A DNA stretch of 64,000 bases, from positions 1,011,575 through 1,075,574 of the forward strand of contig NC_049995.1 of assembly GCF_000003815.2 (NCBI RefSeq). Reading direction: 5' to 3'. A program made the position numbers and the translations under genes. This DNA is from Branchiostoma floridae. Lineage: Eukaryota; Chordata; Leptocardii; Amphioxiformes; Branchiostomatidae. Numbering within the stretch: the first letter of the stretch is position 1; every line of letters starts with the position of its first letter. Under the pieces are notes generated by a model. The model worked only from the letters and a program-made list of their open reading frames with translations. It did not search any database and was not told the DNA's origin. Below, in pieces: positions 1 through 64,000 of this stretch.

Positions 1-420
1 AACGGGCGCAAAGCCTGGCTGGATGAATACTGCATTTGTTTCTCACTAGATCTACAGGGGCAAATACATAGTTGGTCTGATAAAAGACTAACGGACACCT
101 ACACTCCAATCAAGTACATATTGAAACATTAAATACTGTATATGTACGCCTTAAGTACTCCAACCAAGAACATAATGAATCAATGGATACTGTATACGTA
201 CACTTTTCTCTTACCAAGAACAGATTGAACCCATAGATACGCGTATGCAGACACTATACCTACAACTAAGAACATATTGGACCAACAGAAACTGTATAGT
301 CTATACGCCCACTTCACTCCAACCAAGAACATATTGAACCAACAAATACACGTACACCACAATACAGCCAATAAATACTGTATAGGTAAATGTTTTCACG
401 CCTAACTAGACTGTCATTGT
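1..420. repeat. Degenerate minisatellite, about 50-57 bp period
   Basis: A motif close to AAGAACATATTGAACC recurs at about 112, 164, 214, 267 and 324, spaced 50-57 bp apart, each followed by a variant of ATACTGTATACGTAC. Copies are diverged. No coding signal is seen. The short minus-strand open frame across it is a by-product of the repeat. Confidence 0.6.
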
Positions 421-2050
421 TTATGGCGTTGATCTCATCCTAATCAGATTGATATCTTGACGCATAACAACAGTATTTAATCCCCATCAGGTAGTTATAA
501 AACAACAGACAGAAAGTAACCGACGTACTATTTCTTTTTGTTTCAACACTTAAATGTTAGTAATGACTTGAATTTGTTTTTACATGTTCAATATTTTCTT
601 TACCAAAATTAGTGCACTATTGTTAGCAATAGCTGCCTATGATAATTTGTTCAAAGTTACACCCTTTCCGGACCTGCAGACAAGCACTATTTTCCTTTCC
701 AAATCCTAGACTAACTAGAGGCCTAAAACCACGCAGGTTTGACAGCTCGATACAAGTTTATTCTGCCGAAAAGGCTTTGATAAACACAAACATTCTATCA
801 TCCACCGCTTGTAGTTTCCGCCTCCCCGTTGTGTAGCCACATGTTCGGCTATAAAAACGTATGAATCACCGTGTTGGTGTGAGTCACTGCACTGACCACA
901 CACACACAGCAAACTGGACACACCGGCCCAAGGAGCCAACTTCAAAACCCAGGCGTCAATTAAAAGAAAATTCTTTCAATCTGTAAACTTCCTGAAGTAA
1001 CCCCTCTTCATCTAGTATTGAAGTAAACCAGAAAAAACTTCTACTCAAATGAAATCTACCAAACCGGAGGTTGACAATATGTTCAAAAGCGTGGTTTCGC
1101 TGTGAGCCAGAATTGCTAATTATGTCCGCCCCTTGGGGATTTGGTAAGTGAAGCAAGTAGCAGGAGAGATAGCGACTAACGCAAACAACACCACTCAGTG
1201 TTGTTTATTCTAGCCGTAATTATACTCGGGGGGTTATCATTAAAACCTGCAGGGGGGCTCCGGTTTTAGAGATGTTATGGTAAAGGCGAGAGGTACTCTT
1301 TTCCTTCGTTCTGCCTGGAAAAATCTTCATATAAGAGCTGCCTTTGTGCGGCGAGACACGGTGTGCATGGGTGAAGCATGTAGGTACCGGGTGGCGGAAT
1401 TAGGACACGCAATAAACACTATTATGTACAGGACAGCCCATTACAGATCTACAGCAATTAGCAGTGCACTGAAGTAACAATACAATCAGTTTGTGGGGAG
1501 TCTCTCCGATCTGTCTACGGTGAGCCGTGCATGAGATACTAGGGCGAGCAAGCAACAAGCGTCCGTGGGTGTTATAACAAAAAGGAGGTCATCACGGGTT
1601 GTGTATCGTGTATATACTACCGTAGTTTCCGTATACACCGTCGTATACTATCGTGTACACAGCTGTATCACTGTGTACACAACTATACTCACAGTCATAT
1701 GCAGTGATAAATACATGTACAACGGACGGAGGGAGTCCAGGACATGGCGCACACGATATCGGGGAAACGTCCCCATACCGTACTCACTCTTGGCTTGGGT
1801 TGGTAATAATAACCACACAGGTTAGGGTACGGGCTTCATTGTTGAATGCACCATCGGTGAAGGATTCTGTAGACACATACCTGTGAAAACACAACTAGTC
1901 CATGTGGGTGCTGTCTTCGAAACCTAGCGAAGACGGTTTCACCTGGAGGGGGTTCACCTGGAGCCACCTGGAAAGGTAAGTCCTACAGGCAGCCTTGTAG
2001 AGACATCCAGACGGTGGAATCTCGGTTGTAGTTCCGCCCGTGTGTAGTGT
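421..2050. other. No gene seen
   Basis: Only short open frames without family resemblance or plausible splice context. Positions 1590-1715 are rich in TATAC/GTATA steps that form overlapping small palindromes. Nothing else is supported. Confidence 0.5.
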
Positions 2051-2640
2051 TGTTGTTCACCTCGGTGCGCGCGGCTGAACAGAGGTGTCCAGTACTAACC
2101 TGGGACAGATCTGGAAAAGGCTCGCTCCGAGAAAATGCCGGCCCGTAGGCTGCTAGGTTGGGCGGGGGAAGGTTCTCCGTCGTCCGCTGGAGGTCGGGAC
2201 CCTGCCCGGCCTGATTAGCAACAAGCGTGCGCCGCTGGACGGGCTAATTACGACAGCGGCGGCTCCCCACAGACGGCTGGGAAAACAAGGCGGATTCCTG
2301 ACGCGGTTGTCCCGGCGGTGGGTGGCTGTGGTACCGAGGACACTGCTGGGTGCACGGGGCGACTGCGCTCCGCTCTGTCCTCCAGATTTCCCGGTTCACT
2401 GCGCCAACAAACTTGTCCTGCAACTTAGGCAAACAACACCCAGCATGCTGTGCGGGGGATCGGGAGGCCAATTAGCAGGCTTCCCGGCATCCTTGACTTA
2501 TTAGAGGCGTTACCATGGAGACTGGTGCGTTACCATGGAGTTCACCACGTTGCCGTGGAAATTGCCGCAGGCAAGAACAGGTGCAAAATGTGTCACGTGA
2601 CCTGTAGAGTCAATAGAACAACAAACTTTACAGAGGTGTA
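2051..2640. other. GC-rich, CpG-bearing stretch of unknown role
   Basis: Base composition rises sharply compared with the flanks and CpG is frequent. A short unit containing GCGTTACCATGGAG is repeated at about 2508 and 2530. No open frame resembles a known family. It could be a promoter or a 5' untranslated exon, but no start or splice evidence decides this. Confidence 0.3.
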
Positions 2641-3962
2641 GAACAGACAGGACTACAAGAGACAGGTGCATGGTGACGTGTCATGAGATGAGTACCGCAA
2701 AGTCTGACGTGTAAAAAATAACAGCAAAAGTGATGACGTACACAAGTAAGCTCAGCAATGAACTATTGTCATTATTACTTTTGTCATTATTACGCTGTAT
2801 GGTGAGTTTCTTTTTTATGTCTGCAGAATTACCCTGTTTTGTAATTCTGCGCTTTTTCTTGCCATCAGTGTATAGTCTGCGTGCAAACATAAACCCATTC
2901 GATACCTACCATAAGTGCACGCTACAGTAACTTTAACTTGAGAGTCACTAGTTTTACCATTAAAATATCACTATTATGGTCGAAGACACATGTTTAATAC
3001 AGAAAGATTAGACCCAGTTGGGAATCCTCTAGTCTCTCCTAGCCTCCTTGGCTAGGTTACTGTAAATAGTATGTAAATAGTAGAAATTTGGCAAATAGAC
3101 TGAATGATAGGCAAGAGCAGAATTTACAGAAACCAAGGAGATTAAAAATCACCTCCTTGCAGAAACCAACCAAGGGATTCTCCAGTCCATCTGTCCGATT
3201 TCCACTGCTATCAGCAGCCTAAGAAGTCTGGTAGAGACTAGGTAAACAGAATGCACCGTACATTTACTGTCCAAGCAGAGGTTTGGCTACGGCTGGTTTT
3301 TGACGTGTTTTTAATGCGCTTTTGTCGGGATTTCTTAAATATTTTGTCCAATTTTCTTTCTGTCTGCCGGCCAAACGACATAAGGTTAAGAGGATGAAAT
3401 ATAAGGCCTAGAAAAATCGTCCTGAAACACGCCAAAAATGAGCCGAAGCCGAACCACTGATTGGAGAGTAGATATATGGCGGATTTTGTTATACATCCAG
3501 ACAGGAAACACGCGCTGAAGGTCTCATTCCGGACTTTTGCTCTCTCATTTAAAACAACGTATTATTATGCAACTTTAATGGGCGAAAATCCAATAAAGAA
3601 ACCGTTCTGCTGGAGATGTTTTAATTTCTATTACAAGAGCACTTATCCAGTAATCAATCAAAAAAATACCCTAAAAATCTGACCGATGGATCGATTTTTA
3701 TAATATCTATAACTGCACAGAAAAACTATCCAGAAAGTGGGGCTTTCCTTCAGTGACCCGCTTACCGCATTACTCAGGACAAACAAACGTACACGTCCGA
3801 GAATCGCCCGAATGCCGAAACTTTTCCAACCGATCCTGTCAGAAATACACAACCTTTCATTTCAGATCCTTCGATATGACATGGGGGCGATAAAAGGCAA
3901 TTTATCACCTACATAAACACACGATTTTGGGCCCCATTTATATTTTGGAAGGATTTACGTAT
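2641..3962. other. No gene seen
   Basis: A/T-rich sequence with only short, unrecognisable open frames on both strands. The stretch ends at an assembly gap. Confidence 0.45.
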
Positions 3963-4062
3963 NNNNNNNNNNNNNNNNNNNNNNNNNNNNNNNNNNNNNN
4001 NNNNNNNNNNNNNNNNNNNNNNNNNNNNNNNNNNNNNNNNNNNNNNNNNNNNNNNNNNNNNN
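3963..4062. other. Assembly gap (100 N)
   Basis: Exactly 100 N, the usual placeholder for a gap of unknown size. Confidence 0.99.
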
Positions 4063-6414
4063 AGACATAACGGTACTAGTATCCTACTAGTATCCGTCAC
4101 CGCGCAGAAAAATTACCGCGAACATTTTGATATCTTCGTACAAAGCGAAACACTCCCAACATACAGCCTCAGTTAAAGAGGCTCCATCTGAAACTCAAGG
4201 ACCATTCCCTCCCCCTCCCCAGCTGTGCCCCAGGCTATGACAGACGCATTCCGACATTTATAGGTCTGTTTTGAAAAAATGCAGATGGCTGGACGCGACG
4301 GAAAGCAAGGGGGACGGCCCAACTCGGCGGTGATACTCCCAGCACGGCGAGAAACCCCTCCGGTCGGCGAACGATGCTAAACATCAGAGTTGTTGGGATG
4401 CTTCCTCCCCTGCCCTGACACTGATACAGGCCAGACGGAACACACAACACTCTCAGGAACTCAGACCAGTCGTCTTATCACTCACTGAAACTCCCGACGT
4501 TTAAGGGAGTAGAAACAGCACTTAGCAGGTCCTTTAGTTTGTTAAGCCAGAGTATAACACAGCAGGAAAATAGTCCGCGAGCTATAAAACAACCACTTTC
4601 GGCAGCAATACGGTCATCTCGATCACTGCGCGATTCTTAATTTAATTATACGGATTAGCACTGTTCGCAGGTAACCGTCTAATGTGATAGGTTTATATTT
4701 TATTTTGGCGAAGAATCTATGGCAATTATAGAATATATTACCGTTCTTCTAACGTTCCAAATATTCGACTGAAGGCCGTTGACAGTGTCATTGTCCCTGA
4801 CAAAGTAAGCTGGCAGGTCAAGGCAACATCCTCGCAGTTGAGACGGATACAGTGGCTAAGCTACACCACTTGTCTGTCTTTTAATTCGTGTACAATGAAA
4901 ACGTCAAATGTGCCACTGGTGACTGACTCCATGGTGCCACCAGCACTTTTATAACCAAACAACTACACATCGAGATTTTCTCATAACAAAAACTATGAAA
5001 AACAAACAAAAAACTCCACGTTACCTTTTTGGTGATGTTGAAATAAAGAACCTGTTACGAAGGGTAGAGATGTTTCTGAAGAAATTTTCTCCCGGGTTTT
5101 AAGATGGCGGCTCGCTGAGCAGAAGTGTCGTCTGATTTATCTGTCCATCACCGCGGCGCGCGGGACTGGACTACACCACTCAACACCAGGATAATGTCAA
5201 ACAAGCTATCACCGCACGTCGCTAATGCTTTACATTTGTAAACAGTCGCGCTGATTCAGGCTTTGCTGCTCAAGGCTGTACAACTCGGGAAACAGGGATA
5301 GAACAACAAACTTCTTGAAAATTTAACAGAGTAAACATATTTATAACTAGAGCATCGTTATCAATTTGTTGACTCAAGACAAATCAGCATAATACGTGTT
5401 TTTTTTTTCTCAATGAAATACTGGAAGTATATAACAAGAACAAATATTCTGCTATAGTACCTAGAAAAGACACTAAGGGACTCAAAATAATTAATACCTT
5501 CTTCGACAGGACAAGACCTAAGTTTGATAACAATCCATGCATAGCTTCTTGACTTATGCTATGAACTCGAACATACAATTTGAACGCTGCCCAAAGCAAA
5601 GGAGATTATAGGCAAACTATAACTTTCTTGCCCATACACAGCCTTCTTGGCGAAAGGTGAAAACAGTTAATCTAGTCCAGACATGGCAGGCATAACAACA
5701 ATTGATAAGGATAGACGAAACCGTAGCTACTTCAAAGCTTTCCTCTTTCTCTGTGTACAACAGCCGGTTAACTAGTAATGGTCTCTAAAAAGAAGACAAT
5801 CTCCATCTAAACTAACAGTACAAATGGCCTTGATTAGGTATATTCACAAACACTGACAAGTCGGCACATGTATGTATAATGAACCCTAAGAGTGTGGTGT
5901 CACGGGGAAAACGCGGGAAACAATATAAGTCGTCTGGCTGCTGTGTCAATCAAACATTTATTGAAAGTACACTGTTTATCTTTAATACAGCCCTTTGTAT
6001 TGCATTGCAAATGCTACATTTCGTCTATGTAACCAATGTTCTTGTATTGATTGAAATATGTGCCGTGGAACCGACTACTGTGGTCAACAGTCTACAAAAC
6101 GTAACAGTCGTTGGTTTTAATATCATCGAGATAACATCAAATTAGGTCAGGGTCAGGGACCGCCGACACACTGGCCTTATCGCTTGGAGCTGCCGATCGT
6201 CCGATAGACCTGCCAATCAAACTTACACCGGGTAACTCAATCAATCAACCAGCAGCTCTGTTCCTCGCCAAATAACACCCTGGAAAGTCAAACAAAGTAT
6301 CCGGTAGTTGTAAACAAGAAACTGACTTGGATTTAAGTTAGGAAACAGAGCAACCCGACTTACAACAAAAGGTCAGTGGAAAATTAGTGAATCGTGTAAC
6401 CGAAACGAAAACAC
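4063..6414. other. No gene seen
   Basis: No recognisable coding exon on either strand. A CpG-rich part runs from about 5090 to 5230 around a YY1-like motif. The 88-codon open frame at 5879-6145 has no family resemblance and I do not call it. Confidence 0.45.
5101..5111 (+). promoter_or_regulatory. YY1-like motif in a CpG-rich patch
   Basis: AAGATGGCGGC matches the YY1 core, which in animals often sits just downstream of a transcription start in the direction of transcription. It is followed by a CpG-rich stretch to about 5230. No downstream coding exon was found, so a promoter here is only a possibility. Confidence 0.25.
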
Positions 6415-6690
6415 ACATCTCTCTTAATGGTACAGAAAACGATATTTTCCATATATTGCTCTCATGTTCGACTCATATATCCGTCGACGTAGGCCAGTTT
6501 CTTTATAATGTATTCCAAATGCGAGACCAGATTACTCATACATAGCTGTACTGTTATCGATAATGTTTTGTTGTTGCTTTGTATGTAGCCTCTTAGTACT
6601 ATTATTTGTATAGCTATTAGTTGTTATTAGTTGCCATACATTGTACCTTGTGCGATTATTGAGCAAATAAATTCATTCACTTGTAAGTTG
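6415..6690 (+). mobile_element. 3' end of a non-LTR retrotransposon
   Basis: A plus-strand frame ending at a stop near 6543 reads like the extreme C-terminus of LINE ORF2 proteins (an ENDIFHILLSCS-type segment, comparable to the HF/C motif of that tail). It is followed by an A/T-rich 3' untranslated region ending in AATAAATTCATTC. The 5' part is missing, as expected for a truncated LINE. Confidence 0.5.
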
Positions 6691-6924
6691 TCCATATGAG
6701 CTGTCAATCAAAGTTCACACCAAGACTGGAATGTGAAAGGAGGCTGAAACAGGTTGATATAACACCCGGACCTGAGAGAATTATCTCGCCACAGAGCCTA
6801 AAATAAGCACGACTAATCCCCACTACAGTTTCTTACACGGGGCTGACTTTGTCGTCCGTCAGACTGTCAGTAACTGCTGGTGATCGAAAAGACGGCTGCT
6901 GCAGATGTTGCCGAGTTTCAGGCG

Positions 6925-7110
6925 TCGGGCGTGGCGTAACTGGCAGAGCGTACGGCTCGGAATTTATAAGCCCTGAGTTCGATCCCCGCCGTGCCCCTGA
7001 CGTTGTGCCATTGGGAAAGGCACTTTACACGACCTTCCTCACTTCACCCAGGTGTAAAAATGGGTACCTGACTTCGGTCGGGGAGGTAAAAAGACTACCT
7101 TTACCTTCTG
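6925..7110 (+). mobile_element. tRNA-derived SINE
   Basis: An A-box-like TGGCGTAACTGG near 6931 and a B-box-like GAGTTCGATCC near 6975 are followed by the body GGGAAAGGCACTTTACACGA and CCTCACTTCACCCAGGTG. The same body occurs at 9.5 and 15.4 kb on this strand and inverted at 9.0 and 11.0 kb, which defines a dispersed SINE family. Confidence 0.75.
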
Positions 7111-7914
7111 TCTGTACCGTGTATGTGGTACTGTTAATACGAGTTACAAAAACTTGAGTGCAGTGCCAAATTGTCCTCGTCTGTCCAAAAGCAAATAGAA
7201 AAAAAAAACATGTTGACATATCCTTCAGGCCACAGCAAGTAGCAGACCACTGCAGACCACAAAAGCAATGACATAGGGTGAATAAAATATATGTTCATAT
7301 TTTCAAAAGTTTGGTACTTTTCCGGACGATTTCCGGAGGGGCAAAAAATTCCTTCTATTCTTTTATAAATCAGGAAAAAAGTAATGAACAAATCATCCAT
7401 AAAATTTACTTGTTGTATCCAAAGTTAGTATTCACGTTCGTTACAGCGGATACAGGTTGTTTCGCCACAATGATAATGTCAGTTCGCCACAGTCAAATCG
7501 CCACAAGGAAGTCGTTTCGGAACAAGGCACAAGTCAGTTCGTTACATTTAAATGTTATTTCTCTAATAGCATTAGAAATCGTGTTTGAAATACATGTAGA
7601 TGTATTTCTTTTTAATCCCTACGCACCCTACGCACATCCGCGTATATAACTGCACCACAGGGCGTTTGGAAATTATCGGACTTACAGCTTCGTGTGGTCA
7701 CCAAAAATTGACGCAATGTTCTTGGCTTTTTACGCATAGATTTATCTACTTATTTGTACAAATAGAATGCCGATGTTTTAATCCCAAGTTTTATCTGTGA
7801 AACAGTACTTTGGTTTGACGTCTAAAAGTCTCTACAAGTTCTCGGACGCTCTTCTGCAGTACATAGAACGCCGCTGAAGGCGCACTATCAAACTTCCCAT
7901 TTGCCAGTGTTTGT
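7111..7914. other. No gene seen
   Basis: Contains a 123-codon open frame (7278-7649) with no family resemblance and no splice or start context. I treat it as chance. Confidence 0.4.
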
Positions 7915-8965
7915 TACCTCCATGAAAAAATGGAGGTATAGTTTTTGGTGTGTCTGTGTGTCTGTGTGTCCGCATATTTGTGGTCATCATAACTTGAGAA
8001 CCTCTTGATGGACTACGATGATATTTGGTATGTAGGTAGGGGTTGGGAAGACGAAGGTCAAGGGCAATTTTGGGCCCCCTGGTGTGTGACCTTGGTACTG
8101 CAGCGCAACTTCCGGTTTTGCTATCTCGGTTTTCTTAACATGCTATGGTCAAGATTTTTAAGTATTAGATAGCTCTTGTGCTCAGGAAAAAAAAATTCAT
8201 AAGTTTGGGCCCCCTAGCGTCTAGTTTTGGGATTTTTGTCAAAAACTTCTGACGAGGATAACTCAAGAAGGGAACAACGGATTTTCATGATTTTTGGTAT
8301 GTAGGTACCTTAGACAATGTCGTACAAAATAAAAATACTAATTATGCAAAATAGGAGTACATTTGCATAAAGAATATTCTATCATAGCAGTTTTTTCAAT
8401 GTATCTCTTGTCCCGTACGTGATATGGACGTGACATTTAAGTGGTAGATAGCTTTTAGCGTCATGACAAAGTGGGGCAAGTTTCAGTCCCCTAACATTCA
8501 ATTGTGGAACTGCAGGGGCGTTTTTGTCAAGACACTCCAAAGAGGATAACTGCAGAAAGGAACGGCGGATTGCCTGCATTTTAGGTATGCAGGTACCTTA
8601 GGCAAAGATGTTCATAATGATATGCATTTTATGCTAATAAGGACTTAATTTGCATGATTAATGAGGAAATTGTATAATTCCATTGTTTGCAATAACTGGA
8701 CTTCGATAAATGTAACATTTGTTAATTATAGTCGGTGGAACATATGCAGATATCAAATATGCAAGTGAGGAACTTATTTGCATAATTTATGCAAAAATTG
8801 CAAAACAACTTAATGATTAATGATTTGAATTGGGATTTTTACTTGTGACATGCGTACTGTACGTCATTCAATGATGAACAACACCATGCATAAATCATGT
8901 TAATGTTAAGTCATTTGCATGAAATTAACAAAACCTCTAAATATTCATGGGGGTATGAACTCTAG
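7915..8965 (+). repeat. Long A/T-rich interspersed repeat, plus copy
   Basis: Begins with a small hairpin (CCTCCATGAAAAAATGGAGG) and a GTGTGTCT run. It continues with two diverged modules about 290 bp apart, each carrying GATAACT(C/G)(A/C)AGAA and GTAGGTACCTTA, among many TTTGCATAATTA words. The same sequence is present inverted at about 33.17-34.19 kb, and pieces recur at 11.2, 24.3 and 35.1 kb. No coding capacity was found. The class is uncertain; it is likely a non-autonomous transposon. Confidence 0.65.
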
Positions 8966-8974
8966 TTTAGCTCG

Positions 8975-9110
8975 TTTCAACTGGGTTGAAGTGCAGAAAG
9001 TCGCATAAAGTGAATTTCTCAAAGGCACAAGATCAAGAACGGTGTCATATCCACAATGGCATATCAACGGATTCTAACCCGGACATCTGGGGCAAACACG
9101 GTGACGACAC
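8975..9110 (-). mobile_element. Diverged tRNA-derived SINE
   Basis: Read on the minus strand it gives the same order as the other SINEs of the window: a degraded B box (GGTTAGAATCC), then TTGTGCCTTTGAGAAA, then a CTGCACTTCAACCCAG counterpart of the conserved body. It is strongly diverged. Confidence 0.45.
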
Positions 9111-9544
9111 GACCCTACAACCAAGGGGATGATAAACTTAAACAACCATAAAGATAATCGAAAACATTCAGTCTTCTTGGCGGAGGTTATCATGTTTGAA
9201 GCCCTGCAGGAAGTTGCATTTCAAGTTAGACCAGGATAGTTGCGTTATCCAGGGTATGGAGATGTTATACATGTAGTACACAAATTGAAATTTACACGCA
9301 CTTCCATATGATTTAGAACCATTTTTAACTTTATCAACGCGTCCTTTGTAGAAAAAACAACAACAGCAAAGCCAGTAGTGTTATAACAATGTAATTGAGG
9401 TTGTTTTTTTTCTCTTTAACATGCACATCGTGATCAGATCAAGCACATGATACACATGCGTAGGGAGCAGAGGCAGAGGCCGTGACACCTACCGACTTAG
9501 GCACAAACTACAAACGATTCATTGTACATGTGTAACAGCAATCT

Positions 9545-9735
9545 AAGTGAGATCGCATGGCGCAGCATGCGCTGGGCTCAGGACCAAAAGGTCCCGAGTT
9601 CGAATCCTGCCATGTCATCGATCTTGTGCATTTGGAGAAGGCACTTCAAACGACTATCCTCACTTGACTTAGGTGAAAATGAGTACCTAGCTTAGGGTAG
9701 TTTAAGATCCAGTCACTGAATAGTGCATCGTCCAT
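9545..9735 (+). mobile_element. tRNA-derived SINE
   Basis: The tRNA-like head carries CATGGCGCAGCATGC and a B box GAGTTCGAATCC at about 9597. The body GAGAAGGCACTTCAAACGAC is followed by CCTCACTTGACTTAGGTGAAAATGAG split by small changes. It is the same family as the copies at 6.9 and 15.4 kb. Confidence 0.7.
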
Positions 9736-9756
9736 ACAAACCCTTCTTAGTATAGG

Positions 9757-9893
9757 TTCCAATAGAAAAACAAAGGTTAATTCTGAAACAACCATAAAGA
9801 AAAACAAAGGTTAATTCTGAAACAACCATAAAGAAAAACAAAGGTTAATTCTGAAACAACCATAAAGAAAAACAAAGGTTAATTCTTTGCCAA
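9757..9893. repeat. 34-bp tandem repeat, about 4 copies
   Basis: AAGAAAAACAAAGGTTAATT followed by CTGAAACAACCATA repeats four times with almost no change. A homopolymer of about 20 C lies just after it (9962-9981). Copies are near identical, so the array is recent. Confidence 0.9.
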
Positions 9894-10173
9894 AAGCAAA
9901 ATATCCAAGTTAACTCTTGTCCTGCTGAGACTTTCTGCCAATCTAGCCCATCACCCACCGACCCCCCCCCCCCCCCCCCCCGCGCCAACAAGGCTGGTTG
10001 ACTGATCAGATCAGTGAAACTTGACCTAATCTGTGGTGCTGTTTTCATCACTGCAGTAAAACGCTTTTGCAGGCGTTTTGCGACTTTGGACTCAGTACGC
10101 AGGAGAATGATTCTGTGCTGCTGAGCAAATTTACTTCCCAAGTCGATGCGGTTTGCTGCGGTATGGCGCATAA

Positions 10174-10690
10174 ATGTATGGGAGAAATGCCCTAAAGATA
10201 CTGGACCCACATAGAGGCATAAAACTTGCAATACGCAAAGTCAGAATTAGCAATCATCCTCTTAAAGTAGAAAGAGGGAGATATGAGAGATTACCAGTGT
10301 GTGAAAGAATTTGTAAATCCTGTACATCTAAAGCAGTGGTGGACGAAACACATTTTATTTTCAAGTCTTCATTTAACCAAACCGAAAGAATCACTCTGTT
10401 TAGAGAAACCACAAAGACATATCCCAACTTCCCCACATTCACAGACGAACAGAAAGCCACTTTTCTCTTAAAAATCGCAGAACAAAAAATTTTTTAGAAA
10501 ATGTGGGGCTTCTCATCTCCCTCTGCTTCTATAAAAGAAGTCAAATCCAACCTGTTTAGAAATAGTCAACACTAGTATTAGATTAGAATATTTTTTATAA
10601 CTGTTCATTGTCACTTGTATATCTTCTATGTTTATACCATGCACTTGCAATTAGCCCTCGGGCATGAACTTGCAAATAAACTTCTGATAT
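10174..10690 (+). mobile_element. 3' end of a LINE: ORF2 C-terminus and tail
   Basis: The frame to the stop at about 10497 carries the C-terminal pattern of animal non-LTR reverse transcriptases: an LAIRKVRISNHPL segment, a zinc-knuckle-like CERICKSC and then DETHF. Endonuclease and reverse-transcriptase parts are absent, so this is a 5'-truncated copy. A matching 3' tail (GGGCATGAACTTGCAAATAAAC) follows near 10660; part of it recurs inverted at 38.96 kb. Confidence 0.65.
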
Positions 10691-11004
10691 CATATTGTGC
10701 ATCCCGTGTATATATAGACTCAGCAGAACAATTCACAAGGTACACTGCAAAATTGATCGTCAATATCAACCAAGGTTTGGATTCCAGAACCGTCATCAGT
10801 CCGAATAGGAAGGTACCGATTGGGGCGGGGCGGGGTTATCGGAAATATTCTTGTTGTTTTGATAAGAGCGATTCACTGTTGTCTAGTCCAAACTGAATGT
10901 CAAGTTGCCAATACAGCTAGGTAAACTTAGAGGTAAAGGTGTTCCCATAGCCTTGTAAGGCCGAAGATGAGTGGGTTATTATGCACGGTGTCTAGCTCAC
11001 GGTA

Positions 11005-11160
11005 CCCGAAGAGGGGGTGGGGGGGTGGGGGTGGCAACTTTTATTTCCCCAAGTCATGTACCCATTTTCCCCCTGGGTAGAGTGAGGAAAGTCATGTAAA
11101 GTCACTTTCCCAAAGGCACAGCATCGGTGGCATGTAAGGGGATTCGAACAAATGATTGTC
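11005..11160 (-). mobile_element. tRNA-derived SINE, inverted
   Basis: The minus strand shows a B-box-like GTTCGAATCCCC, then TGTGCCTTTGGGAAAGTGAC and CCTCACTCTACCCAGG, the conserved SINE body. A G-rich microsatellite flanks its 3' side at about 11010-11034. Confidence 0.6.
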
Positions 11161-11224
11161 TGTAGAAGATAAGCTACGTTGGTAGATCTTGATGGTAGCA
11201 AGTAGATTAGGCCCCAACGGCTTG

Positions 11225-11640
11225 TTATGGTACTGCAGCTAGCTGTGATATCTCGAGTTCTGGACATGCTGTGGTCGTGATTTTTGAGTGGTAGATGGCT
11301 CTTGAGGACGAGAGAAAGTGGCGAAGGTTTGGCCCCCCTAGCGACATGGGGATAACTTAGATGTTTCTTGATACGATTATATGGAGCTATGCAGTTTGCA
11401 TAATCAACGAGGAAATTCGTTAAAGTTCCTTTATAGGGCTATTTGGACGTGTGTCATACGTGGCTAAGAAAGGAAAAAACCTTGATAGCTGAAAATTATG
11501 CAAATTTGCATAATTCATGCTATAAACAAATAGTGGTAAATGACGGGAATTTCATACATGAGGCATACTTGAGGCATTTGAAAGCTACGGGAAGCTTGAC
11601 ATTGTTAGATTAAACATTAGGCAATTGAGAATGTTATTTG
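11225..11640 (+). repeat. Diverged fragment of the 7.9-kb repeat family
   Basis: Shares blocks such as ATATCTCGAGTTCTGGACATG, here lightly changed, GGTAGATGGCTCTTGAG and GGCCCCCCTAGCG with the copy at 7.9-9.0 kb, in the same order and orientation. It is shorter and more diverged. Confidence 0.5.
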
Positions 11641-11654
11641 TATAAAAGCTGTGT

Positions 11655-11795
11655 GGATTAATGTTCGCGGTTTTCGCGGCGACCACCTCACCGCGAACTT
11701 AAATCCACCGCGAAAATTTTTCTATTAAGGTATTAGACTGTAGTCAATGGTGTTACCGCGAAATTAAATCCCCGCGAACTTAAATGCATTTACAG
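11655..11795 (+). mobile_element. CCGCGAA-type MITE, 5' truncated
   Basis: Contains TTCGCGGTTTTCGCGGCG, then CCGCGAACTTAAA and CCGCGAAAATTT, ending in AAATGCATTTACAG followed by TA. This is the right end of the element family seen complete at 12.7, 54.8, 55.6 and 60.8 kb. The left CTGTAAATGCA terminus is missing. Confidence 0.7.
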
Positions 11796-11836
11796 TACCC
11801 GGCCCTCTAATTCTCAGTCTATGGCTGAAAATAATT

Positions 11837-11932
11837 AGCCTGAGTATCATCCTCCGTAGTAACCGCTGGCTCACGACTTTTAGCAAGCGAAAGTCGCGAG
11901 CCAGCGGTTACAACGGAGGATGATACTAGGCT
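11837..11932. repeat. Long near-perfect hairpin (two 44-bp arms)
   Basis: The arms at 11837-11880 and 11889-11932 are reverse complements with about three differences, separated by an 8-bp loop TAGCAAGC. A relative with the same loop sequence lies at about 30.22-30.33 kb. A fold-back MITE is likely; a hairpin RNA precursor cannot be excluded from sequence alone. Confidence 0.8.
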
Positions 11933-12049
11933 AGAAAATAATGTGGCTGACAACACCTGACTGAAGCCACCGCAAAATGTGTTGCCCTGTCTTCTGCCCA
12001 CCTACGTTCTTGTTGCAACCGCGAACTCAAAGCTGCCGCGAATATTATT

Positions 12050-12265
12050 TTCACTTTCTTTGTTGATGTAATGCTATTTTTACGAGCAATTCAATGTAAT
12101 TAATAGCAAAGTGATGCTATTTTACAGCTATGTTATTATTTATTGTTATTGTGTTGTTTCTATGTATGCGCATATGCCCAGGATTGTCTGAAAAACAGGT
12201 CTACGCTGACCTGAGTTGTATTGTTCCTGATGTAATAAATAAAGTAATGTGTGAATCAATAGCAT
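12050..12265 (+). mobile_element. LINE 3' untranslated tail
   Basis: An A/T-rich stretch with TGCCCAGGATTGTCTGAAAA, a CTGACCTGAG motif and a terminal AATAAATAAAGTAATG resembles the 3' tails of the LINE fragments elsewhere in the window. No coding sequence is retained. Confidence 0.4.
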
Positions 12266-12678
12266 GTTGTGTGTGTGTTGTAATCAAGAAATAAAAGTGT
12301 GATCACAGTAGAGTACTGGTACGAACGTACAGTAGTCTCGGGTCCAGACCTTTAATGTCCATTATATAGAGTGTCCATTCTCGCATGGGATAAATTTAAT
12401 TTTGGACAGTCCATTTTTTTTCATAAGGAGGAGGGTGGAGTGAAAAATAATGAATTTGCTCATAAGCAAATACTGGCATTTCTAGTAAATTTTCTTCTCA
12501 CCTCGAAATTAAACAGGGGAGCTACATTCACGTAAGGTGACGAGGGGTGAAATTCGCTCCGTGGATCCCTCAGGAATAAGTGATATTTGAAAATCAGTAG
12601 GTACGTGGTGAGACAAACAGTCGTACAGTGTGATCAGGGCTGTGTACATGTGAATCGTGCCGTTATTGCCTTGAAATA

Positions 12679-12866
12679 CTGTAAATGCAGAAACCTTCGC
12701 GGTTTTGGCGGTGCCCGCTTCGCCGCGAACTTAAAACCACCGCGAACATTTTCTATGGCAGTAAGAGACTACAGTGCATGGTGCTACCGCGAACTTAAAA
12801 CCACCACGAAAAGTAATTTTTCCGCTACCTCGAAATTAAATCCCCGCGACTTAAATGCATTTACAG
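12679..12866 (+). mobile_element. CCGCGAA-type MITE, complete, TA-flanked
   Basis: Starts CTGTAAATGCAG and ends ATGCATTTACAG, inverted termini of about 12 bp, flanked by TA on both sides. The interior has repeated CCGCGAAC/TTCGCGG words. The TA duplication is the Tc1/mariner-type target; a filled/empty comparison at 60.8 kb supports it. Confidence 0.85.
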
Positions 12867-14560
12867 TATACAAGACATTGTTAAAATGTTGAATAAGATT
12901 CCATTCGACAGTATTCTAAGTAGAAAGAAGTGACGATCTGACTTTCAGCAGAGCAAGTTGACCCGCACACCACAGGCCACAGCGTTTTTTTATTCTTCCC
13001 TCCAAAATCACTGTGTCGACTGCAAAGGAATGATCACCTTGATTTGAATTTGGTTGGAGTTAAATGTCTTCGTACTAAAACGTTAACAATTGTGTCCCGA
13101 AATCTAGCTAGCTCAGAAATTACAAATCGCCGTCAGTGCCCCTCGTCTGTTACATTGCAAACCGCCATGTACCGCCCCGACAGTGCCGTGTTGAAAACAC
13201 TTCTAATGTCCAGTTTGCTTGAGGACTCGTGATTTACTGACCAGGGAAGGTTACGCTCCCTTGACCTGACATAGCTGGTCTTTATTCCCAGCCGGACCGG
13301 TCAGCATTGTAGATATTGAGCATGAACGAATCTGCGGCTATAAATCTCCAACCTACCGCTGTTATGGCGGGAAAGGTTTTCTGCTGCTGGGCATCGTGAC
13401 AAAGAAGTGGGGAGAATGGGCAAAAATCAGCGTAACCCGGGCAACATAAATCTTCAGACGTGCGGAGTTGTCCGGAGGGGAGGCCATTGTAATGTTAAGC
13501 TGGCGCGGTTTTTACGAGCGAGGAGGAAGAATGGCCGAGATGTATTTACGAGCGGCTGTTTTCCCGCAGACGTAAGTTCCCAGGGTACGGAATCTAGTCC
13601 CTACACAACATGAATGACAAACTCACCAACAGAAAGGGCAGAAAACCTCACACAAAACTTTGCAACGCGGTGTGAAGAAGTATTTCAGATCTTTAAACCG
13701 ACTCGTCAGGGAATTTGAGCGGAAATTTGAGCGACGGTCGTCGAGGATAAAACTCCACAGAAATATTTTGGATGATAAGAATATAGCCAGAGTCGAATTC
13801 ACAGCAAAGCTAAGCTAGCTAGCAAAATGACAATGCTCCATAATACAGACATTTTGTGGCACGATATTTTTGTTCACCGACTTCGCGCCTAAAACTGCGG
13901 ACTCAGGTACATACAATCTGGACTCTATTCTTTGTTGTATGTCATTTGATCTGGAAGGCCACAGGTAAAATTTATCGAAGGGTTGGAAAATACAGAAAAT
14001 CTCGAACTGTGTTCACTTTACAGAAGTCTTTCGAAACCAATCAGTTTGCGCGTGACAAAGTGCAGAGGCTTTTTCCTTGTATATTTAGCGAAAGTACTGT
14101 TCCCTTTTCCATGAGCCCAAGTCAGCTTTCAAATCCAAACGATGTGTGAAATGTTGTAACGCAAAGTGTCAAATGGAACGACGCTACGTAATAAAACTTG
14201 CTCACCTTTTGACGTTTACAGCCACTAGCTTTGCCCCTACATTCTGGCAGATACATTTCTCTACAAAAACGGGGTGGGCACCACTTAAACCCGCTGTACG
14301 ACTGTCCTGTGTGGCGGCGGCGGCGGCGGCATGTACGTCATCGCCCGACTGCTAGCTGGCAGCGGTCCGCACGTGGGAGTCACGCGGCGGTGTCACGTAC
14401 AGACCAAGACCCCGCTCACTGAAAGCAAGTCGCTCGGTAGACATTCGGACAAAATACCCGTTTGGCTAGCGACGTACGCGTGTTCGTGGTATTCTGTATT
14501 TATAAGTTAACCATGAAGGGGCTGTGAAAAAAAAAAACCATTAAATTGTACACGGGTCCC

Positions 14561-14561
<1 letters not shown>
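12867..14561. other. No gene seen; GC-richer patches
   Basis: No recognisable exon. Two GC-richer patches are present, about 13350-13600 and 14270-14450; the latter contains a (GGC)6 tract at 14313-14330. They could be promoter-like, but no transcript can be traced. Confidence 0.4.
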
Positions 14562-14631
<70 letters not shown>

Positions 14632-14672
14632 GTGTGTGTGTGTGTGAGCGTGTGTGTGTGTGTGTGTGTGTG
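14562..14672. repeat. (GT)n microsatellite
   Basis: About 110 bp of nearly pure GT repeats with two small interruptions (GTGCGTG and GTGAGCG). Confidence 0.98.
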
Positions 14673-15059
14673 TTGAAAGAGTTAATCTAAACTAGGATTG
14701 AATAGTTAGTAGCTAGATGAAATTAATATATGTAAATGAATATGAGGACTTCAAAAGCAATCATAACAGTCAAATACTTTGTATCATCTTATAAACAGAG
14801 TTAGACAACGACGGCAACAGAACAGAACAGAGCTGTACTTCAGAGCAGACGTACTTGACTTCTGGTATTAGACTGCCCTCTAGCGAGGTTTACAGGTACT
14901 GTGATCAGACAATCTGTAAGTTGATGTCGTCCTTTGTGTCTCAAGGAAAAATATCCCTTGCCACGGAAACATACTCGCTGCCTGCAGTAGATGTGTTCCT
15001 GCAATGCTCTACAATGTACATTTTAAGAGCAAAGCTTGTCATTTATGAAGCCAGCACCA

Positions 15060-15395
15060 GGACCCTACAACATTTGTTTGTTTGTTTATTTGTTTATTAA
15101 AATTCACCACACAGAAGGAACAGGTGATGATACCTTTGCTGGCCCTCGCCCCGACGTGAAAATACAATAGATACAGCAGACTAAGATTAATAAAAAAAAC
15201 ACGACATAATCAATCGATCAGACTACCGAGCCCTTAAATCCTGGCAGGAGGCGCACTTACATGCAGTAGACCAGGTACAGAGGTTATCGGATACAAAGTG
15301 ACTTCTGAATCTATCAACAGTAGATTTCACAAGTAGCTGTTTGAAAGACAATAAGTCTGACTGGTGTGACGACACAGCTCCTATGTTGCGAACGG
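15060..15395 (-). mobile_element. 3' end of a LINE, inverted
   Basis: The minus strand ends an open frame at 15226 with a segment of the type SFKQLLVKSTVDRF, then CTWSTACKCASC. The LINE fragment at 30.8 kb ends comparably with CTWVTHCQCPSC. The 3' untranslated part runs to a (TTTG)n/(AACA)n tail at 15073-15100. Only the extreme C-terminus is retained. Confidence 0.6.
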
Positions 15396-15397
15396 GA

Positions 15398-15590
15398 TGT
15401 GGGATCATGTGGCGCAATCGGTAAGGTGTTTGACCCAGACCCCAGAGGTAACGGGTTCGAAACCGCTGATGTTTCGCCGATGTTGTTCCCATGGGAAAGG
15501 CACTTCACACGACTCTCCTCACTTCATTCAGGTGAAAATGAGACCTAGCGTCTGTCGGATAGGACGTTAAATTGAGGTCCCACCTCGACA
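15398..15590 (+). mobile_element. tRNA-derived SINE
   Basis: A-box-like TGGCGCAATCGG (about 15410) and B box GGGTTCGAAACC (15453) precede the body GGGAAAGGCACTTCACACGA and CCTCACTTCATTCAGGTG. It is the least degraded SINE head in the window. It abuts the LINE tail on its left. Confidence 0.75.
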
Positions 15591-15774
15591 ATGTTAAAGA
15601 GAAAAGAGTAGGGGGTCTTTCCTATTTGTCACAAATTCATATTGTTTACAAAGTAAAAATCACATTTACTTTGTTTACCAAGTAAAAATCATCAAATAAG
15701 GAATATGAATTTGTCACTAATTGATATTCCTTATTTATTTAGACAAATCTTTCATTGCAAAACATATCTGTTCC

Positions 15775-15965
15775 TACATTTACAGTATCACCAAAAAGCG
15801 AGTAGTAACTTTATAGTATTAGAATATGATCATTGTGTTGGTTGACATTGTAAATATGCAATGTATTTGTCAACTATCATTTTGTTGCGATCTGTATGTA
15901 CTTAGCCCTGTGGGTATATGTATAGAATAAATGTCTCAATACATTCATTCATTCATTGAAAAAGA
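15775..15965 (+). mobile_element. LINE 3' tail
   Basis: A/T-rich sequence with CTTAGCCCTGTGGGTATATG, GAATAAATGTC and a terminal (ATTC)n run, typical of the 3' end of animal LINE copies. No coding sequence is retained. Confidence 0.4.
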
Positions 15966-16151
15966 GACTGACAGTTACTGTTTGAAGTACAGTACGCACT
16001 ACAATGCAAATATTATGCAAATAAGTATCTTATTAGCATAATATGAATTAATGAGAAGAACTTTATTGCACGACAACTGTAGATGATACAGTGTTTGGCA
16101 ACTTGTACATACAATACATACAGAACAGTTTAACTACATGAGTTATTAGTA

Positions 16152-17234
16152 ACGGGGGCTGCCCTAAGATGCCCCCTTTTTTACACGCTCGAACTCACGG
16201 CGCTACATCACTAGTTGCCAAAGAGTGGTCAAGTTTTGATCAATGAATTTTTAACACATTCATCTAGAGACCATACTTGAATAAGGAAGGCATCCATACT
16301 GTTCATGAACCCTTCACCCTCCGCGTTACAACTGGAAAACACCGAGGACGTTATCGTGAATATAAATTCCGATTTTGAGCCGCGTGAAACAGTGCGCCCT
16401 AACTTGCCCCGCTTTTGGAATTTGCTCTCTTCGGAAGCTGGTGACCAATTCAGACAAACATAAATAAAAATTCTAATTTCATGATATATTAGCTTTCTTT
16501 TGACTGTAGAATTGTGATTGTGTGTGCTTCTTGTCTCCCGCGAGGAGGGCTAAGTCATTCACAATCCAGGTCGTGTTTTCATGGGAAATGGGCGAAATGC
16601 ACTGAATGCGACGGCCCGACTAACAAAATCATTACGAAAAACGACAACGCCAAAATCACGAAAAAACTCTGTGTACGTATTGGGAAACATATTCGACATC
16701 ACTCTGTGAAGTTTCATTTTTATAGACGGTACGAATCATTTTTAAAGTAACAAATCTTTTGGACGTTCGCTCGTCTGCCACCTGCGGGGCCACGCTCCCT
16801 GGGGAAAACAACGGCGGTGATGCTTATGTTTTTTTTTCTATGGCCGGTCTTCTTCTCAACAAACATTTGAAGACTAATATTTGTAGTGTTTTGTGAAGCT
16901 TTGTTCCTTATGTATATGACAGTTAACTTGTGTGGCTGTTTTTTATTGGTTGTTTATTTATGGCCACGAGCCACCAATACCTAGTAACAGGTCACTGACC
17001 ACAGTGATTCGGCAGTACCAATATTATTGTGAAAATTATGTCTTAAAAAAAGGGGGAAGTGAACATGTTTAAAAAAAAATTAATAGAAAAAAAAGGTGTT
17101 TGTTTGGACTTGGTTTATTTACCTCTCTAATCATCATAGTCAGTGGCAACAAACACGGCGTATTTTTTTGCATAATAAAATCAGCAAAAAATCCGGGCAT
17201 CTTAGGACAGGGGGCATCTTAGGGCGGCCCCCGT
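16152..17234. mobile_element. 1.08-kb DNA element with 24-bp inverted termini
   Basis: The left end ACGGGGGCTGCCCTAAGATG continues to CCCCC. The right end is its reverse complement with one change. TA lies on each side (16150-16151 and 17235-17236), as for Tc1/mariner-type insertion. The interior holds no recognisable transposase, so it is non-autonomous. Confidence 0.85.
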
Positions 17235-17287
17235 TATCTGAAAATCTAAGAAACTAATCTATTTTACACATGGTATCAGGCTAGCAA

Positions 17288-18275
17288 TCAGGCTAGCATT
17301 ATGTACTGGTTCATGATAGTATAATATCGTCTCGTTTTAAAATGAGTTATACATAAATATAATAAATTGACCGACATAAGCAGATATATCAGCAGGACAT
17401 GATTGGTAGGTGGTAACATTGTATCAGATTTGCATTTAATAGACTGTAACATTTTTTGTCTCACTCTATTATAAGTTGGACAATCCATTATAAAGTGGGA
17501 TTTATTTTCAATATTATCATGGCATGTTGGACACAGTCTCTCACTGGCTGGTGTGTCGATTTGTAGGGAGTGGGCACTAATTCTTAGTTTCGTAATGATA
17601 TTTCTAAAGGATTTGTTTTGAACAGTTAAAAGGTAATTTTCGCGACAGAAATCTTTTTTGATTCTGCAGTAAGTATTAAGTTTGCTTAGACTTCTTATTT
17701 CTTGTCTCCAGCCAGAGAGAAATGTGTCTATCAGGCGGTTTTTGAATAAATTTCCAAACTGATTGGCGTTCACGGCAGGGTTGAGCCAAACAGTTTGGAA
17801 GCCATGTCTACATATAATGTCTTGTACATGGATATCCCAGTCTTGTTGTAGCTGAACAGAAGTATTATATGCTTTCTTTACAAGTCTTTCATTTGGGAGG
17901 CTATGTAATCTAAGCCAGTATTTTATCAAGTGTGTTAAACTTTGTGAATCAATGTATAGAGGAAAAACTCCTAGCTCACCCCTGACCGCGGCGTTAATAG
18001 AGCTTTTGGGAACGCCGAGTGTAATTTTGCAATAGTTCAACAGTACAAACTCTAAATCCGCAATTTCGTAAGATACTGTTGGTTGCTGTAGTGTTACGTT
18101 TTGTCTGTTAAGTATGTTTGATTGATAGATAATGTTTAGTTTGTCACTGTATTTTTGAAATCGAACAAGGACAGGGCGCGGTGTGGAAGTGTCTGATGTT
18201 TTGCCGATACGAGAAGCTCTGAGGATGTGAATTTCTGATCCCAGGCAGTGTCGTACTGAGGATCCTAGCTACTGG
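17288..18275 (-). mobile_element. LINE remnant: ORF1-like segment joined in frame to ORF2 C-terminus
   Basis: From about 18275 the minus strand stays open to 17288. The first ~90 residues look like the C-terminal part of an L1-type ORF1 RNA-binding protein (EIHILRASRIGK, then RPVLVRFQKYSDK). The following ~250 residues look like the C-terminus of a non-LTR reverse transcriptase (ITLGVPKSSINAAVRGELG, then RLCPTCHDNIENKSHFIMDC, a zinc-knuckle-like region). Normally several kilobases separate these parts. The simplest reading is an internal deletion that happened to keep the frame. No start codon context marks this as a host gene. Confidence 0.65.
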
Positions 18276-19030
18276 TATTCTCACATTGACATTCTTCTAT
18301 ACCATGGAATATAAGGTCTCATTAATTCATTATCTCTATATATATCTTTCTTAATGTCATATTTTGCTAACGTCCTACTTCAGGAAGATTGGAGCATTTC
18401 GTCTTTGGGTTAGACCAATGATGTTAAGATTTGAAAACCTTTGTCTGATATTATTCCCCTTTATCAAATTTGCGTGTGTCACTTACAATACCTTCCTTAT
18501 TACGAAAATAAGGCCTTGATCTGCATAATTAATCCCCATGGATGTCCCTCTCATCCCAAGTTACGTATGCAATCAATATGAAGCTCTTGTCATTTAACAT
18601 AATTAACATTCAAATATTCCTTCTTAACTATGCAAATCAAGTCCCAATTTGCACACTGGTACCTTGGCTTTCATCAAATTTGCCCGCAGTTAAAAAACTG
18701 TGTTCAGTTCATTCATACTTGCTATACGTATCCTTTTCAAAGTGTACAATTGATATGCCTCCTGCAGTTCCAAATAAAGCTTATAGGGGGACCAACTTAT
18801 GCTAAACATCCCGACCACACGTTTCCTCCAACACGTTTGCCCAAATCAAGGGATATTACAAGGGGAGTACAATAACATGTCGCCAGGGGCGAAAAGTCTT
18901 CTTACTTTAAGGAATCATCAACTTCTAAATATACTGAATCCCTTTACTAAGAATCCACCCAGACTTTCCGGAGTAATCGTGTTGAAAAACAGACACATAA
19001 ACGGTGTCAGGACGTTTCGGCACTAGGATG
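18276..19030. other. A/T-rich, no gene seen
   Basis: Contains several words shared with the A/T-rich repeat family (TTATGCAAATC, CTGCATAATTAAT). Open frames are short and unrecognised. Confidence 0.4.
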
Positions 19031-19034
19031 ATTC

Positions 19035-19487
19035 GTCACCAGGACAATTTGGCACCTGGCAGGATAATTCAGCACCTGGCAGGACAGTACGGCACCTGGC
19101 AGGACAATTCAGTACCTAGCAGGACAGTACAGCACCTGACAGGATAATTCAGCACCTGGCATGACAGTACGGCACCTGACAGGATAATTCAGCTCCTGGC
19201 AGGACAGTACGGCACCTGGCAGGACAATTCAGCACCTGGCAGGACAGTACGGCACTTGGCAGGACAGTACGGCACCTGGCAGGACAATTCAGCACCTGGC
19301 AGGGCAGGACAGTACGGCACTTGGCAGGATAATTCAGTACCTGGCAGGACGATTCGGCACATGGCAGAAAAAAATAGCATCCGGCAGGACAATTCAGCAC
19401 CTGGCAGGACGATTCAGCACCTGGCAGGACGATTTGGCACCTGGTTGGACGATTTCGCACCTGGCAGGATGATTCGGCACCTGGCAA
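19035..19487. repeat. 20-bp minisatellite, about 22 copies
   Basis: The unit is close to CACCTGGCAGGACAATTCAG, with two main variants (AATTCAG and AGTACGG) that partly alternate. It stays open in several frames on both strands, giving artificial repeat peptides. Copies in the middle are nearly identical while both edges are more diverged, the usual pattern of slippage or unequal exchange. Confidence 0.95.
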
Positions 19488-20527
19488 ATTTGGGATTTTT
19501 CCATCCTAATACAAAATTGTATATTTTTAACTCCTGTGCTTTAATTGGTACATGGTGCTAACATTAGATGACCTGAGATTTGGCGCACTGTTGCCTGGGA
19601 CAGATGCGCACATGACTTCGTTCACACGTCCGGCATAACTACTTCAAAATTACCGATTTGTGGAGTTTTTGTTCTATTTTCCATCAGGCGAACCAACTGA
19701 CATTCTTTTTCTTACCAGGGATGCCCACTTTTTTACGCGGCGACAGTGCAATGTTCTGAAATAAAGGTTGTGTATGTATGCTTGTCTGGAGTCAATTGAG
19801 TGAAACTACACACGCCATCACTGCAGCGTTACAGACTTGAAGCATTTTCTCAATGATTATGCAAATTAGGTCTTCATTTGCATAATTTTATCTATCAGTG
19901 CTCCTCTCTTTCTCAATTACATAGAAAGTTTTGATGAATATCTAAATGTGATCTCAGAAAATAAATATGTCCCGGGAGCCACTGCCTTCAAGTACACATG
20001 GCTGTATCAGCGACTTTGTTAAAAGGGCATTCCACTCCAGAAGGGGGTGGTGCTTTCCAATAGATAATGTGTCAATGAACACATAATCAGCCGAATTTTG
20101 TGGAATTCACATTGCGCGATGGGTGTTTTGTAAAACATTATGACACTCACTAAACCCATGCAGACCCTACCCATGAATTCCCTATACGCATAGACACTAT
20201 GTTTATTGTGCATATTTTTTGAATAAATGAGGATCGCTAAGCACACCGAAAAGGCAAATTGCTCATAAGATAGCAATGAACACATAACAAGACTAGATTT
20301 CTTAGCGATCCTGAAATTAGTTTTGTAACCTTACCTAAAAGGTTTACATTGTATTCAGCCATAGGATTAATTCAATCAGAGGGTACTTGGGGAGTTTAGT
20401 AGAAGACTGAATGCTTTTGAGGCACGTGGAGCAAATGGGTACTTTATCGTATAATGTGAAGTAGTGTGCATTTATTACTTCCTAAAATTAATATCTATCT
20501 GGGTATAACACTCCCGTGTGGAGCGGA
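19488..20527. other. No gene seen
   Basis: A/T-rich sequence with no recognisable exon or complete repeat. Some TGCAAATTAGG words relate it loosely to the A/T-rich repeat family. Confidence 0.4.
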
Positions 20528-20984
20528 ATGCACTGCATGAAAACCGCTCTTTAAGCTCTCTTAAAGTGTGCTTAAATAAGCCGTATCGGCATTCTTTAAG
20601 TTAAATTACGTAATGGTTACGCATTCGTAAATATTAGTTTAAGCCATAATTACGTGCGTCCGTAATGAGCACGTAGTGGCACACATTTAAGCAACATTTA
20701 AGCATCGTAAAATATACTTAATTCGGAATGATTTCACTACCTTTAAGCTCTGTAAAGTTTCGTAAATAATGTGGTTTAAGTTGTCTTAAAGTTTTCTTAA
20801 AGAGTAATTAATGGCACTCATTTAAGATCTGTAAATTAGTTGTAAATATCAATGTTTTAAGCTCGATATGATATCCTTCATTTTAATGATTTTGCATACT
20901 ACGATCACATGTCAGTGAATGTATCTTTATTGTAATGTAGTGTAGTGTAATGTTATGTAATTCAAGTATACTTTCATTTTTTTT

Positions 20985-21257
20985 TTATGGCCAGCACTTG
21001 TTGTGTTCCAATGTTTGTGCATATACTAGTGCGCAGTCAAATATGCCATGTCTAGCTCTGGCATCTATGGCGTGATGCATCCACTCCTGGACCAGTAGAA
21101 TATCTTGATTTCTGCATTCTTCGTCCAGCTCCATCCATATAAATCTTTCAGGCCTCCATGTCATCTGGAAACGATCAACTTGCATGGCTGGAGCATGCCA
21201 GTTATACTCATAGAGTCGAATAGCTAGCTTGTACAGTCCTTGGTACGGTCTGGCCAA
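20985..21257 (-). CDS. Unrecognised 90-codon open frame inside the CACTA-like element
   Basis: The frame is rich in Trp, Met and charged residues (WRPERFIWMELDEE) and does not look like a low-complexity artefact. It starts MARPYQGLYKLA and ends LEHNKCWP. I do not recognise a family, and CACTA transposase motifs are not visible. It could be a remnant of a transposon-carried or captured gene. It has no neighbouring exon that I can link. Confidence 0.25.
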   Translation of the reverse strand: MARPYQGLYKLAIRLYEYNWHAPAMQVDRFQMTWRPERFIWMELDEECRNQDILLVQEWMHHAIDARARHGIFDCALVYAQTLEHNKCWP

Positions 21258-21325
21258 TCCAATTCTACCCTGGTTGCTAGAAAACAGCGCTCAGCGTCTA
21301 CGAGTATTTCCCGTAAATCGAATTA

Positions 21326-21705
21326 GCTACCCTTGTTATCACAGCGCTAGCCAGCGGGCCGGCGTAACTCCCCGGGCCGGCTACGGGGCATGTTGCTAGG
21401 GGCCCGGGGGAGTTACGCCGCTGCGCTCCCTTGGCCAGCTACCGCTGTACTCTGATAACCAGGGTTATCCAATTCTTCTCCAGGACAGCAATAGTCGACC
21501 GGCCAGGCTACGAGTCTTTCCCGAGACAACAGCAACATGCCCCGTAAATCGAATTAGCTACCCTGGTTATCGGAGTACAGCGCTAGCCGGCGCGGCGGCG
21601 TAACTCCCCGGGCCGGCTACGGGGCAATTGTTGCTAGGAGCCCGGAGAGTTACGCCGCCGCGCTCCCTTGGCCGGCTAGCGCTGCAGTCTGATAACCAGG
21701 ATGAT
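21326..21705. repeat. Two copies of a GC-rich fold-back unit
   Basis: At about 21326-21470 and 21560-21705 the same hairpin occurs: arms beginning TTATC(A)GAGTACAGCGCTAGC-like sequence and CGGCGTAACTCCCCGGGCC, folding onto GAGTTACGCCGC(C/T)GCGCTCCC and CTGATAACCAGG. The copies are separated by about 90 bp containing AATAGTCGACCGG. A MITE duplicated inside the larger element is likely. Confidence 0.6.
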
Positions 21706-22304
21706 CCAATTCTTGTCCAAGACAGCAATAGTCGACCGGTAAGCTCACGGCTTTGTTGTTCTTGGTGACCGTACGGTATTCGCGTCCTGGAGCCATTATA
21801 TTCCGCTTCCCCTGGGTTATACATTGGAGCTGCCGCAAGACCGTGGGTCCACACACACACAAGCAAGCTAGCCTCCTTCACCGGCCTCTCTGGGAATCTT
21901 GGCAATTTTTTTTTGGGGGGGGGGGGGGGGGCTTTTGGTCGATTCGCGATTTTTAACCGGGAATATGCCGGGAAAGGAATATATGCCGGGAAAGGAATAT
22001 ACACCGGAAAGCTTGTACGGGCTAGGCGAAATCGGCTTCCCAGTAGAAGGGACCAGGAGAGTAATGAACTGTGATGTCGCAATGAGCCGCATTGAATGGT
22101 GGGATATCTCAAGCCACGCTGCGACGCCATTTTAAATGTTTTGAAAGTGTTTTTCCGTCTACCACCGCGAAAGACGGCGTCGAGTTTAAAATTTCAGCGT
22201 AATTTGTGGACAAAAGACTGTAAATAAGAAGGTGAAGAGTTTATCTCTCCGATACGTACCGTCATTTTGCTCAAAATTACGAAATCAACATAATTTTTCC
22301 GGCA

Positions 22305-22404
22305 NNNNNNNNNNNNNNNNNNNNNNNNNNNNNNNNNNNNNNNNNNNNNNNNNNNNNNNNNNNNNNNNNNNNNNNNNNNNNNNNNNNNNNNNNNNNNNNN
22401 NNNN
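22305..22404. other. Assembly gap (100 N)
   Basis: Exactly 100 N inside the CACTA-like element. Confidence 0.99.
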
Positions 22405-23034
22405 CTGTATATTCTCCCTCCAGATACTATGTGGGAAAATGAAACCCTCTGGTGGCCCAACTCCCGTGATAAACTATCTCCTTATACCCAACATAGTTAG
22501 TCTAGTAGAGACCCCATACCGCAAAGTTAATTTTACAGGATCACAACGACGCTAAACACTGGCTACGTTTTCTGACAACAGCTTCCAGATTGAAATAAGT
22601 CGTTCTATGTAGTAGCAAGAGAAAATATCCTCTGTCGGAAATTCCGTGTACAAATCCTTAGAGCGTGCTTTCTGACATTGACGGGCGGACAATGCTAAAA
22701 CCAGGACCGTAGACGTACCGAAACTCACACGGTGGGTCGGTAACGGGTTATGTAGACAGCACTAACCATCGTCTTTCACATGATATTTTGGATTCCCCAA
22801 GGCCCAGTCGCGACCCTTACAACATTTAAGCAACGTAAAAGACCAAGTAAAGATGCGTGTATTTTTAAGCGGGCTTTACTTTGTTCTTAAACCTGTCGTA
22901 AAGATTGAGTGTAAGTTGTGACATTTACGACTGCTTAAAGATAGCTTAAACATTTCTTAACTATGTTCAAATGTTTAAGCTTCATTTACGAAAGGCATTA
23001 AGCATGCTTAATTATCTGATTTCATGCAGTGATG

Positions 23035-24295
23035 CCCCTTTAAGGTCATTTTGTACACCCTGCTGTTGGCTACCCGGGCCAACCTTTTGATGTTTAGTAT
23101 GATGAGGTAACACTAAGTAGCAAAGGGTTGCCAAGTAACAATGTTCTCCATATCACTCACCCTCACTTACTCACTATCCGGTTTAACGTCTGTTGTTCCC
23201 CATCTGTTGGGATTAGACGTGTTTGCACATAGATAAGGCTTGGTGGCCGCTCGCCAACGTCCTCTATCGTTTGGGTTGACACTGCATGCCCGTAGCCAGG
23301 GGGGGTACGGGGGGGTCGGAAGAACCCCCCAAACGCTTGAAAGGTCCGCTTTTTCATGCCTGAAGGTCCACTTTTTCATGTCCAAGAATTTCTTTCACAG
23401 GGCTGACTGATTTCCATTTTTTACTTATAGACCATTTCATTCNNNNNNNNNNNNNNNNNNNNNNNNNNNNNNNNNNNNNNNNNNNNNNNNNNNNNNNNNN
23501 NNNNNNNNNNNNNNNNNNNNNNNNNNNNNNNNNNNNNNNNNNTGTGTCCTGTACGACTATGTACCCCAAGCCTGGTTCTTAGCTGCTCGGTGGACAGGGT
23601 GGCAGCGGACATATGCCATGCGTGATTACCCATAACTTACAGCAGTTATGCAAGAGGACATGAGGAGTTTAACTTTGGTGCCAATTGGGATGCAATCACT
23701 ACGATCCCACAGAGGTGCTTTGGTACCGGAAGCCAGTGCTATGCGTTTCTAATGTCATATGTGAAGTCATTAATCTGTTTTGCTGGGCATTGACTATAGA
23801 TGCCCTTGGGTCACAAACACAAACACGCACATACATAAACAAACACACACACGGCACACAGACACACACAAACATAATAAGCATGGCAATAAAAACTATT
23901 GCCATGGCGACGGTTTTATTGTTTATAAGTATTAATGATTGTTGTTGTAAGTGTGTTGTATTTGTGTTCTATCATTTCGCCTGGCTGTATTTATAAAGAT
24001 TGTTTTATGGATGTTTCTAGAGCATTGCTGTTAACAAGAAAGGTGATCTCTTGTGACGAGTGACCTATCATAAATGTTTTTCATTGATTATACAACTGGG
24101 TTCAATTCCAGCTCTGAGTGCTTTGGCCAGAATGCATCAATTCTGTGGTACAAATGGAGGATGGGGGGTAACAAGCAGTATCCACTACAGGAACTCGCAG
24201 TTCTTTAAAACAAAACGTACTCAACATAAGACAAAAGTTGATCCCCTGGAATGTCGGATATGGCAATGAATAATTTTACCAAGACTTTAAGAAAA
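23035..24295. other. No gene seen; transposon fragments and a gap
   Basis: Includes a GGGGGGTACGG/AACCCCCC segment (23295-23330) typical of a DNA-transposon end, a 100-N gap at 23443-23542 and a (CA)-rich tract at 23813-23875. A block around ATTGCCATGGCGACGG (23898-23913) recurs at 32.75 kb. No exon is recognised. Confidence 0.45.
23443..23542. other. Assembly gap (100 N)
   Basis: Exactly 100 N. Confidence 0.99.
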
Positions 24296-24495
24296 GCTAA
24301 TATAAACCAGGGGGCCCAAAATTGACCTTGACCTTCCCAACATCTACCCACATACCAAATATCATCTTAATCCATCCAGAGCTTCTTGAGTTATGCTCAC
24401 TACAAAGATCCGGACACACAGACAGATACACAGACAGACAGACACACACACACACAGACACACCCAAAACTATATTTCTATTTTCATGGAGATAA
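24296..24495 (-). repeat. Terminal 200 bp of the 7.9-kb repeat family, inverted
   Basis: Read on the minus strand it reproduces the first 200 bp of the copy at 7915: the hairpin half, a GTGTGTCT run expanded here to (CA)n, GAGCTTCTTGAGTTATG and GGGGGCCC. The rest of the repeat is absent. Confidence 0.65.
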
Positions 24496-24539
24496 ATACT
24501 TACCAAGTCTACCAGAATGTACTGGAAATGTTAAGATTG

Positions 24540-24915
24540 AAGGGAAAGGGTACAATTATGATTTGCCTTTTCACATGGGGTTAAGGATCTGGGGAAAATG
24601 AGACCATCCATTAACAAGGGGTTAAGGGTCTGGTAAGGGAGGGACCAGCCATTTGATATGCATGGGGTATACGCGACGTTAAAGATCTATGAACGGGGAC
24701 CATCCATTTCACAAGGGATTGAGGATATGGAATGAGGGCCATCCATTTCACGTGGGGTTAAAGTTTCTTGGAAAGGGTATGGGGAAGGAGGGACCAACCA
24801 TTTCACGTGGGGTTAAGGGTCTGGGGAAGGAACCCAACCTTTTCATATTGGGAGGTAGGACTATCCATTTTACGTCTAGTTGAGGGTGTGGGGAGGGTGA
24901 AACAATCCATTCCTT
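24540..24915. repeat. Degenerate minisatellite around CCATTTCACGTGGGGTTAAG
   Basis: Six or more diverged copies of a unit containing GGACCATCCATTTCAC and GGGGTTAAGGGTCTGGGG with spacing of about 50-65 bp. No coding role is evident. Confidence 0.6.
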
Positions 24916-25751
24916 TCAATTCTAGTGTAGAATAAGCACTACACATTTGATTTCAAACTGTTTATTTGATAGCAATTATTGACAAAATAGATATATGCAA
25001 ACATATGTGTGCAAATCTAGAAAACACACAATGAATTGAGAAAAATACACAAGCACTATATAAAACTTTAAAAATTGAACTGAAATCTTAACATCTTCCA
25101 TACATAGATTAACAATTACCCTTACTCTAGGACACGGTGGCCAACAGAGCCAAAATCAGATCAGTAAATGTAACATTGTCATTACATGGTATAGAGGTAG
25201 CTTGGCGCCTTTGTACTTGACGAAGAATACAAAGTTATTTTGTAGTCTAAGGCTTAGGCAGAGCTGATTATTAGTGTTCGACAAAAAGATGTTGCATCAG
25301 TATGTTATTGTGTGTTTGGAAGGGTTAGTTTGTTAGTGTGTGTGCGTGTCTGTGTCTTTGTGTTAGTATCAGCGTCAGCCTAAGCCTTAGGTATAGGGAT
25401 TTTTCCAAATGACTGACTTAAAAGGCTACAAACAACCTATACTCATCAATAAACGGGCAATATTAATCGATCTACTGAATTACAATAATACAATTGAAAT
25501 GCATTTTTAACACAAAGGCTAAGTGACAACAAAAGACAGTCACCCTGTACTGGAATGGCATGATATGATATATTCAAAACAAAGACTACTTACAAAAGAC
25601 GCATGTCTACACAGCTCAGTATCTCCAAACCTCTTTGCAATACGAGACCAACATGAAGCTTGACTCAAAAATATGGGAATAGGCAAGCTTAACTACATGA
25701 ATCTAACATCTTGATATACATAATGTACACTTTGCATTCTGTCTGCAATGA

Positions 25752-26063
25752 TTCGGTTTCTGTGACTGTGTCGACACCAAAAAGTATAGTGTGTCTAAAG
25801 GACTAAACTACTAATATCAAATAGGCTCTTCAACCACCTGTCTTCATTTCTGGCCTGTGTCGTTTTCTTGGTTCGGGACCCAAGATAACGACACGAGGCA
25901 GATTATGTAATGGTCTAGGTCCCCGACAACCACTGACCACGACATAAAACAGATATGACACCAGATGGTGAACCAGGAAAGTTCCTGTTTTCTAAAAAAC
26001 AGAATTTAGAGTTACGCTAAAAACAATGCCGACCATCGACACAGCCACAGAAACCAAACCAGT
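25752..26063. repeat. Inverted-terminus unit, copy 1
   Basis: Left CGGTTTCTGTGACTGTGTCGA and right TCGACACAGCCACAGAAACC are inverted copies. An internal hairpin pairs GTGTCGTTTTCTTGG with CCCAAGATAACGACAC. A second copy lies at 27.89-28.19 kb. It is MITE-like, but similarity continues past the right end, so the boundaries are uncertain. Confidence 0.5.
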
Positions 26064-27892
26064 CACACATTGGGCCTGTATAACACAGAAACGGGCTGAA
26101 GCCCTGCGTGCAAAAGGAGCCTTGGAAAGACTGAATGACTCCTTGGCTTGGTGATGAACTGGATGTTGCCACGAAGCACCGTCAGTGATGGTAGCACCTG
26201 AAGCCTCCATTCCCAGCTCCTTCGCCCTTAGCAAGTCCAGGCATTTCTGCCAAATCGGTAGAACAAACATATATGCATCAGCAACCTCACACAAACTGTT
26301 CAACCAATCATAATTGTGATTATAGAAATAAAACTCTCCAAAGCACTGTTCGGGTCCAGACATTGAAACTGTAAGCTTAAATTTACCAGCACAAAGGAAA
26401 AAGACTGCTGTCCTACAATTAAGAAAAGCTACTTTCACAAAACACAGTACAACACAATTAGAACGTTTCGGGTAGTCCTACAATTGTTACTACTGTCGGT
26501 TTATACAGACTGACAATACTGCGCAAACAAGATACAATGCTACAAACATGCCTAGCTATAGGCCGATTGCCTAATTTTACACAACACACTGTGCCATACC
26601 TTGTCATATGTCCGTGAAAGACTGATGTCCATCAGGTCTTGTAGAGATGATTGACATACGGACTGTCCTCTAAACATCCAGTTATGAAATGTCTTCTCAA
26701 GAAACTGATGAAGACGACTTTCAACGAATCCAACTATGGGAAGTGGCACCAAGACGGCTTCCGCCAGGACCACTGTCTCCTCGGATGCCTGGCACCTCCT
26801 TTGCCCACATTTTCCCGGCAGGCCTTGCTGTGAAATCGGCAAAAGAAACAGACATGCATGAACTGCCTCACTACCGCTGCAACAAACACAAATGGTTCAA
26901 CGCAGGCTGTCCATTGGCGAGTATACGAACTGGACACACAATGCAGTACAATACCTTGTCTATGTCTCGGAAAGACTCGTGCCTTGGTGATGCACCGGAC
27001 GTTGTCACGAATCACTTTCAGTAACGGTGACGCTTTACACGTCCATTATCCAACTCCGTTCCTTGCTTTCCACGTTCAGACATTTCTAACAAATCGGTAG
27101 AAGAAACAGACATATGCATCAGCTGCCGTACCACCGCTGCCCCAACACAAAAGGATTAAGGCCTGTCCAATGGCCAGTACCTAGAAACTGAACACCCCAA
27201 ACCTCTATACAGACTATCTGATATTCAGATGAAGAATGCGTATGCCAAACTTTTCCATGATCCACCTGACAAACATTCCAACCATAATACAAATGTATTC
27301 ATATGCGTCATTCAAGCATTAATTTAAGTACTGAGCATTAATTGTTCGGGTACAAACATTGAAAATGAAACTATAAACTTAAACTTGCCAACACAAATGA
27401 ATTGTTATTCATTGGCAAAGAACGTTGTCCTAGCTATAATCAAAACTGCTTTCACACAATACGATACGATACCTTGTCATATGTGTGGGAAGACTGCGAA
27501 TCGTTCACGTTCGGCACCTTCCTTCGCCAACCCTAGCCACCCTTTCCGCGTCCAGACATTTCTTCTTACGGTACGATGATCCTCAGTATAAAAGACGAGA
27601 CAAAAATGAAACTTCACCAAGAAATATGGTAAAGACTATACCTAATACTTAAAGTAAGCTTAGCTATGTGAATGAGGCATGACAGGAAGTTAACTTGATT
27701 TGTGATTGTAATTTCAGTTCTTGGTTTAACATAGAAATAGCGGGAATAATCATGATCTCTTGAATGATGGAAAGCGCAAGAGTGCGCTTTGCTGAAATTC
27801 CAAGTAATGCTGCCGTTTGTTTTGGTTACAATTTTGAGAGTAATGGCTTCAGTCTGTTTCTGCCTTATACAAGCCCATTGAATAGCTGATTT

Positions 27893-28188
27893 GGTTTCTG
27901 TAACTGTGTCGACGCCGAGAAGTCTAGTGCTATTGATATTAAATAGGCTCTTCAGCCACCTGTTTTCCTTTCTGTCCTGTGTCGTTCTCTTGGTTCGGGA
28001 CCCAAGATAACGACACAGGGCAGATTATGTAATGGTCTAGGTTCCCGACAACCACTGACCACGACATAAAACAGAAATGACAACAGATGGTGAATCAGGG
28101 AAGTCCCTGTTTAAAAAAAAACAGAATTTACAGTAACTGGCCGAATACAATCCCGGCCATCGACACAGTCACAGAAACCAAATCAGCC
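27893..28188. repeat. Inverted-terminus unit, copy 2
   Basis: The ends GCTGATTTGGTTTCTGTAAC and its near-perfect inverted counterpart (CACAGAAACCAAATCAGC) enclose the same 18-bp hairpin stem (CCTGTGTCGTTCTCTTGG with one mismatch). Termini are longer than in copy 1. Confidence 0.55.
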
Positions 28189-28364
28189 ACACACCAGGCC
28201 TGTACAACACAGAAACGGGCCGAAGACCTGAGTGCAAAAGGAGCTTCCATTTACAAAATGTCCTGATATAAACCCCTACCTGCATCATCACTCGAGATGT
28301 CAACAAAACACACTCAAGCGCCTTACCATCAACCAAGAGATTTTTTAAAGTTAAAGTAACCTCA

Positions 28365-29515
28365 CAAATTATATACTTCCTATCATGCCGATGACAAGTT
28401 AGTCCCAGCCCACCTCTGCAATATGTTTCCATTTCACACCCCATAAGACAAATAACAACTTAACTTAGTTTCAGGTCCTCTGGTTGATCCGGGCTCGATG
28501 GTACCAATAAGATCCTGGAAGCAACAAAGCTAAAGTATTATAATTAGGTCGAGACAGCCTTCTTGTTTTGTTGTAATTCATCATCATCATCATCATCATC
28601 ATAGGTACCCCCAGATGACCCCGCGTGGGGCAAAGTAGGGGGGGGGGGTTGAGGTCCCGGGTAAGGGCGGGCAGCCCTCCTGCCTGGCACGGAAGCACTC
28701 AACGGTGGAAGCACTTACTACCGCGCCAGGCAGGGAATGCCACTCCGGAATTGTTCTGGGAAAGTATGAGAATTTGTAGGTGTCAGTGCGGGCGAAAATT
28801 GGCTGGTACTTGAGATGTTCCACCGTCAAAGACAACCCTCTGGGTTCTCTCCGCAAGGAAGGCCCTAAGCCAAGACTGAAGAAGGCCAGAAATGCCATAG
28901 TGCTCGAGTTTGCTCAGCAGACGTTCGTGAGGCACGGTATCGAATGCGTTGCTAAAGTCAACCACCGCGGCATCGACCTGTTTGTTCTGGTCCATATTTT
29001 TGGCCAGGTCTTGGAGGGTAAGCACCAGCTGGCTCTCGCAGGACAGACCCTTTCTGAAGCCATGTTGCGCTAGGGACAGAATGCCATGAGTGTCTAGATG
29101 TTTCATCATGTGGCTGTGCACGATGTGTTCGAGCACTTTACCACAGACCGATGTCAGAGACACCGGCCTATAGTTTAATACATAAGAGACCGCACAAATT
29201 GTTTACTTCCTATCATGCCGACAAGTTAGTCCCAGACCATCTCTACAATATGTTTCCGTTTCACACCCCATAAGACACACAAGAACTTAACTTAGTTTCG
29301 GGTCCTCCGACAGGGCTTTCACACGAGCACCGATCTCCTGGACGTCACCGTACAGCTAGCCGTGGAGATGGCATCGGACAACCTCTCACCGGGATAAGTC
29401 CCAACATGAACATTGCAGCTGCAGTTGATCCGTCTTGATGGCACCAATAAGATCCTGGAAGCAACAAAGCGAAATTATTGCAATTAGGTCGAGACAGTCT
29501 TCTTGCTTTGTTGGA
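28365..29515. repeat. Direct duplication split by a LINE
   Basis: Sequence at about 28365-28577 (from ACTTCCTATCATGCCGATGA to GAGACAGCCTTCTTG) is repeated at about 29195-29515, with an extra ~75 bp in the second copy. The two copies flank the LINE at 28578-29190. The second copy contains the minus-strand word GTCCAGGAGATCGGTGCTCG, which reads in one frame VQEIGARVKALSEDPK; this looks coding but no gene model could be completed. Confidence 0.5.
28578..29190 (-). mobile_element. LINE fragment: reverse transcriptase core joined to C-terminus
   Basis: The minus strand from 29190 encodes reverse-transcriptase motifs: RPVSLTSVCGKVLE, then QHGFRKGLSCESQL, then VDFSNAFDTVPHERLL with the palm-type D. 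At about 28790 it jumps to the extreme C-terminal segment YFPRTIPEWHSLP, skipping the catalytic YADD region and thumb. The element ends in an (ATG)n tail at 28578-28600. It is a CR1/Jockey-type copy with an internal deletion, not functional. Confidence 0.8.
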
Positions 29516-30514
29516 ATACGAGCGATCGCGATGATGTCACGCTCACGGTGACGCAGTGGTAGGCAAAAAGAAGGTGTTTGGAAAAAGATTGATTTACATA
29601 TTAACCAATAATTTGATCTGCTAATTCAAATATGAATTTCTAATCTAATCTACTGCCATTCTGGTAGGCGCCAGCCGTCGAATACCCCGGATGTAAACAA
29701 CAACAGCGATCGGTCGTATTGATATAGCACAGTGATGCCTTACATGTAAGCGCCGGTAGGTCCGCGTTTTTATGTCCTCCAACGTTCACAAAAGAATTCA
29801 ACGTTAACGTTGCCGATTATTGGCATTACATTGGACTGTTGATAACTTGCTTAAAACACATAAATGCACTATGTGAAAAACGACCCTACTAACCTGTTGT
29901 CTTGGGTTAGACACGGCTTGAAGTACAAAGGATTCACAGCGGTCGTGCTGCCCTTTTGTAATGGGAGTTGCGAGGTATGTCTGTCACATCAGACGGCTGG
30001 CAGACGAACGACGCGACACTTTGGGGTTTCAGACAGGTAACCACAGGGGCTAGTCTATACACGATTGGTCTAGTCTAGAAAATCCGCCGGTGTTATTGGT
30101 CAAAGGAATGCTCTTGTACGATTGGCTATCTGAGATAATGAAATTGATTGCAGCACACGACCAGAGGTAGCAGTTCATTACGGCACTGCAGCTGAAAATG
30201 AGCCTAGGACTCTGTTTCTATGCCTAGGATAGGCAACATCTTCTGTAGTTGCCGCTGACTCATTCTTTTTGTTTGCTTAAGACGGATAGCAAGCGAAAGG
30301 AATGAGTCAGTGGTTCTTACGGAGGGCTAGAAAAAGGCAAGTCAAAGTTCATTGCACAACGCTTGTAAATAGATACAATGCAAGGCAAGCACTGGCTTAT
30401 TTAACCAATCGCAGGCCATTCGCCAATGATGCATGCGGATGGTCGGCGCCACATGAACGGCCCTTTGTCACATCACCTAAAGTTATGTAAATTGAATGGA
30501 TAATCTGCGTTGTG
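29516..30514. other. No gene seen; hairpin at 30.22-30.33 kb
   Basis: No exon is recognised. Positions about 30225-30325 form an imperfect hairpin (GCCGCTGACTCATTC against GAATGAGTCAGTGG) sharing the TAGCAAGCGAAAG loop with the one at 11.84 kb. Confidence 0.45.
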
Positions 30515-31090
30515 TAAATCCACTTGTTTATTTATTTTATTTATTTGAACTTCACCATATTGTGTTTACAAAATGGTAGGGAGGCAAAAACAGGTTGTAA
30601 CCTTTACTAGTTGCCTCCCGTGCAACTAAATTATACAATAATAGAAAAATAATCATAATGATAACAAATAATAACAATTGTACAATCAAATAATAATGAT
30701 TTTGTCAACGACAATAAAAGCAAATATACAATAATAACAAATATAAAGAAATAAATCATAGAAATAATGGTAAGATGAAATATGAAATATCTAGAAAGGT
30801 GTACAACTGGGACACTGACAGTGGGTGACCCAAGTACATACATCGTTGGAGTTAAATCTGTCGTTGGTAAGAGAGAGATAGTGAACTAGGATTGCTTTCT
30901 TAAAGGTATTAATTGTAACAACTGGGGAAAGTTTTAGAGTTCTAATGTTGAGGGGTAAAGCGTTCCAGATGTGAACGATTCTTTGGAAGAAATAGTTTTT
31001 AAACGTAGTGGTGAGACATTTTTGGGGCTGGAGCTTGGCTTGTGAGTTGGATCTTAGGGATGTGAGTGGAAAACTTATATATTGATGAAT
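30515..31090 (-). mobile_element. 3' end of a LINE, inverted
   Basis: The minus strand from about 31080 to 30783 reads as a LINE ORF2 C-terminus (FFQRIVHIWNALPLNIRTLK, ending CTWVTHCQCPSC). The 3' untranslated region follows to a (TAAA)n tail at 30520-30545. The upstream coding part is missing. Confidence 0.75.
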
Positions 31091-31779
31091 GTCAATGTTT
31101 GATGTAACACCCTAACGTTTTAGGGCATACCCTACCTATACTTAATACTGTGGAATTCTACAAAAATAAGCAGAGAAAGGGAAGTCAAAATCTCATTTCT
31201 ATGACTAAACGTCCATGGCAAGACAACCTAATAAGGACGAGAAAGTGCTCAGATTGCATGGCTATGGCGGTCCCAGTCTTTCAGTCCAGAGAAAGTAAAA
31301 TACTGTACATGTACATGATACAAATAACTCAGTTTCCGGGCGTTTTCTGCGTTTTCCTGTTTGTCGGATTCGGGTTGCGGGCATTGTCCTCGCCCAACTG
31401 ATTGAGTTTGGGTAGGTCAGATGAAACGCAGGTGGTGATTGTTATGATTGGAGTCTACGATAAAATGAATAGAACGAACCATTCCTTTCATAGGGATTTT
31501 AAACTTGAAGTTACCAATGCAAGAGAGGCTTTTTCGACATTGAAAAACTGTACGACATGATATGTACTGACTATTATGATTACAACATGTAGTGAAAAAT
31601 AGGTTCTATTATAGCAATTAGATTATTGCTATAGCTTATAGTTCGTAAATCAGCCTCATTACGAAACACATTGGGTACCTACTGGCTGCAAATGCACCAG
31701 ATAATAATTGAATAACAATGTGTTCAAAGTATGAAAGTCTTAGCAAACAAAGCTATTGTAGCATTTTCTCATAAATTAT
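31091..31779. other. No gene seen
   Basis: Unremarkable A/T-rich sequence. An open frame at 31150-31401 has no recognisable family. Confidence 0.4.
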
Positions 31780-32870
31780 GTAAATGAGACCCTAATTTAC
31801 ATGAATTACGTATGCATGTTCAACTTAACGTACATGTTGCTGCCAAATGTCGCAAGTATGGAATTTTCGTCATTTAGCACTATAATAACAATTTCTCATT
31901 AATTATGCACATTAGGTAACAGTTTGCATAATTGATGTCTATCGATATTTCTCTCTTTTCTAGTTACATTTGTCATGTTTAAGTGATCTAGTATTATGAA
32001 ATACTGTGGCTTCGGAAGAATGGAATTTTCGTCATTTAACACTGTAATAACAATTTCTCATTAATTATGTAAATTAGGTAACAATTTGCATAATTGATGT
32101 CTATCGATATTTCTCTCTTTTCTAGTTACATTTGTCATGTTTAAGTGTTCTAGTATTATGAAATACTGTGGCTTAATAAACTGTGCTCATTAATTATATT
32201 AATCATGCAAATTAGCCTGGTCTGCATTGATAGCCCTTATTTATGGAATACATCTCCGAATTTATCTACATATCAAAAATCACAATGATCCGTCAACCCC
32301 TTCCTGAGTTATTCCCTTCCAAAAGGATGGTGCAATTGCGCACGCGCGGACGAATTGCTGTGGAATTTCGGGAATATTTGCCAATCGGATATATGCTTAA
32401 CAGTAAGCCTAATATTTCTCTCTTTTTGAGTTCCATATGGCATATTTTTGAGTAGTCTAACATGAAATGCAGTGTATTTATAAACTGTCCTCATGAATTA
32501 TGCAAATTAGCCCCTGATGTGCATGATTAGCATTTGATTATGTAAGGCATCTCTGAAGCTATCTACATTCCAAATATCATGAAGATCCGTCAACCCATTC
32601 CCGAGTTATTCCCCTCTAAAGGGTTGATGCAACTAGGCGTGGAAAAATTCCTGACATGCCTGCGGAATTTTGTGAATTCTTGTCAAACGGACGCACACTA
32701 TACTAGTAGGCTAGCCCCTGAGGCGTCGCCAAAAAGCTTGGCAATGAAAATGCATTGCCATGGCGACGGAGTTACAGTTTATACGTATTAAACTGTACAT
32801 TTGCTGATGTTTTAGTATTCGCCTTCTATCCTATGGCCTGGCTGTATTTATAAAGGTTGTTTTACACGAT
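31780..32870. repeat. A/T-rich repeat with a recent 160-bp tandem duplication
   Basis: TGGAATTTTCGTCATTTA begins two nearly identical units at about 31858 and 32020, each containing TTTGCATAATTGATGTC and GTTACATTTGTCATG. Later modules carry GAGTTATTCCC and end in GGCTAGCCCCTGAGGCGTCG (32708), also found at 34.16 kb. It is the same broad family as the 7.9-kb repeat. Confidence 0.6.
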
Positions 32871-33169
32871 GAATGTAGGGCACTGCTGTCAAGAAAAAAA
32901 CAGTCTCCTGTATGTGGCAAGTGTCCTTGATATCACATTCAACAACACAACTTGCTACGTTATTAATTTTTTTATCATACAATGTAAAAGTAAACATCAG
33001 TGATCGTATCAACATAGTCTGTGTTTACACAACCTCTCTCTGACTGGGGTTAATTACCTCCTCCCCGAGAGGGGCTGCAGCTATTGTAGGGCGGCTGCTA
33101 AGGGCGCATTTTAGTCAGGCTAATATCAACAGAAATACGCTTACATTCATAAACTAGAGTTTGGTGACC

Positions 33170-34190
33170 TCATACATTTACATGATTTCTGCAGTGATGT
33201 TCAGCATTGACTAACGTACACATGTATAGTATAGAATTATAAAATTCCCATCATTAATCATTGAGCGGTTTTGCAATCTTTGCATATATTATGCAAATCA
33301 GTTCCTTGTATATTTGGCATCTGCTTGTTCCAAGTGTTACATTTATTGAAGTCCAGTTATTAAAACAATGGAATTATACAATTTCCTAATTGATTATGCA
33401 AATTATGCCCTCATTTGCATAACGCATGTATCATTATGAACATTTTTGCCTAAGATACCTGCATGTGTAAAATGATGGCAATCCATTGTTTCTTTCTGCA
33501 GTCATCCTCTTTGGAATGTCTTGACAAAAATGCCCCTGAAGTTACAAAATTAAATGTTAGGGGGTTGAAACTTGCCCCACTTTGTCATGACGCTAAACAC
33601 TATCTACCACCCAAATGTCAAGACCATATCATGTCCGGGACATGAGATACATTAAAAAAACTGCTATGATGGATTAGTCTCATTAATTATGCAAATGCAC
33701 TCCTATTTTGCATAATTAGTATTACATTTTGTACAACATTGTCTAAGGTACCTGCATACCAATAATCATAAAAATCTGTTCCCTTCTTGAGTTATCCTCT
33801 TCAGAAGTTTTTGACAAAAATACCCCTGATATCCCCAAACTAGCCGCTAGGTGGCCCAAACTTATGTCACTTCTTCCTGAGCACAAGATCTATCTAACAG
33901 CCAAAAATCATGCCCATAGCTTGTTCAGAACACGAGATAGCAAACCTGGAAGTTGCGCTGCAGTACCAAGGGAAGCCGCTAGGGGGGCCCGAAATCTAAT
34001 AATTTCAAGCTTTAGTCACACCCTACCAACACACCAAGTATGAAACGAATCCACCCAGCCGTTCTTGAGTTATCTTCATGCGTGGAAAATACATTCCTGA
34101 CATGCCTGTACAGTTTTTGGAATTCCTGACAAACGGTCGCACACTACGCAATACTATTAGGCTAGCCCCTGAGGCGTCGCCAAAAACACA
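33170..34190 (-). repeat. Long A/T-rich interspersed repeat, minus copy
   Basis: Reverse complement of the 7.9-9.0 kb copy over most of its length, with shared blocks in inverted order (GATACCTGCATG, TGACGCTAAACACTATC, GTACCTGCATACC, GTTGCGCTGCAGTACCAAGG). It ends in the GGCTAGCCCCTGAGGCGTCG block. Confidence 0.7.
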
Positions 34191-34256
34191 CACACACTGT
34201 AATAAAGACCAATAAAACAATACAAGAAAAAACAAACAGTACAGCTTCTGCCTCCA

Positions 34257-34262
34257 TTTATT
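34257..34262 (-). terminator. Candidate polyadenylation signal for GTF3C2
   Basis: AATAAA on the minus strand, about 680 bp beyond the stop codon at 34940. If used, the 3' untranslated region would include a hAT-type MITE (34520-34904). Other A/T-rich signals are possible; no cleavage evidence is visible. Confidence 0.3.
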
Positions 34263-34519
34263 CTTCCTGTGCCTATGACACATAAACAATCTCTATCACA
34301 GTTTCTAAATCCATAGATATTTGCAGTACAGATTCAGAGTACAACTGTTGCATAAAACACACCCATAAGTATAGCACTTTGTCACCTTGAAAATATGATT
34401 ATTTCCAAGGTGTGCGGGTACAATACAGAGAAACATTGGTGATGGAAGTATGCTAAAATGTAAGTGCGGAGATTCTTGCAGCAATGTAAGATATGTGCAC
34501 TTCAGGTTTGAGTAGAAAC

Positions 34520-34904
34520 TAGGGGTGGGTACCGGTACAGAAAATTCAGGTCCAGGTCTGGTTCAGGTCCAGAGGATCAGGTCCAGGTCCAGACATAAAC
34601 CTGATTCAGTATGTAAAAACTTAGAATTATGTTTGGTGGAGTATTCCACTAGCGTTTTAAAATCTTACAAGGCTAACTGCCTCTGTAAGATTGACTGTAA
34701 AACCTGGTAGACAGAACTATAAACTCTATTACCTTGCTCGTTATTTTCTTTGACCATAAGCCCAAAAACGTGTGAATGCCTCATCAGATAATCTTTAATT
34801 TTCCAATAGGCTCAACATCCGGTCCAATGATTTTTTTCAGGTCCAGTTTTTCCAATAAGAAAACCCAATTTTGTACCAGTACAGTGTACTGATCCCCACC
34901 CCTA
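34520..34904. mobile_element. hAT-type MITE (TAGGGGTGGG family), copy a
   Basis: The ends TAGGGGTGGGTACCGGTA and CCCACCCCTA are inverted. Flanking 8-mers GTAGAAAC (34512-34519) and GTAGACAC (34905-34912) differ at one base, an aged 8-bp target duplication. The interior holds CAGGTCCAGGTCCAG repeats. Relatives lie at 35.9, 44.3/45.5, 49.5 and 51.1 kb. Confidence 0.85.
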
Positions 34905-34939
34905 GTAGACACCATTTTCTCCAATCCGTCCAGCCTCTG

Positions 34940-35053
34940 TCATCTCTTACTGGAAGTCTTCAGTAGCCCCTTGATGCAGTGCACCCGAGCTATCCCAGCC
35001 TGCCCTGCTGACAACAGCCATATATGGCATCCAGGGTTTGGGTTCCAGGCAAC
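34940..35053 (-). CDS. GTF3C2: GTF3C2 exon 19 (last, stop TGA)
   Basis: After CTCAG it reads VAWNPNPGCHIWLLSAGQAG and ends in TGA at 34942-34940. It aligns with the final propeller segment of human GTF3C2 (the motif around SGGQSGLVRIHFV), and its IARVHCIKGL continues the match. Phase 0 start fits exon 18, which ends EAVHK. The protein stops soon after, without the longer human tail. Confidence 0.85.
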   Translation of the reverse strand, partial: VAWNPNPGCHIWLLSAGQAGIARVHCIKGLLKTSSKR

Positions 35054-38000
35054 CTGAGGAAGTCAGAGGCAAGATCAGAATGACTGAACTTCACTGAAGG
35101 AATGAGTGAACTAGGGGGCCCAAACTTATATAATTCTGTCCAAGCACAAAAGCTATCTGTGGGGACGAGATATCAAAACCGAAAAATCAGCTGCAGTACC
35201 TAAGGAAGCCACTAGGGGCCCAAAATCTAATCACTTCCAGTTTTGTGCAATAAAATTCGTGCAAATACTTCAGCACCCCTGCTGTTACGACTTGTGAAGA
35301 CATTGCTGACCTTGTGTACAGCCTCCACAGTAGTGCTGTCAGGTCTGCTGTCCTTCATAGTGTCCAGCTTACGCAGCCTGATGAACTCTGGGTTACTGCT
35401 GTTCTCTTCAAGACAGCTCTGAAACAAGAAAGATTATTGTTAAACTGTAATATCCAACACAAAACCCAAATTTCGGACTAAACAGCACCAGTCTTTTTCA
35501 AGGAATGAACAATCCACTTCTGTCGTGACGTCACGTTATGCAAATAGAACACGTGACTCAGTAAGCTGCAGAGTGAACATACGGTGGGTGCCATAGACTT
35601 CCTGCAACCTATGATCCACTGCTCACTGAGTCACGTGTTCTATCTGCATAACGTGACGTCACGACAGCAGTGGATTGTTCATTTCTTGACAAAGACTGGT
35701 GCTGTTCAGTCGAAAATTTGGTAAGTCCAATTTTTGTGTTGGTTATTATTGATTTTTTATAGAAGAAAAGCGTGTCATAAACGTTGATTATCATACAGAC
35801 ATTATCACATACCTACATGTAGCCATAGCTTTATGATGAGATCTAGTTGTTGTTAGTCTGGCCCTTTACCTTGCTGGCCTAGCTGGATCGTTACTTTTTT
35901 TGTTTGCCATCATCTTTACTTGCATGGCTGGGCGATAACATCTCACTAGGGCTGGGTATCGGTACAGCGTACAAAACCGTTTTTTCTTATTGGACCGGTC
36001 CAGAAAAACCGGACCTGAAAAAATCAAGTGAACCGGATGTTGGACTGATTAGAAAATTAACAGATTATTTTATCAGGCATTCACACGTTCTAGCGCTTGC
36101 AGATGGAAGAAAATAACAATAGTGAAGTAGAGTAGAGTTTATAGTAATGTCTACCAAGCTTTACAGCCGGCAATCATACAGGTGCAGTTAGCGTTGTATG
36201 ATTTTAAAACGCCAGTGTAAGTCTAATACTCCACCAAACGGAATTCTTTGCAGTAAAATGAACCATTGGTATGAGTCATGCCTCAGGTCCAGGTTCAGGT
36301 CCGGACCTGGACCTAATCCTTTGGACCTGAACCGGACCTGAATTTTCTGTACCGGTACCCACCCCTACATCTCACCATCGCTTCCTGAACCATCACTTTG
36401 TTCCAATTACATTTAAATTTAATTACTAGAAAACAGTCCAGCTCTAGTTTGAGGCTATTTAATTATCATACTTACCAGGTCAGTGTCCTTAAACACCAGT
36501 TCATATTTCCCAACAAGGTCGGAGTAATTTTGCAGTCTTGTCTCCTTAGTTTGTTTCCCAGCTCCTGCTGCCAGGTCCCCTAGAGAAATGCTGTCGTCCT
36601 GTGAGTTGGATTTCTGGCAGATGGAACCCTGTGATTGGTCAGACATAGCGGTGCCATTGGTGAGAGCTGGCATTGTGGGAAGTGTCTCCTGATGGACCAT
36701 GGGATAGCACACTGGCAGAGTTACAAGAGGTGTCCGTGACATGTCGGGTCTGGCCGTCTGATTCGCTCTCTGTTCTGCTGGCATTGTGGGAAGTGTCTCC
36801 TGATGGACCATGGGATTGCATGCTGGCAGAGTTACAAGAGGTGTCCGTGACATGTCGGGTCTGGCCGCCTGATTCACTCTCTGTTCTGCTGGCATTGTGG
36901 GAAGTGTTTTCTGATGCACCGTGGGATTGCACACTGGCAGAGTTACAAGAGGTGTCCGTGACATGTCGGGTCTGGCCGTCTGATTCGCTCTCTGTTCTGC
37001 TGTAGTCCTGGTCGCTACACCCCGACAGTGGCACAGTCCAGTCATCTTCTACGAACGGGTGATCTCCTACCGGTGTTTCTGACTTCTGACCTTGCTGTTG
37101 GTCCTGATGTACCACAGGTTCCAGGTTAGTGGGATTGGAATCTTCCTGGTCATGACTACGTGACGTGCTTGGCTCCTGTGGCTGCAGTGATAAGGCACTA
37201 GTGTGATGAGGTAGACCATCTCTGCAGGATGCCTGCACGTCCAAACTAGCCCCAGTTTGTGCTTGCTGTAACGTGCACCCGTTCTGTCCTCCCTCGGGAT
37301 TTAAACTTCTGTTCTGAGCTTTATTATCAAACTTGCCTAAATCACTTAATACAGAAGGGTTCTGATTGGTTAGGACAGAATTTCCCTGGTCTCTGATTGG
37401 TTGAATATGACTTGCTGCTTTCTTCCTTTCAGTAACAGTGTGTTGTTTACTTGTTGTCTTTGTCTGAGGCACACACTTGGGGTCAGAGGTCTTCATGGGG
37501 TCGTGAACCTTATAGGGTCGGAGGTTAACCGTGTAGACAGGCTGTAAGAGAGAGAAGAGGTTCAAAATAGTACGACACACTATGTGCAGTATAATAAGAA
37601 TTTTGCACATGCATAGAAAAATCTGGAGGATCAAATTGAGGTTGCAGAATCACCCATGCTGACAGAGATCCTGATTGTTGATGTCTGTCGACTTCCATCA
37701 CAATCTCTTGATTCTGCCTCTACCTTAAAATTTTGAAATTCTCAAAATGGTATTATGATTGATTTTGTCGCTGTGACCCCTTCATTATGAACTCAAGCCA
37801 CTGTGAAAATGCCTGATTACGGACATACTTTATCTTCTACAAAATTAGAATCCTGCCAACTCCGAATTTTTACAGTACATTCAAAAGTGCATTCATTATC
37901 AGCAAACATAAAAAAAAACGTTTACTATAATCAGTTCATTTGCAGCATACCTTACCCTGTATTGTAACACTAGTTCACCTTTGTCCGCAGGGTAACCTAT

Positions 38001-41000
38001 ATCCATTGTTTTTCAAAACAGGGTATTTAGGCACATCCAGTCGACGGGTGATAGTTTTAAATTGCAATAAACTGAAAATATTGCAATTTGAAAGCAGCGT
38101 CCGTCGACGTGATATCCTCAAGTACCTTGTTTTAAAAGCAACGGATAAAGGTTACCCGACGGATATAGGTGAACTAGCGTTAATATACATGTAACTTACA
38201 AATCTGAAGAAGGACCTGTCCGTGTGTGGGTCCAGTATGGGGCAGACTGTCCCCACCACCTCTCCTGCACAGTCAGCACTCACCACACAGTTCCTCCAGG
38301 GGTTGTAGGAAACACTCTGGTAAAGGAAATATCTTACTATCAACAACAGAATGGTGCAACATGCATCATGTCATACCTGGGCCATGTTTCTTCTATTCTG
38401 AACTATTTTGCAACTTACAGTAAGCAATTCACAAGTTTGCATTGCCAGTGGGTTAGCACTTGAAATTCAAGTAAGGACATTGTATACAAGTCCATCACTT
38501 CCAGTTCTTTATTTGTCAATAAATGAGTTTTTAAGTTCTACACTTAAGTCCCATAATTATATATATATAGATTTGTGTAAGACTTGCCTCAAGCTGGGAA
38601 TGGAGATTGTGTACTTTAATGGAGAAAATGTCAGTACCAATTGTGTACATGTAGTTGGGCTCACCCAAGTCGTGGCGCTGTGAGGGGTGATGGGCAGGGT
38701 ACTGTTCTTAACATCCTGGCCATTTGCAAAGAAGAAGTGGACACTCCTCATGTTGGAGCGGGAGTAACAGCTGCAGTCCACAGCTGCAAACACACCTGGG
38801 AAGTGCAGTGGCCAGGCCAGCGTGCGGACAGCTGACCACTTGGACTGCTGGATGGGTGAGATGGGCGCCTGGGTGTCCCAGAACTGGGCATGGAGAGGGA
38901 GCGATTAATTTAGAGCTTGTTAGGTACTGTAATCAGTTGTACACTACATGTACAAATTTATATAAATGAAGTTTATTTGCAAAATCATGCCCGAAGGCTA
39001 ATTGCAGGAACATTCTCGAGGGAAACAAAATACAATGTAGTACAGAGCACTAATGTCTATTCAGCTGAAGTTGCATCTTATTATTGGATTTGACTTCTTC
39101 TAACATATAATGAAACAAGCTCTATTAGGCACTTGACATAACTGGCGGGGTGTAGCCATTGTAGTAATTAATCCTGCTTGTCTACAACATTGGTGCAGAG
39201 CCAAACCAGACTTCCAATGCCACAAGCATCATATTGCACCCTCTCCTACATTTTGGCAGGCTGCCACTCTAAAATATCAAAACTATGGAATCACACGAGG
39301 AAAAACAAACTCTAACTGATAACAATATCTCCATAGTTGTGATGGCAGACCATGTGTCCCTGTCAATTATTGCTCGTTGTAGGCTGTCAACTTCAAGGCC
39401 TGTGTCTTTCCTGAGCCTATGTCTATGCACGTTGCCAATGCATGTATGCCAAGTATTTCAAGCCCTGCCATCTACATATAGTTTCATTGGGTTTTGGATA
39501 CTATGGTCCCGTGTCAATAGTGTCACAAGCACTTTAAATCATTACCTTGATATGCCTATCCAGACTTCCTGTAGCAATAAACCTGGAGTTGTTCTGACTC
39601 CAGACAACAGAGGTAACGACCCAGTCGTGAGCGATGAACATGAGGTAGGTCTTCAGTATAACAGGAGGGACCGCAGGGGTGGTCGGAGGGGACACTCTCA
39701 GGAGTGGGGACTGAGATTGGAGGTCCCACATACCAACTGTTCCTGTAGGGTAGGAAAACAAACTAGCAGTTAGACTCTGAGGAGTGGGGACTGAGACTGG
39801 AGGTCCCACATACCAACTGTTCCTGTAGGGTAGGCAGAAACAAACTAGCAGTTAGACTCTCAGGAGTGGGGACTGAGACTGGAGGTCCCACATACCAACT
39901 GTTCCTGTAGGGCAGGCAGAAACAAACTAGCAGTTATACTCTCAGGAGTGGGGACTGAGACTGGAGGTCCCACATACCAACTGTTCCTGTAGGGTAGGAA
40001 AACAAACTAGCAGTTAGACTCTCAGGAGTGGGGACTGAGACTGGAGGTCCCACATACCAACTGTTCCTGTAGGGTAGGCAGAAACAAACTAGCAGTTATA
40101 CTCTCAGGAGTGGGGACTGAGACTGGAGGTCCCACATACCAACTGTTCCTGTAGGGTAGGAAAACAAACTAGCAGTTAGACTCTCAGGAGTGGGGACTGA
40201 GACTGGAGGTCCCACATACCAACTGTTCCTGTAGGGTAGGCAGAAACAAACTAGCAGTTAGACTCTCAGGAGTGGGGACTGAGACTGGAGGTCCCACATA
40301 CCAACTGTTCCTGTAGGGCAGGCAGAAACAAACTAGCAGGTAGCAGTGATATATAGTACATATTTGATTACTTCTGCAAGGGATGAACAGCGACGCATGT
40401 AACATTTGGTCAGCGACTTATATATCATCATGAGCAAAGGGACCATTGAAACACCAAGTGATATTAATCCTTTGTTGAGCATTAAGCACAATGCACACTG
40501 TTCCATACACTGTTATATCTTGGCCAAATGACTTGAAATTTGATATGAGCATACCATGGGGATACAGACTTAGAAAAATATTTTGATGAGGTTGACAATA
40601 TATTTTGGGCTGCTGTTTGACTCTGAAGATTGGTACACACAAACTCACCATCATAAAATCCAGCAGCCAATCGCCGGTGCCCTTCATCTGGTTGCCAAAC
40701 AACTGTAAAACACTGGCCATGCTCACTATAAGGTTGGTTGCCATGGAGACCAGATGCGTTGAGGACCAGTTGGAACGCTGGTTCCACAAGGTACATGTGG
40801 TGTAAGGCATGATGGGAAACAGCCTGCTTCTCTCTGATTGGCTGCAGTGCTTCTGGATGAGGGATACTGAGAGGGGAAAATCATGTCAACGTTAATTTCT
40901 TGAAGTTGTATTCTCACAGAGTCTGAAAAACATTTATATTTCAACTTGTCAACATGCATCAAGGTCATTAGAGCTCTTGACTGGTTGTTCCATCTTGAAG

Positions 41001-44000
41001 ACTTGCTTGTCAGGCGAGTTAAACAACACCCAGGATTTGGACTGCTCAAATCTACCCATGAAGCTACAGCGTATGCCCAGTCCAGTTACACCCCTAACCC
41101 TTAACCCCTAACCCTTAACCCCTAACCCTTAACTATTCCTTACCTGATGACTCGAACTCCTCCATCTGAACAGGCCACAGCCAACAGGCCAAGTCTGGGC
41201 AGTACTCCTGGGGGGGTCTGTACTGCAGGGGGGTTCTGTACTGCAGGGGGGTTCTGCGCTGCAGGGGGGTTCCACTGTGGGGGATCCCAGGCACCAGTCG
41301 GACACCACTTCATGTCCCAAACTGTCCCAAACTTGTGGGCCATTCCCAGGGACAAATAAGGCATGTCCTTGGCACTGTAAATGTACAAAAGTTACACAGT
41401 TTAGCTTTATATCAATGTATTCATGCAAACAACAACACCATTAATCCTGTACAGACAATATACATGTACAACAAATGAACCATTTCTGCTTCTTACCTGC
41501 AGTTTTCCAGATCCCCCAGACACCATAACTGAATCATCCCTGGTTCCTTGGAGACCTTGTCGATTTCATGTCTTGCATCCATACAACGATGGCAGCTGAT
41601 CACAGCATATTGTGCTGCGTGCGGTCCCGCTGTCGGACACCACTCCGCTCCCCATATCGGACCCCCCACAAAGAACGTAACACTCCGCTCATTGTTATGT
41701 GTCGATAGTGATTCGAATAAAGCGATAGTTTCTGTCTGTGACTTCTTGGACTTTTTCCCAGACTGTACAGTGACTGGCAGGGAGTGAGTGGTTGTTGGGA
41801 TGTACTGATGTATAACAGCCCCTGTGAGCTGACAGAACTGGTCCTTGTGTGGTCTCCTGTCAGGAAACACTTCCTGGATGTCATGCAGCTCTCTCCTGTA
41901 GAAGAAATCAGATGGTTTAGCAGGTTTCATTCACTTGAAGGTAGTACATGTAGTGCGTACCTAAAACCCAGGAACTGGAATTGGACTTGTAAAAACATTT
42001 AGGACCGAGTCTAAAAAAACTTAAAGTCACGAACCAAGTCCAGACTTGCAAAAAACTATACCCAGTTATATTCCCTTTTTTTGTTCTCAACCATCAAAAA
42101 CCTTCCATAGGTAGTAAAATTTGCACTTTAGAAAAAAACAAAAAAACTTTTCATGTTTATTACTGACCTTTTGTGTTTACACTGGCTATAATTTACATGT
42201 ATTTTTCACATTGCATGTTAATTTAAGCTATTTTATATGTACCAACCCTCCAAAAGAAAAAAATTTTAGCAGTACATAATATGTAATGATGCGTTCAACT
42301 TCAAGTCAAGACCTACATTGTAGTACTTCTACCAGTGCTTACAGATAATCAATCAAATGTTTCAAGACTGTACCCAAACCAGGATATACATACCTGAACG
42401 TGTTTCCTCAGGATGGTATGACACAGGGTTGTAGCTAGCCTGAAATCATTTTCCGTCCCCTCGATTTTGAATCCTATCGAGCACCCATGCATAGAGACAT
42501 CGCTAGGGGGGGTCAAAATTTTGTAATCTAGACCCTCTGAAATGCTATTTCCTGCATTTTGAGGTGTAAATTTTGCTGCTAGACTAAGTTGTTCAACTAA
42601 GTTGTTCAACGACATCTGTTTTGGTGAAGAATTACACAAGGGAGACAGTTTTATCACATCTTTACAGATTGATTCTTGTCCGTCACAGAGGACGGAATGG
42701 GCAAATTTCTTTCTTTCCCCAGCTGCAAAATTCCGTCAAAAGAAAAATACAACACTTTGTATTCTGCATCCCCCGCAGTGATGCAGGCCTTCTGCCTTCA
42801 GGGGATCCTACCTGTGGTCAGGACGGTACATGTGCCTCGGGTGATACGGAAAACATATAGAATACAACACGGTGTATTCCCTATCACCCGAGGTCACGGT
42901 GATCAACGGCCGAAGGTCGGAGGGTGATCCAACCCCCGGGAGAGCTGGGACTGATGCGGAATACATCACGTTGGATTTTATTCATGTCATACCCACCTGA
43001 GAAAACGCAAGTTTTGATGCGAAATGCGCCAGAAGTTGAGGAAATTTGGTGACCTTGAATAAACATCGTTACAACAGCAATGTTCCAACATCCAAATCAG
43101 GTATTCGAGTTTTCGACCGTGCAGCACTGCCGTGTGCAAAGTATGTTTGAATTATTTGATGGAAGCCTGTGTGATACAAACTGGAAGCCTGAAATGTGTG
43201 ATACAGCTTTTTATAACACGGTCCGGAACACCTGTATCGGACGTTATCGTGGCCCAGGTATGACATAAAACATGTTACATTCTATACATGTATGTTTCCG
43301 TCTTAGGGTGCCTATTGGAGAGATGACAGTTGATGTTCCTACCCTACCATGTGTCAGTCCAATCCTGTGCCTGGCTGAGTGGCTGGTATCTGACGTGTCG
43401 TTTTAACTTGTGGTGCGTACGCCGAGCTGCGGAGTGCGGTCTGCCGTCATCTTCATCTGTATGGGGGAGGGGGACAATTATGTTCCAGACTGGCAAAAAA
43501 ATGTTGGTTGTTGTTGTTTATTAAGAAACCTTTTAGCCCAAGGTTCAAACAATCAACATGACTATACACCATACATTTAAAAAAAATACAACAATCAACA
43601 ATCAAAGTATTTACAATAGAGCACAGTGTCTATAGGTCAAAGGTCTAGGTGACAATGTTTGAGATGGCTTGTTTAAAACTGGACAGTGTATACAGTGACT
43701 TAATGTCAGATGGCAATGAGTTCCAGAGCATAATTGCTCGGTACAAGAAGGTACGTTTTCCACTGTTTGTTTCAGGTTTAGGTAGTCTGAAGTTGTTAGA
43801 TACAGAAAATTTAGTATTATACATGTGGGATGAATTAACTGGTATGAAGGAATTGTACACATTTTGTGGTTCGTGGGTTTTCCCGTGACCCGCTGACTAT
43901 AGCAAAAACTTGCAGACTCCAGCCTTTTTTTTTGATCGGTCGCTGGCCAAGGACATGAGATTTTCAATCAAAATCNNNNNNNNNNNNNNNNNNNNNNNNN

Positions 44001-47000
44001 NNNNNNNNNNNNNNNNNNNNNNNNNNNNNNNNNNNNNNNNNNNNNNNNNNNNNNNNNNNNNNNNNNNNNNNNNNNNNNNNNNNNNNNNNNNNNNNNNNNN
44101 NNNNNNNNNNNNNNNNNNNNNNNNNNNNNNNNNNNNNNNNNNNNNNNNNNNNNNNNNNNNNNNNNNNNNNNCAAAAGTTAGGTGTGACGGGTTCTTCGGT
44201 GTAATATAACCAGCTGCTACCTCGCCGTGTGCCTGCGAAGCTGGTGTGTTGCCCCGAAGGGCTGTTATACCGGCTATATAGATACATAACGCCTGCTGGT
44301 ATAATTTGTTAATTTTCCAATCGGTCCACTGATTTTTTTGGGGTCCAGTTTGTCCGGACCGGTTTGACAAGAAAAAGACGGTTTTGTACCGGTGTGACAG
44401 GGATTTCGCCCCCCCGTAATTTCGCCCCCCCCCCCGGGGGCGAAATCGCTAGCGATCTCGCCCTCCCCGGCTAGTGATCTCGCCCCCCTATCTCGCCCCC
44501 CTTTAGCGATTTTGCCCCCCCCCCCCAAAAGCAGGTTTACATGACATTTTAGAAGTTGATTGGTATAAATCACAAAATGCAGTTTCAGAATGATATAAGT
44601 ACACGAGTTTGATACATATCTCCATCCATATTATCAATATTAACGTAATTACATGTTGATAAGACAGTTGAAGTTGTTTCGGACAAGGAGGGTTGGGTCC
44701 CTTGTATTCCAATTATTGCATATACTTGAGTCTCGACATAAGATGTTGACCTGTCCTCAAGCAACCTATATATCTCTAATATGAAGCCTCTACCATGAAT
44801 TGACCACAAAAAAAGTATGAAATGTCTTTATTAGTTATGTAGATAAGGTATTCATTAGGTATCCCTATGGGTATCTTCACCTCCAATATGACTGTTTTTT
44901 TAGTATTTATAAACTGGTGTTTTAACCGTGTTTCTTAAGACTGGTACTTTACCAGTGTTTTTGTAGCATTTCGCAACAGGTATATGGACTTGCGCGTAGA
45001 TAGTGTTTATAATAACTTCGAAACTATGAATCACTTGTGTTTTTTTAGTGCTTTGGAAATGTTTCCTATACAAGATAGAAAATACTGTGACAAATTGAAA
45101 ACATATAGCTGACTTATTCCATGCCGTAGATGGTGTTGATTTATACGTTCACGATAGCGCTGCCTTTTTTGCCACCTCAACTGCAAAAAAAGTGTCTTTT
45201 TCATTTCAATGGCTTGTTTGCACCGAACCATATATTATCGACTTTCGAGGTATAACATCTTGAGGTAAAAAGGTGCCATATAGGTGCCAGGTAACACACC
45301 ATATACGTTACTCCCCAGGTGCAGTATAGTACCAGGTAGCGAGCCTAATACGTAGTAACCAGTTGCTCTTGAGAACCCTCCGAGAAGCAATGTTCTTAAG
45401 GGGGACGAAAACACTGGCGGGTATGGGGGGTGGGGGCGAAAACGCTAAAGGGGGGCAAAAACGCTAGTGATCTTGCCCCTCCGGGGGGGCGAGATCACGG
45501 GGGGCGAAATCGCTGTCACACCGGTACACCAAACAGGTACCAACCCCATGTCCACCCAATAATTCATCACTAAAAAAACACAGTACACTCACCTTCACTC
45601 CCATCACTGAGGGAGTCATCACTGGTGGAGTCAGCTTGATCCGGCACTGCGTACTCATCCTCAGAACCACTGTCATTCAGCCCCACGATGGAGTCCTTGT
45701 GTTCCCTCCTCAGGTGATACTCCACTCCTGATTGGGTACGGAACTCACGCGGACACTGCAGGCACTTAAACATGCCGCCAACTCCTTCCGGTCTCTGAAA
45801 AAAAAACACATCTTTTTCTTCACATCATTACGCTAAGATGTGTGAGTGGAGACCCTGGAGTTAACACTTCCTGTATGTCTACAAAATTGGACAAGTGCCA
45901 AACCAGCTTTACAATGCTCCAAGTCTTGAAGTGGTCAGTACACCAAAAAGTAGTTACTCAAGCAACTGGGTATGGTTTTGGAAACGGTCAGACCTTTCGG
46001 ATAGAATCCACTATCCTTCGTCAGTGACACTGAANNNNNNNNNNNNNNNNNNNNNNNNNNNNNNNNNNNNNNNNNNNNNNNNNNNNNNNNNNNNNNNNNN
46101 NNNNNNNNNNNNNNNNNNNNNNNNNNNNNNNNNNNNNNNNNNNNNNNNNNNNNNNNNNNNNNNNNNNNNNNNNNNNNNNNNNNNNNNNNNNNNNNNNNNN
46201 NNNNNNNNNNNNNNNNNNNNNNNNNNNNNNNNNNNNNNNNNNNNNNNNNNNNNNNNNNNNNNNNNNNNNNNNNNNNNNNNNNNNNNNNNNNNNNNNNNNN
46301 NNNNNNNNNNNNNNNNNNNNNNNNNNNNNNNNNNNNNNNNNNNNNNNNNNNNNNNNNNNNNNNNNNNNNNNNNNNNNNNNNNNNNNNNNNNNNNNNNNNN
46401 NNNNNNNNNNNNNNNNNNNNNNNNNNNNNNNNNNNNNNNNNNNNNNNNNNNNNNNNNNNNNNNNNNNNNNNNNNNNNNNNNNNNNNNNNNNNNNNNNNNN
46501 NNNNNNNNNNNNNNNNNNNNNNNNNNNNNNNNNNNNNNNNNNNNNNNNNNNNNNNNNNNNNNNNNNNNNNNNNNNNNNNNNNNNNNNNNNNNNNNNNNNN
46601 NNNNNNNNNNNNNNNNNNNNNNNNNNNNNNNNNNNNNNNNNNNNNNNNNNNNNNNNNNNNNNNNNNNNNNNNNNNNNNNNNNNNNNNNNNNNNNNNNNNN
46701 NNNNNNNNNNNNNNNNNNNNNNNNNNNNNNNNNNNNNNNNNNNNNNNNNNNNNNNNNNNNNNNNNNNNNNNNNNNNNNNNNNNNNNNNNNNNNNNNNNNN
46801 NNNNNNNNNNNNNNNNNNNNNNNNNNNNNNNNNNNNNNNNNNNNNNNNNNNNNNNNNNNNNNNNNNNNNNNNNNNNNNNNNNNNNNNNNNNNNNNNNNNN
46901 NNNNNNNNNNNNNNNNNNNNNNNNNNNNNNNNNNNNNNNNNNNTGGAAACGGTCAGACCTTTCGGATAGAATCCACTATCCTTCGTCAGGAACACTGAAT

Positions 47001-50000
47001 CTGGAAGAAACAAGTCTGTTATACTCGAAGACAATTTCAGATGTACAATAGGAAACGTTGCTAGACAATTCAGACAGGGGACAATTTGGATTCCAAAGAA
47101 AACAAAGGTAAGGCAAAAACAAGCTGTCTTCAGTTTCTTCCAGATCACTTCAGTGTCACTGACGAAGGATAGTGGATTCTATCCCAAACGTCTGACCGTT
47201 TCCAAAACCATATGTTGCTTGAGTTAACTTTTTGGTGTATCTTATTACCTGGATGTCTAACCTACATCAATGTATCTTGAAGTGGTCTATTTTCTATCAA
47301 ATGACATTACAAGGGGATTTGCTGAACAAAGAAAAAAAAAGCTTCATTGTAAGTGGGATTCGAATCCACGCCTGTAAAACAAGACTGCGATCTAAATGCA
47401 GCACCTTAGACCACTCGGTCTCGCTGACTCGGTAGCGTAATTTGCATTTAAAAGGGCTTTAAAGGAGCTACATTAGACGATCCATCCAAACCAAACCATC
47501 CGTTGAACGAATCAATTCAAAGCCGCTGCTCAAAAATGTAGCATCCTGCCACCGATTTACATTCACCATTTATAATGTAATATTTGCATGGCCAGCTTTT
47601 TTTCTTATTTACCTTGTCACACTGGGTAAGGTGCGCCTTCAGCCCGATCAGACTGGTGTAGGTTTTAGGGCAGTCTTCATACGGGCAGTCCACACTGCCC
47701 ACATCCTGGAATACAAAAGATGGAATTATTGAAAATGCCATAAATGTGGCTTAAATGTACCTTAATTCCTTAAGGAGGGGGCAAATAATGCCATCAGACT
47801 TAGTTAACTTTAATGTTCTTTCTGTTGAAAACAAACAAAGGGATTCAGTGTAAGCTTATGAGGACGATGGCCCCCAACATGTCCAGCGCCGAAGGCACAA
47901 GGCACTGCAAGGGAGGTCTGGGGATATTTTGAAAACTTCACCCTCTGAAATGTAATTTCCTGCATTTTTAGGGGTGAATTTTGCTGACGGGCAAATTTTG
48001 CTGAGTTAAATGAAATTGCTATTCGAGAAAAAATACACAGCTTGACTTTTGGGGGGCCATGCTGAACATATTTTTTGGGTGGGGTCCTAACACGGTAACC
48101 TTAGACTCAGACCTTCAACCAATAATTGGTTCTCTGTCATGTGATGACACCCCAACAGGTACCTGGATGCCTCTGCTCCACTGATTGGTTCTTTGTCATA
48201 CGATCCTGCCACAATAGCTACCTGGGTGTCCCTATTCCACTCATTGGTTCTTTGTCATGTGACCACATCTAACATACTGACTGGTTCCACATCATGTGAT
48301 CGCCCAACAACAGGTACCTTGATACACCAAAAAGTAGTTACTCAAGCAACTGGATATGGTTTTCGAAACATTTTGGATAGTAGAATCCACTATCCTTCGT
48401 CAGTGACACTGAAGTGATCTGGAAGAAACAGGTCTTCTATACTCTTGCTATGAATGAAGACAATTTCAGATATCCAATAGGAAATGTTGTTAGACAATTC
48501 AGATAGAAGACAAGTTGGATTCCAAAGAAAACAAAGGTAAGGCAAAATCAAGCTGAAGACAATTTGGATTTCGAAGGATAGCAAGGCTAAGACACAGTTA
48601 ATGCAAATGAGTCAATGAGCTCCTGTTTCTTCCAGATCACTTCAGTGTCACTGACGAAGGATAGTGGATTCTATCCGAAACGTCTGACCATTTCCAGTTG
48701 CTTGAGTAACTACTTTTTGGTATATCTTATTACCTGGATGTCTAACCTACATCGACGTAGGTACCTTGATATCTCTGGTCCATTTTTGAATCTGCTGAGG
48801 CGTGATGTTCAGTTCAGGAGTTGAGTACAGGGGCTTCAGACTTCTCTCCTTCTGTCGCTCCCAAGACTTTGTTACCCTTTCTTCCCCATCCACAATCTCC
48901 TGGAGATGGAGAAGGGCTCTAGAGTAGAGATCATTGGACAAAGAAGGAACAACAATTTGTATCTGTATCTATATAGCCGGTATAACCGCCGTTCGGCGTA
49001 ACACACCAGCTTCGCAGGCGCGCGGTGCGGCAGCAGCTGGCTGTATTATACCGAACGACCCGTCACATCTAGCTTTTGCACATCTGCAAGCGTTCTTCAA
49101 AACTACCCAGAGAAGATGCCCCTACTGTACTTGGTGATAACAAATTCCACTCTACGATAGTTCTGGGAAAGTACGGATTTTTGAACACATCAATTCTAGG
49201 TTGGTAACTCTGGTATTTGAAGGCATGACAGTCCCTGTTTCTTGTTCTTTTTTGAACTGGAATTAGATACTTCAATGAAAGAAAAAGACGAGGAAGAGTC
49301 TTCATGCAAACATTTTCTCAGTGGTATTGTATGATTCTGTCATGAAGATCACACCGTCTGGTTACTAGTACTTTTATTTGCCAAATAGTTCTGATACAGA
49401 TAGAGGTCCAGACCTGTACCTAAACCTCTGTACAGGTGCCTTATGTTGCATTTAATTACACATCCCTGCTACGGGTAGGTACTGGTATGGAAAATTGGTG
49501 TACAGGTCCAGTTCAGGTCCTAATCTGAACCTGGACCTAACATATAATTACCTGTGAAAACTTGAATGGGCAATACTCAAAACAATGGTCCATTTTGCTA
49601 CAAAGGAATCTGTTTGGTGAAGTATCCGACACCGGCATTTTAAAATCCTATCTTCATGTAAACAATGTTATCTGCCTTTATTAACTTAGACCAAGTTTGA
49701 CTGTAGAAACTTGGTAGACATGACTATAAACTGTAAATAAGTATATTTCACGTTAAACTTTGTTATTTCTAGGACCGGTAAGCCCCAAAACGTGTGGAGG
49801 CCTGCCAATAATCTGTTCATTTTCTAATTGATACAAAAAGCCTGTCCACTGATGATTTCAGGTCATTTTTTTTCGGCAAGAAAAAACATTTTTGTCCCTT
49901 TACGTAGAACCAGTACCCACCCCTAATCTGTACCCATTACTCTACCAGTCCCTGCCAGCCCAGGTCAAAGATCAACAGATATAACAGGGCTCGAAATACT

Positions 50001-53000
50001 TATTTCTGCATACCACTGGTGCAAGTAACATTGAAAATTATCTGCACCAGACAAATTTTACCTGCACCACTCTGAATTTAAGAAGTATGGATCATACTAA
50101 AATTGTTCACAAACCATTGCTATTTTTCCTTTGAAATCATACTTTATAGGTGGTAACAGTCGATGCAGCTAATAACAATCCATACTTTGTACATTAAAGT
50201 TCATTATGTATAAAACCCAGTACATGTTACAGTGTAGGTTAGATGCAGGTAGACATCAGAAATACCTGCACAGCTCCAATTTTACCTGCACTAACCTGTA
50301 TATGCAGGTGGTATTTCGAGCCCTGTATAAGATGATGTAACAGTAAAATCCAACCTGGCAGCCGCTCGCCGTTTAGATTTCCCAGGCGTCACCCCACCTT
50401 CTCCAGACTCCCCCGCGGGACTGTCCATTCCCCCGACCACGGTGTCAGGTTCTGGGGTCGGGGCGTGGATGGTACGCTGGTGCAATCGGAGCCCAAGGGC
50501 ACTCTGGTACGTTTTCTCGCACTGGTCACACGGGAAAACTTCACGCTCGTTTTCAGACTTTCCACAGCGCCTTACGTGGTACTCATACCCATATACGGTC
50601 GTATAGCTAGACGAACAACCCTGGAGAAACAAGAAATAAAAGATCTCAAACCTCAGTGAGTTTTCCTATTGCCATAGCTTTAGCCATTCAATTCTATAAT
50701 CACATGCATGTATCAACATTGCATAGACATAGATTTGAAAAAAAGGTGACCTGACTGATGTTGATTTTTACAATAAAATACAAAATCAACACATTACATA
50801 TAACCTACATCCCTAACATGACAGTTTCCCATTTATCTTGTACCTGATTGTACAGTCGGCTTGTAATGTCTCAGGTAGACTGGTGTATCTAAAAGACTTC
50901 TGCAGTCCTTTTGTTCTTGCTGGGGTTGGAGATTGCTGGTTTGTTACTGAGTGAATATCCTACTTAGCAGTGGAGATCTTAGAATACACAGCACCAGCCT
51001 TACCAAGGAGCAAGTACAGAAACTCGAACTTGTCCAAAAACGCGCATGCCGAATCATACTTGGTACCACCTACTAGGGGTGGGTACCGGTATAGAAAATT
51101 CAGGTCCAGGTCCAGTTCAGGTCCAGACGTTCATTATGTGAATGGACGATACTGAAAACAATGGTCCATTTTGCTACAAAGAAATCTGTTTTGTGTAGTA
51201 TTCGACTCCCACTGGCGTTTTAAAAATCCTACAAGGCTAACTGCCTCTGTACTATTGACTTTAAAACGTGGTAAAAATGACTTTAGAGTCTACCCTGCTT
51301 CGCTCTTGTTATTTGCCTAGACCGGTAAGCCCGAAAACGTGCGAATGCCTGATGATATTTTTCAATCGGTCCAACATCCGGTCCACCGAATTTTTTGAGG
51401 TCCGGTTTTTCTGGACCGGTCCAATGAGAAAAAACAGTTTTGTACCAGTTTTTTTACCCAGCCCTACCACCTACTCTGATTATCCACACGCCCTTCAAAA
51501 CGTCGGACTAACATCGCTGGCAGACAGGAGAGAACATCTGTGCCTGAACTTTGCAAAGTCACTGTTGACATCATCCTTCAGGGACTGGCTCCGGCCGGAA
51601 CACTCAAAACAAACAGAAACTGAATGCTGCACTATGCTGTACCAATCAACACAAAAACTCTCCCATTCCATACCTGATGAAACTGTTGAACGAGTGACTT
51701 AGCTAGACATTTGAACCTACATTGAATTTTTGTTGTCTTGTAGAGGTTGTTTGAGGAGTTTGACAGCATCCTCCTCGCCCCTAGGCCTCCCTTCTTCAGA
51801 CCATAGATAAATTAGTTTAAGTTTCAAGCCAATCAGTTTTCTAGATTCTTCACATACTTCAGTCTTTGTAGTTGCTAAATTATTATTTTTACCTCATTCT
51901 TCTTGTACAGCCTTCCAACATACCTCGTTCTTGCACTGCAGTTTTCCCAGTTTCTTCAAGATGAACCTCAGTCTGGCTCTTTCCTGTAAACAACAGGAGA
52001 CTTACTGTTTTTACTTAAGACAGTGCTTATGCTGTTATACAACAATGTACATGCAAGTTTCTGCATGAATTTACCTAAAATGGTGTTGATTTGATTATAT
52101 GGATGACATCTATGTGCTCATCAATTTCACTTTTTTTCTAAGTGTTTCCAAAAAAAGTTTTGCAACCATGCTGCAAATTGTACAAATCTGAAGCAAAATA
52201 AGCAAATATATGCTATAGATCTTTGAAAAATAAAATTGGAAAATGTACTATTGTCATCAATGCCAAGTTCAATTTTGAGGTTTAAAAAAGACAATGTGAG
52301 AGAACAAAAATGAAGAGTCTATTGTTCAGTATTCAATATTCTGTGTTGGGTCATTTGTTCAGCCTTCCCAACCTATTATATTTCATAATGAAGGCAACTT
52401 TTTTTGGTCCTAAACTGTTTTTTACTTGCATGCTCACATCAAAATAGAAGTTCCCAGGGGTGTCATCCGTATAATCAAAGCAACATGGCCTTGTGGATAA
52501 TGTCAAACTGTAGGTCTTATATACACCTTTCTCACGTGGCGGCCATGATAGATTGAAGACGATGTCAGTGAGGCAAACAAACAAAACTTATTTCTAAAAT
52601 CAGCTCCCATTTCGTTTTTCCCCAAACCACACAAATTTTCACAATACAAGATCAAATAATAAATATTATAACTAGTGTTATGCAGCAAAATATATATGTA
52701 GCAATTTAGACTCGCGTACTGATCCCATATGCAAAATAAAAACATAATAATGCAAATATTTGACGGATATGCAGCCATTCTCTTATTGGTCAACTTTATA
52801 ATTTCCATGCTATCATTGGTTGAACTGCTAATTATGATGGACAGTCTTTGTTTAACTCATTAAACTCGTTTTAGATCTTTCATGGCCACCGCGTGAGAAA
52901 GGTGTATAGGTTAACGTAATGAACCCAAAGGAAATATACCATGGTCATTCATTCTATGTTGAGGACAACATAAATCCTACATTATGAGAGAACTTTCAAC

Positions 53001-56000
53001 AGTCTCCAAACACACATTTCCTGTTTATGGCAGTTACAAACTGCAATTACAAAAATGTAGCTATATAAACATATACATATATATATATATATATATACAT
53101 TTCTGCGAATATTGTACCTGTAGAGACTCTGATCGCGACATCTACTAGCATAATACACGATTCTACCGGTAGACATCGTGATCAGAGTCTCTGTCAACAA
53201 AAACTCCGATCAGGGTAGGGATCTCTAATAAAACTATGATCAGGATCTCTACTGGTAGAATCACCCATTCTACCAGATCTCAGTCTCTACCCTGACATAT
53301 ACATATAGGCACTTTTCTTACAAGATTTCCAGTAGTCTATGGTGTAGATTGGTTGTATAAATATATGCACTTGACTTACATTAAGTGGTTCTTCCTGAAC
53401 AGGTGAGGTAGAGTGGACACTGATGAGATGATACTTCAGTGCACCTGTAGTGGTGAACCTGGCATCACACTGGCTACACTGCAGCTGCTGGGCTGTCTGT
53501 ACAGAAAAGGAACAAGGAAGTTTAAGAAAGAAAGATATCATACTAGGGACCACACTGCTCAGGGTTCTAGCCAGGATTTTATTTTAGCGTGGTGGGAATG
53601 GCATGGTAGCAAAGCGACTAATCAGGATAATGGTGTGGAAGGGGGGGTCTTGGTCCTTCCACAGTGAGATTTGAAGATGTAGAGTTAAAAGTTAGGACTT
53701 TGGGGTCAGTTTTTAGTGGCATATCATCATTTTTCATTGTTCAGACATTTATTAGTCATTGTTGAACAAGCAAATGACAGCAAAGCACCACTACACTTAG
53801 TCACTAGTTAAAAATTAGCGTAGTGGCCCTTGTTTTAGCGTAGGGGGTCACAAATTTTAGCGTACTGGCCCACTACGCTAAAAAGCACTAGCTAGAACCC
53901 TGCGTGCTTCCAGGACAGGTGCAGGCAACATACCAAACTACATATGAATGCGACAACGGGAACATACAGATACAGATGCGAACGTGCGTTACATTGACCG
54001 AACAAACTAACAATAATCTTTATTGGATGTCCATGCCCGTAAGCTATATGCACTAATGGATATAATCAAAAAGGAAAAAACAGTCATGTGGTCTTATGGG
54101 TGAAAAGGAATAACAACACACTGGTTACACCTGGTGTCAGGTGTCTGTACAGAAACTGCAGCTAGCAGATTGATGTGGATTGAGGAGTGGACCAGAATGA
54201 ATCCTTGAGTGGACCAAGGATCAATCCTTGTGGACCCCCCCCCCCCCCCCCCATGAACCTAATACTAAGTACTACCAGTACATGTAGTACGTACCTGTAC
54301 CTTGCCTTTGCAGCTGTTGTAGTGCCTCCACATAGATGTGACATTTTTCCTGTGACAGCCGCACTTTGAACAGACACACTGACCCTTCCCTTCAACTTCT
54401 TGTCTCCATGTGTTCTGTGAGTGTCAACATACTGAGTTAGGAACACTCATGCACTTTGAACAGACACACTGACCCTTCTCTTCAACTTCTTGTCTCCATG
54501 TGTTCTGTGAGTGTCAACATACTGAGTTAGGAACACTCAAAAAGGTATAAAACATTTACACATTAGAGTTACATGACAATCTATTTTGATCATTATCATG
54601 TTCCTGTCGTTTACGAACAAGCTAAGGTGAGCAGTTTTTTACCGACCTCAATAATAACAGTAGCACTAGTAGATTAATGCATGCACTCACCATCATGTGA
54701 CCATAACAGTACAAAATATTGACAACAAATTTGACGGCCGTGAGAAAGATGATTTTCTGGCAGCATTGGGATACTGTAAATGCAGAAACTTTCGTGGTGG
54801 ACTAATGTTCGCGGTTTTCGCGGCGGCCGCTTCACCGAAATTTAAAACCATTGCAATCATTTTTCCATAACAGTAAAAGACTACAGTGTATGGTGCTACC
54901 GCGAAATTAAAACCACCGCGAAAAGTCCATTTTCCCGCTACCGCGAAATTAAATCTCCGCGAACTTAAATGCATTTACAGTATGTCCTAATACAGGAATG
55001 GAACTTATATTCCCAAACCTAGTAAGAATTTGTGCACACATAAACATTTTGTATATATTTACCAATAACTGTTAGTAAATATGAATTATGCTTATCTTAT
55101 TTACCACATACCATAACAGCTGCTTCTTTTTCATCTTCTCCAACCTTCCCCATAGCTTCCTTCTCCATTTCTTTATCTGACTCATCATCATCATCAGGCG
55201 ATGGTTCCCGAACTCTCCTCCGACATTGCCTGGTAGGTCTAGGTGTCACGCCTTCATCCAAAATGAAAAAGACAAACTTAAAGTTATACTGTAATTCACT
55301 TTGTCTTCTCAGTACCAAACTTTCACAGTCTTGAGTCTGAGATTTAACTTGTTCTTGGAACTAAATGTTCACAGTGAACAAATTATTTGTTATTGTCACT
55401 AAGACGAATTATTTGTTATCGGTAATGATAATAAGTTCATGTTACAGTTGTCATCGTGAAAATTGTGAACATACTAGTAAAAGTACATTGAAAAAATCAG
55501 GAATTACAGCTTGTAAATGCATATAAGCTTGAGGGGATTTAATTTTTTGGAAGCCGGGAATGTTTGCAACTAGTGATTTTGGATTCATATGGTAGCAGGC
55601 TGTACCATACTGTAAATGAGGAGATGTTTGTGGTGGTTTTATGTTCGCGTGTGACCAATTCACCGCGAACTTTAAACCACCGCGAACATGTTTCCATTAT
55701 TTATAGTATGAGACTGCAGTCAATGGCGCTACCGGGAACACTCCATTTTTCCACTACCGCAAAAGTAAATCAACGCAAACTTAAATGCATTTACAGTACT
55801 GTACTAGTAGTAGTCACCAACTGTAGTGGAAAAATGTTTGTGGTGGTTTTGAGTTCGAGTCAAAGCGGCCACCACAAAAAATGTGTACTTAGTTTTACCA
55901 AATTTACCAAAAAACAGTAACCTGATCCTATACAGAAAATTAATAATTTTGTATGATGCATAAATCTTCCAAAATATAGAAACTTTGAAATGAAATGTAT

Positions 56001-57202
56001 TGTGCTTCAAAATACAAAAGTGAAAGGATTTCATGGTCATAAAACAAAATCAACTGCTTTTCTAAAAATGTATCTTTGTCATATTTTCTCTGACCCTTAT
56101 TTTTTCTTTCTTACCCACCCTCTTCACATTGGTCTATCTTCAATCTGAATACAGCCATATATAGCAATGGCTTGAGACTATGTAATATTGAGGAATTTCA
56201 CAGAGACTAGCAAGGAACCAGTCTTTTGCCTACTAGAAGCCACTTACAGTACAGTAGAAGCCAATTGCACAACGGATAACTGCACACTTCTGTTAATTGC
56301 ACTAGTAGTGATCGGTCCAGCTGAATAACTTTGCTTTGTTGCACCATCCGGATAATTGCACACAATGTGCTGACAAATGGGGAGTGCAATAAAACGGCTT
56401 TGACTGTAGTAGTACTAGGTAGTGGGTAGTACTAGTAGGCTTTAATACATGTACCTTCTCTCTTGCTGCAATGAAAAGTGACCTGCACGCCAATCTGAGC
56501 TTCTCGGGGATGAAAACAAAAGGTTCAAACAGACTTACTTGATGACCCTGTTCTGAGTCTCGGGCGTTTCCTGGAGATTTTCTCTTCTCCTCCTGTCATT
56601 TTCTCTATCCCTCCTTCTTCTCTGCTCCCTTCTTCATGAGGCATTTCTGCATCACTATTATCAGAGGAGACTCTACTTCTTTTCTTCCTTTTTTCCTCCT
56701 CTCTCTCCAAAGTCTTCTTGTTTTTCTTCCCAGGTGGTCTACCTCTCCTCTTTCTCACAGGGGTAGCTCCAGAACTTCCAACCACATTGTCTGTTTTTTC
56801 CGTCTTTCCTTCTATCTCTCCATCCAAATTGAGCTTCTCGTCTGTTTCAGTTGCTGTGGATTTTTGCTGCCTTGTGTCTGGTGTTGATAAACTTTCTACT
56901 TCAGACCTGCCTTTATTCTCATCACTTTCACTGCTGTACTTCTTTGTTGGTGTCCTCAGTCGACCTGTTCTTGACCTCATAGACCCCACTAGAATTTTGA
57001 CCCTGCCCCTTTGACCTGAGCCCCTTCCAAATGGTATCTTCGGAGAAACTTTAGAAAATTGTTCAAGGTCTTCCCCATGCAAGAGTGATGATCCCCTGCC
57101 CGTGGGGATCACAGGCTGCCCCCTCCCCCTGGGTTGCCCTTGGATGCGTCCCTGGTGACCAGCCCTTACTGAGGATTGCATCACTTCACCACAGTCCCAC
57201 AT
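34940..57202 (-). CDS. GTF3C2: Composite ZNF512-GTF3C2 gene: TFIIIC 110-kDa subunit with N-terminal zinc fingers (19 coding exons)
   Basis: Coding exons, 5' to 3': 57202-56539, 55251-55112, 54414-54301, 53496-53380, 51983-51924, 50620-50355, 48918-48765, 47705-47613, 45794-45593, 43456-43348, 41895-41497, 41374-41144, 40866-40649, 39742-39546, 38883-38665, 38316-38200, 37541-36476, 35418-35311, 35053-34940. All introns are GT-AG and all phases agree. The last nine exons match human GTF3C2, a WD40 subunit of the TFIIIC sub-complex that recognises tRNA B boxes in the nucleus. Exons 3-9 match human ZNF512 finger by finger. The product is about 1,528 residues, against roughly 910 for human GTF3C2. 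Exon 17 has a one-base frame conflict, so the locus is either mis-sequenced there or damaged. Start choice: the first ATG after an in-frame stop in a spliced 5' exon beginning at 57307. Confidence 0.85.
35110..35225 (-). repeat. Fragment of the 7.9-kb repeat family in the last intron
   Basis: Shares CTAGGGGGCCCAAACTTAT and AAGGAAGCCACTAGGGGCCC with the minus copy at 33.2-34.2 kb. Confidence 0.5.
35311..35418 (-). CDS. GTF3C2: GTF3C2 exon 18
   Basis: A 36-codon exon between TTTCAG and GTCAGC. It ends STTVEAVHK, matching the EAIHKV motif at the start of the last WD unit in human GTF3C2. It is phase 0 on both sides. A longer open frame runs past the donor to 35227, but homology ends at the donor, which supports the splice. 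Confidence 0.85.
35455..35741. repeat. Large fold-back in intron 17 with CRE and E-box in both arms
   Basis: Arms at 35455-35566 and 35621-35741 are reverse complements over about 110 bp (CAGCACCAGTCTTT, GAACAATCCACT, GTGACGTCACG, GAACACGTGACTCAGT). Each arm contains the palindromes TGACGTCA and CACGTG. The transcript could form a long double-stranded hairpin. A MITE origin is likely. Confidence 0.85.
35947..36367. mobile_element. hAT-type MITE (TAGGGGTGGG family), copy b, perfect 8-bp duplication
   Basis: Starts TAGGGCTGGGTATCGGTA and ends GGTACCCACCCCTA. The identical 8-mer CATCTCAC stands on both sides (35939-35946 and 36368-36375). Orientation is opposite to copy a, judged from the CAGGTCC repeats. 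It lies in intron 17. Confidence 0.9.
36476..37541 (-). CDS. GTF3C2: GTF3C2 exon 17 with 111-bp repeats and a frame conflict
   Basis: The exon starts PVYTVNLRPYKVHDP, matching the human FPIYKADLIPY segment, and ends YELVFKDTDL before GTAAGT, matching human LLFQDTDL. Between these anchors lies a Ser/Thr/Glu-rich insert absent from human, including three 37-residue repeats (SRTESESDGQTRHVTDTSC type). The exon is 1,066 bp, yet both flanking junctions are phase 0, so it should be a multiple of three. The 5' frame stops at 36641; the 3' frame opens only after a stop near 37049. A one-base indel, a sequencing error or an unseen intron must lie in 36,640-37,050. Confidence 0.8.
36666..36998. repeat. 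Three tandem 111-bp repeats inside exon 17
   Basis: Units begin at about 36666, 36777 and 36888 with GCTGGCATTGTGGGAAG and are highly similar. 111 is a multiple of three, so copy-number change keeps the frame. All three units stay open in two minus frames and one plus frame. Confidence 0.95.
38200..38316 (-). CDS. GTF3C2: GTF3C2 exon 16
   Basis: A 39-codon exon between TTTACCAG and GTAAGT. It reads WRNCVVSADCAGEVVGTVCP, matching the human GTIAAGDISGELIAAILPD blade, and ends FFRF, which continues into PVYTV as in human RRFPIYK. Phase 0 at both ends. Confidence 0.85.
38665..38883 (-). CDS. GTF3C2: GTF3C2 exon 15
   Basis: A 73-codon exon from CCCAG to GTGAGC. It begins FWDTQAPISPIQQ, matching human KFWDLRRPYEPINS, and contains FPGVFAAVDCSCYSRSNMRS, the counterpart of the human YNGVTVAQDNCYASYG segment. 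Phase 0 at both ends. It supplies one propeller blade. Confidence 0.85.
38957..39015 (-). mobile_element. LINE 3' tail fragment
   Basis: AGTTTATTTGCAAAATCATG followed by CCCGAAGGCTAATTGCAGG is the reverse complement of the tail at 10.63-10.69 kb, with small differences. Only the extreme 3' end is retained, in intron 14. Confidence 0.5.
39546..39742 (-). CDS. GTF3C2: GTF3C2 exon 14
   Basis: Starts after CCCTACAG with GTVGMWDLQSQSPLLRV and contains AHDWVVTSVVWSQNNSRFIA, matching human [20 protein letters not shown]. It ends SLDRHIK at GTAATG. Phase 1 to 0. The first ~55 bp of this exon, together with the end of the preceding intron, is repeated seven more times directly upstream, so this acceptor is the last of eight near-identical candidates. 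Confidence 0.9.
39689..40345 (-). repeat. Eight-copy tandem array of intron 13 end plus exon 14 start
   Basis: The unit is 80 or 82 bp. On the minus strand each copy holds CTAGTTTGTTT(TC or CTGC) CTACCCTACAG, an intact acceptor, followed by GAACAGTTGGTATGTGGGAC and CTCAGTCCCCACTCCTGAG. Acceptor marks (TCCTGTAG on the plus strand) stand at 39741, 39821, 39903, 39985, 40065, 40147, 40227 and 40309. Use of any but the last leads to TAA shortly after the exon copy. Copies are nearly identical, so expansion is recent. Confidence 0.95.
40649..40866 (-). CDS. GTF3C2: GTF3C2 exon 13
   Basis: Starts with the split codon of SIPHPEALQPIREKQ, matching human SLPHPEALLAQQP, and holds GQCFTVVWQPDEGHRRLAAG, matching human [24 protein letters not shown]. 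Donor GTGAGT. Phase 2 to 1. Typical WD blade. Confidence 0.9.
41088..41132. repeat. Telomere-like CCCTAACCCTTAA array in intron 12
   Basis: Three copies of CCCCTAACCCTTAA followed by CTATTCC, ending 12 bp before the donor of exon 12 (minus strand). It mixes TTAGGG-type and TTAAGGGG-type words. An interstitial telomere-like microsatellite is the simplest reading. Confidence 0.8.
41144..41374 (-). CDS. GTF3C2: GTF3C2 exon 12 with NPPAVQ repeat
   Basis: Reads GTVWDMKWCPTGAWD then LPRLGLLAVACSDGGVRVI, matching the human IWDLKFCPSGAWE and LPRLGLLALACSDGKV pair. Between them lies a lineage-specific insert made of six-residue repeats (NPPAAQ, NPPAVQ, TPPGV) encoded by CTGCAGGGGGGTTCTG-type units. 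Phase 2 at both ends. The match is strong and diagnostic. Confidence 0.95.
41497..41895 (-). CDS. GTF3C2: GTF3C2 exon 11 (start of propeller)
   Basis: Reads RELHDIQEVFPDRRP then, later, SVTFFVGGPIWGAEWCP and MIQLWCLGDLENC. The latter match human WDVSFFTGGPLWALDWCP and LLQLWGLGTLQ, the first propeller blade. Acceptor TTCTACAG, donor GTAAGA, phase 2 to 2. A lysine-rich insert (GKKSKKSQ) sits in the middle. Confidence 0.9.
42690..42960. repeat. Palindrome-rich repeat in intron 10
   Basis: Inverted words such as CCTCGGGTGATACGGAA and TTCCCTATCACCCGAGG surround TAGAATACAACACGGTGTATT. It resembles a MITE, but its ends are not clear. Confidence 0.45.
43348..43456 (-). CDS. GTF3C2: GTF3C2 exon 10, the bridge between zinc-finger and WD40 parts
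   Basis: Acceptor CCCCCATACAG, donor GTAGGG, 109 bp, phase 1 to 2, exactly what exons 9 and 11 require. It encodes DEDDGRPHSAARRTHHKLKR, then a segment ending QDWTDTW. The acidic start continues the acidic end of exon 9 and the basic run resembles the tail of ZNF512. The TW plus RELHDIQEVFP of exon 11 aligns with human WKWHLLSELEAAPYLP. It is short and would be missed by ORF searches. Confidence 0.75.
43510..43905 (-). mobile_element. 3' end of a LINE, inverted, in intron 9
   Basis: The minus strand reads KRTFLYRAIMLWNSLPSDI followed by SLYTLSSFKQAI, the C-terminal pattern of animal non-LTR ORF2 proteins, with a stop near 43645 and an A/T-rich tail to about 43515. The 5' part is lost. Confidence 0.7.
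43976..44171. other. Assembly gap (196 N)
   Basis: A run of 196 N, not the 100-N placeholder, so it may be a sized gap. It lies in intron 9. Confidence 0.99.
44172..44295 (-). mobile_element. LINE 3' tail, inverted
   Basis: Minus-strand AGGTGTGACGGGT, AACCAGCTGCTACC-type blocks (here plus-strand words), GCGAAGCTGGTGTGTTGCCC and a TATATAGATACATAA tail match the 3' end of the LINE at 48.96-49.33 kb. The coding part is hidden by or lost at the gap. Confidence 0.6.
44296..45565. mobile_element. hAT-type MITE (TAGGGGTGGG family), copy e, interrupted
   Basis: Left part 44296-44393 (CAATCGGTCCACTGATTTTT, GACGGTTTTGTACCGGT) and right part 45520-45565 (ACCGGTACACC, CAGGTACCAACCCC) are the pieces of one MITE, split by the 1.1-kb fold-back element at 44394-45519. 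Confidence 0.55.
44394..45519. mobile_element. 1.1-kb fold-back element with GC-rich compound termini
   Basis: The left end GTGACAGGGATTTCGCCCCC and right end GGGGGCGAAATCGCTGTCAC are inverted copies, flanked by ACCGGT on both sides (44388-44393 and 45520-45525), a possible 6-bp duplication that is itself a palindrome. About 130 bp inside each end repeats GCGATCTCGCCCCC-type words. The interior (44.56-45.38 kb) is A/T-rich without a recognisable gene. It is inserted inside a hAT-type MITE. Confidence 0.75.
45593..45794 (-). CDS. GTF3C2: GTF3C2 exon 9: C2H2 finger and acidic tail
   Basis: Starts RPEGVGGMFKCLQCPREF and completes a C2H2 finger (C-x2-C-x12-H-x4-H, ending YHLRREH), which matches the last finger of human ZNF512 (YKCLLCQKEF, then SGVKYHINSVH). 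An acidic Ser/Asp-rich stretch follows (STSDDSLSDGSE). Acceptor TTTCAG after a T-run, donor GTGAGT, phase 0 to 1. Confidence 0.85.
46035..46943. other. Assembly gap (909 N)
   Basis: 909 N in intron 8, between the inverted repeats of the Penelope-like pair A. Open frames running through it are meaningless. Confidence 0.99.
47158..47196 (+). ncRNA. Hammerhead-like core, mutated
   Basis: CTGACGA (47159-47165), stem GGATAG/CTATCC (47167-47172 and 47179-47184), then CAAA where the core needs GAAA, then CGTC and TGAC. The G-to-C change removes the invariant G12, so this copy should be inactive. Confidence 0.4.
47346..47428 (-). pseudogene. tRNA-Leu(UAG)-like pseudogene
   Basis: The minus strand reads GTCAGCGAGACCGAGTGGTC, then TAAGGTGCTGC, an anticodon loop TTTAGAT (UAG) and GGATTCGAATCC as B box. 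The A box GAGTGGTCTAAGG is typical of tRNA-Leu. The 5' acceptor strand GTCAGCG cannot pair with the sequence after the T arm, and the anticodon stem has a mismatch, so I call a pseudogene. It lies in intron 8. Confidence 0.65.
47613..47705 (-). CDS. GTF3C2: GTF3C2 exon 8: C2HC finger
   Basis: A 31-codon exon holding one finger: DCPYEDCPKTYTSLIGLKAH then LTQCDK (C-x4-C-x12-H-x3-C). Human ZNF512 has the counterpart CPNQGCEAVYSSVSGLKAH with a Cys as last ligand. Acceptor ATTCCAG, donor GTAAAT, phase 0 at both ends. Confidence 0.85.
48320..48730. mobile_element. Penelope-like inverted pair B with an intact hammerhead-like core
   Basis: Inverted repeats 48322-48432 and 48626-48727 share TACACCAAAAAGTAGTTACT, CAAGCAACTGG, ATCCACTATCCTTCGTCAGT and GACACTGAAGTGATCTGG. 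The arrangement and the ribozyme-like core are those reported for the terminal repeats of Penelope-like retroelements. No reverse transcriptase is present. Confidence 0.6.
48647..48688 (+). ncRNA. Hammerhead-ribozyme-like motif
   Basis: Order on the plus strand: GTCA (48647-48650), CTGACGA (48651-48657), one extra A, stem II GGATAG-TGGATT-CTATCC (48659-48676), GAAA (48677-48680), CGTC (48681-48684), TGAC (48685-48688). GTCA and TGAC can form stem I, AC/GT is a minimal stem III and GTC the cleavage triplet. The extra A before stem II departs from the textbook core and may reduce activity. Confidence 0.5.
48765..48918 (-). CDS. GTF3C2: GTF3C2 exon 7: linker matching ZNF512
   Basis: Encodes (R)ALLHLQEIVDGEERV then ITPQQIQKWTRDIK. 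Human ZNF512 has AVYHLQELASAELAKEW and SQEVLHKWKTDIKK at the same place between fingers. Human GTF3C2 itself keeps a similar RRAAQVALLYLQELAEEL. Acceptor CTCTAG, donor GTACCT, phase 2 to 0. Confidence 0.85.
48955..49330 (-). mobile_element. 3' end of a LINE, inverted, in intron 6
   Basis: The minus strand reads RNRDCHAFKYQSYQPRIDVF then KNPYFPRTIVEWNLL, the same C-terminal block as the LINE at 28.6 kb, followed by a 3' untranslated region with GCGCCTGCGAAGCTGGTGTG and an ATACAGATAC tail at 48955-48975. Confidence 0.8.
49470..49925. mobile_element. hAT-type MITE (TAGGGGTGGG family), copy c, diverged
   Basis: Starts TACGGGTAGGTACTGGTA and ends CAGTACCCACCCCTA. The interior has GTCCAGTTCAGGTCC words. 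Flanks ATCCCTGC and ATCTGTAC agree only partly, so the target duplication has decayed. Confidence 0.7.
49985..50325. mobile_element. Element with CAGGGCTCGAAATAC termini (hAT-like)
   Basis: The ends CAGGGCTCGAAATAC and GTATTTCGAGCCCTG are perfect inverted copies. The interior has CCTGCAC repeats. A relative begins at 63734. It ends only 28 bp from the donor of exon 6. Confidence 0.8.
50355..50620 (-). CDS. GTF3C2: GTF3C2 exon 6: C2HC and C2H2 fingers
   Basis: Starts GCSSSYTTVYGYEYHVRRCG, completing a C2HC finger begun in exon 5, then FPCDQCEKTYQSALGLRLHQ and RTIH as a C2H2 finger. Human ZNF512 has [21 protein letters not shown] and a C2H2 finger in the same order. A Pro/Gly/Glu-rich linker and KSKRRAAAR follow. 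Acceptor TCTCCAG; donor GTTGGA is weak but phase and homology support it. Phase 0 to 2. Confidence 0.85.
50960..51760 (+). mobile_element. LINE ORF2 C-terminal fragment split by a MITE
   Basis: 50960-51073 reads LTKEQVQKLELVQKRACRII, the thumb-like segment of non-LTR reverse transcriptases. The frame resumes after the MITE at 51467 with YPHALQNVGLTSLADRREHL and CLNFAKSL, and stops near 51700. Both parts belong to one element interrupted by the MITE at 51074-51466. Confidence 0.75.
51074..51466. mobile_element. hAT-type MITE (TAGGGGTGGG family), copy d, inside a LINE
   Basis: Starts TAGGGGTGGGTACCGGTA and ends TTTACCCAGCCCTA. The identical 8-mer CCACCTAC stands on both sides (51066-51073 and 51467-51474). 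It interrupts the LINE coding sequence, so the MITE is younger than the LINE. Confidence 0.92.
51924..51983 (-). CDS. GTF3C2: GTF3C2 exon 5 (20 codons)
   Basis: Reads ERARLRFILKKLGKLQCKNE, which human ZNF512 matches as RERLRTVLKRLGKLRCMRE, immediately before its C2HC finger. Acceptor TTTACAG, donor GTATGT, phase 0 at both ends. It is too short for ORF searches; homology makes it firm. Confidence 0.9.
52524..52904. mobile_element. 381-bp MITE with CACCTTTCTCACG termini
   Basis: Left CACCTTTCTCACGTGGCGGC and right, inverted, CACCTTTCTCACGCGGTGGC, each followed by CATGA, flanked by TA. No coding capacity. It lies in intron 4. Confidence 0.85.
53060..53300. repeat. (AT)n tract and AGAGACTCTGATC inverted words
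   Basis: An (AT)n run at about 53074-53098 is followed by several direct and inverted copies of AGAGACTCTGATC/GATCAGAGTCTCT and TCTACCGGTAGA-type palindromes. Confidence 0.6.
53380..53496 (-). CDS. GTF3C2: GTF3C2 exon 4: C2H2 finger
   Basis: 39 codons from CTGTACAG to GTAAGT: TAQQLQCSQCDARFTTTGAL, then KYHLISVHSTSP. One C2H2 finger, matching the human ZNF512 finger CHHCGKQLRSLAGMKYH with its trailing NHNSLP. Phase 0 at both ends. Confidence 0.88.
53564..53904. mobile_element. MITE with CAGGGTTCTAGCCAG termini
   Basis: Ends CAGGGTTCTAGCCAG and CTAGCTAGAACCCTG are inverted. The interior near the right end repeats TTTTAGCGTA(G/C)(T/G)GG. The termini resemble those of the hAT-type element at 58.14 kb. 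Target duplication is unclear. Confidence 0.65.
54301..54414 (-). CDS. GTF3C2: GTF3C2 exon 3: first zinc finger
   Basis: 38 codons: NTWRQEVEGKGQCVCSKCGC, then HRKNVTSMWRHYNSCKGK. Cys pairs and a final H-x4-C make a C2HC-type finger. Human ZNF512 has QWYLEIVDKGSVSCPTC and later LKKHMENCK here. Acceptor CTCACAG, donor GTACAG, phase 0 at both ends. Its first 54 bp and the intron end are duplicated immediately upstream. Confidence 0.85.
54361..54539 (-). repeat. Two-copy duplication of intron 2 end plus exon 3 start
   Basis: 54361-54450 and 54451-54539 are nearly identical (period 90). Each copy carries, on the minus strand, GTTGACACTCACAG as acceptor and AACACATGGAGACAAGAAGT of the exon. The upstream copy runs into TGA soon after its exon part, so only the downstream acceptor yields the finger. 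Confidence 0.95.
54774..54980 (+). mobile_element. CCGCGAA-type MITE, TA-flanked
   Basis: Starts CTGTAAATGCAG, ends ATGCATTTACAG, with TA outside both ends. The interior has GTTCGCGGTTTTCGCGGCGG and CCGCGAAATTAAA words. It lies in intron 2. Confidence 0.88.
55112..55251 (-). CDS. GTF3C2: GTF3C2 exon 2: basic then acidic linker
   Basis: Encodes (S)VTPRPTRQCRRRVREPSPD, then an Asp/Glu/Lys-rich run ending EAAVM before GTATGT. Low complexity, so support comes from splice sites (acceptor GATGAAG, donor GTATGT), from phase 1 to 0 agreement with both neighbours and from the basic/acidic style of the ZNF512 N-terminus. The acceptor is less certain than the others. Confidence 0.65.
55610..55796 (+). 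mobile_element. CCGCGAA-type MITE, TA-flanked, plus a fragment to 55880
   Basis: Starts CTGTAAATGAGG and ends ATGCATTTACAG, flanked by TA. A further partial copy (GGAAAAATGTTTGTGGTGG, then CGGCCACCAC) follows to about 55880. It lies in intron 1. Confidence 0.8.
56252..56406. mobile_element. Pogo/Tigger-like MITE
   Basis: Ends CAGTAGAAGCCAATTGCAC and GTGCAATAAAACGGCTTTGACTG-type (about 22 bp, imperfect) are inverted and flanked by TA. CAGTNGAA-type ends with TA are typical of the pogo group. 155 bp, no coding capacity. Confidence 0.7.
56539..57202 (-). CDS. GTF3C2: GTF3C2 exon 1 (start codon, AT-hook)
   Basis: The ATG at 57202 follows an in-frame TGA in the same exon, whose acceptor TTTCAG lies at 57308. 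The 221 residues are basic and disordered: Gly/Arg-rich 16-70 (QPRGRGQP), an AT-hook KRRGRPPGKKNKK at 151-163, then an acidic/basic mix and KRPRLRTGSS. AT-hooks are found in TFIIIC subunits of this class. Donor AA|GTAAGT, phase 1. Residues 1-7 (MWDCGEV) faintly resemble the human GTF3C2 start. Confidence 0.8.
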
Positions 57203-57307
57203 ATGATGTCATATCCTGGTTAGTGACATCTTCGGGGGATGTCACTTCTGGTGATCCAGGAAGTTGCAGCTGCTGATTTGTCTGCCATCTAGCTAAAATG
57301 CTTTGGT

Positions 57308-58136
57308 CTGAAACAGAAAACGAAATTTTTTTCAGAAATAAGTATTTTCGTTGTCTCTAATCTTCAAGCATATGAAGGGTGTTACTTGCGTTGTTGTGGC
57401 ATACAGTATTTTACATCTTTCTGTTGGTATCGTCCTTTGCCTCCTTATACTGGGACTGCTAAAACTTGGGAAGAACACTATAGCTGGCAACCTACCTAAG
57501 TTACTCCTAAGACTAAGGCCCAATCTATACACAGGTTTTGCCGATACCTGTGGAGATGTCGGGAGGGATCTGGAACGTTGGCCGCGGGACACCCGTGGCG
57601 CTTGCAGTCATAAACAGCTATATAGCCTAATGAGCCCGCGTTATATGCTAATGAGCCCTCCTGAAGTCGGGACATATCTGCAAGTGCGCGGAAGCTGTTG
57701 GGGACCCCTGCCAAGCTATCGGGGACCCCTGCTAAGCTATCGGGCGAATGCTCCCGACCTTTCGGGAGAAATTCTGCCGATATCTTTATGGTGATATTGC
57801 AGTTCCATCTAGACGCTGAAAAAAAGCTGTAGGCGAGAGGTTTTCGGCTCGCCGATATCGGGAAAAACCATGTCTAGATCGTGCATAAGGTTGAAGCAAG
57901 ATGATTTTTCATCAGCTAAATTGGGCAATTATGCAGCTTCGCTATTGCTTGCATATTTGTAGCCAACCATGCCCAGATCACCTCTTCTCGGTAAGTGTTC
58001 TAATTTTCCATGCAGATGTTTCGGTGCCCCACCATACACTGGGGGCCTCTAGCTTTCCATCCCTATCTGACAGAATGGTGCGATTCTTTTCCAGATGTGT
58101 CTGAGCCCCAGCCTGAACCAGAACAGTGGCATGAAC
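57308..58136. other. Head-to-head intergenic region, left part
   Basis: Upstream of GTF3C2 coding exon 1, with no exon recognised. The 147-codon plus frame at 57351-57794 has no family resemblance. Positions 57690-57790 hold repeated GCCAAGCTATCGGGGACCCC words. Confidence 0.4.
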
Positions 58137-58514
58137 CAGGGCTCTAGCCAGCATCCGTTTTTTCGTCAATCGACGGAAATTTGCTGCGTGTGACGGAAAA
58201 AATTTTAAAACCAATCCATCAACTTTGACGGACAAAAATCTGATAAAAGCTCCTTGGTGGAAGCTACAGGCGGCTTGAGGATGCCGTCCACGGCCGTAAA
58301 AGCCACACACTGTTTGTTTTGCTATTGTTATGATTGTTGACAATGTGTGTCGGTGCCCTTTCGCATACGATAATCTCATTAAAACTCGTTTTTTAAGGTC
58401 TCAGTTCAGTCTCTCCCTCATATAACGTCCTTGGTCTCTCTAACTCCTGGAATAGTGTTTTCGCGACAATGGGAATTGGCTGACGGAAAAAATGTCGAGC
58501 TGGCTAGAGCCCTG
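58137..58514. mobile_element. hAT element with perfect 8-bp target duplication
   Basis: Ends CAGGGCTCTAGCCAGC and GCTGGCTAGAGCCCTG are perfect inverted copies. The identical 8-mer GCATGAAC stands on both sides (58129-58136 and 58515-58522). The interior repeats GACGGAAAAAA near both ends. 378 bp, non-autonomous and evidently young. Confidence 0.95.
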
Positions 58515-58522
58515 GCATGAAC

Positions 58523-59002
58523 ACTGCACTATACGGATTTTACACTGGAAAGACAGTTAAGACAAATGAATTCTACAGCAAGAATTAATCTAACGTTAAG
58601 TGGCCAAGGACTACTATTACTAAGTTTAAAGGTCAAAAGGAATGCCAGAACTTGTATTTGATGAATGTACTAGCAATGGACTTCAGTATGTGGTCCCTGA
58701 ACTCTAGGGACAACTGAGCTAAACCTACCCTGTAAAGTACTGTGTGGGTAAAACTGTTTGGCTCGCTTTTTTGACGGATCCGTGCAATATGACTTTCATC
58801 TCGGAATCGAACCCCCAAACACTAATCTTCATGATTTGCGAACACCAGTGACAGAGTACGCAAGCGCAAAGAAGCAAGTAAATTTCGTCTGGAAAGCTCT
58901 GCAAAAGTTCGGGAGTGATCTTATATGATGTATTTCATATGTTGGAAGAAAACAGATTCATAAATTCATACGAGTTTAAACATTCTATCTTTAGCAAGTA
59001 TA
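58523..59002. other. No gene seen
   Basis: Short unrecognised frames only. It separates the hAT element from the hairpin-array element. Confidence 0.4.
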
Positions 59003-60384
59003 CCGAAGTCACGGGTTCCGCACTGGCCGCCCAGTGCGGAATACGTGGAGAAAATGGCGTCGGCACTCGGGTCCCAGTGCGGAAGTTTCTTCCGCACAGG
59101 AACTCCAGTGCGGAACGGCTTTGTTCGAGTGCTGAAGACCCGTCAGCACTGGAATTCCAGAGCTACACCTTGTCTCGGCACTCGTTTTCCAGTGCCGAAC
59201 TCCGCCCGGCACTCGGTTTCTAGTGCCGAACTCCGCCCAGCACTCGGTTTCTAGTGCCGAACTCCGCTCAGCACTCGGTTTCTAGTGCGGAAGGGTGGTT
59301 CAAAGGTCGTTCAGCACTGGTTACCCAGTGCGGAGGTCATTGAGCACTGGATAACCCAGTGCCGATCTACCTAAGTCACGGGTTCCGCACTGGGATTTCT
59401 AGTGCTCGGTGACTTTTCGGCACTAGAGGCCGAGTGCTAAGACCACTTCGGCACTAGAAGCCGAGTGCTACTATCATTTTAAGACCGTCAGCACTGGGTT
59501 TCCAGTGCTCGCGTCCAAATCGTTACTCAAAAACATAGTTGACATGCAGCAGCGCCTACTCACCTTCGGACGGTCACTTGTAAACTCAGTATTTTAAATC
59601 AATTTTGGCTTAGTCTTGTCTCTGTCGGAACTCAAACAGCATGTGTGTATCATACGCTACATCCTACATGTATATAGTGTTATGTATATGATGACCTCAT
59701 GTCAACAGTGTGTCAGCTTCGTTCCCTTTTTCTAAATTTCACGAAGATAAAATGCTAATACAATACATTAACGTTACAGCTCCCTTTGTCGTGTTTGAGT
59801 TGCAGACTACTTTCAATCAATCGTTCGCATGCATCATTGCGTGGTGGATACAGACAGTTTAGATGTAGTTCTACTTTGGTCACGAAAGAAATTAATGTCT
59901 AAATGAGAAAGATAATTGATATGTACTATTCTTTGAAAACCCGACACGGATATTTCCTCCCATACGCAGCTTTCTCAGGCTCAAGGTGAACGTTTTGTTA
60001 CACTTCTTTTATATATGTGTACCACCTTTAACTGCCCGGAACTGTACATAACGTAACGGAGGCTGGCTGTCAGCACTCAGTTTCAAGTGCGGAATATTTG
60101 TTGTCACTGGTTTTCCTGTGCGGAATATTTGTCGTCACTCGTTTTCTAGAGCGGAATGTTTGTCGTCACTCGTTTTCTAGTGCGGAATATTTGTCGTCAC
60201 TCGTTTTCTAGTGCGGAAGGTAGTCTCAGCACTCGGTTTCTAGTGGTGAATCGGGGTTTTCAGTGCTGAAGTCGACTCACCACTGGACACCTAGTGCGGA
60301 CGTAACTTCGGCACTAGACTTCTAGTGCGGAAGGCCCCTTCCGCACTAGACACCGAGTGCTGAGAGAGGAACCCGTGACTTCGG
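59003..60384. mobile_element. Transposon-like element built from about 24 short hairpins
   Basis: Termini CCGAAGTCACGGGTTCC are perfect inverted copies (59003 and 60384), with TA outside both. Inside, about 14 hairpins (59019-59517) and about 10 hairpins (60066-60370) of the form GCACT(C/G)GNTTTC(T/C)AGTGC, each ~18 bp, form two subterminal arrays around a unique core of ~550 bp. No transposase is visible. I do not recognise the family. Confidence 0.8.
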
Positions 60385-60662
60385 TAGTTTTGCCTATCTT
60401 TACCATATATCATCTGGTAACAACACATTTAACCAAGGACGTTTTAACCTCCTTCATCTAACGTTACTTGTGATATAAACGTTAACGTATATATTTGCGG
60501 CACGCACCGACCAAGGAAAACAAATTATATCGGACAGAGAGAACCAGGAATGGCAAAAATATTCTATCTACTTTCTATTAATGTGGAAATGTAATGTAAA
60601 AGTTGTTGTACTTACATAAAACGTCGAGAAGTTAGTAAAAATCGCCGGTTGTGGCGTCAGCG

Positions 60663-60673
60663 GGACTCGAACC
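60663..60673 (-). promoter_or_regulatory. Isolated perfect tRNA B box (GGTTCGAGTCC)
   Basis: GGTTCGAGTCC on the minus strand fits the B-box consensus GGTTCGANTCC at every position. The T-stem around it has two mismatches and no A box precedes it, so it is not a tRNA gene. The B box is the DNA site of TFIIIC, the complex containing GTF3C2, and this one lies in the putative GTF3C2 promoter or first exon. Confidence 0.5.
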
Positions 60674-60701
60674 TGGGACCACAGCTCACACAGCCTCCAA
60701 C

Positions 60702-60806
60702 ATGGCGGACTCTCGTGACGCCGCGCACTTTCTCGCGAGGTTTGAGATATTGAAGGGTCAGAGGTCAAAATGTTCTTTCTCGTGTCGCCGCGCACTTTCT
60801 CGCGAG
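60702..60806. promoter_or_regulatory. Duplicated promoter-like segment with TCTCGCGAG motifs
   Basis: TCTCGCGAG occurs at 60731-60739 and 60798-60806 within a ~66-bp unit present twice (CCGCGCACTTTCTCGCGAGG). The palindromic TCTCGCGAGA element is a known driver of housekeeping, often bidirectional, promoters. An ATGGCGG YY1-like word lies at 60702. Location between head-to-head genes fits. Confidence 0.45.
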
Positions 60807-60816
60807 GTTTGAAATA

Positions 60817-61015
60817 CTGTAAATACGAAAATATTTTTGATTGATTAATGTTCGCGGTTTTCACCGTGGCCCTTTTTACCGCGAATTTAAAACCACCGCG
60901 AACATTTTTAATGGTACTAAGGTGCATGGTGCTACCGTGAAATTGAAATCACCTCGAAAAGTCCTTTTTCCGCTACCGCGAAATTAAATCCCAGCGAACT
61001 GAAATGCATCTACAG
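60817..61015 (+). mobile_element. CCGCGAA-type MITE with its empty site preserved next door
   Basis: CTGTAAATACGA to GCATCTACAG, inserted into the second copy of the duplicated segment. The uninterrupted first copy reads GAGATATTGAAGGG (60754); the filled copy reads GAAATA, element, TATTGATGGG. This shows that the target is TA and that it was duplicated. Confidence 0.95.
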
Positions 61016-61514
61016 TATTGATGGGTCAGAGGTCAAAATCTTCTCATCTCTTGGTAAGCAGAAGTCCACAGTCAGGTAACGTACATTTCCTTCTATAATC
61101 TTGGTACAAATTCGTTTTTATCTTTTCTATACAGTTCTTTGACACTTTTGTTTATACATACTGTAAGTCGTAACGTTAGGTGTAACGTTAATGATTTGAA
61201 TTTCACACGACAGATGGTAAACAGCACGTAAGATGCCAGTGCCCCCCTCCCCTAAAACGGTTGCAAAGATTTCTGTTTACTAACGTTTATATACATGTAG
61301 TATATAATGAATTATAAAGAAAAAAAAATTATCCGTCACAACTAGCAGTTGCATTTCTTGGTCTTCCAACTCAGGTAATTATCTGGTTCGAAGGCGTTGT
61401 CAGCATCACTGTTTATTGAACGGCATATGTTAGACGTTTGTAAAAAGAAAGATATGCAACATTTAGTAAAATGTAACAGTGGGATTCAAGCACCACCAAC
61501 CGTCCATGCCAAAC

Positions 61515-61595
61515 GGCTTGAGCCATTTGGCGTAATCTGTTGCGTTGTTGGGGTTGTGATTCGGCGTGGGTTCGAATCCCTGGAGTCAGGATATT
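61515..61595 (+). mobile_element. tRNA-derived SINE head or tRNA pseudogene with B box
   Basis: A-box-like TGGCGTAATCTG at about 61529 and a perfect B box GGTTCGAATCC at 61569-61579, spaced as in a tRNA gene. The T-stem does not pair fully and the SINE body is not recognised downstream. It lies between the two head-to-head genes. Confidence 0.45.
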
Positions 61596-61868
61596 GTTTC
61601 TTTTTGTTTCTACTCTTCTACTCCCTTTCTTACATAAATTATACCGCAAGGTTACCAGTTTTAAGTTTACCAGTTTACGTGCAGTATCGAGTGCAGACTT
61701 AAAGGGATATATCGTAAAATTTTGGAGCCAAAATTTCAAATTTTCTGAACTTTAAAATCTCCAGTCAGATTGACATTTGTAACTTATTTCCAACTTATCT
61801 GCATCATTTTTTTTCACATTTCTAGCACTAATTAACAACGCCAAAGTAAGCCACGACCAATTTCTCTT

Positions 61869-61892
61869 ACTTCCGGGTAGCCTACCGGAAGT
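61869..61892. promoter_or_regulatory. Inverted pair of ETS motifs
   Basis: ACTTCCGG and CCGGAAGT face each other 8 bp apart. CCGGAAGT is the high-affinity ETS/GABP core found in many housekeeping promoters. It lies about 150 bp upstream of an ATGGCGG word and 420 bp upstream of the MED30 start, so a MED30 promoter is plausible. Confidence 0.45.
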
Positions 61893-62038
61893 AAGCCGGC
61901 CGTAGATTTCCGAATCGACCGTTGCAGTCGCAGATCTTTGGAGCTTAGCGGGGACTTTCAACAAACTTCAGTAGCGATTCGATCGAACCACCGAATGCAT
62001 TCTTAAGCGCACTTTGGTTCGCCGGAGAGTTGGATAAA

Positions 62039-62149
62039 ATGGCGGGCAATTCAAGCGGCGGTGGGAAGTGCGCATATTTCAAGACGTCTTCACGGCACAA
62101 TAAAGTCGTATCCATACGCTGTGAATATTGCTGTGAAGTGTACTTTTAG
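62039..62149 (+). CDS. Possible 36-residue upstream ORF
   Basis: ATGGCGGGC in a YY1-like setting opens a frame reading MAGNSSGGGKCAYFKTSSRH, then a Cys-containing end, stop at 62147. A donor-like AATAAG|GTAGAT follows at about 62158, which would splice to the MED30 acceptor at 62287. It could be an upstream ORF in a MED30 leader exon. No family recognised. Confidence 0.25.
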   Translation: MAGNSSGGGKCAYFKTSSRHNKVVSIRCEYCCEVYF

Positions 62150-62290
62150 TAATAAGGTAGATTCAACTCATAATGTAGAAAAATGACCAAAAACAGTGAC
62201 TTTATATTTTACATCACATGTATATCCCTCTAAAGGTGAATTATGATTTAAAAAAGAAAATGCTAATGTTGTTGATTGTGTTAACAGGTA

Positions 62291-62969
62291 ATGATGAACC
62301 CAAAGGACCGCCATCCTGCCCCCCACCCCCAGGGGGCCTTCAGTGGGACCGCGGGGAAGGAGGTGAACACAGCCTCGCTGTGTCGTATCGGACAGGAGAC
62401 GGTACAGGAGATCGTCTCCAAGACTCAGGAAGTCTTCGGGCTGCTCAAGACGTGGCAGGTAGTTTTTTTGAATCTATTGGTTTAATATATATAGGTTCTT
62501 GGATTTTTTAAAAAATATGTACATTCAAAAAGAAATTAGTTTGTCAAGAGAACAATTGCACATATTCCATTGTATGCCTTGAAGTTTTACAGAACATGTT
62601 TATCAGTAATGTTAATTTTTTGGTGAGCCTAATTTTATACATGTAGTATTGTGTGCAACTAGCTTGTCAAAAGGCAAATGACTGGGAGGGAAACATCCTG
62701 CATTTTCTGGAAGATGTTGTCCATGGTCGTGTTTGATGTTTCAGCTGCCCAATGGAATGAACCCTAACATCCATGGTTGTGTTTGATGTTTCAGCTGCCC
62801 AATGGAGTGAATCCTAACATCCATGGTTGTGTTTGATGTTTCAGCTGCCCAATGGAGTGAACCCTAACATCCATGGTTGTGTTTGATGTTTCAGCTGCCC
62901 AATGGAGTGAACCCTAACATCCACCAGGAGAGACAGACTAAGCTGCAGGACCTGGTCAGACAAATGGAG
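62291..62969 (+). CDS. MED30: MED30, Mediator subunit 30 (first two coding exons, continues beyond window)
   Basis: Exon 62288-62458 (ATG at 62291) encodes MMNPKDRHPAPHPQGAFSGT, then REV-like KEVNTASLCRIGQETVQEIV, which matches human MED30 EVNTASLCRIGQETVQDIV almost exactly. Exon 62895-62969 encodes LPNGVNPNIHQERQTKLQDL, matching human LPNG and LTKLQDNLRQL. Both are phase 0, donors GTAGTT and GTCAGA. Human MED30 is 178 residues; the remaining ~95 residues are not in the window. MED30 is a metazoan Mediator subunit linking activators to RNA polymerase II in the nucleus. The N-terminal Pro-rich lead is shorter than in human. The two adjacent ATGs leave the exact start open by one codon. Confidence 0.93.
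62721..62920 (+). repeat. Four-copy tandem array of MED30 intron end plus exon 2 start
   Basis: 50-bp units start at 62721, 62771, 62821 and 62871. Each holds TGTTTGATGTTTCAG, an intact acceptor (AG ending at 62744, 62794, 62844, 62894), then CTGCCCAATGGAGTGAACCC and TAACATCCA. Reading on from any of the first three gives a stop after about 13 codons; only the fourth runs into the full exon. Confidence 0.97.
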
Positions 62970-62987
62970 GTCAGACAGACATTCACT

Positions 62988-63292
62988 ACTTGCACACTTC
63001 CCATAATTCACAGCCCCAGGGTTACGGATATGGATGTTACCACCCAGGGTGCAAAACAAGGATGAAACCAGCTAAAACCTTCAGTAAGACGGTGGCAAAG
63101 CATATAAACTAATGAATTGTACGACAAATATAGTACTACTATTATTAGAGCTGAGAATTTTACAAGTTTTGTGGTCAGAAGTATAAACTAGACAGCACGT
63201 CACCACTATAGCCGTTAGTTGGTTTCGCCTGATGACCTCACAGGTCACGATATCCGTAACCCTGGCACTGTGAATTATGGGAAGTGTGCAAG
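62988..63292. mobile_element. MITE with about 42-bp inverted termini
   Basis: ACTTGCACACTTCCCATAAT, continuing to CAGGGTTACGGATAT, is inverted at 63250-63292 with small indels. The element starts 18 bp beyond the donor of MED30 exon 2. Confidence 0.8.
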
Positions 63293-63318
63293 TCGTGAAT
63301 ATGCCCCTCTTACAATTA

Positions 63319-63510
63319 CTGTTAATACATTTAAGTTTGCTTTTAAGTTTGACTTTTTGCAGTGGTTTTAACTTAAGTTCACGGTAGCACTATGCACTGT
63401 ACTCTCTTACTGCCATGGAAAAATGTTCGTGGTGGTTTTGGATTCGCGATGAAGTGGCCACTGCGAACATTGCAAACATAAAACCACTTCAAACATTTCT
63501 GCATTTACAG
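63319..63510 (-). mobile_element. CCGCGAA-type MITE, inverted, diverged
   Basis: Ends CTGTTAATACATTTAAG and TTCTGCATTTACAG with TA outside both. Interior GGTGGTTTTGGATTCGCGATG matches the family in reverse. More diverged than the other copies. Confidence 0.7.
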
Positions 63511-63733
63511 TATGCAGTCAGGGCTTGACAACCTGTCACACAAAATCTAGTGCCTGAACCAAAATTTCATATGACATTTTTCTATGCATTTGTATGCATA
63601 CTAGTATTTGTATTATTATTATTATTACATATTTGTAAGTATTTTGTGGATCATGTACTTACACTTCAAGGAATTAACAAGAAGTCTCCTTGGATGTAGA
63701 AATCACAATCGCCTAATAGGGACATTCCATAGG

Positions 63734-64000
63734 CAGGGCTCGAAATACTGGGTGCATGACCCTGTTGCACCTAAAATTGGAGCTGTTCACCCAACTTTTT
63801 TCTGTGGGTGCACAGGGTGCACCCAAATATTTTATTAGGTTTATGTACGTAAAAATATCAAAGTATACTTAGTCTAGTATACATCATTTTCTTTTTTCTA
63901 GTTTTTTCTGACATTCTACTACAAACATGTATATTATATGTGCAACCAAACAAATTTTTTTGCACCCAATTTTTTAAGCTGGGTGCACCAGTGCACCTTA
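63734..64000. mobile_element. Element with CAGGGCTCGAAATAC terminus, cut by the window end
   Basis: Starts CAGGGCTCGAAATAC, the same terminus as the element at 49985-50325, followed by GGTGCA repeats (GGGTGCACAGGGTGCACCC). The right end lies beyond 64000. Confidence 0.7.

Follow-up and report, generated by a model that had tools for sequence, protein, structure and literature searches.

The window, i.e. the whole stretch of 64,000 nucleotides of Branchiostoma floridae DNA that was analysed, very probably carries on its minus strand one gene encoding subunit 2 of TFIIIC (the orthologue of GTF3C2/TFIIIC110), with a zinc-finger array of the ZNF512 type placed N-terminal of the propeller. Exons 1-9 (57181-45593) and exons 11-19 (41895-34940) were delimited by AG/GT borders chained from the DNA around open stretches, and a candidate for exon 10 lies between the two groups. 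The exons are as follows, in the order in which they are read.

Exon 1, 56539..57181, minus strand: basic/acidic N-terminus, with a segment, RKRRGRPPGKK, that we take to be AT-hook-like; alternative in-frame ATG at 57202
Exon 2, 55112..55251, minus strand: basic/acidic linker
Exon 3, 54295..54414, minus strand: finger 1, C2HC; matches ZNF512 EEQWYLEIVDKG
Exon 4, 53380..53496, minus strand: finger 2, C2H2
Exon 5, 51924..51983, minus strand: linker ERARLRFILKKLGKLQCKNE and start of finger 3
Exon 6, 50355..50620, minus strand: finger 3 (C2HC), finger 4 (C2H2) and start of the RRAA..HLQE linker; weak donor (-0.2)
Exon 7, 48765..48918, minus strand: HLQE linker and KWTRDIK
Exon 8, 47613..47705, minus strand: finger 5, C2HC (Pfam ZNF512_C2HC)
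Exon 9, 45593..45794, minus strand: finger 6, C2H2, followed by an acidic tail; phase 1 at its end, strong donor (8.1)
Exon 10 (proposed), 43348..43456, minus strand: bridging exon of 109 nt, EDDGRPHSAARRTHHKLKRHVRYQPLSQAQDWTDT plus a W codon split across the junction with exon 11
Exon 11, 41497..41895, minus strand: homology to GTF3C2 begins (GGPIWGAEWCP...)
Exon 12, 41144..41374, minus strand: propeller
Exon 13, 40649..40866, minus strand: propeller
Exon 14, 39546..39742, minus strand: propeller; acceptor and first bases within a minisatellite
Exon 15, 38665..38883, minus strand: propeller
Exon 16, 38200..38316, minus strand: propeller
Exon 17 region, 36476..37541, minus strand: a strand of the propeller, a long insert that carries 37-aa repeats, then the KYELVFKDTDL strand in another frame
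Exon 18, 35311..35418, minus strand: C-terminal part of the propeller
Exon 19, 34940..35053, minus strand: last matched part, VAWNPNPGCHIWLLSAGQAGIARVHC, and stop; TGA at 34940

Exons 1-9 chain without phase conflict and, with the candidate exon 10 included, exons 1-16 together with the first 900 nt of exon 17 make up one open frame of 1395 codons, which reaches most of the propeller. Apart from the donor of exon 6, weak splice sites are found at the acceptors of exon 3 (0.0) and exon 7 (0.5). The preliminary description of this DNA had placed the edge of the gene at 57307, which is the base after an acceptor-like TTTCAG; the coding start is to be placed at one of two in-frame ATGs, at 57181 or 57202. 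A direct duplication of 90 bp (54361-54539; two copies, 98%) takes in the start of exon 3 and the sequence upstream of it.

In the finger half, the order of the elements is C2HC, C2H2, the LKKLGKLQC linker, C2HC, C2H2, the linker RRAAARALLHLQE, KWTRDIK, C2HC and C2H2. It had been proposed that exons 3-9 reproduce the order of human ZNF512, including LKKLGKLQC, HLQE and KW..DIK, and all these elements were indeed present and colinear with a provisional ZNF512 sequence. The finger half aligns end to end with this sequence, with 116 identities over 286 aligned residues and a score of 499, whereas 500 shuffles gave 69 at most; of the 85 residues of the human sequence that align to 2ctd, 83 agree, with two mismatches at the start of the stretch, and the remainder is provisional. 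The features typical of ZNF512 and ZNF512B are found, namely atypical C2HC fingers alternating with C2H2 fingers in three pairs, and the linkers LK(R/K)LGKL and RR.A..A...LQE...W (the human rows being provisional). The Pfam ZNF512_C2HC model scored 40.4 bits on the finger half, with a cut-off of 27. The fingers had been expected to return ZNF512 or ZNF512B first in a protein search; when they were run against the PDB, KIAA1196 came first (2gqj, E 1.2e-7) and ZNF512 second (E 3.2e-6) among the 60 matches listed of the 70 with E<=1. KIAA1196 is a synonym of ZNF512B.

Exons 11-19 encode a WD propeller. A phmmer search with this half matched human GTF3C2 (8cli_C) with an E-value of 5.7e-81, over residues 31-565 of a query of 570 residues, whose pieces around exon 17 were joined by hand, and up to residue 885 of the 925 in the chain; the proposal that these exons reproduce human GTF3C2 is borne out. 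The further statement that there are 19 minus-strand exons with fully compatible phases holds in part: the AG/GT borders are where they had been placed and exon 19 ends with its TGA at 34940, but exon 17, read as one exon, runs into a TGA at 36641, ahead of exons 18-19, which are in another frame. The exon 17 region is probably made up of two exons. Within it, 200 candidate introns restore the frame under loose thresholds, the best of them having a GC donor after 37337. The frame calls for either an extra intron or an indel in the 111-bp repeat of this exon, and both are plausible from the sequence because the repeat is present in three copies. This tandem repeat (36666-37002; 94%) is open in two frames and is located at the required frame change. 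A second repeat array, an 82-bp minisatellite of eight copies (39694-40343; 96%), extends over the acceptor of exon 14 as well as the first bases of that exon, giving a row of near-identical copies of an acceptor plus exon start.

The joint between the two halves is the critical point of the gene model. Exons 9 and 11 cannot be joined directly, since the former ends in phase 1 and the latter requires an incoming phase of 2. The candidate exon 10, which the preliminary description had left unspecified, has an incoming phase of 1 and an outgoing phase of 2, and gives a phase-compatible chain across exons 9-10-11. In the gap between exons 9 and 11, three stretches pass mild splice thresholds and fit the phases, the best being 43456-43348; under stricter splice thresholds the gap yields no candidate. 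Of 48 plus-strand windows that have the length of exon 10 and overlap one another, none attained its splice score of 9.29, a test that is weak on its own because the best of those windows reaches 9.1; the donor is mediocre (2.9). Codon use was also evaluated. In the required frame exon 10 scores 0.397, as compared with 0.141 and -0.215 in the other two frames, and this value was reached by six of 768 stop-free intronic stretches (a pool that includes the exon 9-11 interval). It is central among the scores of the other exons of the gene, which have a mean of 0.364 and were themselves the training set. Exon 10 contains no ATG in the required frame and three out of frame.

Comparison of the joint with the human protein adds little. 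When residues 1-379 of human GTF3C2 were compared with the window by tblastn, no significant match was obtained in the exon 9-11 interval, exon 10 included. Only in a global alignment is the W codon formed where exons 10 and 11 meet matched by a W of human GTF3C2. This match was given little weight, because locally exons 9-11 align best with the human protein through acidic and basic stretches and not through that W.

The copy number of both halves was assessed by searching the assembly, which consists of 513,431,437 bases in 431 contigs. The finger half gave seven matches among the 129 candidates that were scored out of 164, and every one of them falls within an exon of this locus. For the propeller half, single copy was judged on exon 11, whose one match at E<=0.001 was itself (3/3 candidates scored). 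Because the fingers and exon 11 match this locus only, the assembly shows no separate ZNF512 and, judging by exon 11, no separate GTF3C2. Exon 10 likewise matched only itself, in a search that skips very common words. The Pfam family PF21276 had no match in the assembly, but 14 control genomes were equally silent, so that this search says nothing.

The claim of a single composite gene is well supported by these data. Exon 10 fits in phase, splice sites, codon use and its single genome match; a search of the readable (non-N) sequence between 45590 and 43470 for ATG-led exons, 400 nt long at most, that end in phase 1 with a donor above 2 gave none, and so no alternative first exon between exons 9 and 10; and the genome searches gave no second place for the fingers or for exon 11. 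It is for these reasons that we read the locus as one composite gene. The same DNA could also be read as two tandem genes, i.e. a ZNF512-like gene ending after exon 9 (...GECTVFF, stop) and a GTF3C2 gene starting from the ATG at 41930 (MKPAKPSDFFYRREL...). Reading exon 9 beyond its donor does lead to a stop after seven codons, there is an in-frame ATG at 41930 just ahead of exon 11 and directly after a TGA, and the human genes are two. We nevertheless consider this arrangement quite improbable. The extension to the ATG at 41930 coincides with the pyrimidine tract belonging to a good acceptor (6.9), and this extension has T at -3; the first AATAAA after exon 9 (44832) sits within an inverted-repeat element. 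The coding signal of exon 10 and its exact phase fit would be left unexplained, and the resulting GTF3C2 would be devoid of the linker that human GTF3C2 has. In addition, repeat-like sequence and N take up, by our own assignment, all but 237 of the 2136 bp that separate exon 10 from exon 9, and intron 9 would offer scant space outside the repeats for another promoter and a conserved 3' end.

The repeats of this interval include the element just mentioned (44385-45528), which has inverted terminal repeats of 30 nt that are 97% complementary, and two pieces that recur in the window; a 196-bp N gap also lies in intron 9. The stretch 43520-43900 looks like the 3' end of a LINE, and its 83-aa ORF had no Pfam match. 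A second pair of inverted repeats (22 nt, 86%) spans 42402-43006 in intron 10. It is also conceivable that one gene with alternative ends produces both a finger-only and a full-length protein, which would be compatible with a composite gene. The stop seven codons into intron 9 and the AATAAA signals of that intron would agree with this possibility, but the first AATAAA is in repeat sequence, and we regard it as unlikely.

N-terminal of its propeller, human GTF3C2 contains a short element, RR.A..ALL.LQE, which had been noted to fit the linker between fingers and proposed to be a leftover of the lost finger region. The sequence is real: residues 1-379 of human GTF3C2 as used here are identical to the PDB chain, and no C2H2-like or C2HC-like pattern was found in them. 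A linker profile of 27 positions was built from one row of the window and two provisional human rows (ZNF512 and ZNF512B). Among 177,635 distinct PDB sequences this profile ranked GTF3C2 at the top (E 0.0016), ahead of a second match with 0.91; the 64-aa linker of the window, used alone in phmmer, failed to recover GTF3C2 from the PDB at E<=10. It had also been suggested that the segment be aligned with ZNF512, and the provisional ZNF512 linker, aligned with GTF3C2 residues 1-340, was equalled by 2 of 20,000 shuffles of the linker and by 0 of 5,000 shuffles of GTF3C2. For the provisional ZNF512B linker no shuffle was as good (0/20,000 and 0/5,000, respectively), and the window linker was equalled by 71/20,000 and 27/5,000. 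With the same part of GTF3C2, the whole provisional ZNF512 gave an alignment that none of 3000 shuffles equalled, and the finger part in exons 2-9 one that was equalled by 50 of 3000; with exons 1-9 the best alignment lies elsewhere, and 260 of 3000 shuffles were as good. The presence in human GTF3C2 of a leftover of the finger-region linker is supported by sequence comparison. This support comes mainly from the resemblance of the human ZNF512 proteins to GTF3C2, between which the window sequence stands.

With respect to evolution, we favour a fused ancestral gene that would have been duplicated and would have undergone complementary domain loss in vertebrates. The ancestral gene would be a TFIIIC subunit 2 with fingers ahead of the propeller. 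In the vertebrate line, one copy would have lost the propeller and become ZNF512 and later ZNF512B, and the other would have lost the fingers and become GTF3C2, keeping a scrap of the linker of a finger pair. Duplication with complementary loss is favoured because GTF3C2 and the ZNF512 proteins of humans all carry the linker element, which is not accounted for if one gene simply split in two. That the composite gene also represents the ancestral state is likely in our judgement, and we infer it from one invertebrate locus.

The fusion may instead be real but specific to amphioxus, having arisen from two neighbouring genes, with the vertebrate gene pair as the ancestral state. The evidence comes from one species, adjacent genes can fuse by read-through, and the human genes are near each other, GTF3C2 and ZNF512 both presumably lying at 2p23.3. 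However, the RR.A..A...LQE common to human GTF3C2, ZNF512 and ZNF512B would remain unexplained, unless it is due to chance or to an older duplication, and we consider a late fusion to be rather unlikely. Pattern scans for stray animal contigs in viral and genome contig collections gave 4, 14 and 58 stretches, none of which was a relative by tblastn. The label 'zinc finger protein 512B' given to insect proteins in three papers is uninformative. Judging by the titles and the beginnings of the abstracts among the matches listed, we found no mention in the open-licence literature of a relation between ZNF512 and GTF3C2 or of the fused architecture. The latter may already sit unnoticed in public proteomes.

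The surroundings of the gene were surveyed as well. Ten ORFs of the window, from outside the gene and from intron 9, were scanned against Pfam with one match, a reverse transcriptase fragment at 28786-29202 on the minus strand (RVT_1, 9.8e-15), and Rfam and tRNA scans of the 64-kb window were empty. The 100 kb flank contains 136 ORFs of at least 90 aa; eight were scanned, and four had a Pfam match, i.e. Ras (flank piece L008), TGF-beta propeptide (L010:5720-6376, 3.7e-21), sulfotransferase (L016) and reverse transcriptase. To our knowledge, none of these four belongs to human 2p23.3; with eight ORFs scanned, this does not amount to a test of synteny.

The amphioxus gene may be compared with three human proteins. 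It resembles GTF3C2 (TFIIIC110; Tfc6/tau91 in yeast) in its C-terminal propeller and in the RR.A..ALL.LQE element N-terminal of the propeller; in human GTF3C2, however, this element is found in a finger-free N-terminus, whereas the amphioxus gene has six fingers there, and the amphioxus gene differs also in a long, repeat-bearing insert near the C-terminal end of the propeller. Human ZNF512 (567 residues) shares with the amphioxus gene its three C2HC-C2H2 pairs and their linkers, in identical order. Unlike the amphioxus gene, it presumably stops in a basic tail behind the last finger and has no propeller. Human ZNF512B, which is not known to have a propeller, shares the C2HC-C2H2 pairs and provided the top PDB match of the finger half (2gqj). 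It has four pairs as compared with three in amphioxus, and between the first and the second lies an extensive disordered region that bears a NuRD interaction motif, according to a report (PMC11602157).

As for function, the same report describes ZNF512B as vertebrate-specific and as binding DNA, oligomerizing via its fingers and aggregating chromatin when overexpressed (PMC11602157), and ZNF512/512B have been reported to recruit SUV39H to pericentromeric heterochromatin (PMC12920882). Human TFIIIC110 is reported to bind TFIIIC90 in the tauB core, and tauB has also been seen as a dimer through TFIIIC110, a point on which the authors urge care (PMC11811891). By analogy with human TFIIIC, the amphioxus propeller would dock on TFIIIC90 in the tauB core, and the fingers could add a second contact with DNA or chromatin beside the B-box. 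The two-part protein would tether TFIIIC either to DNA next to the B-box or to other repeats, and could gather the bound sites into clusters. After the split in vertebrates, DNA clustering would have stayed with ZNF512/512B and promoter assembly with GTF3C2. Taken as one explanation, the composite gene, the docking and finger-contact role and the ancestral-state history appear to us to have a good chance of being correct.

Beyond amphioxus, we lean somewhat towards the idea that the ancestor of animals had a TFIIIC subunit 2 with a six-finger DNA-binding array. ZNF512 and ZNF512B would be halves that broke away from a Pol III factor, and GTF3C2 would retain a fossil linker. If this is true, TFIIIC outside vertebrates has a DNA-reading module that human GTF3C2 lacks. 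If ZNF512 and ZNF512B do descend from a TFIIIC subunit, their origin would be explained, and a link between a Pol III factor and heterochromatin would become testable.
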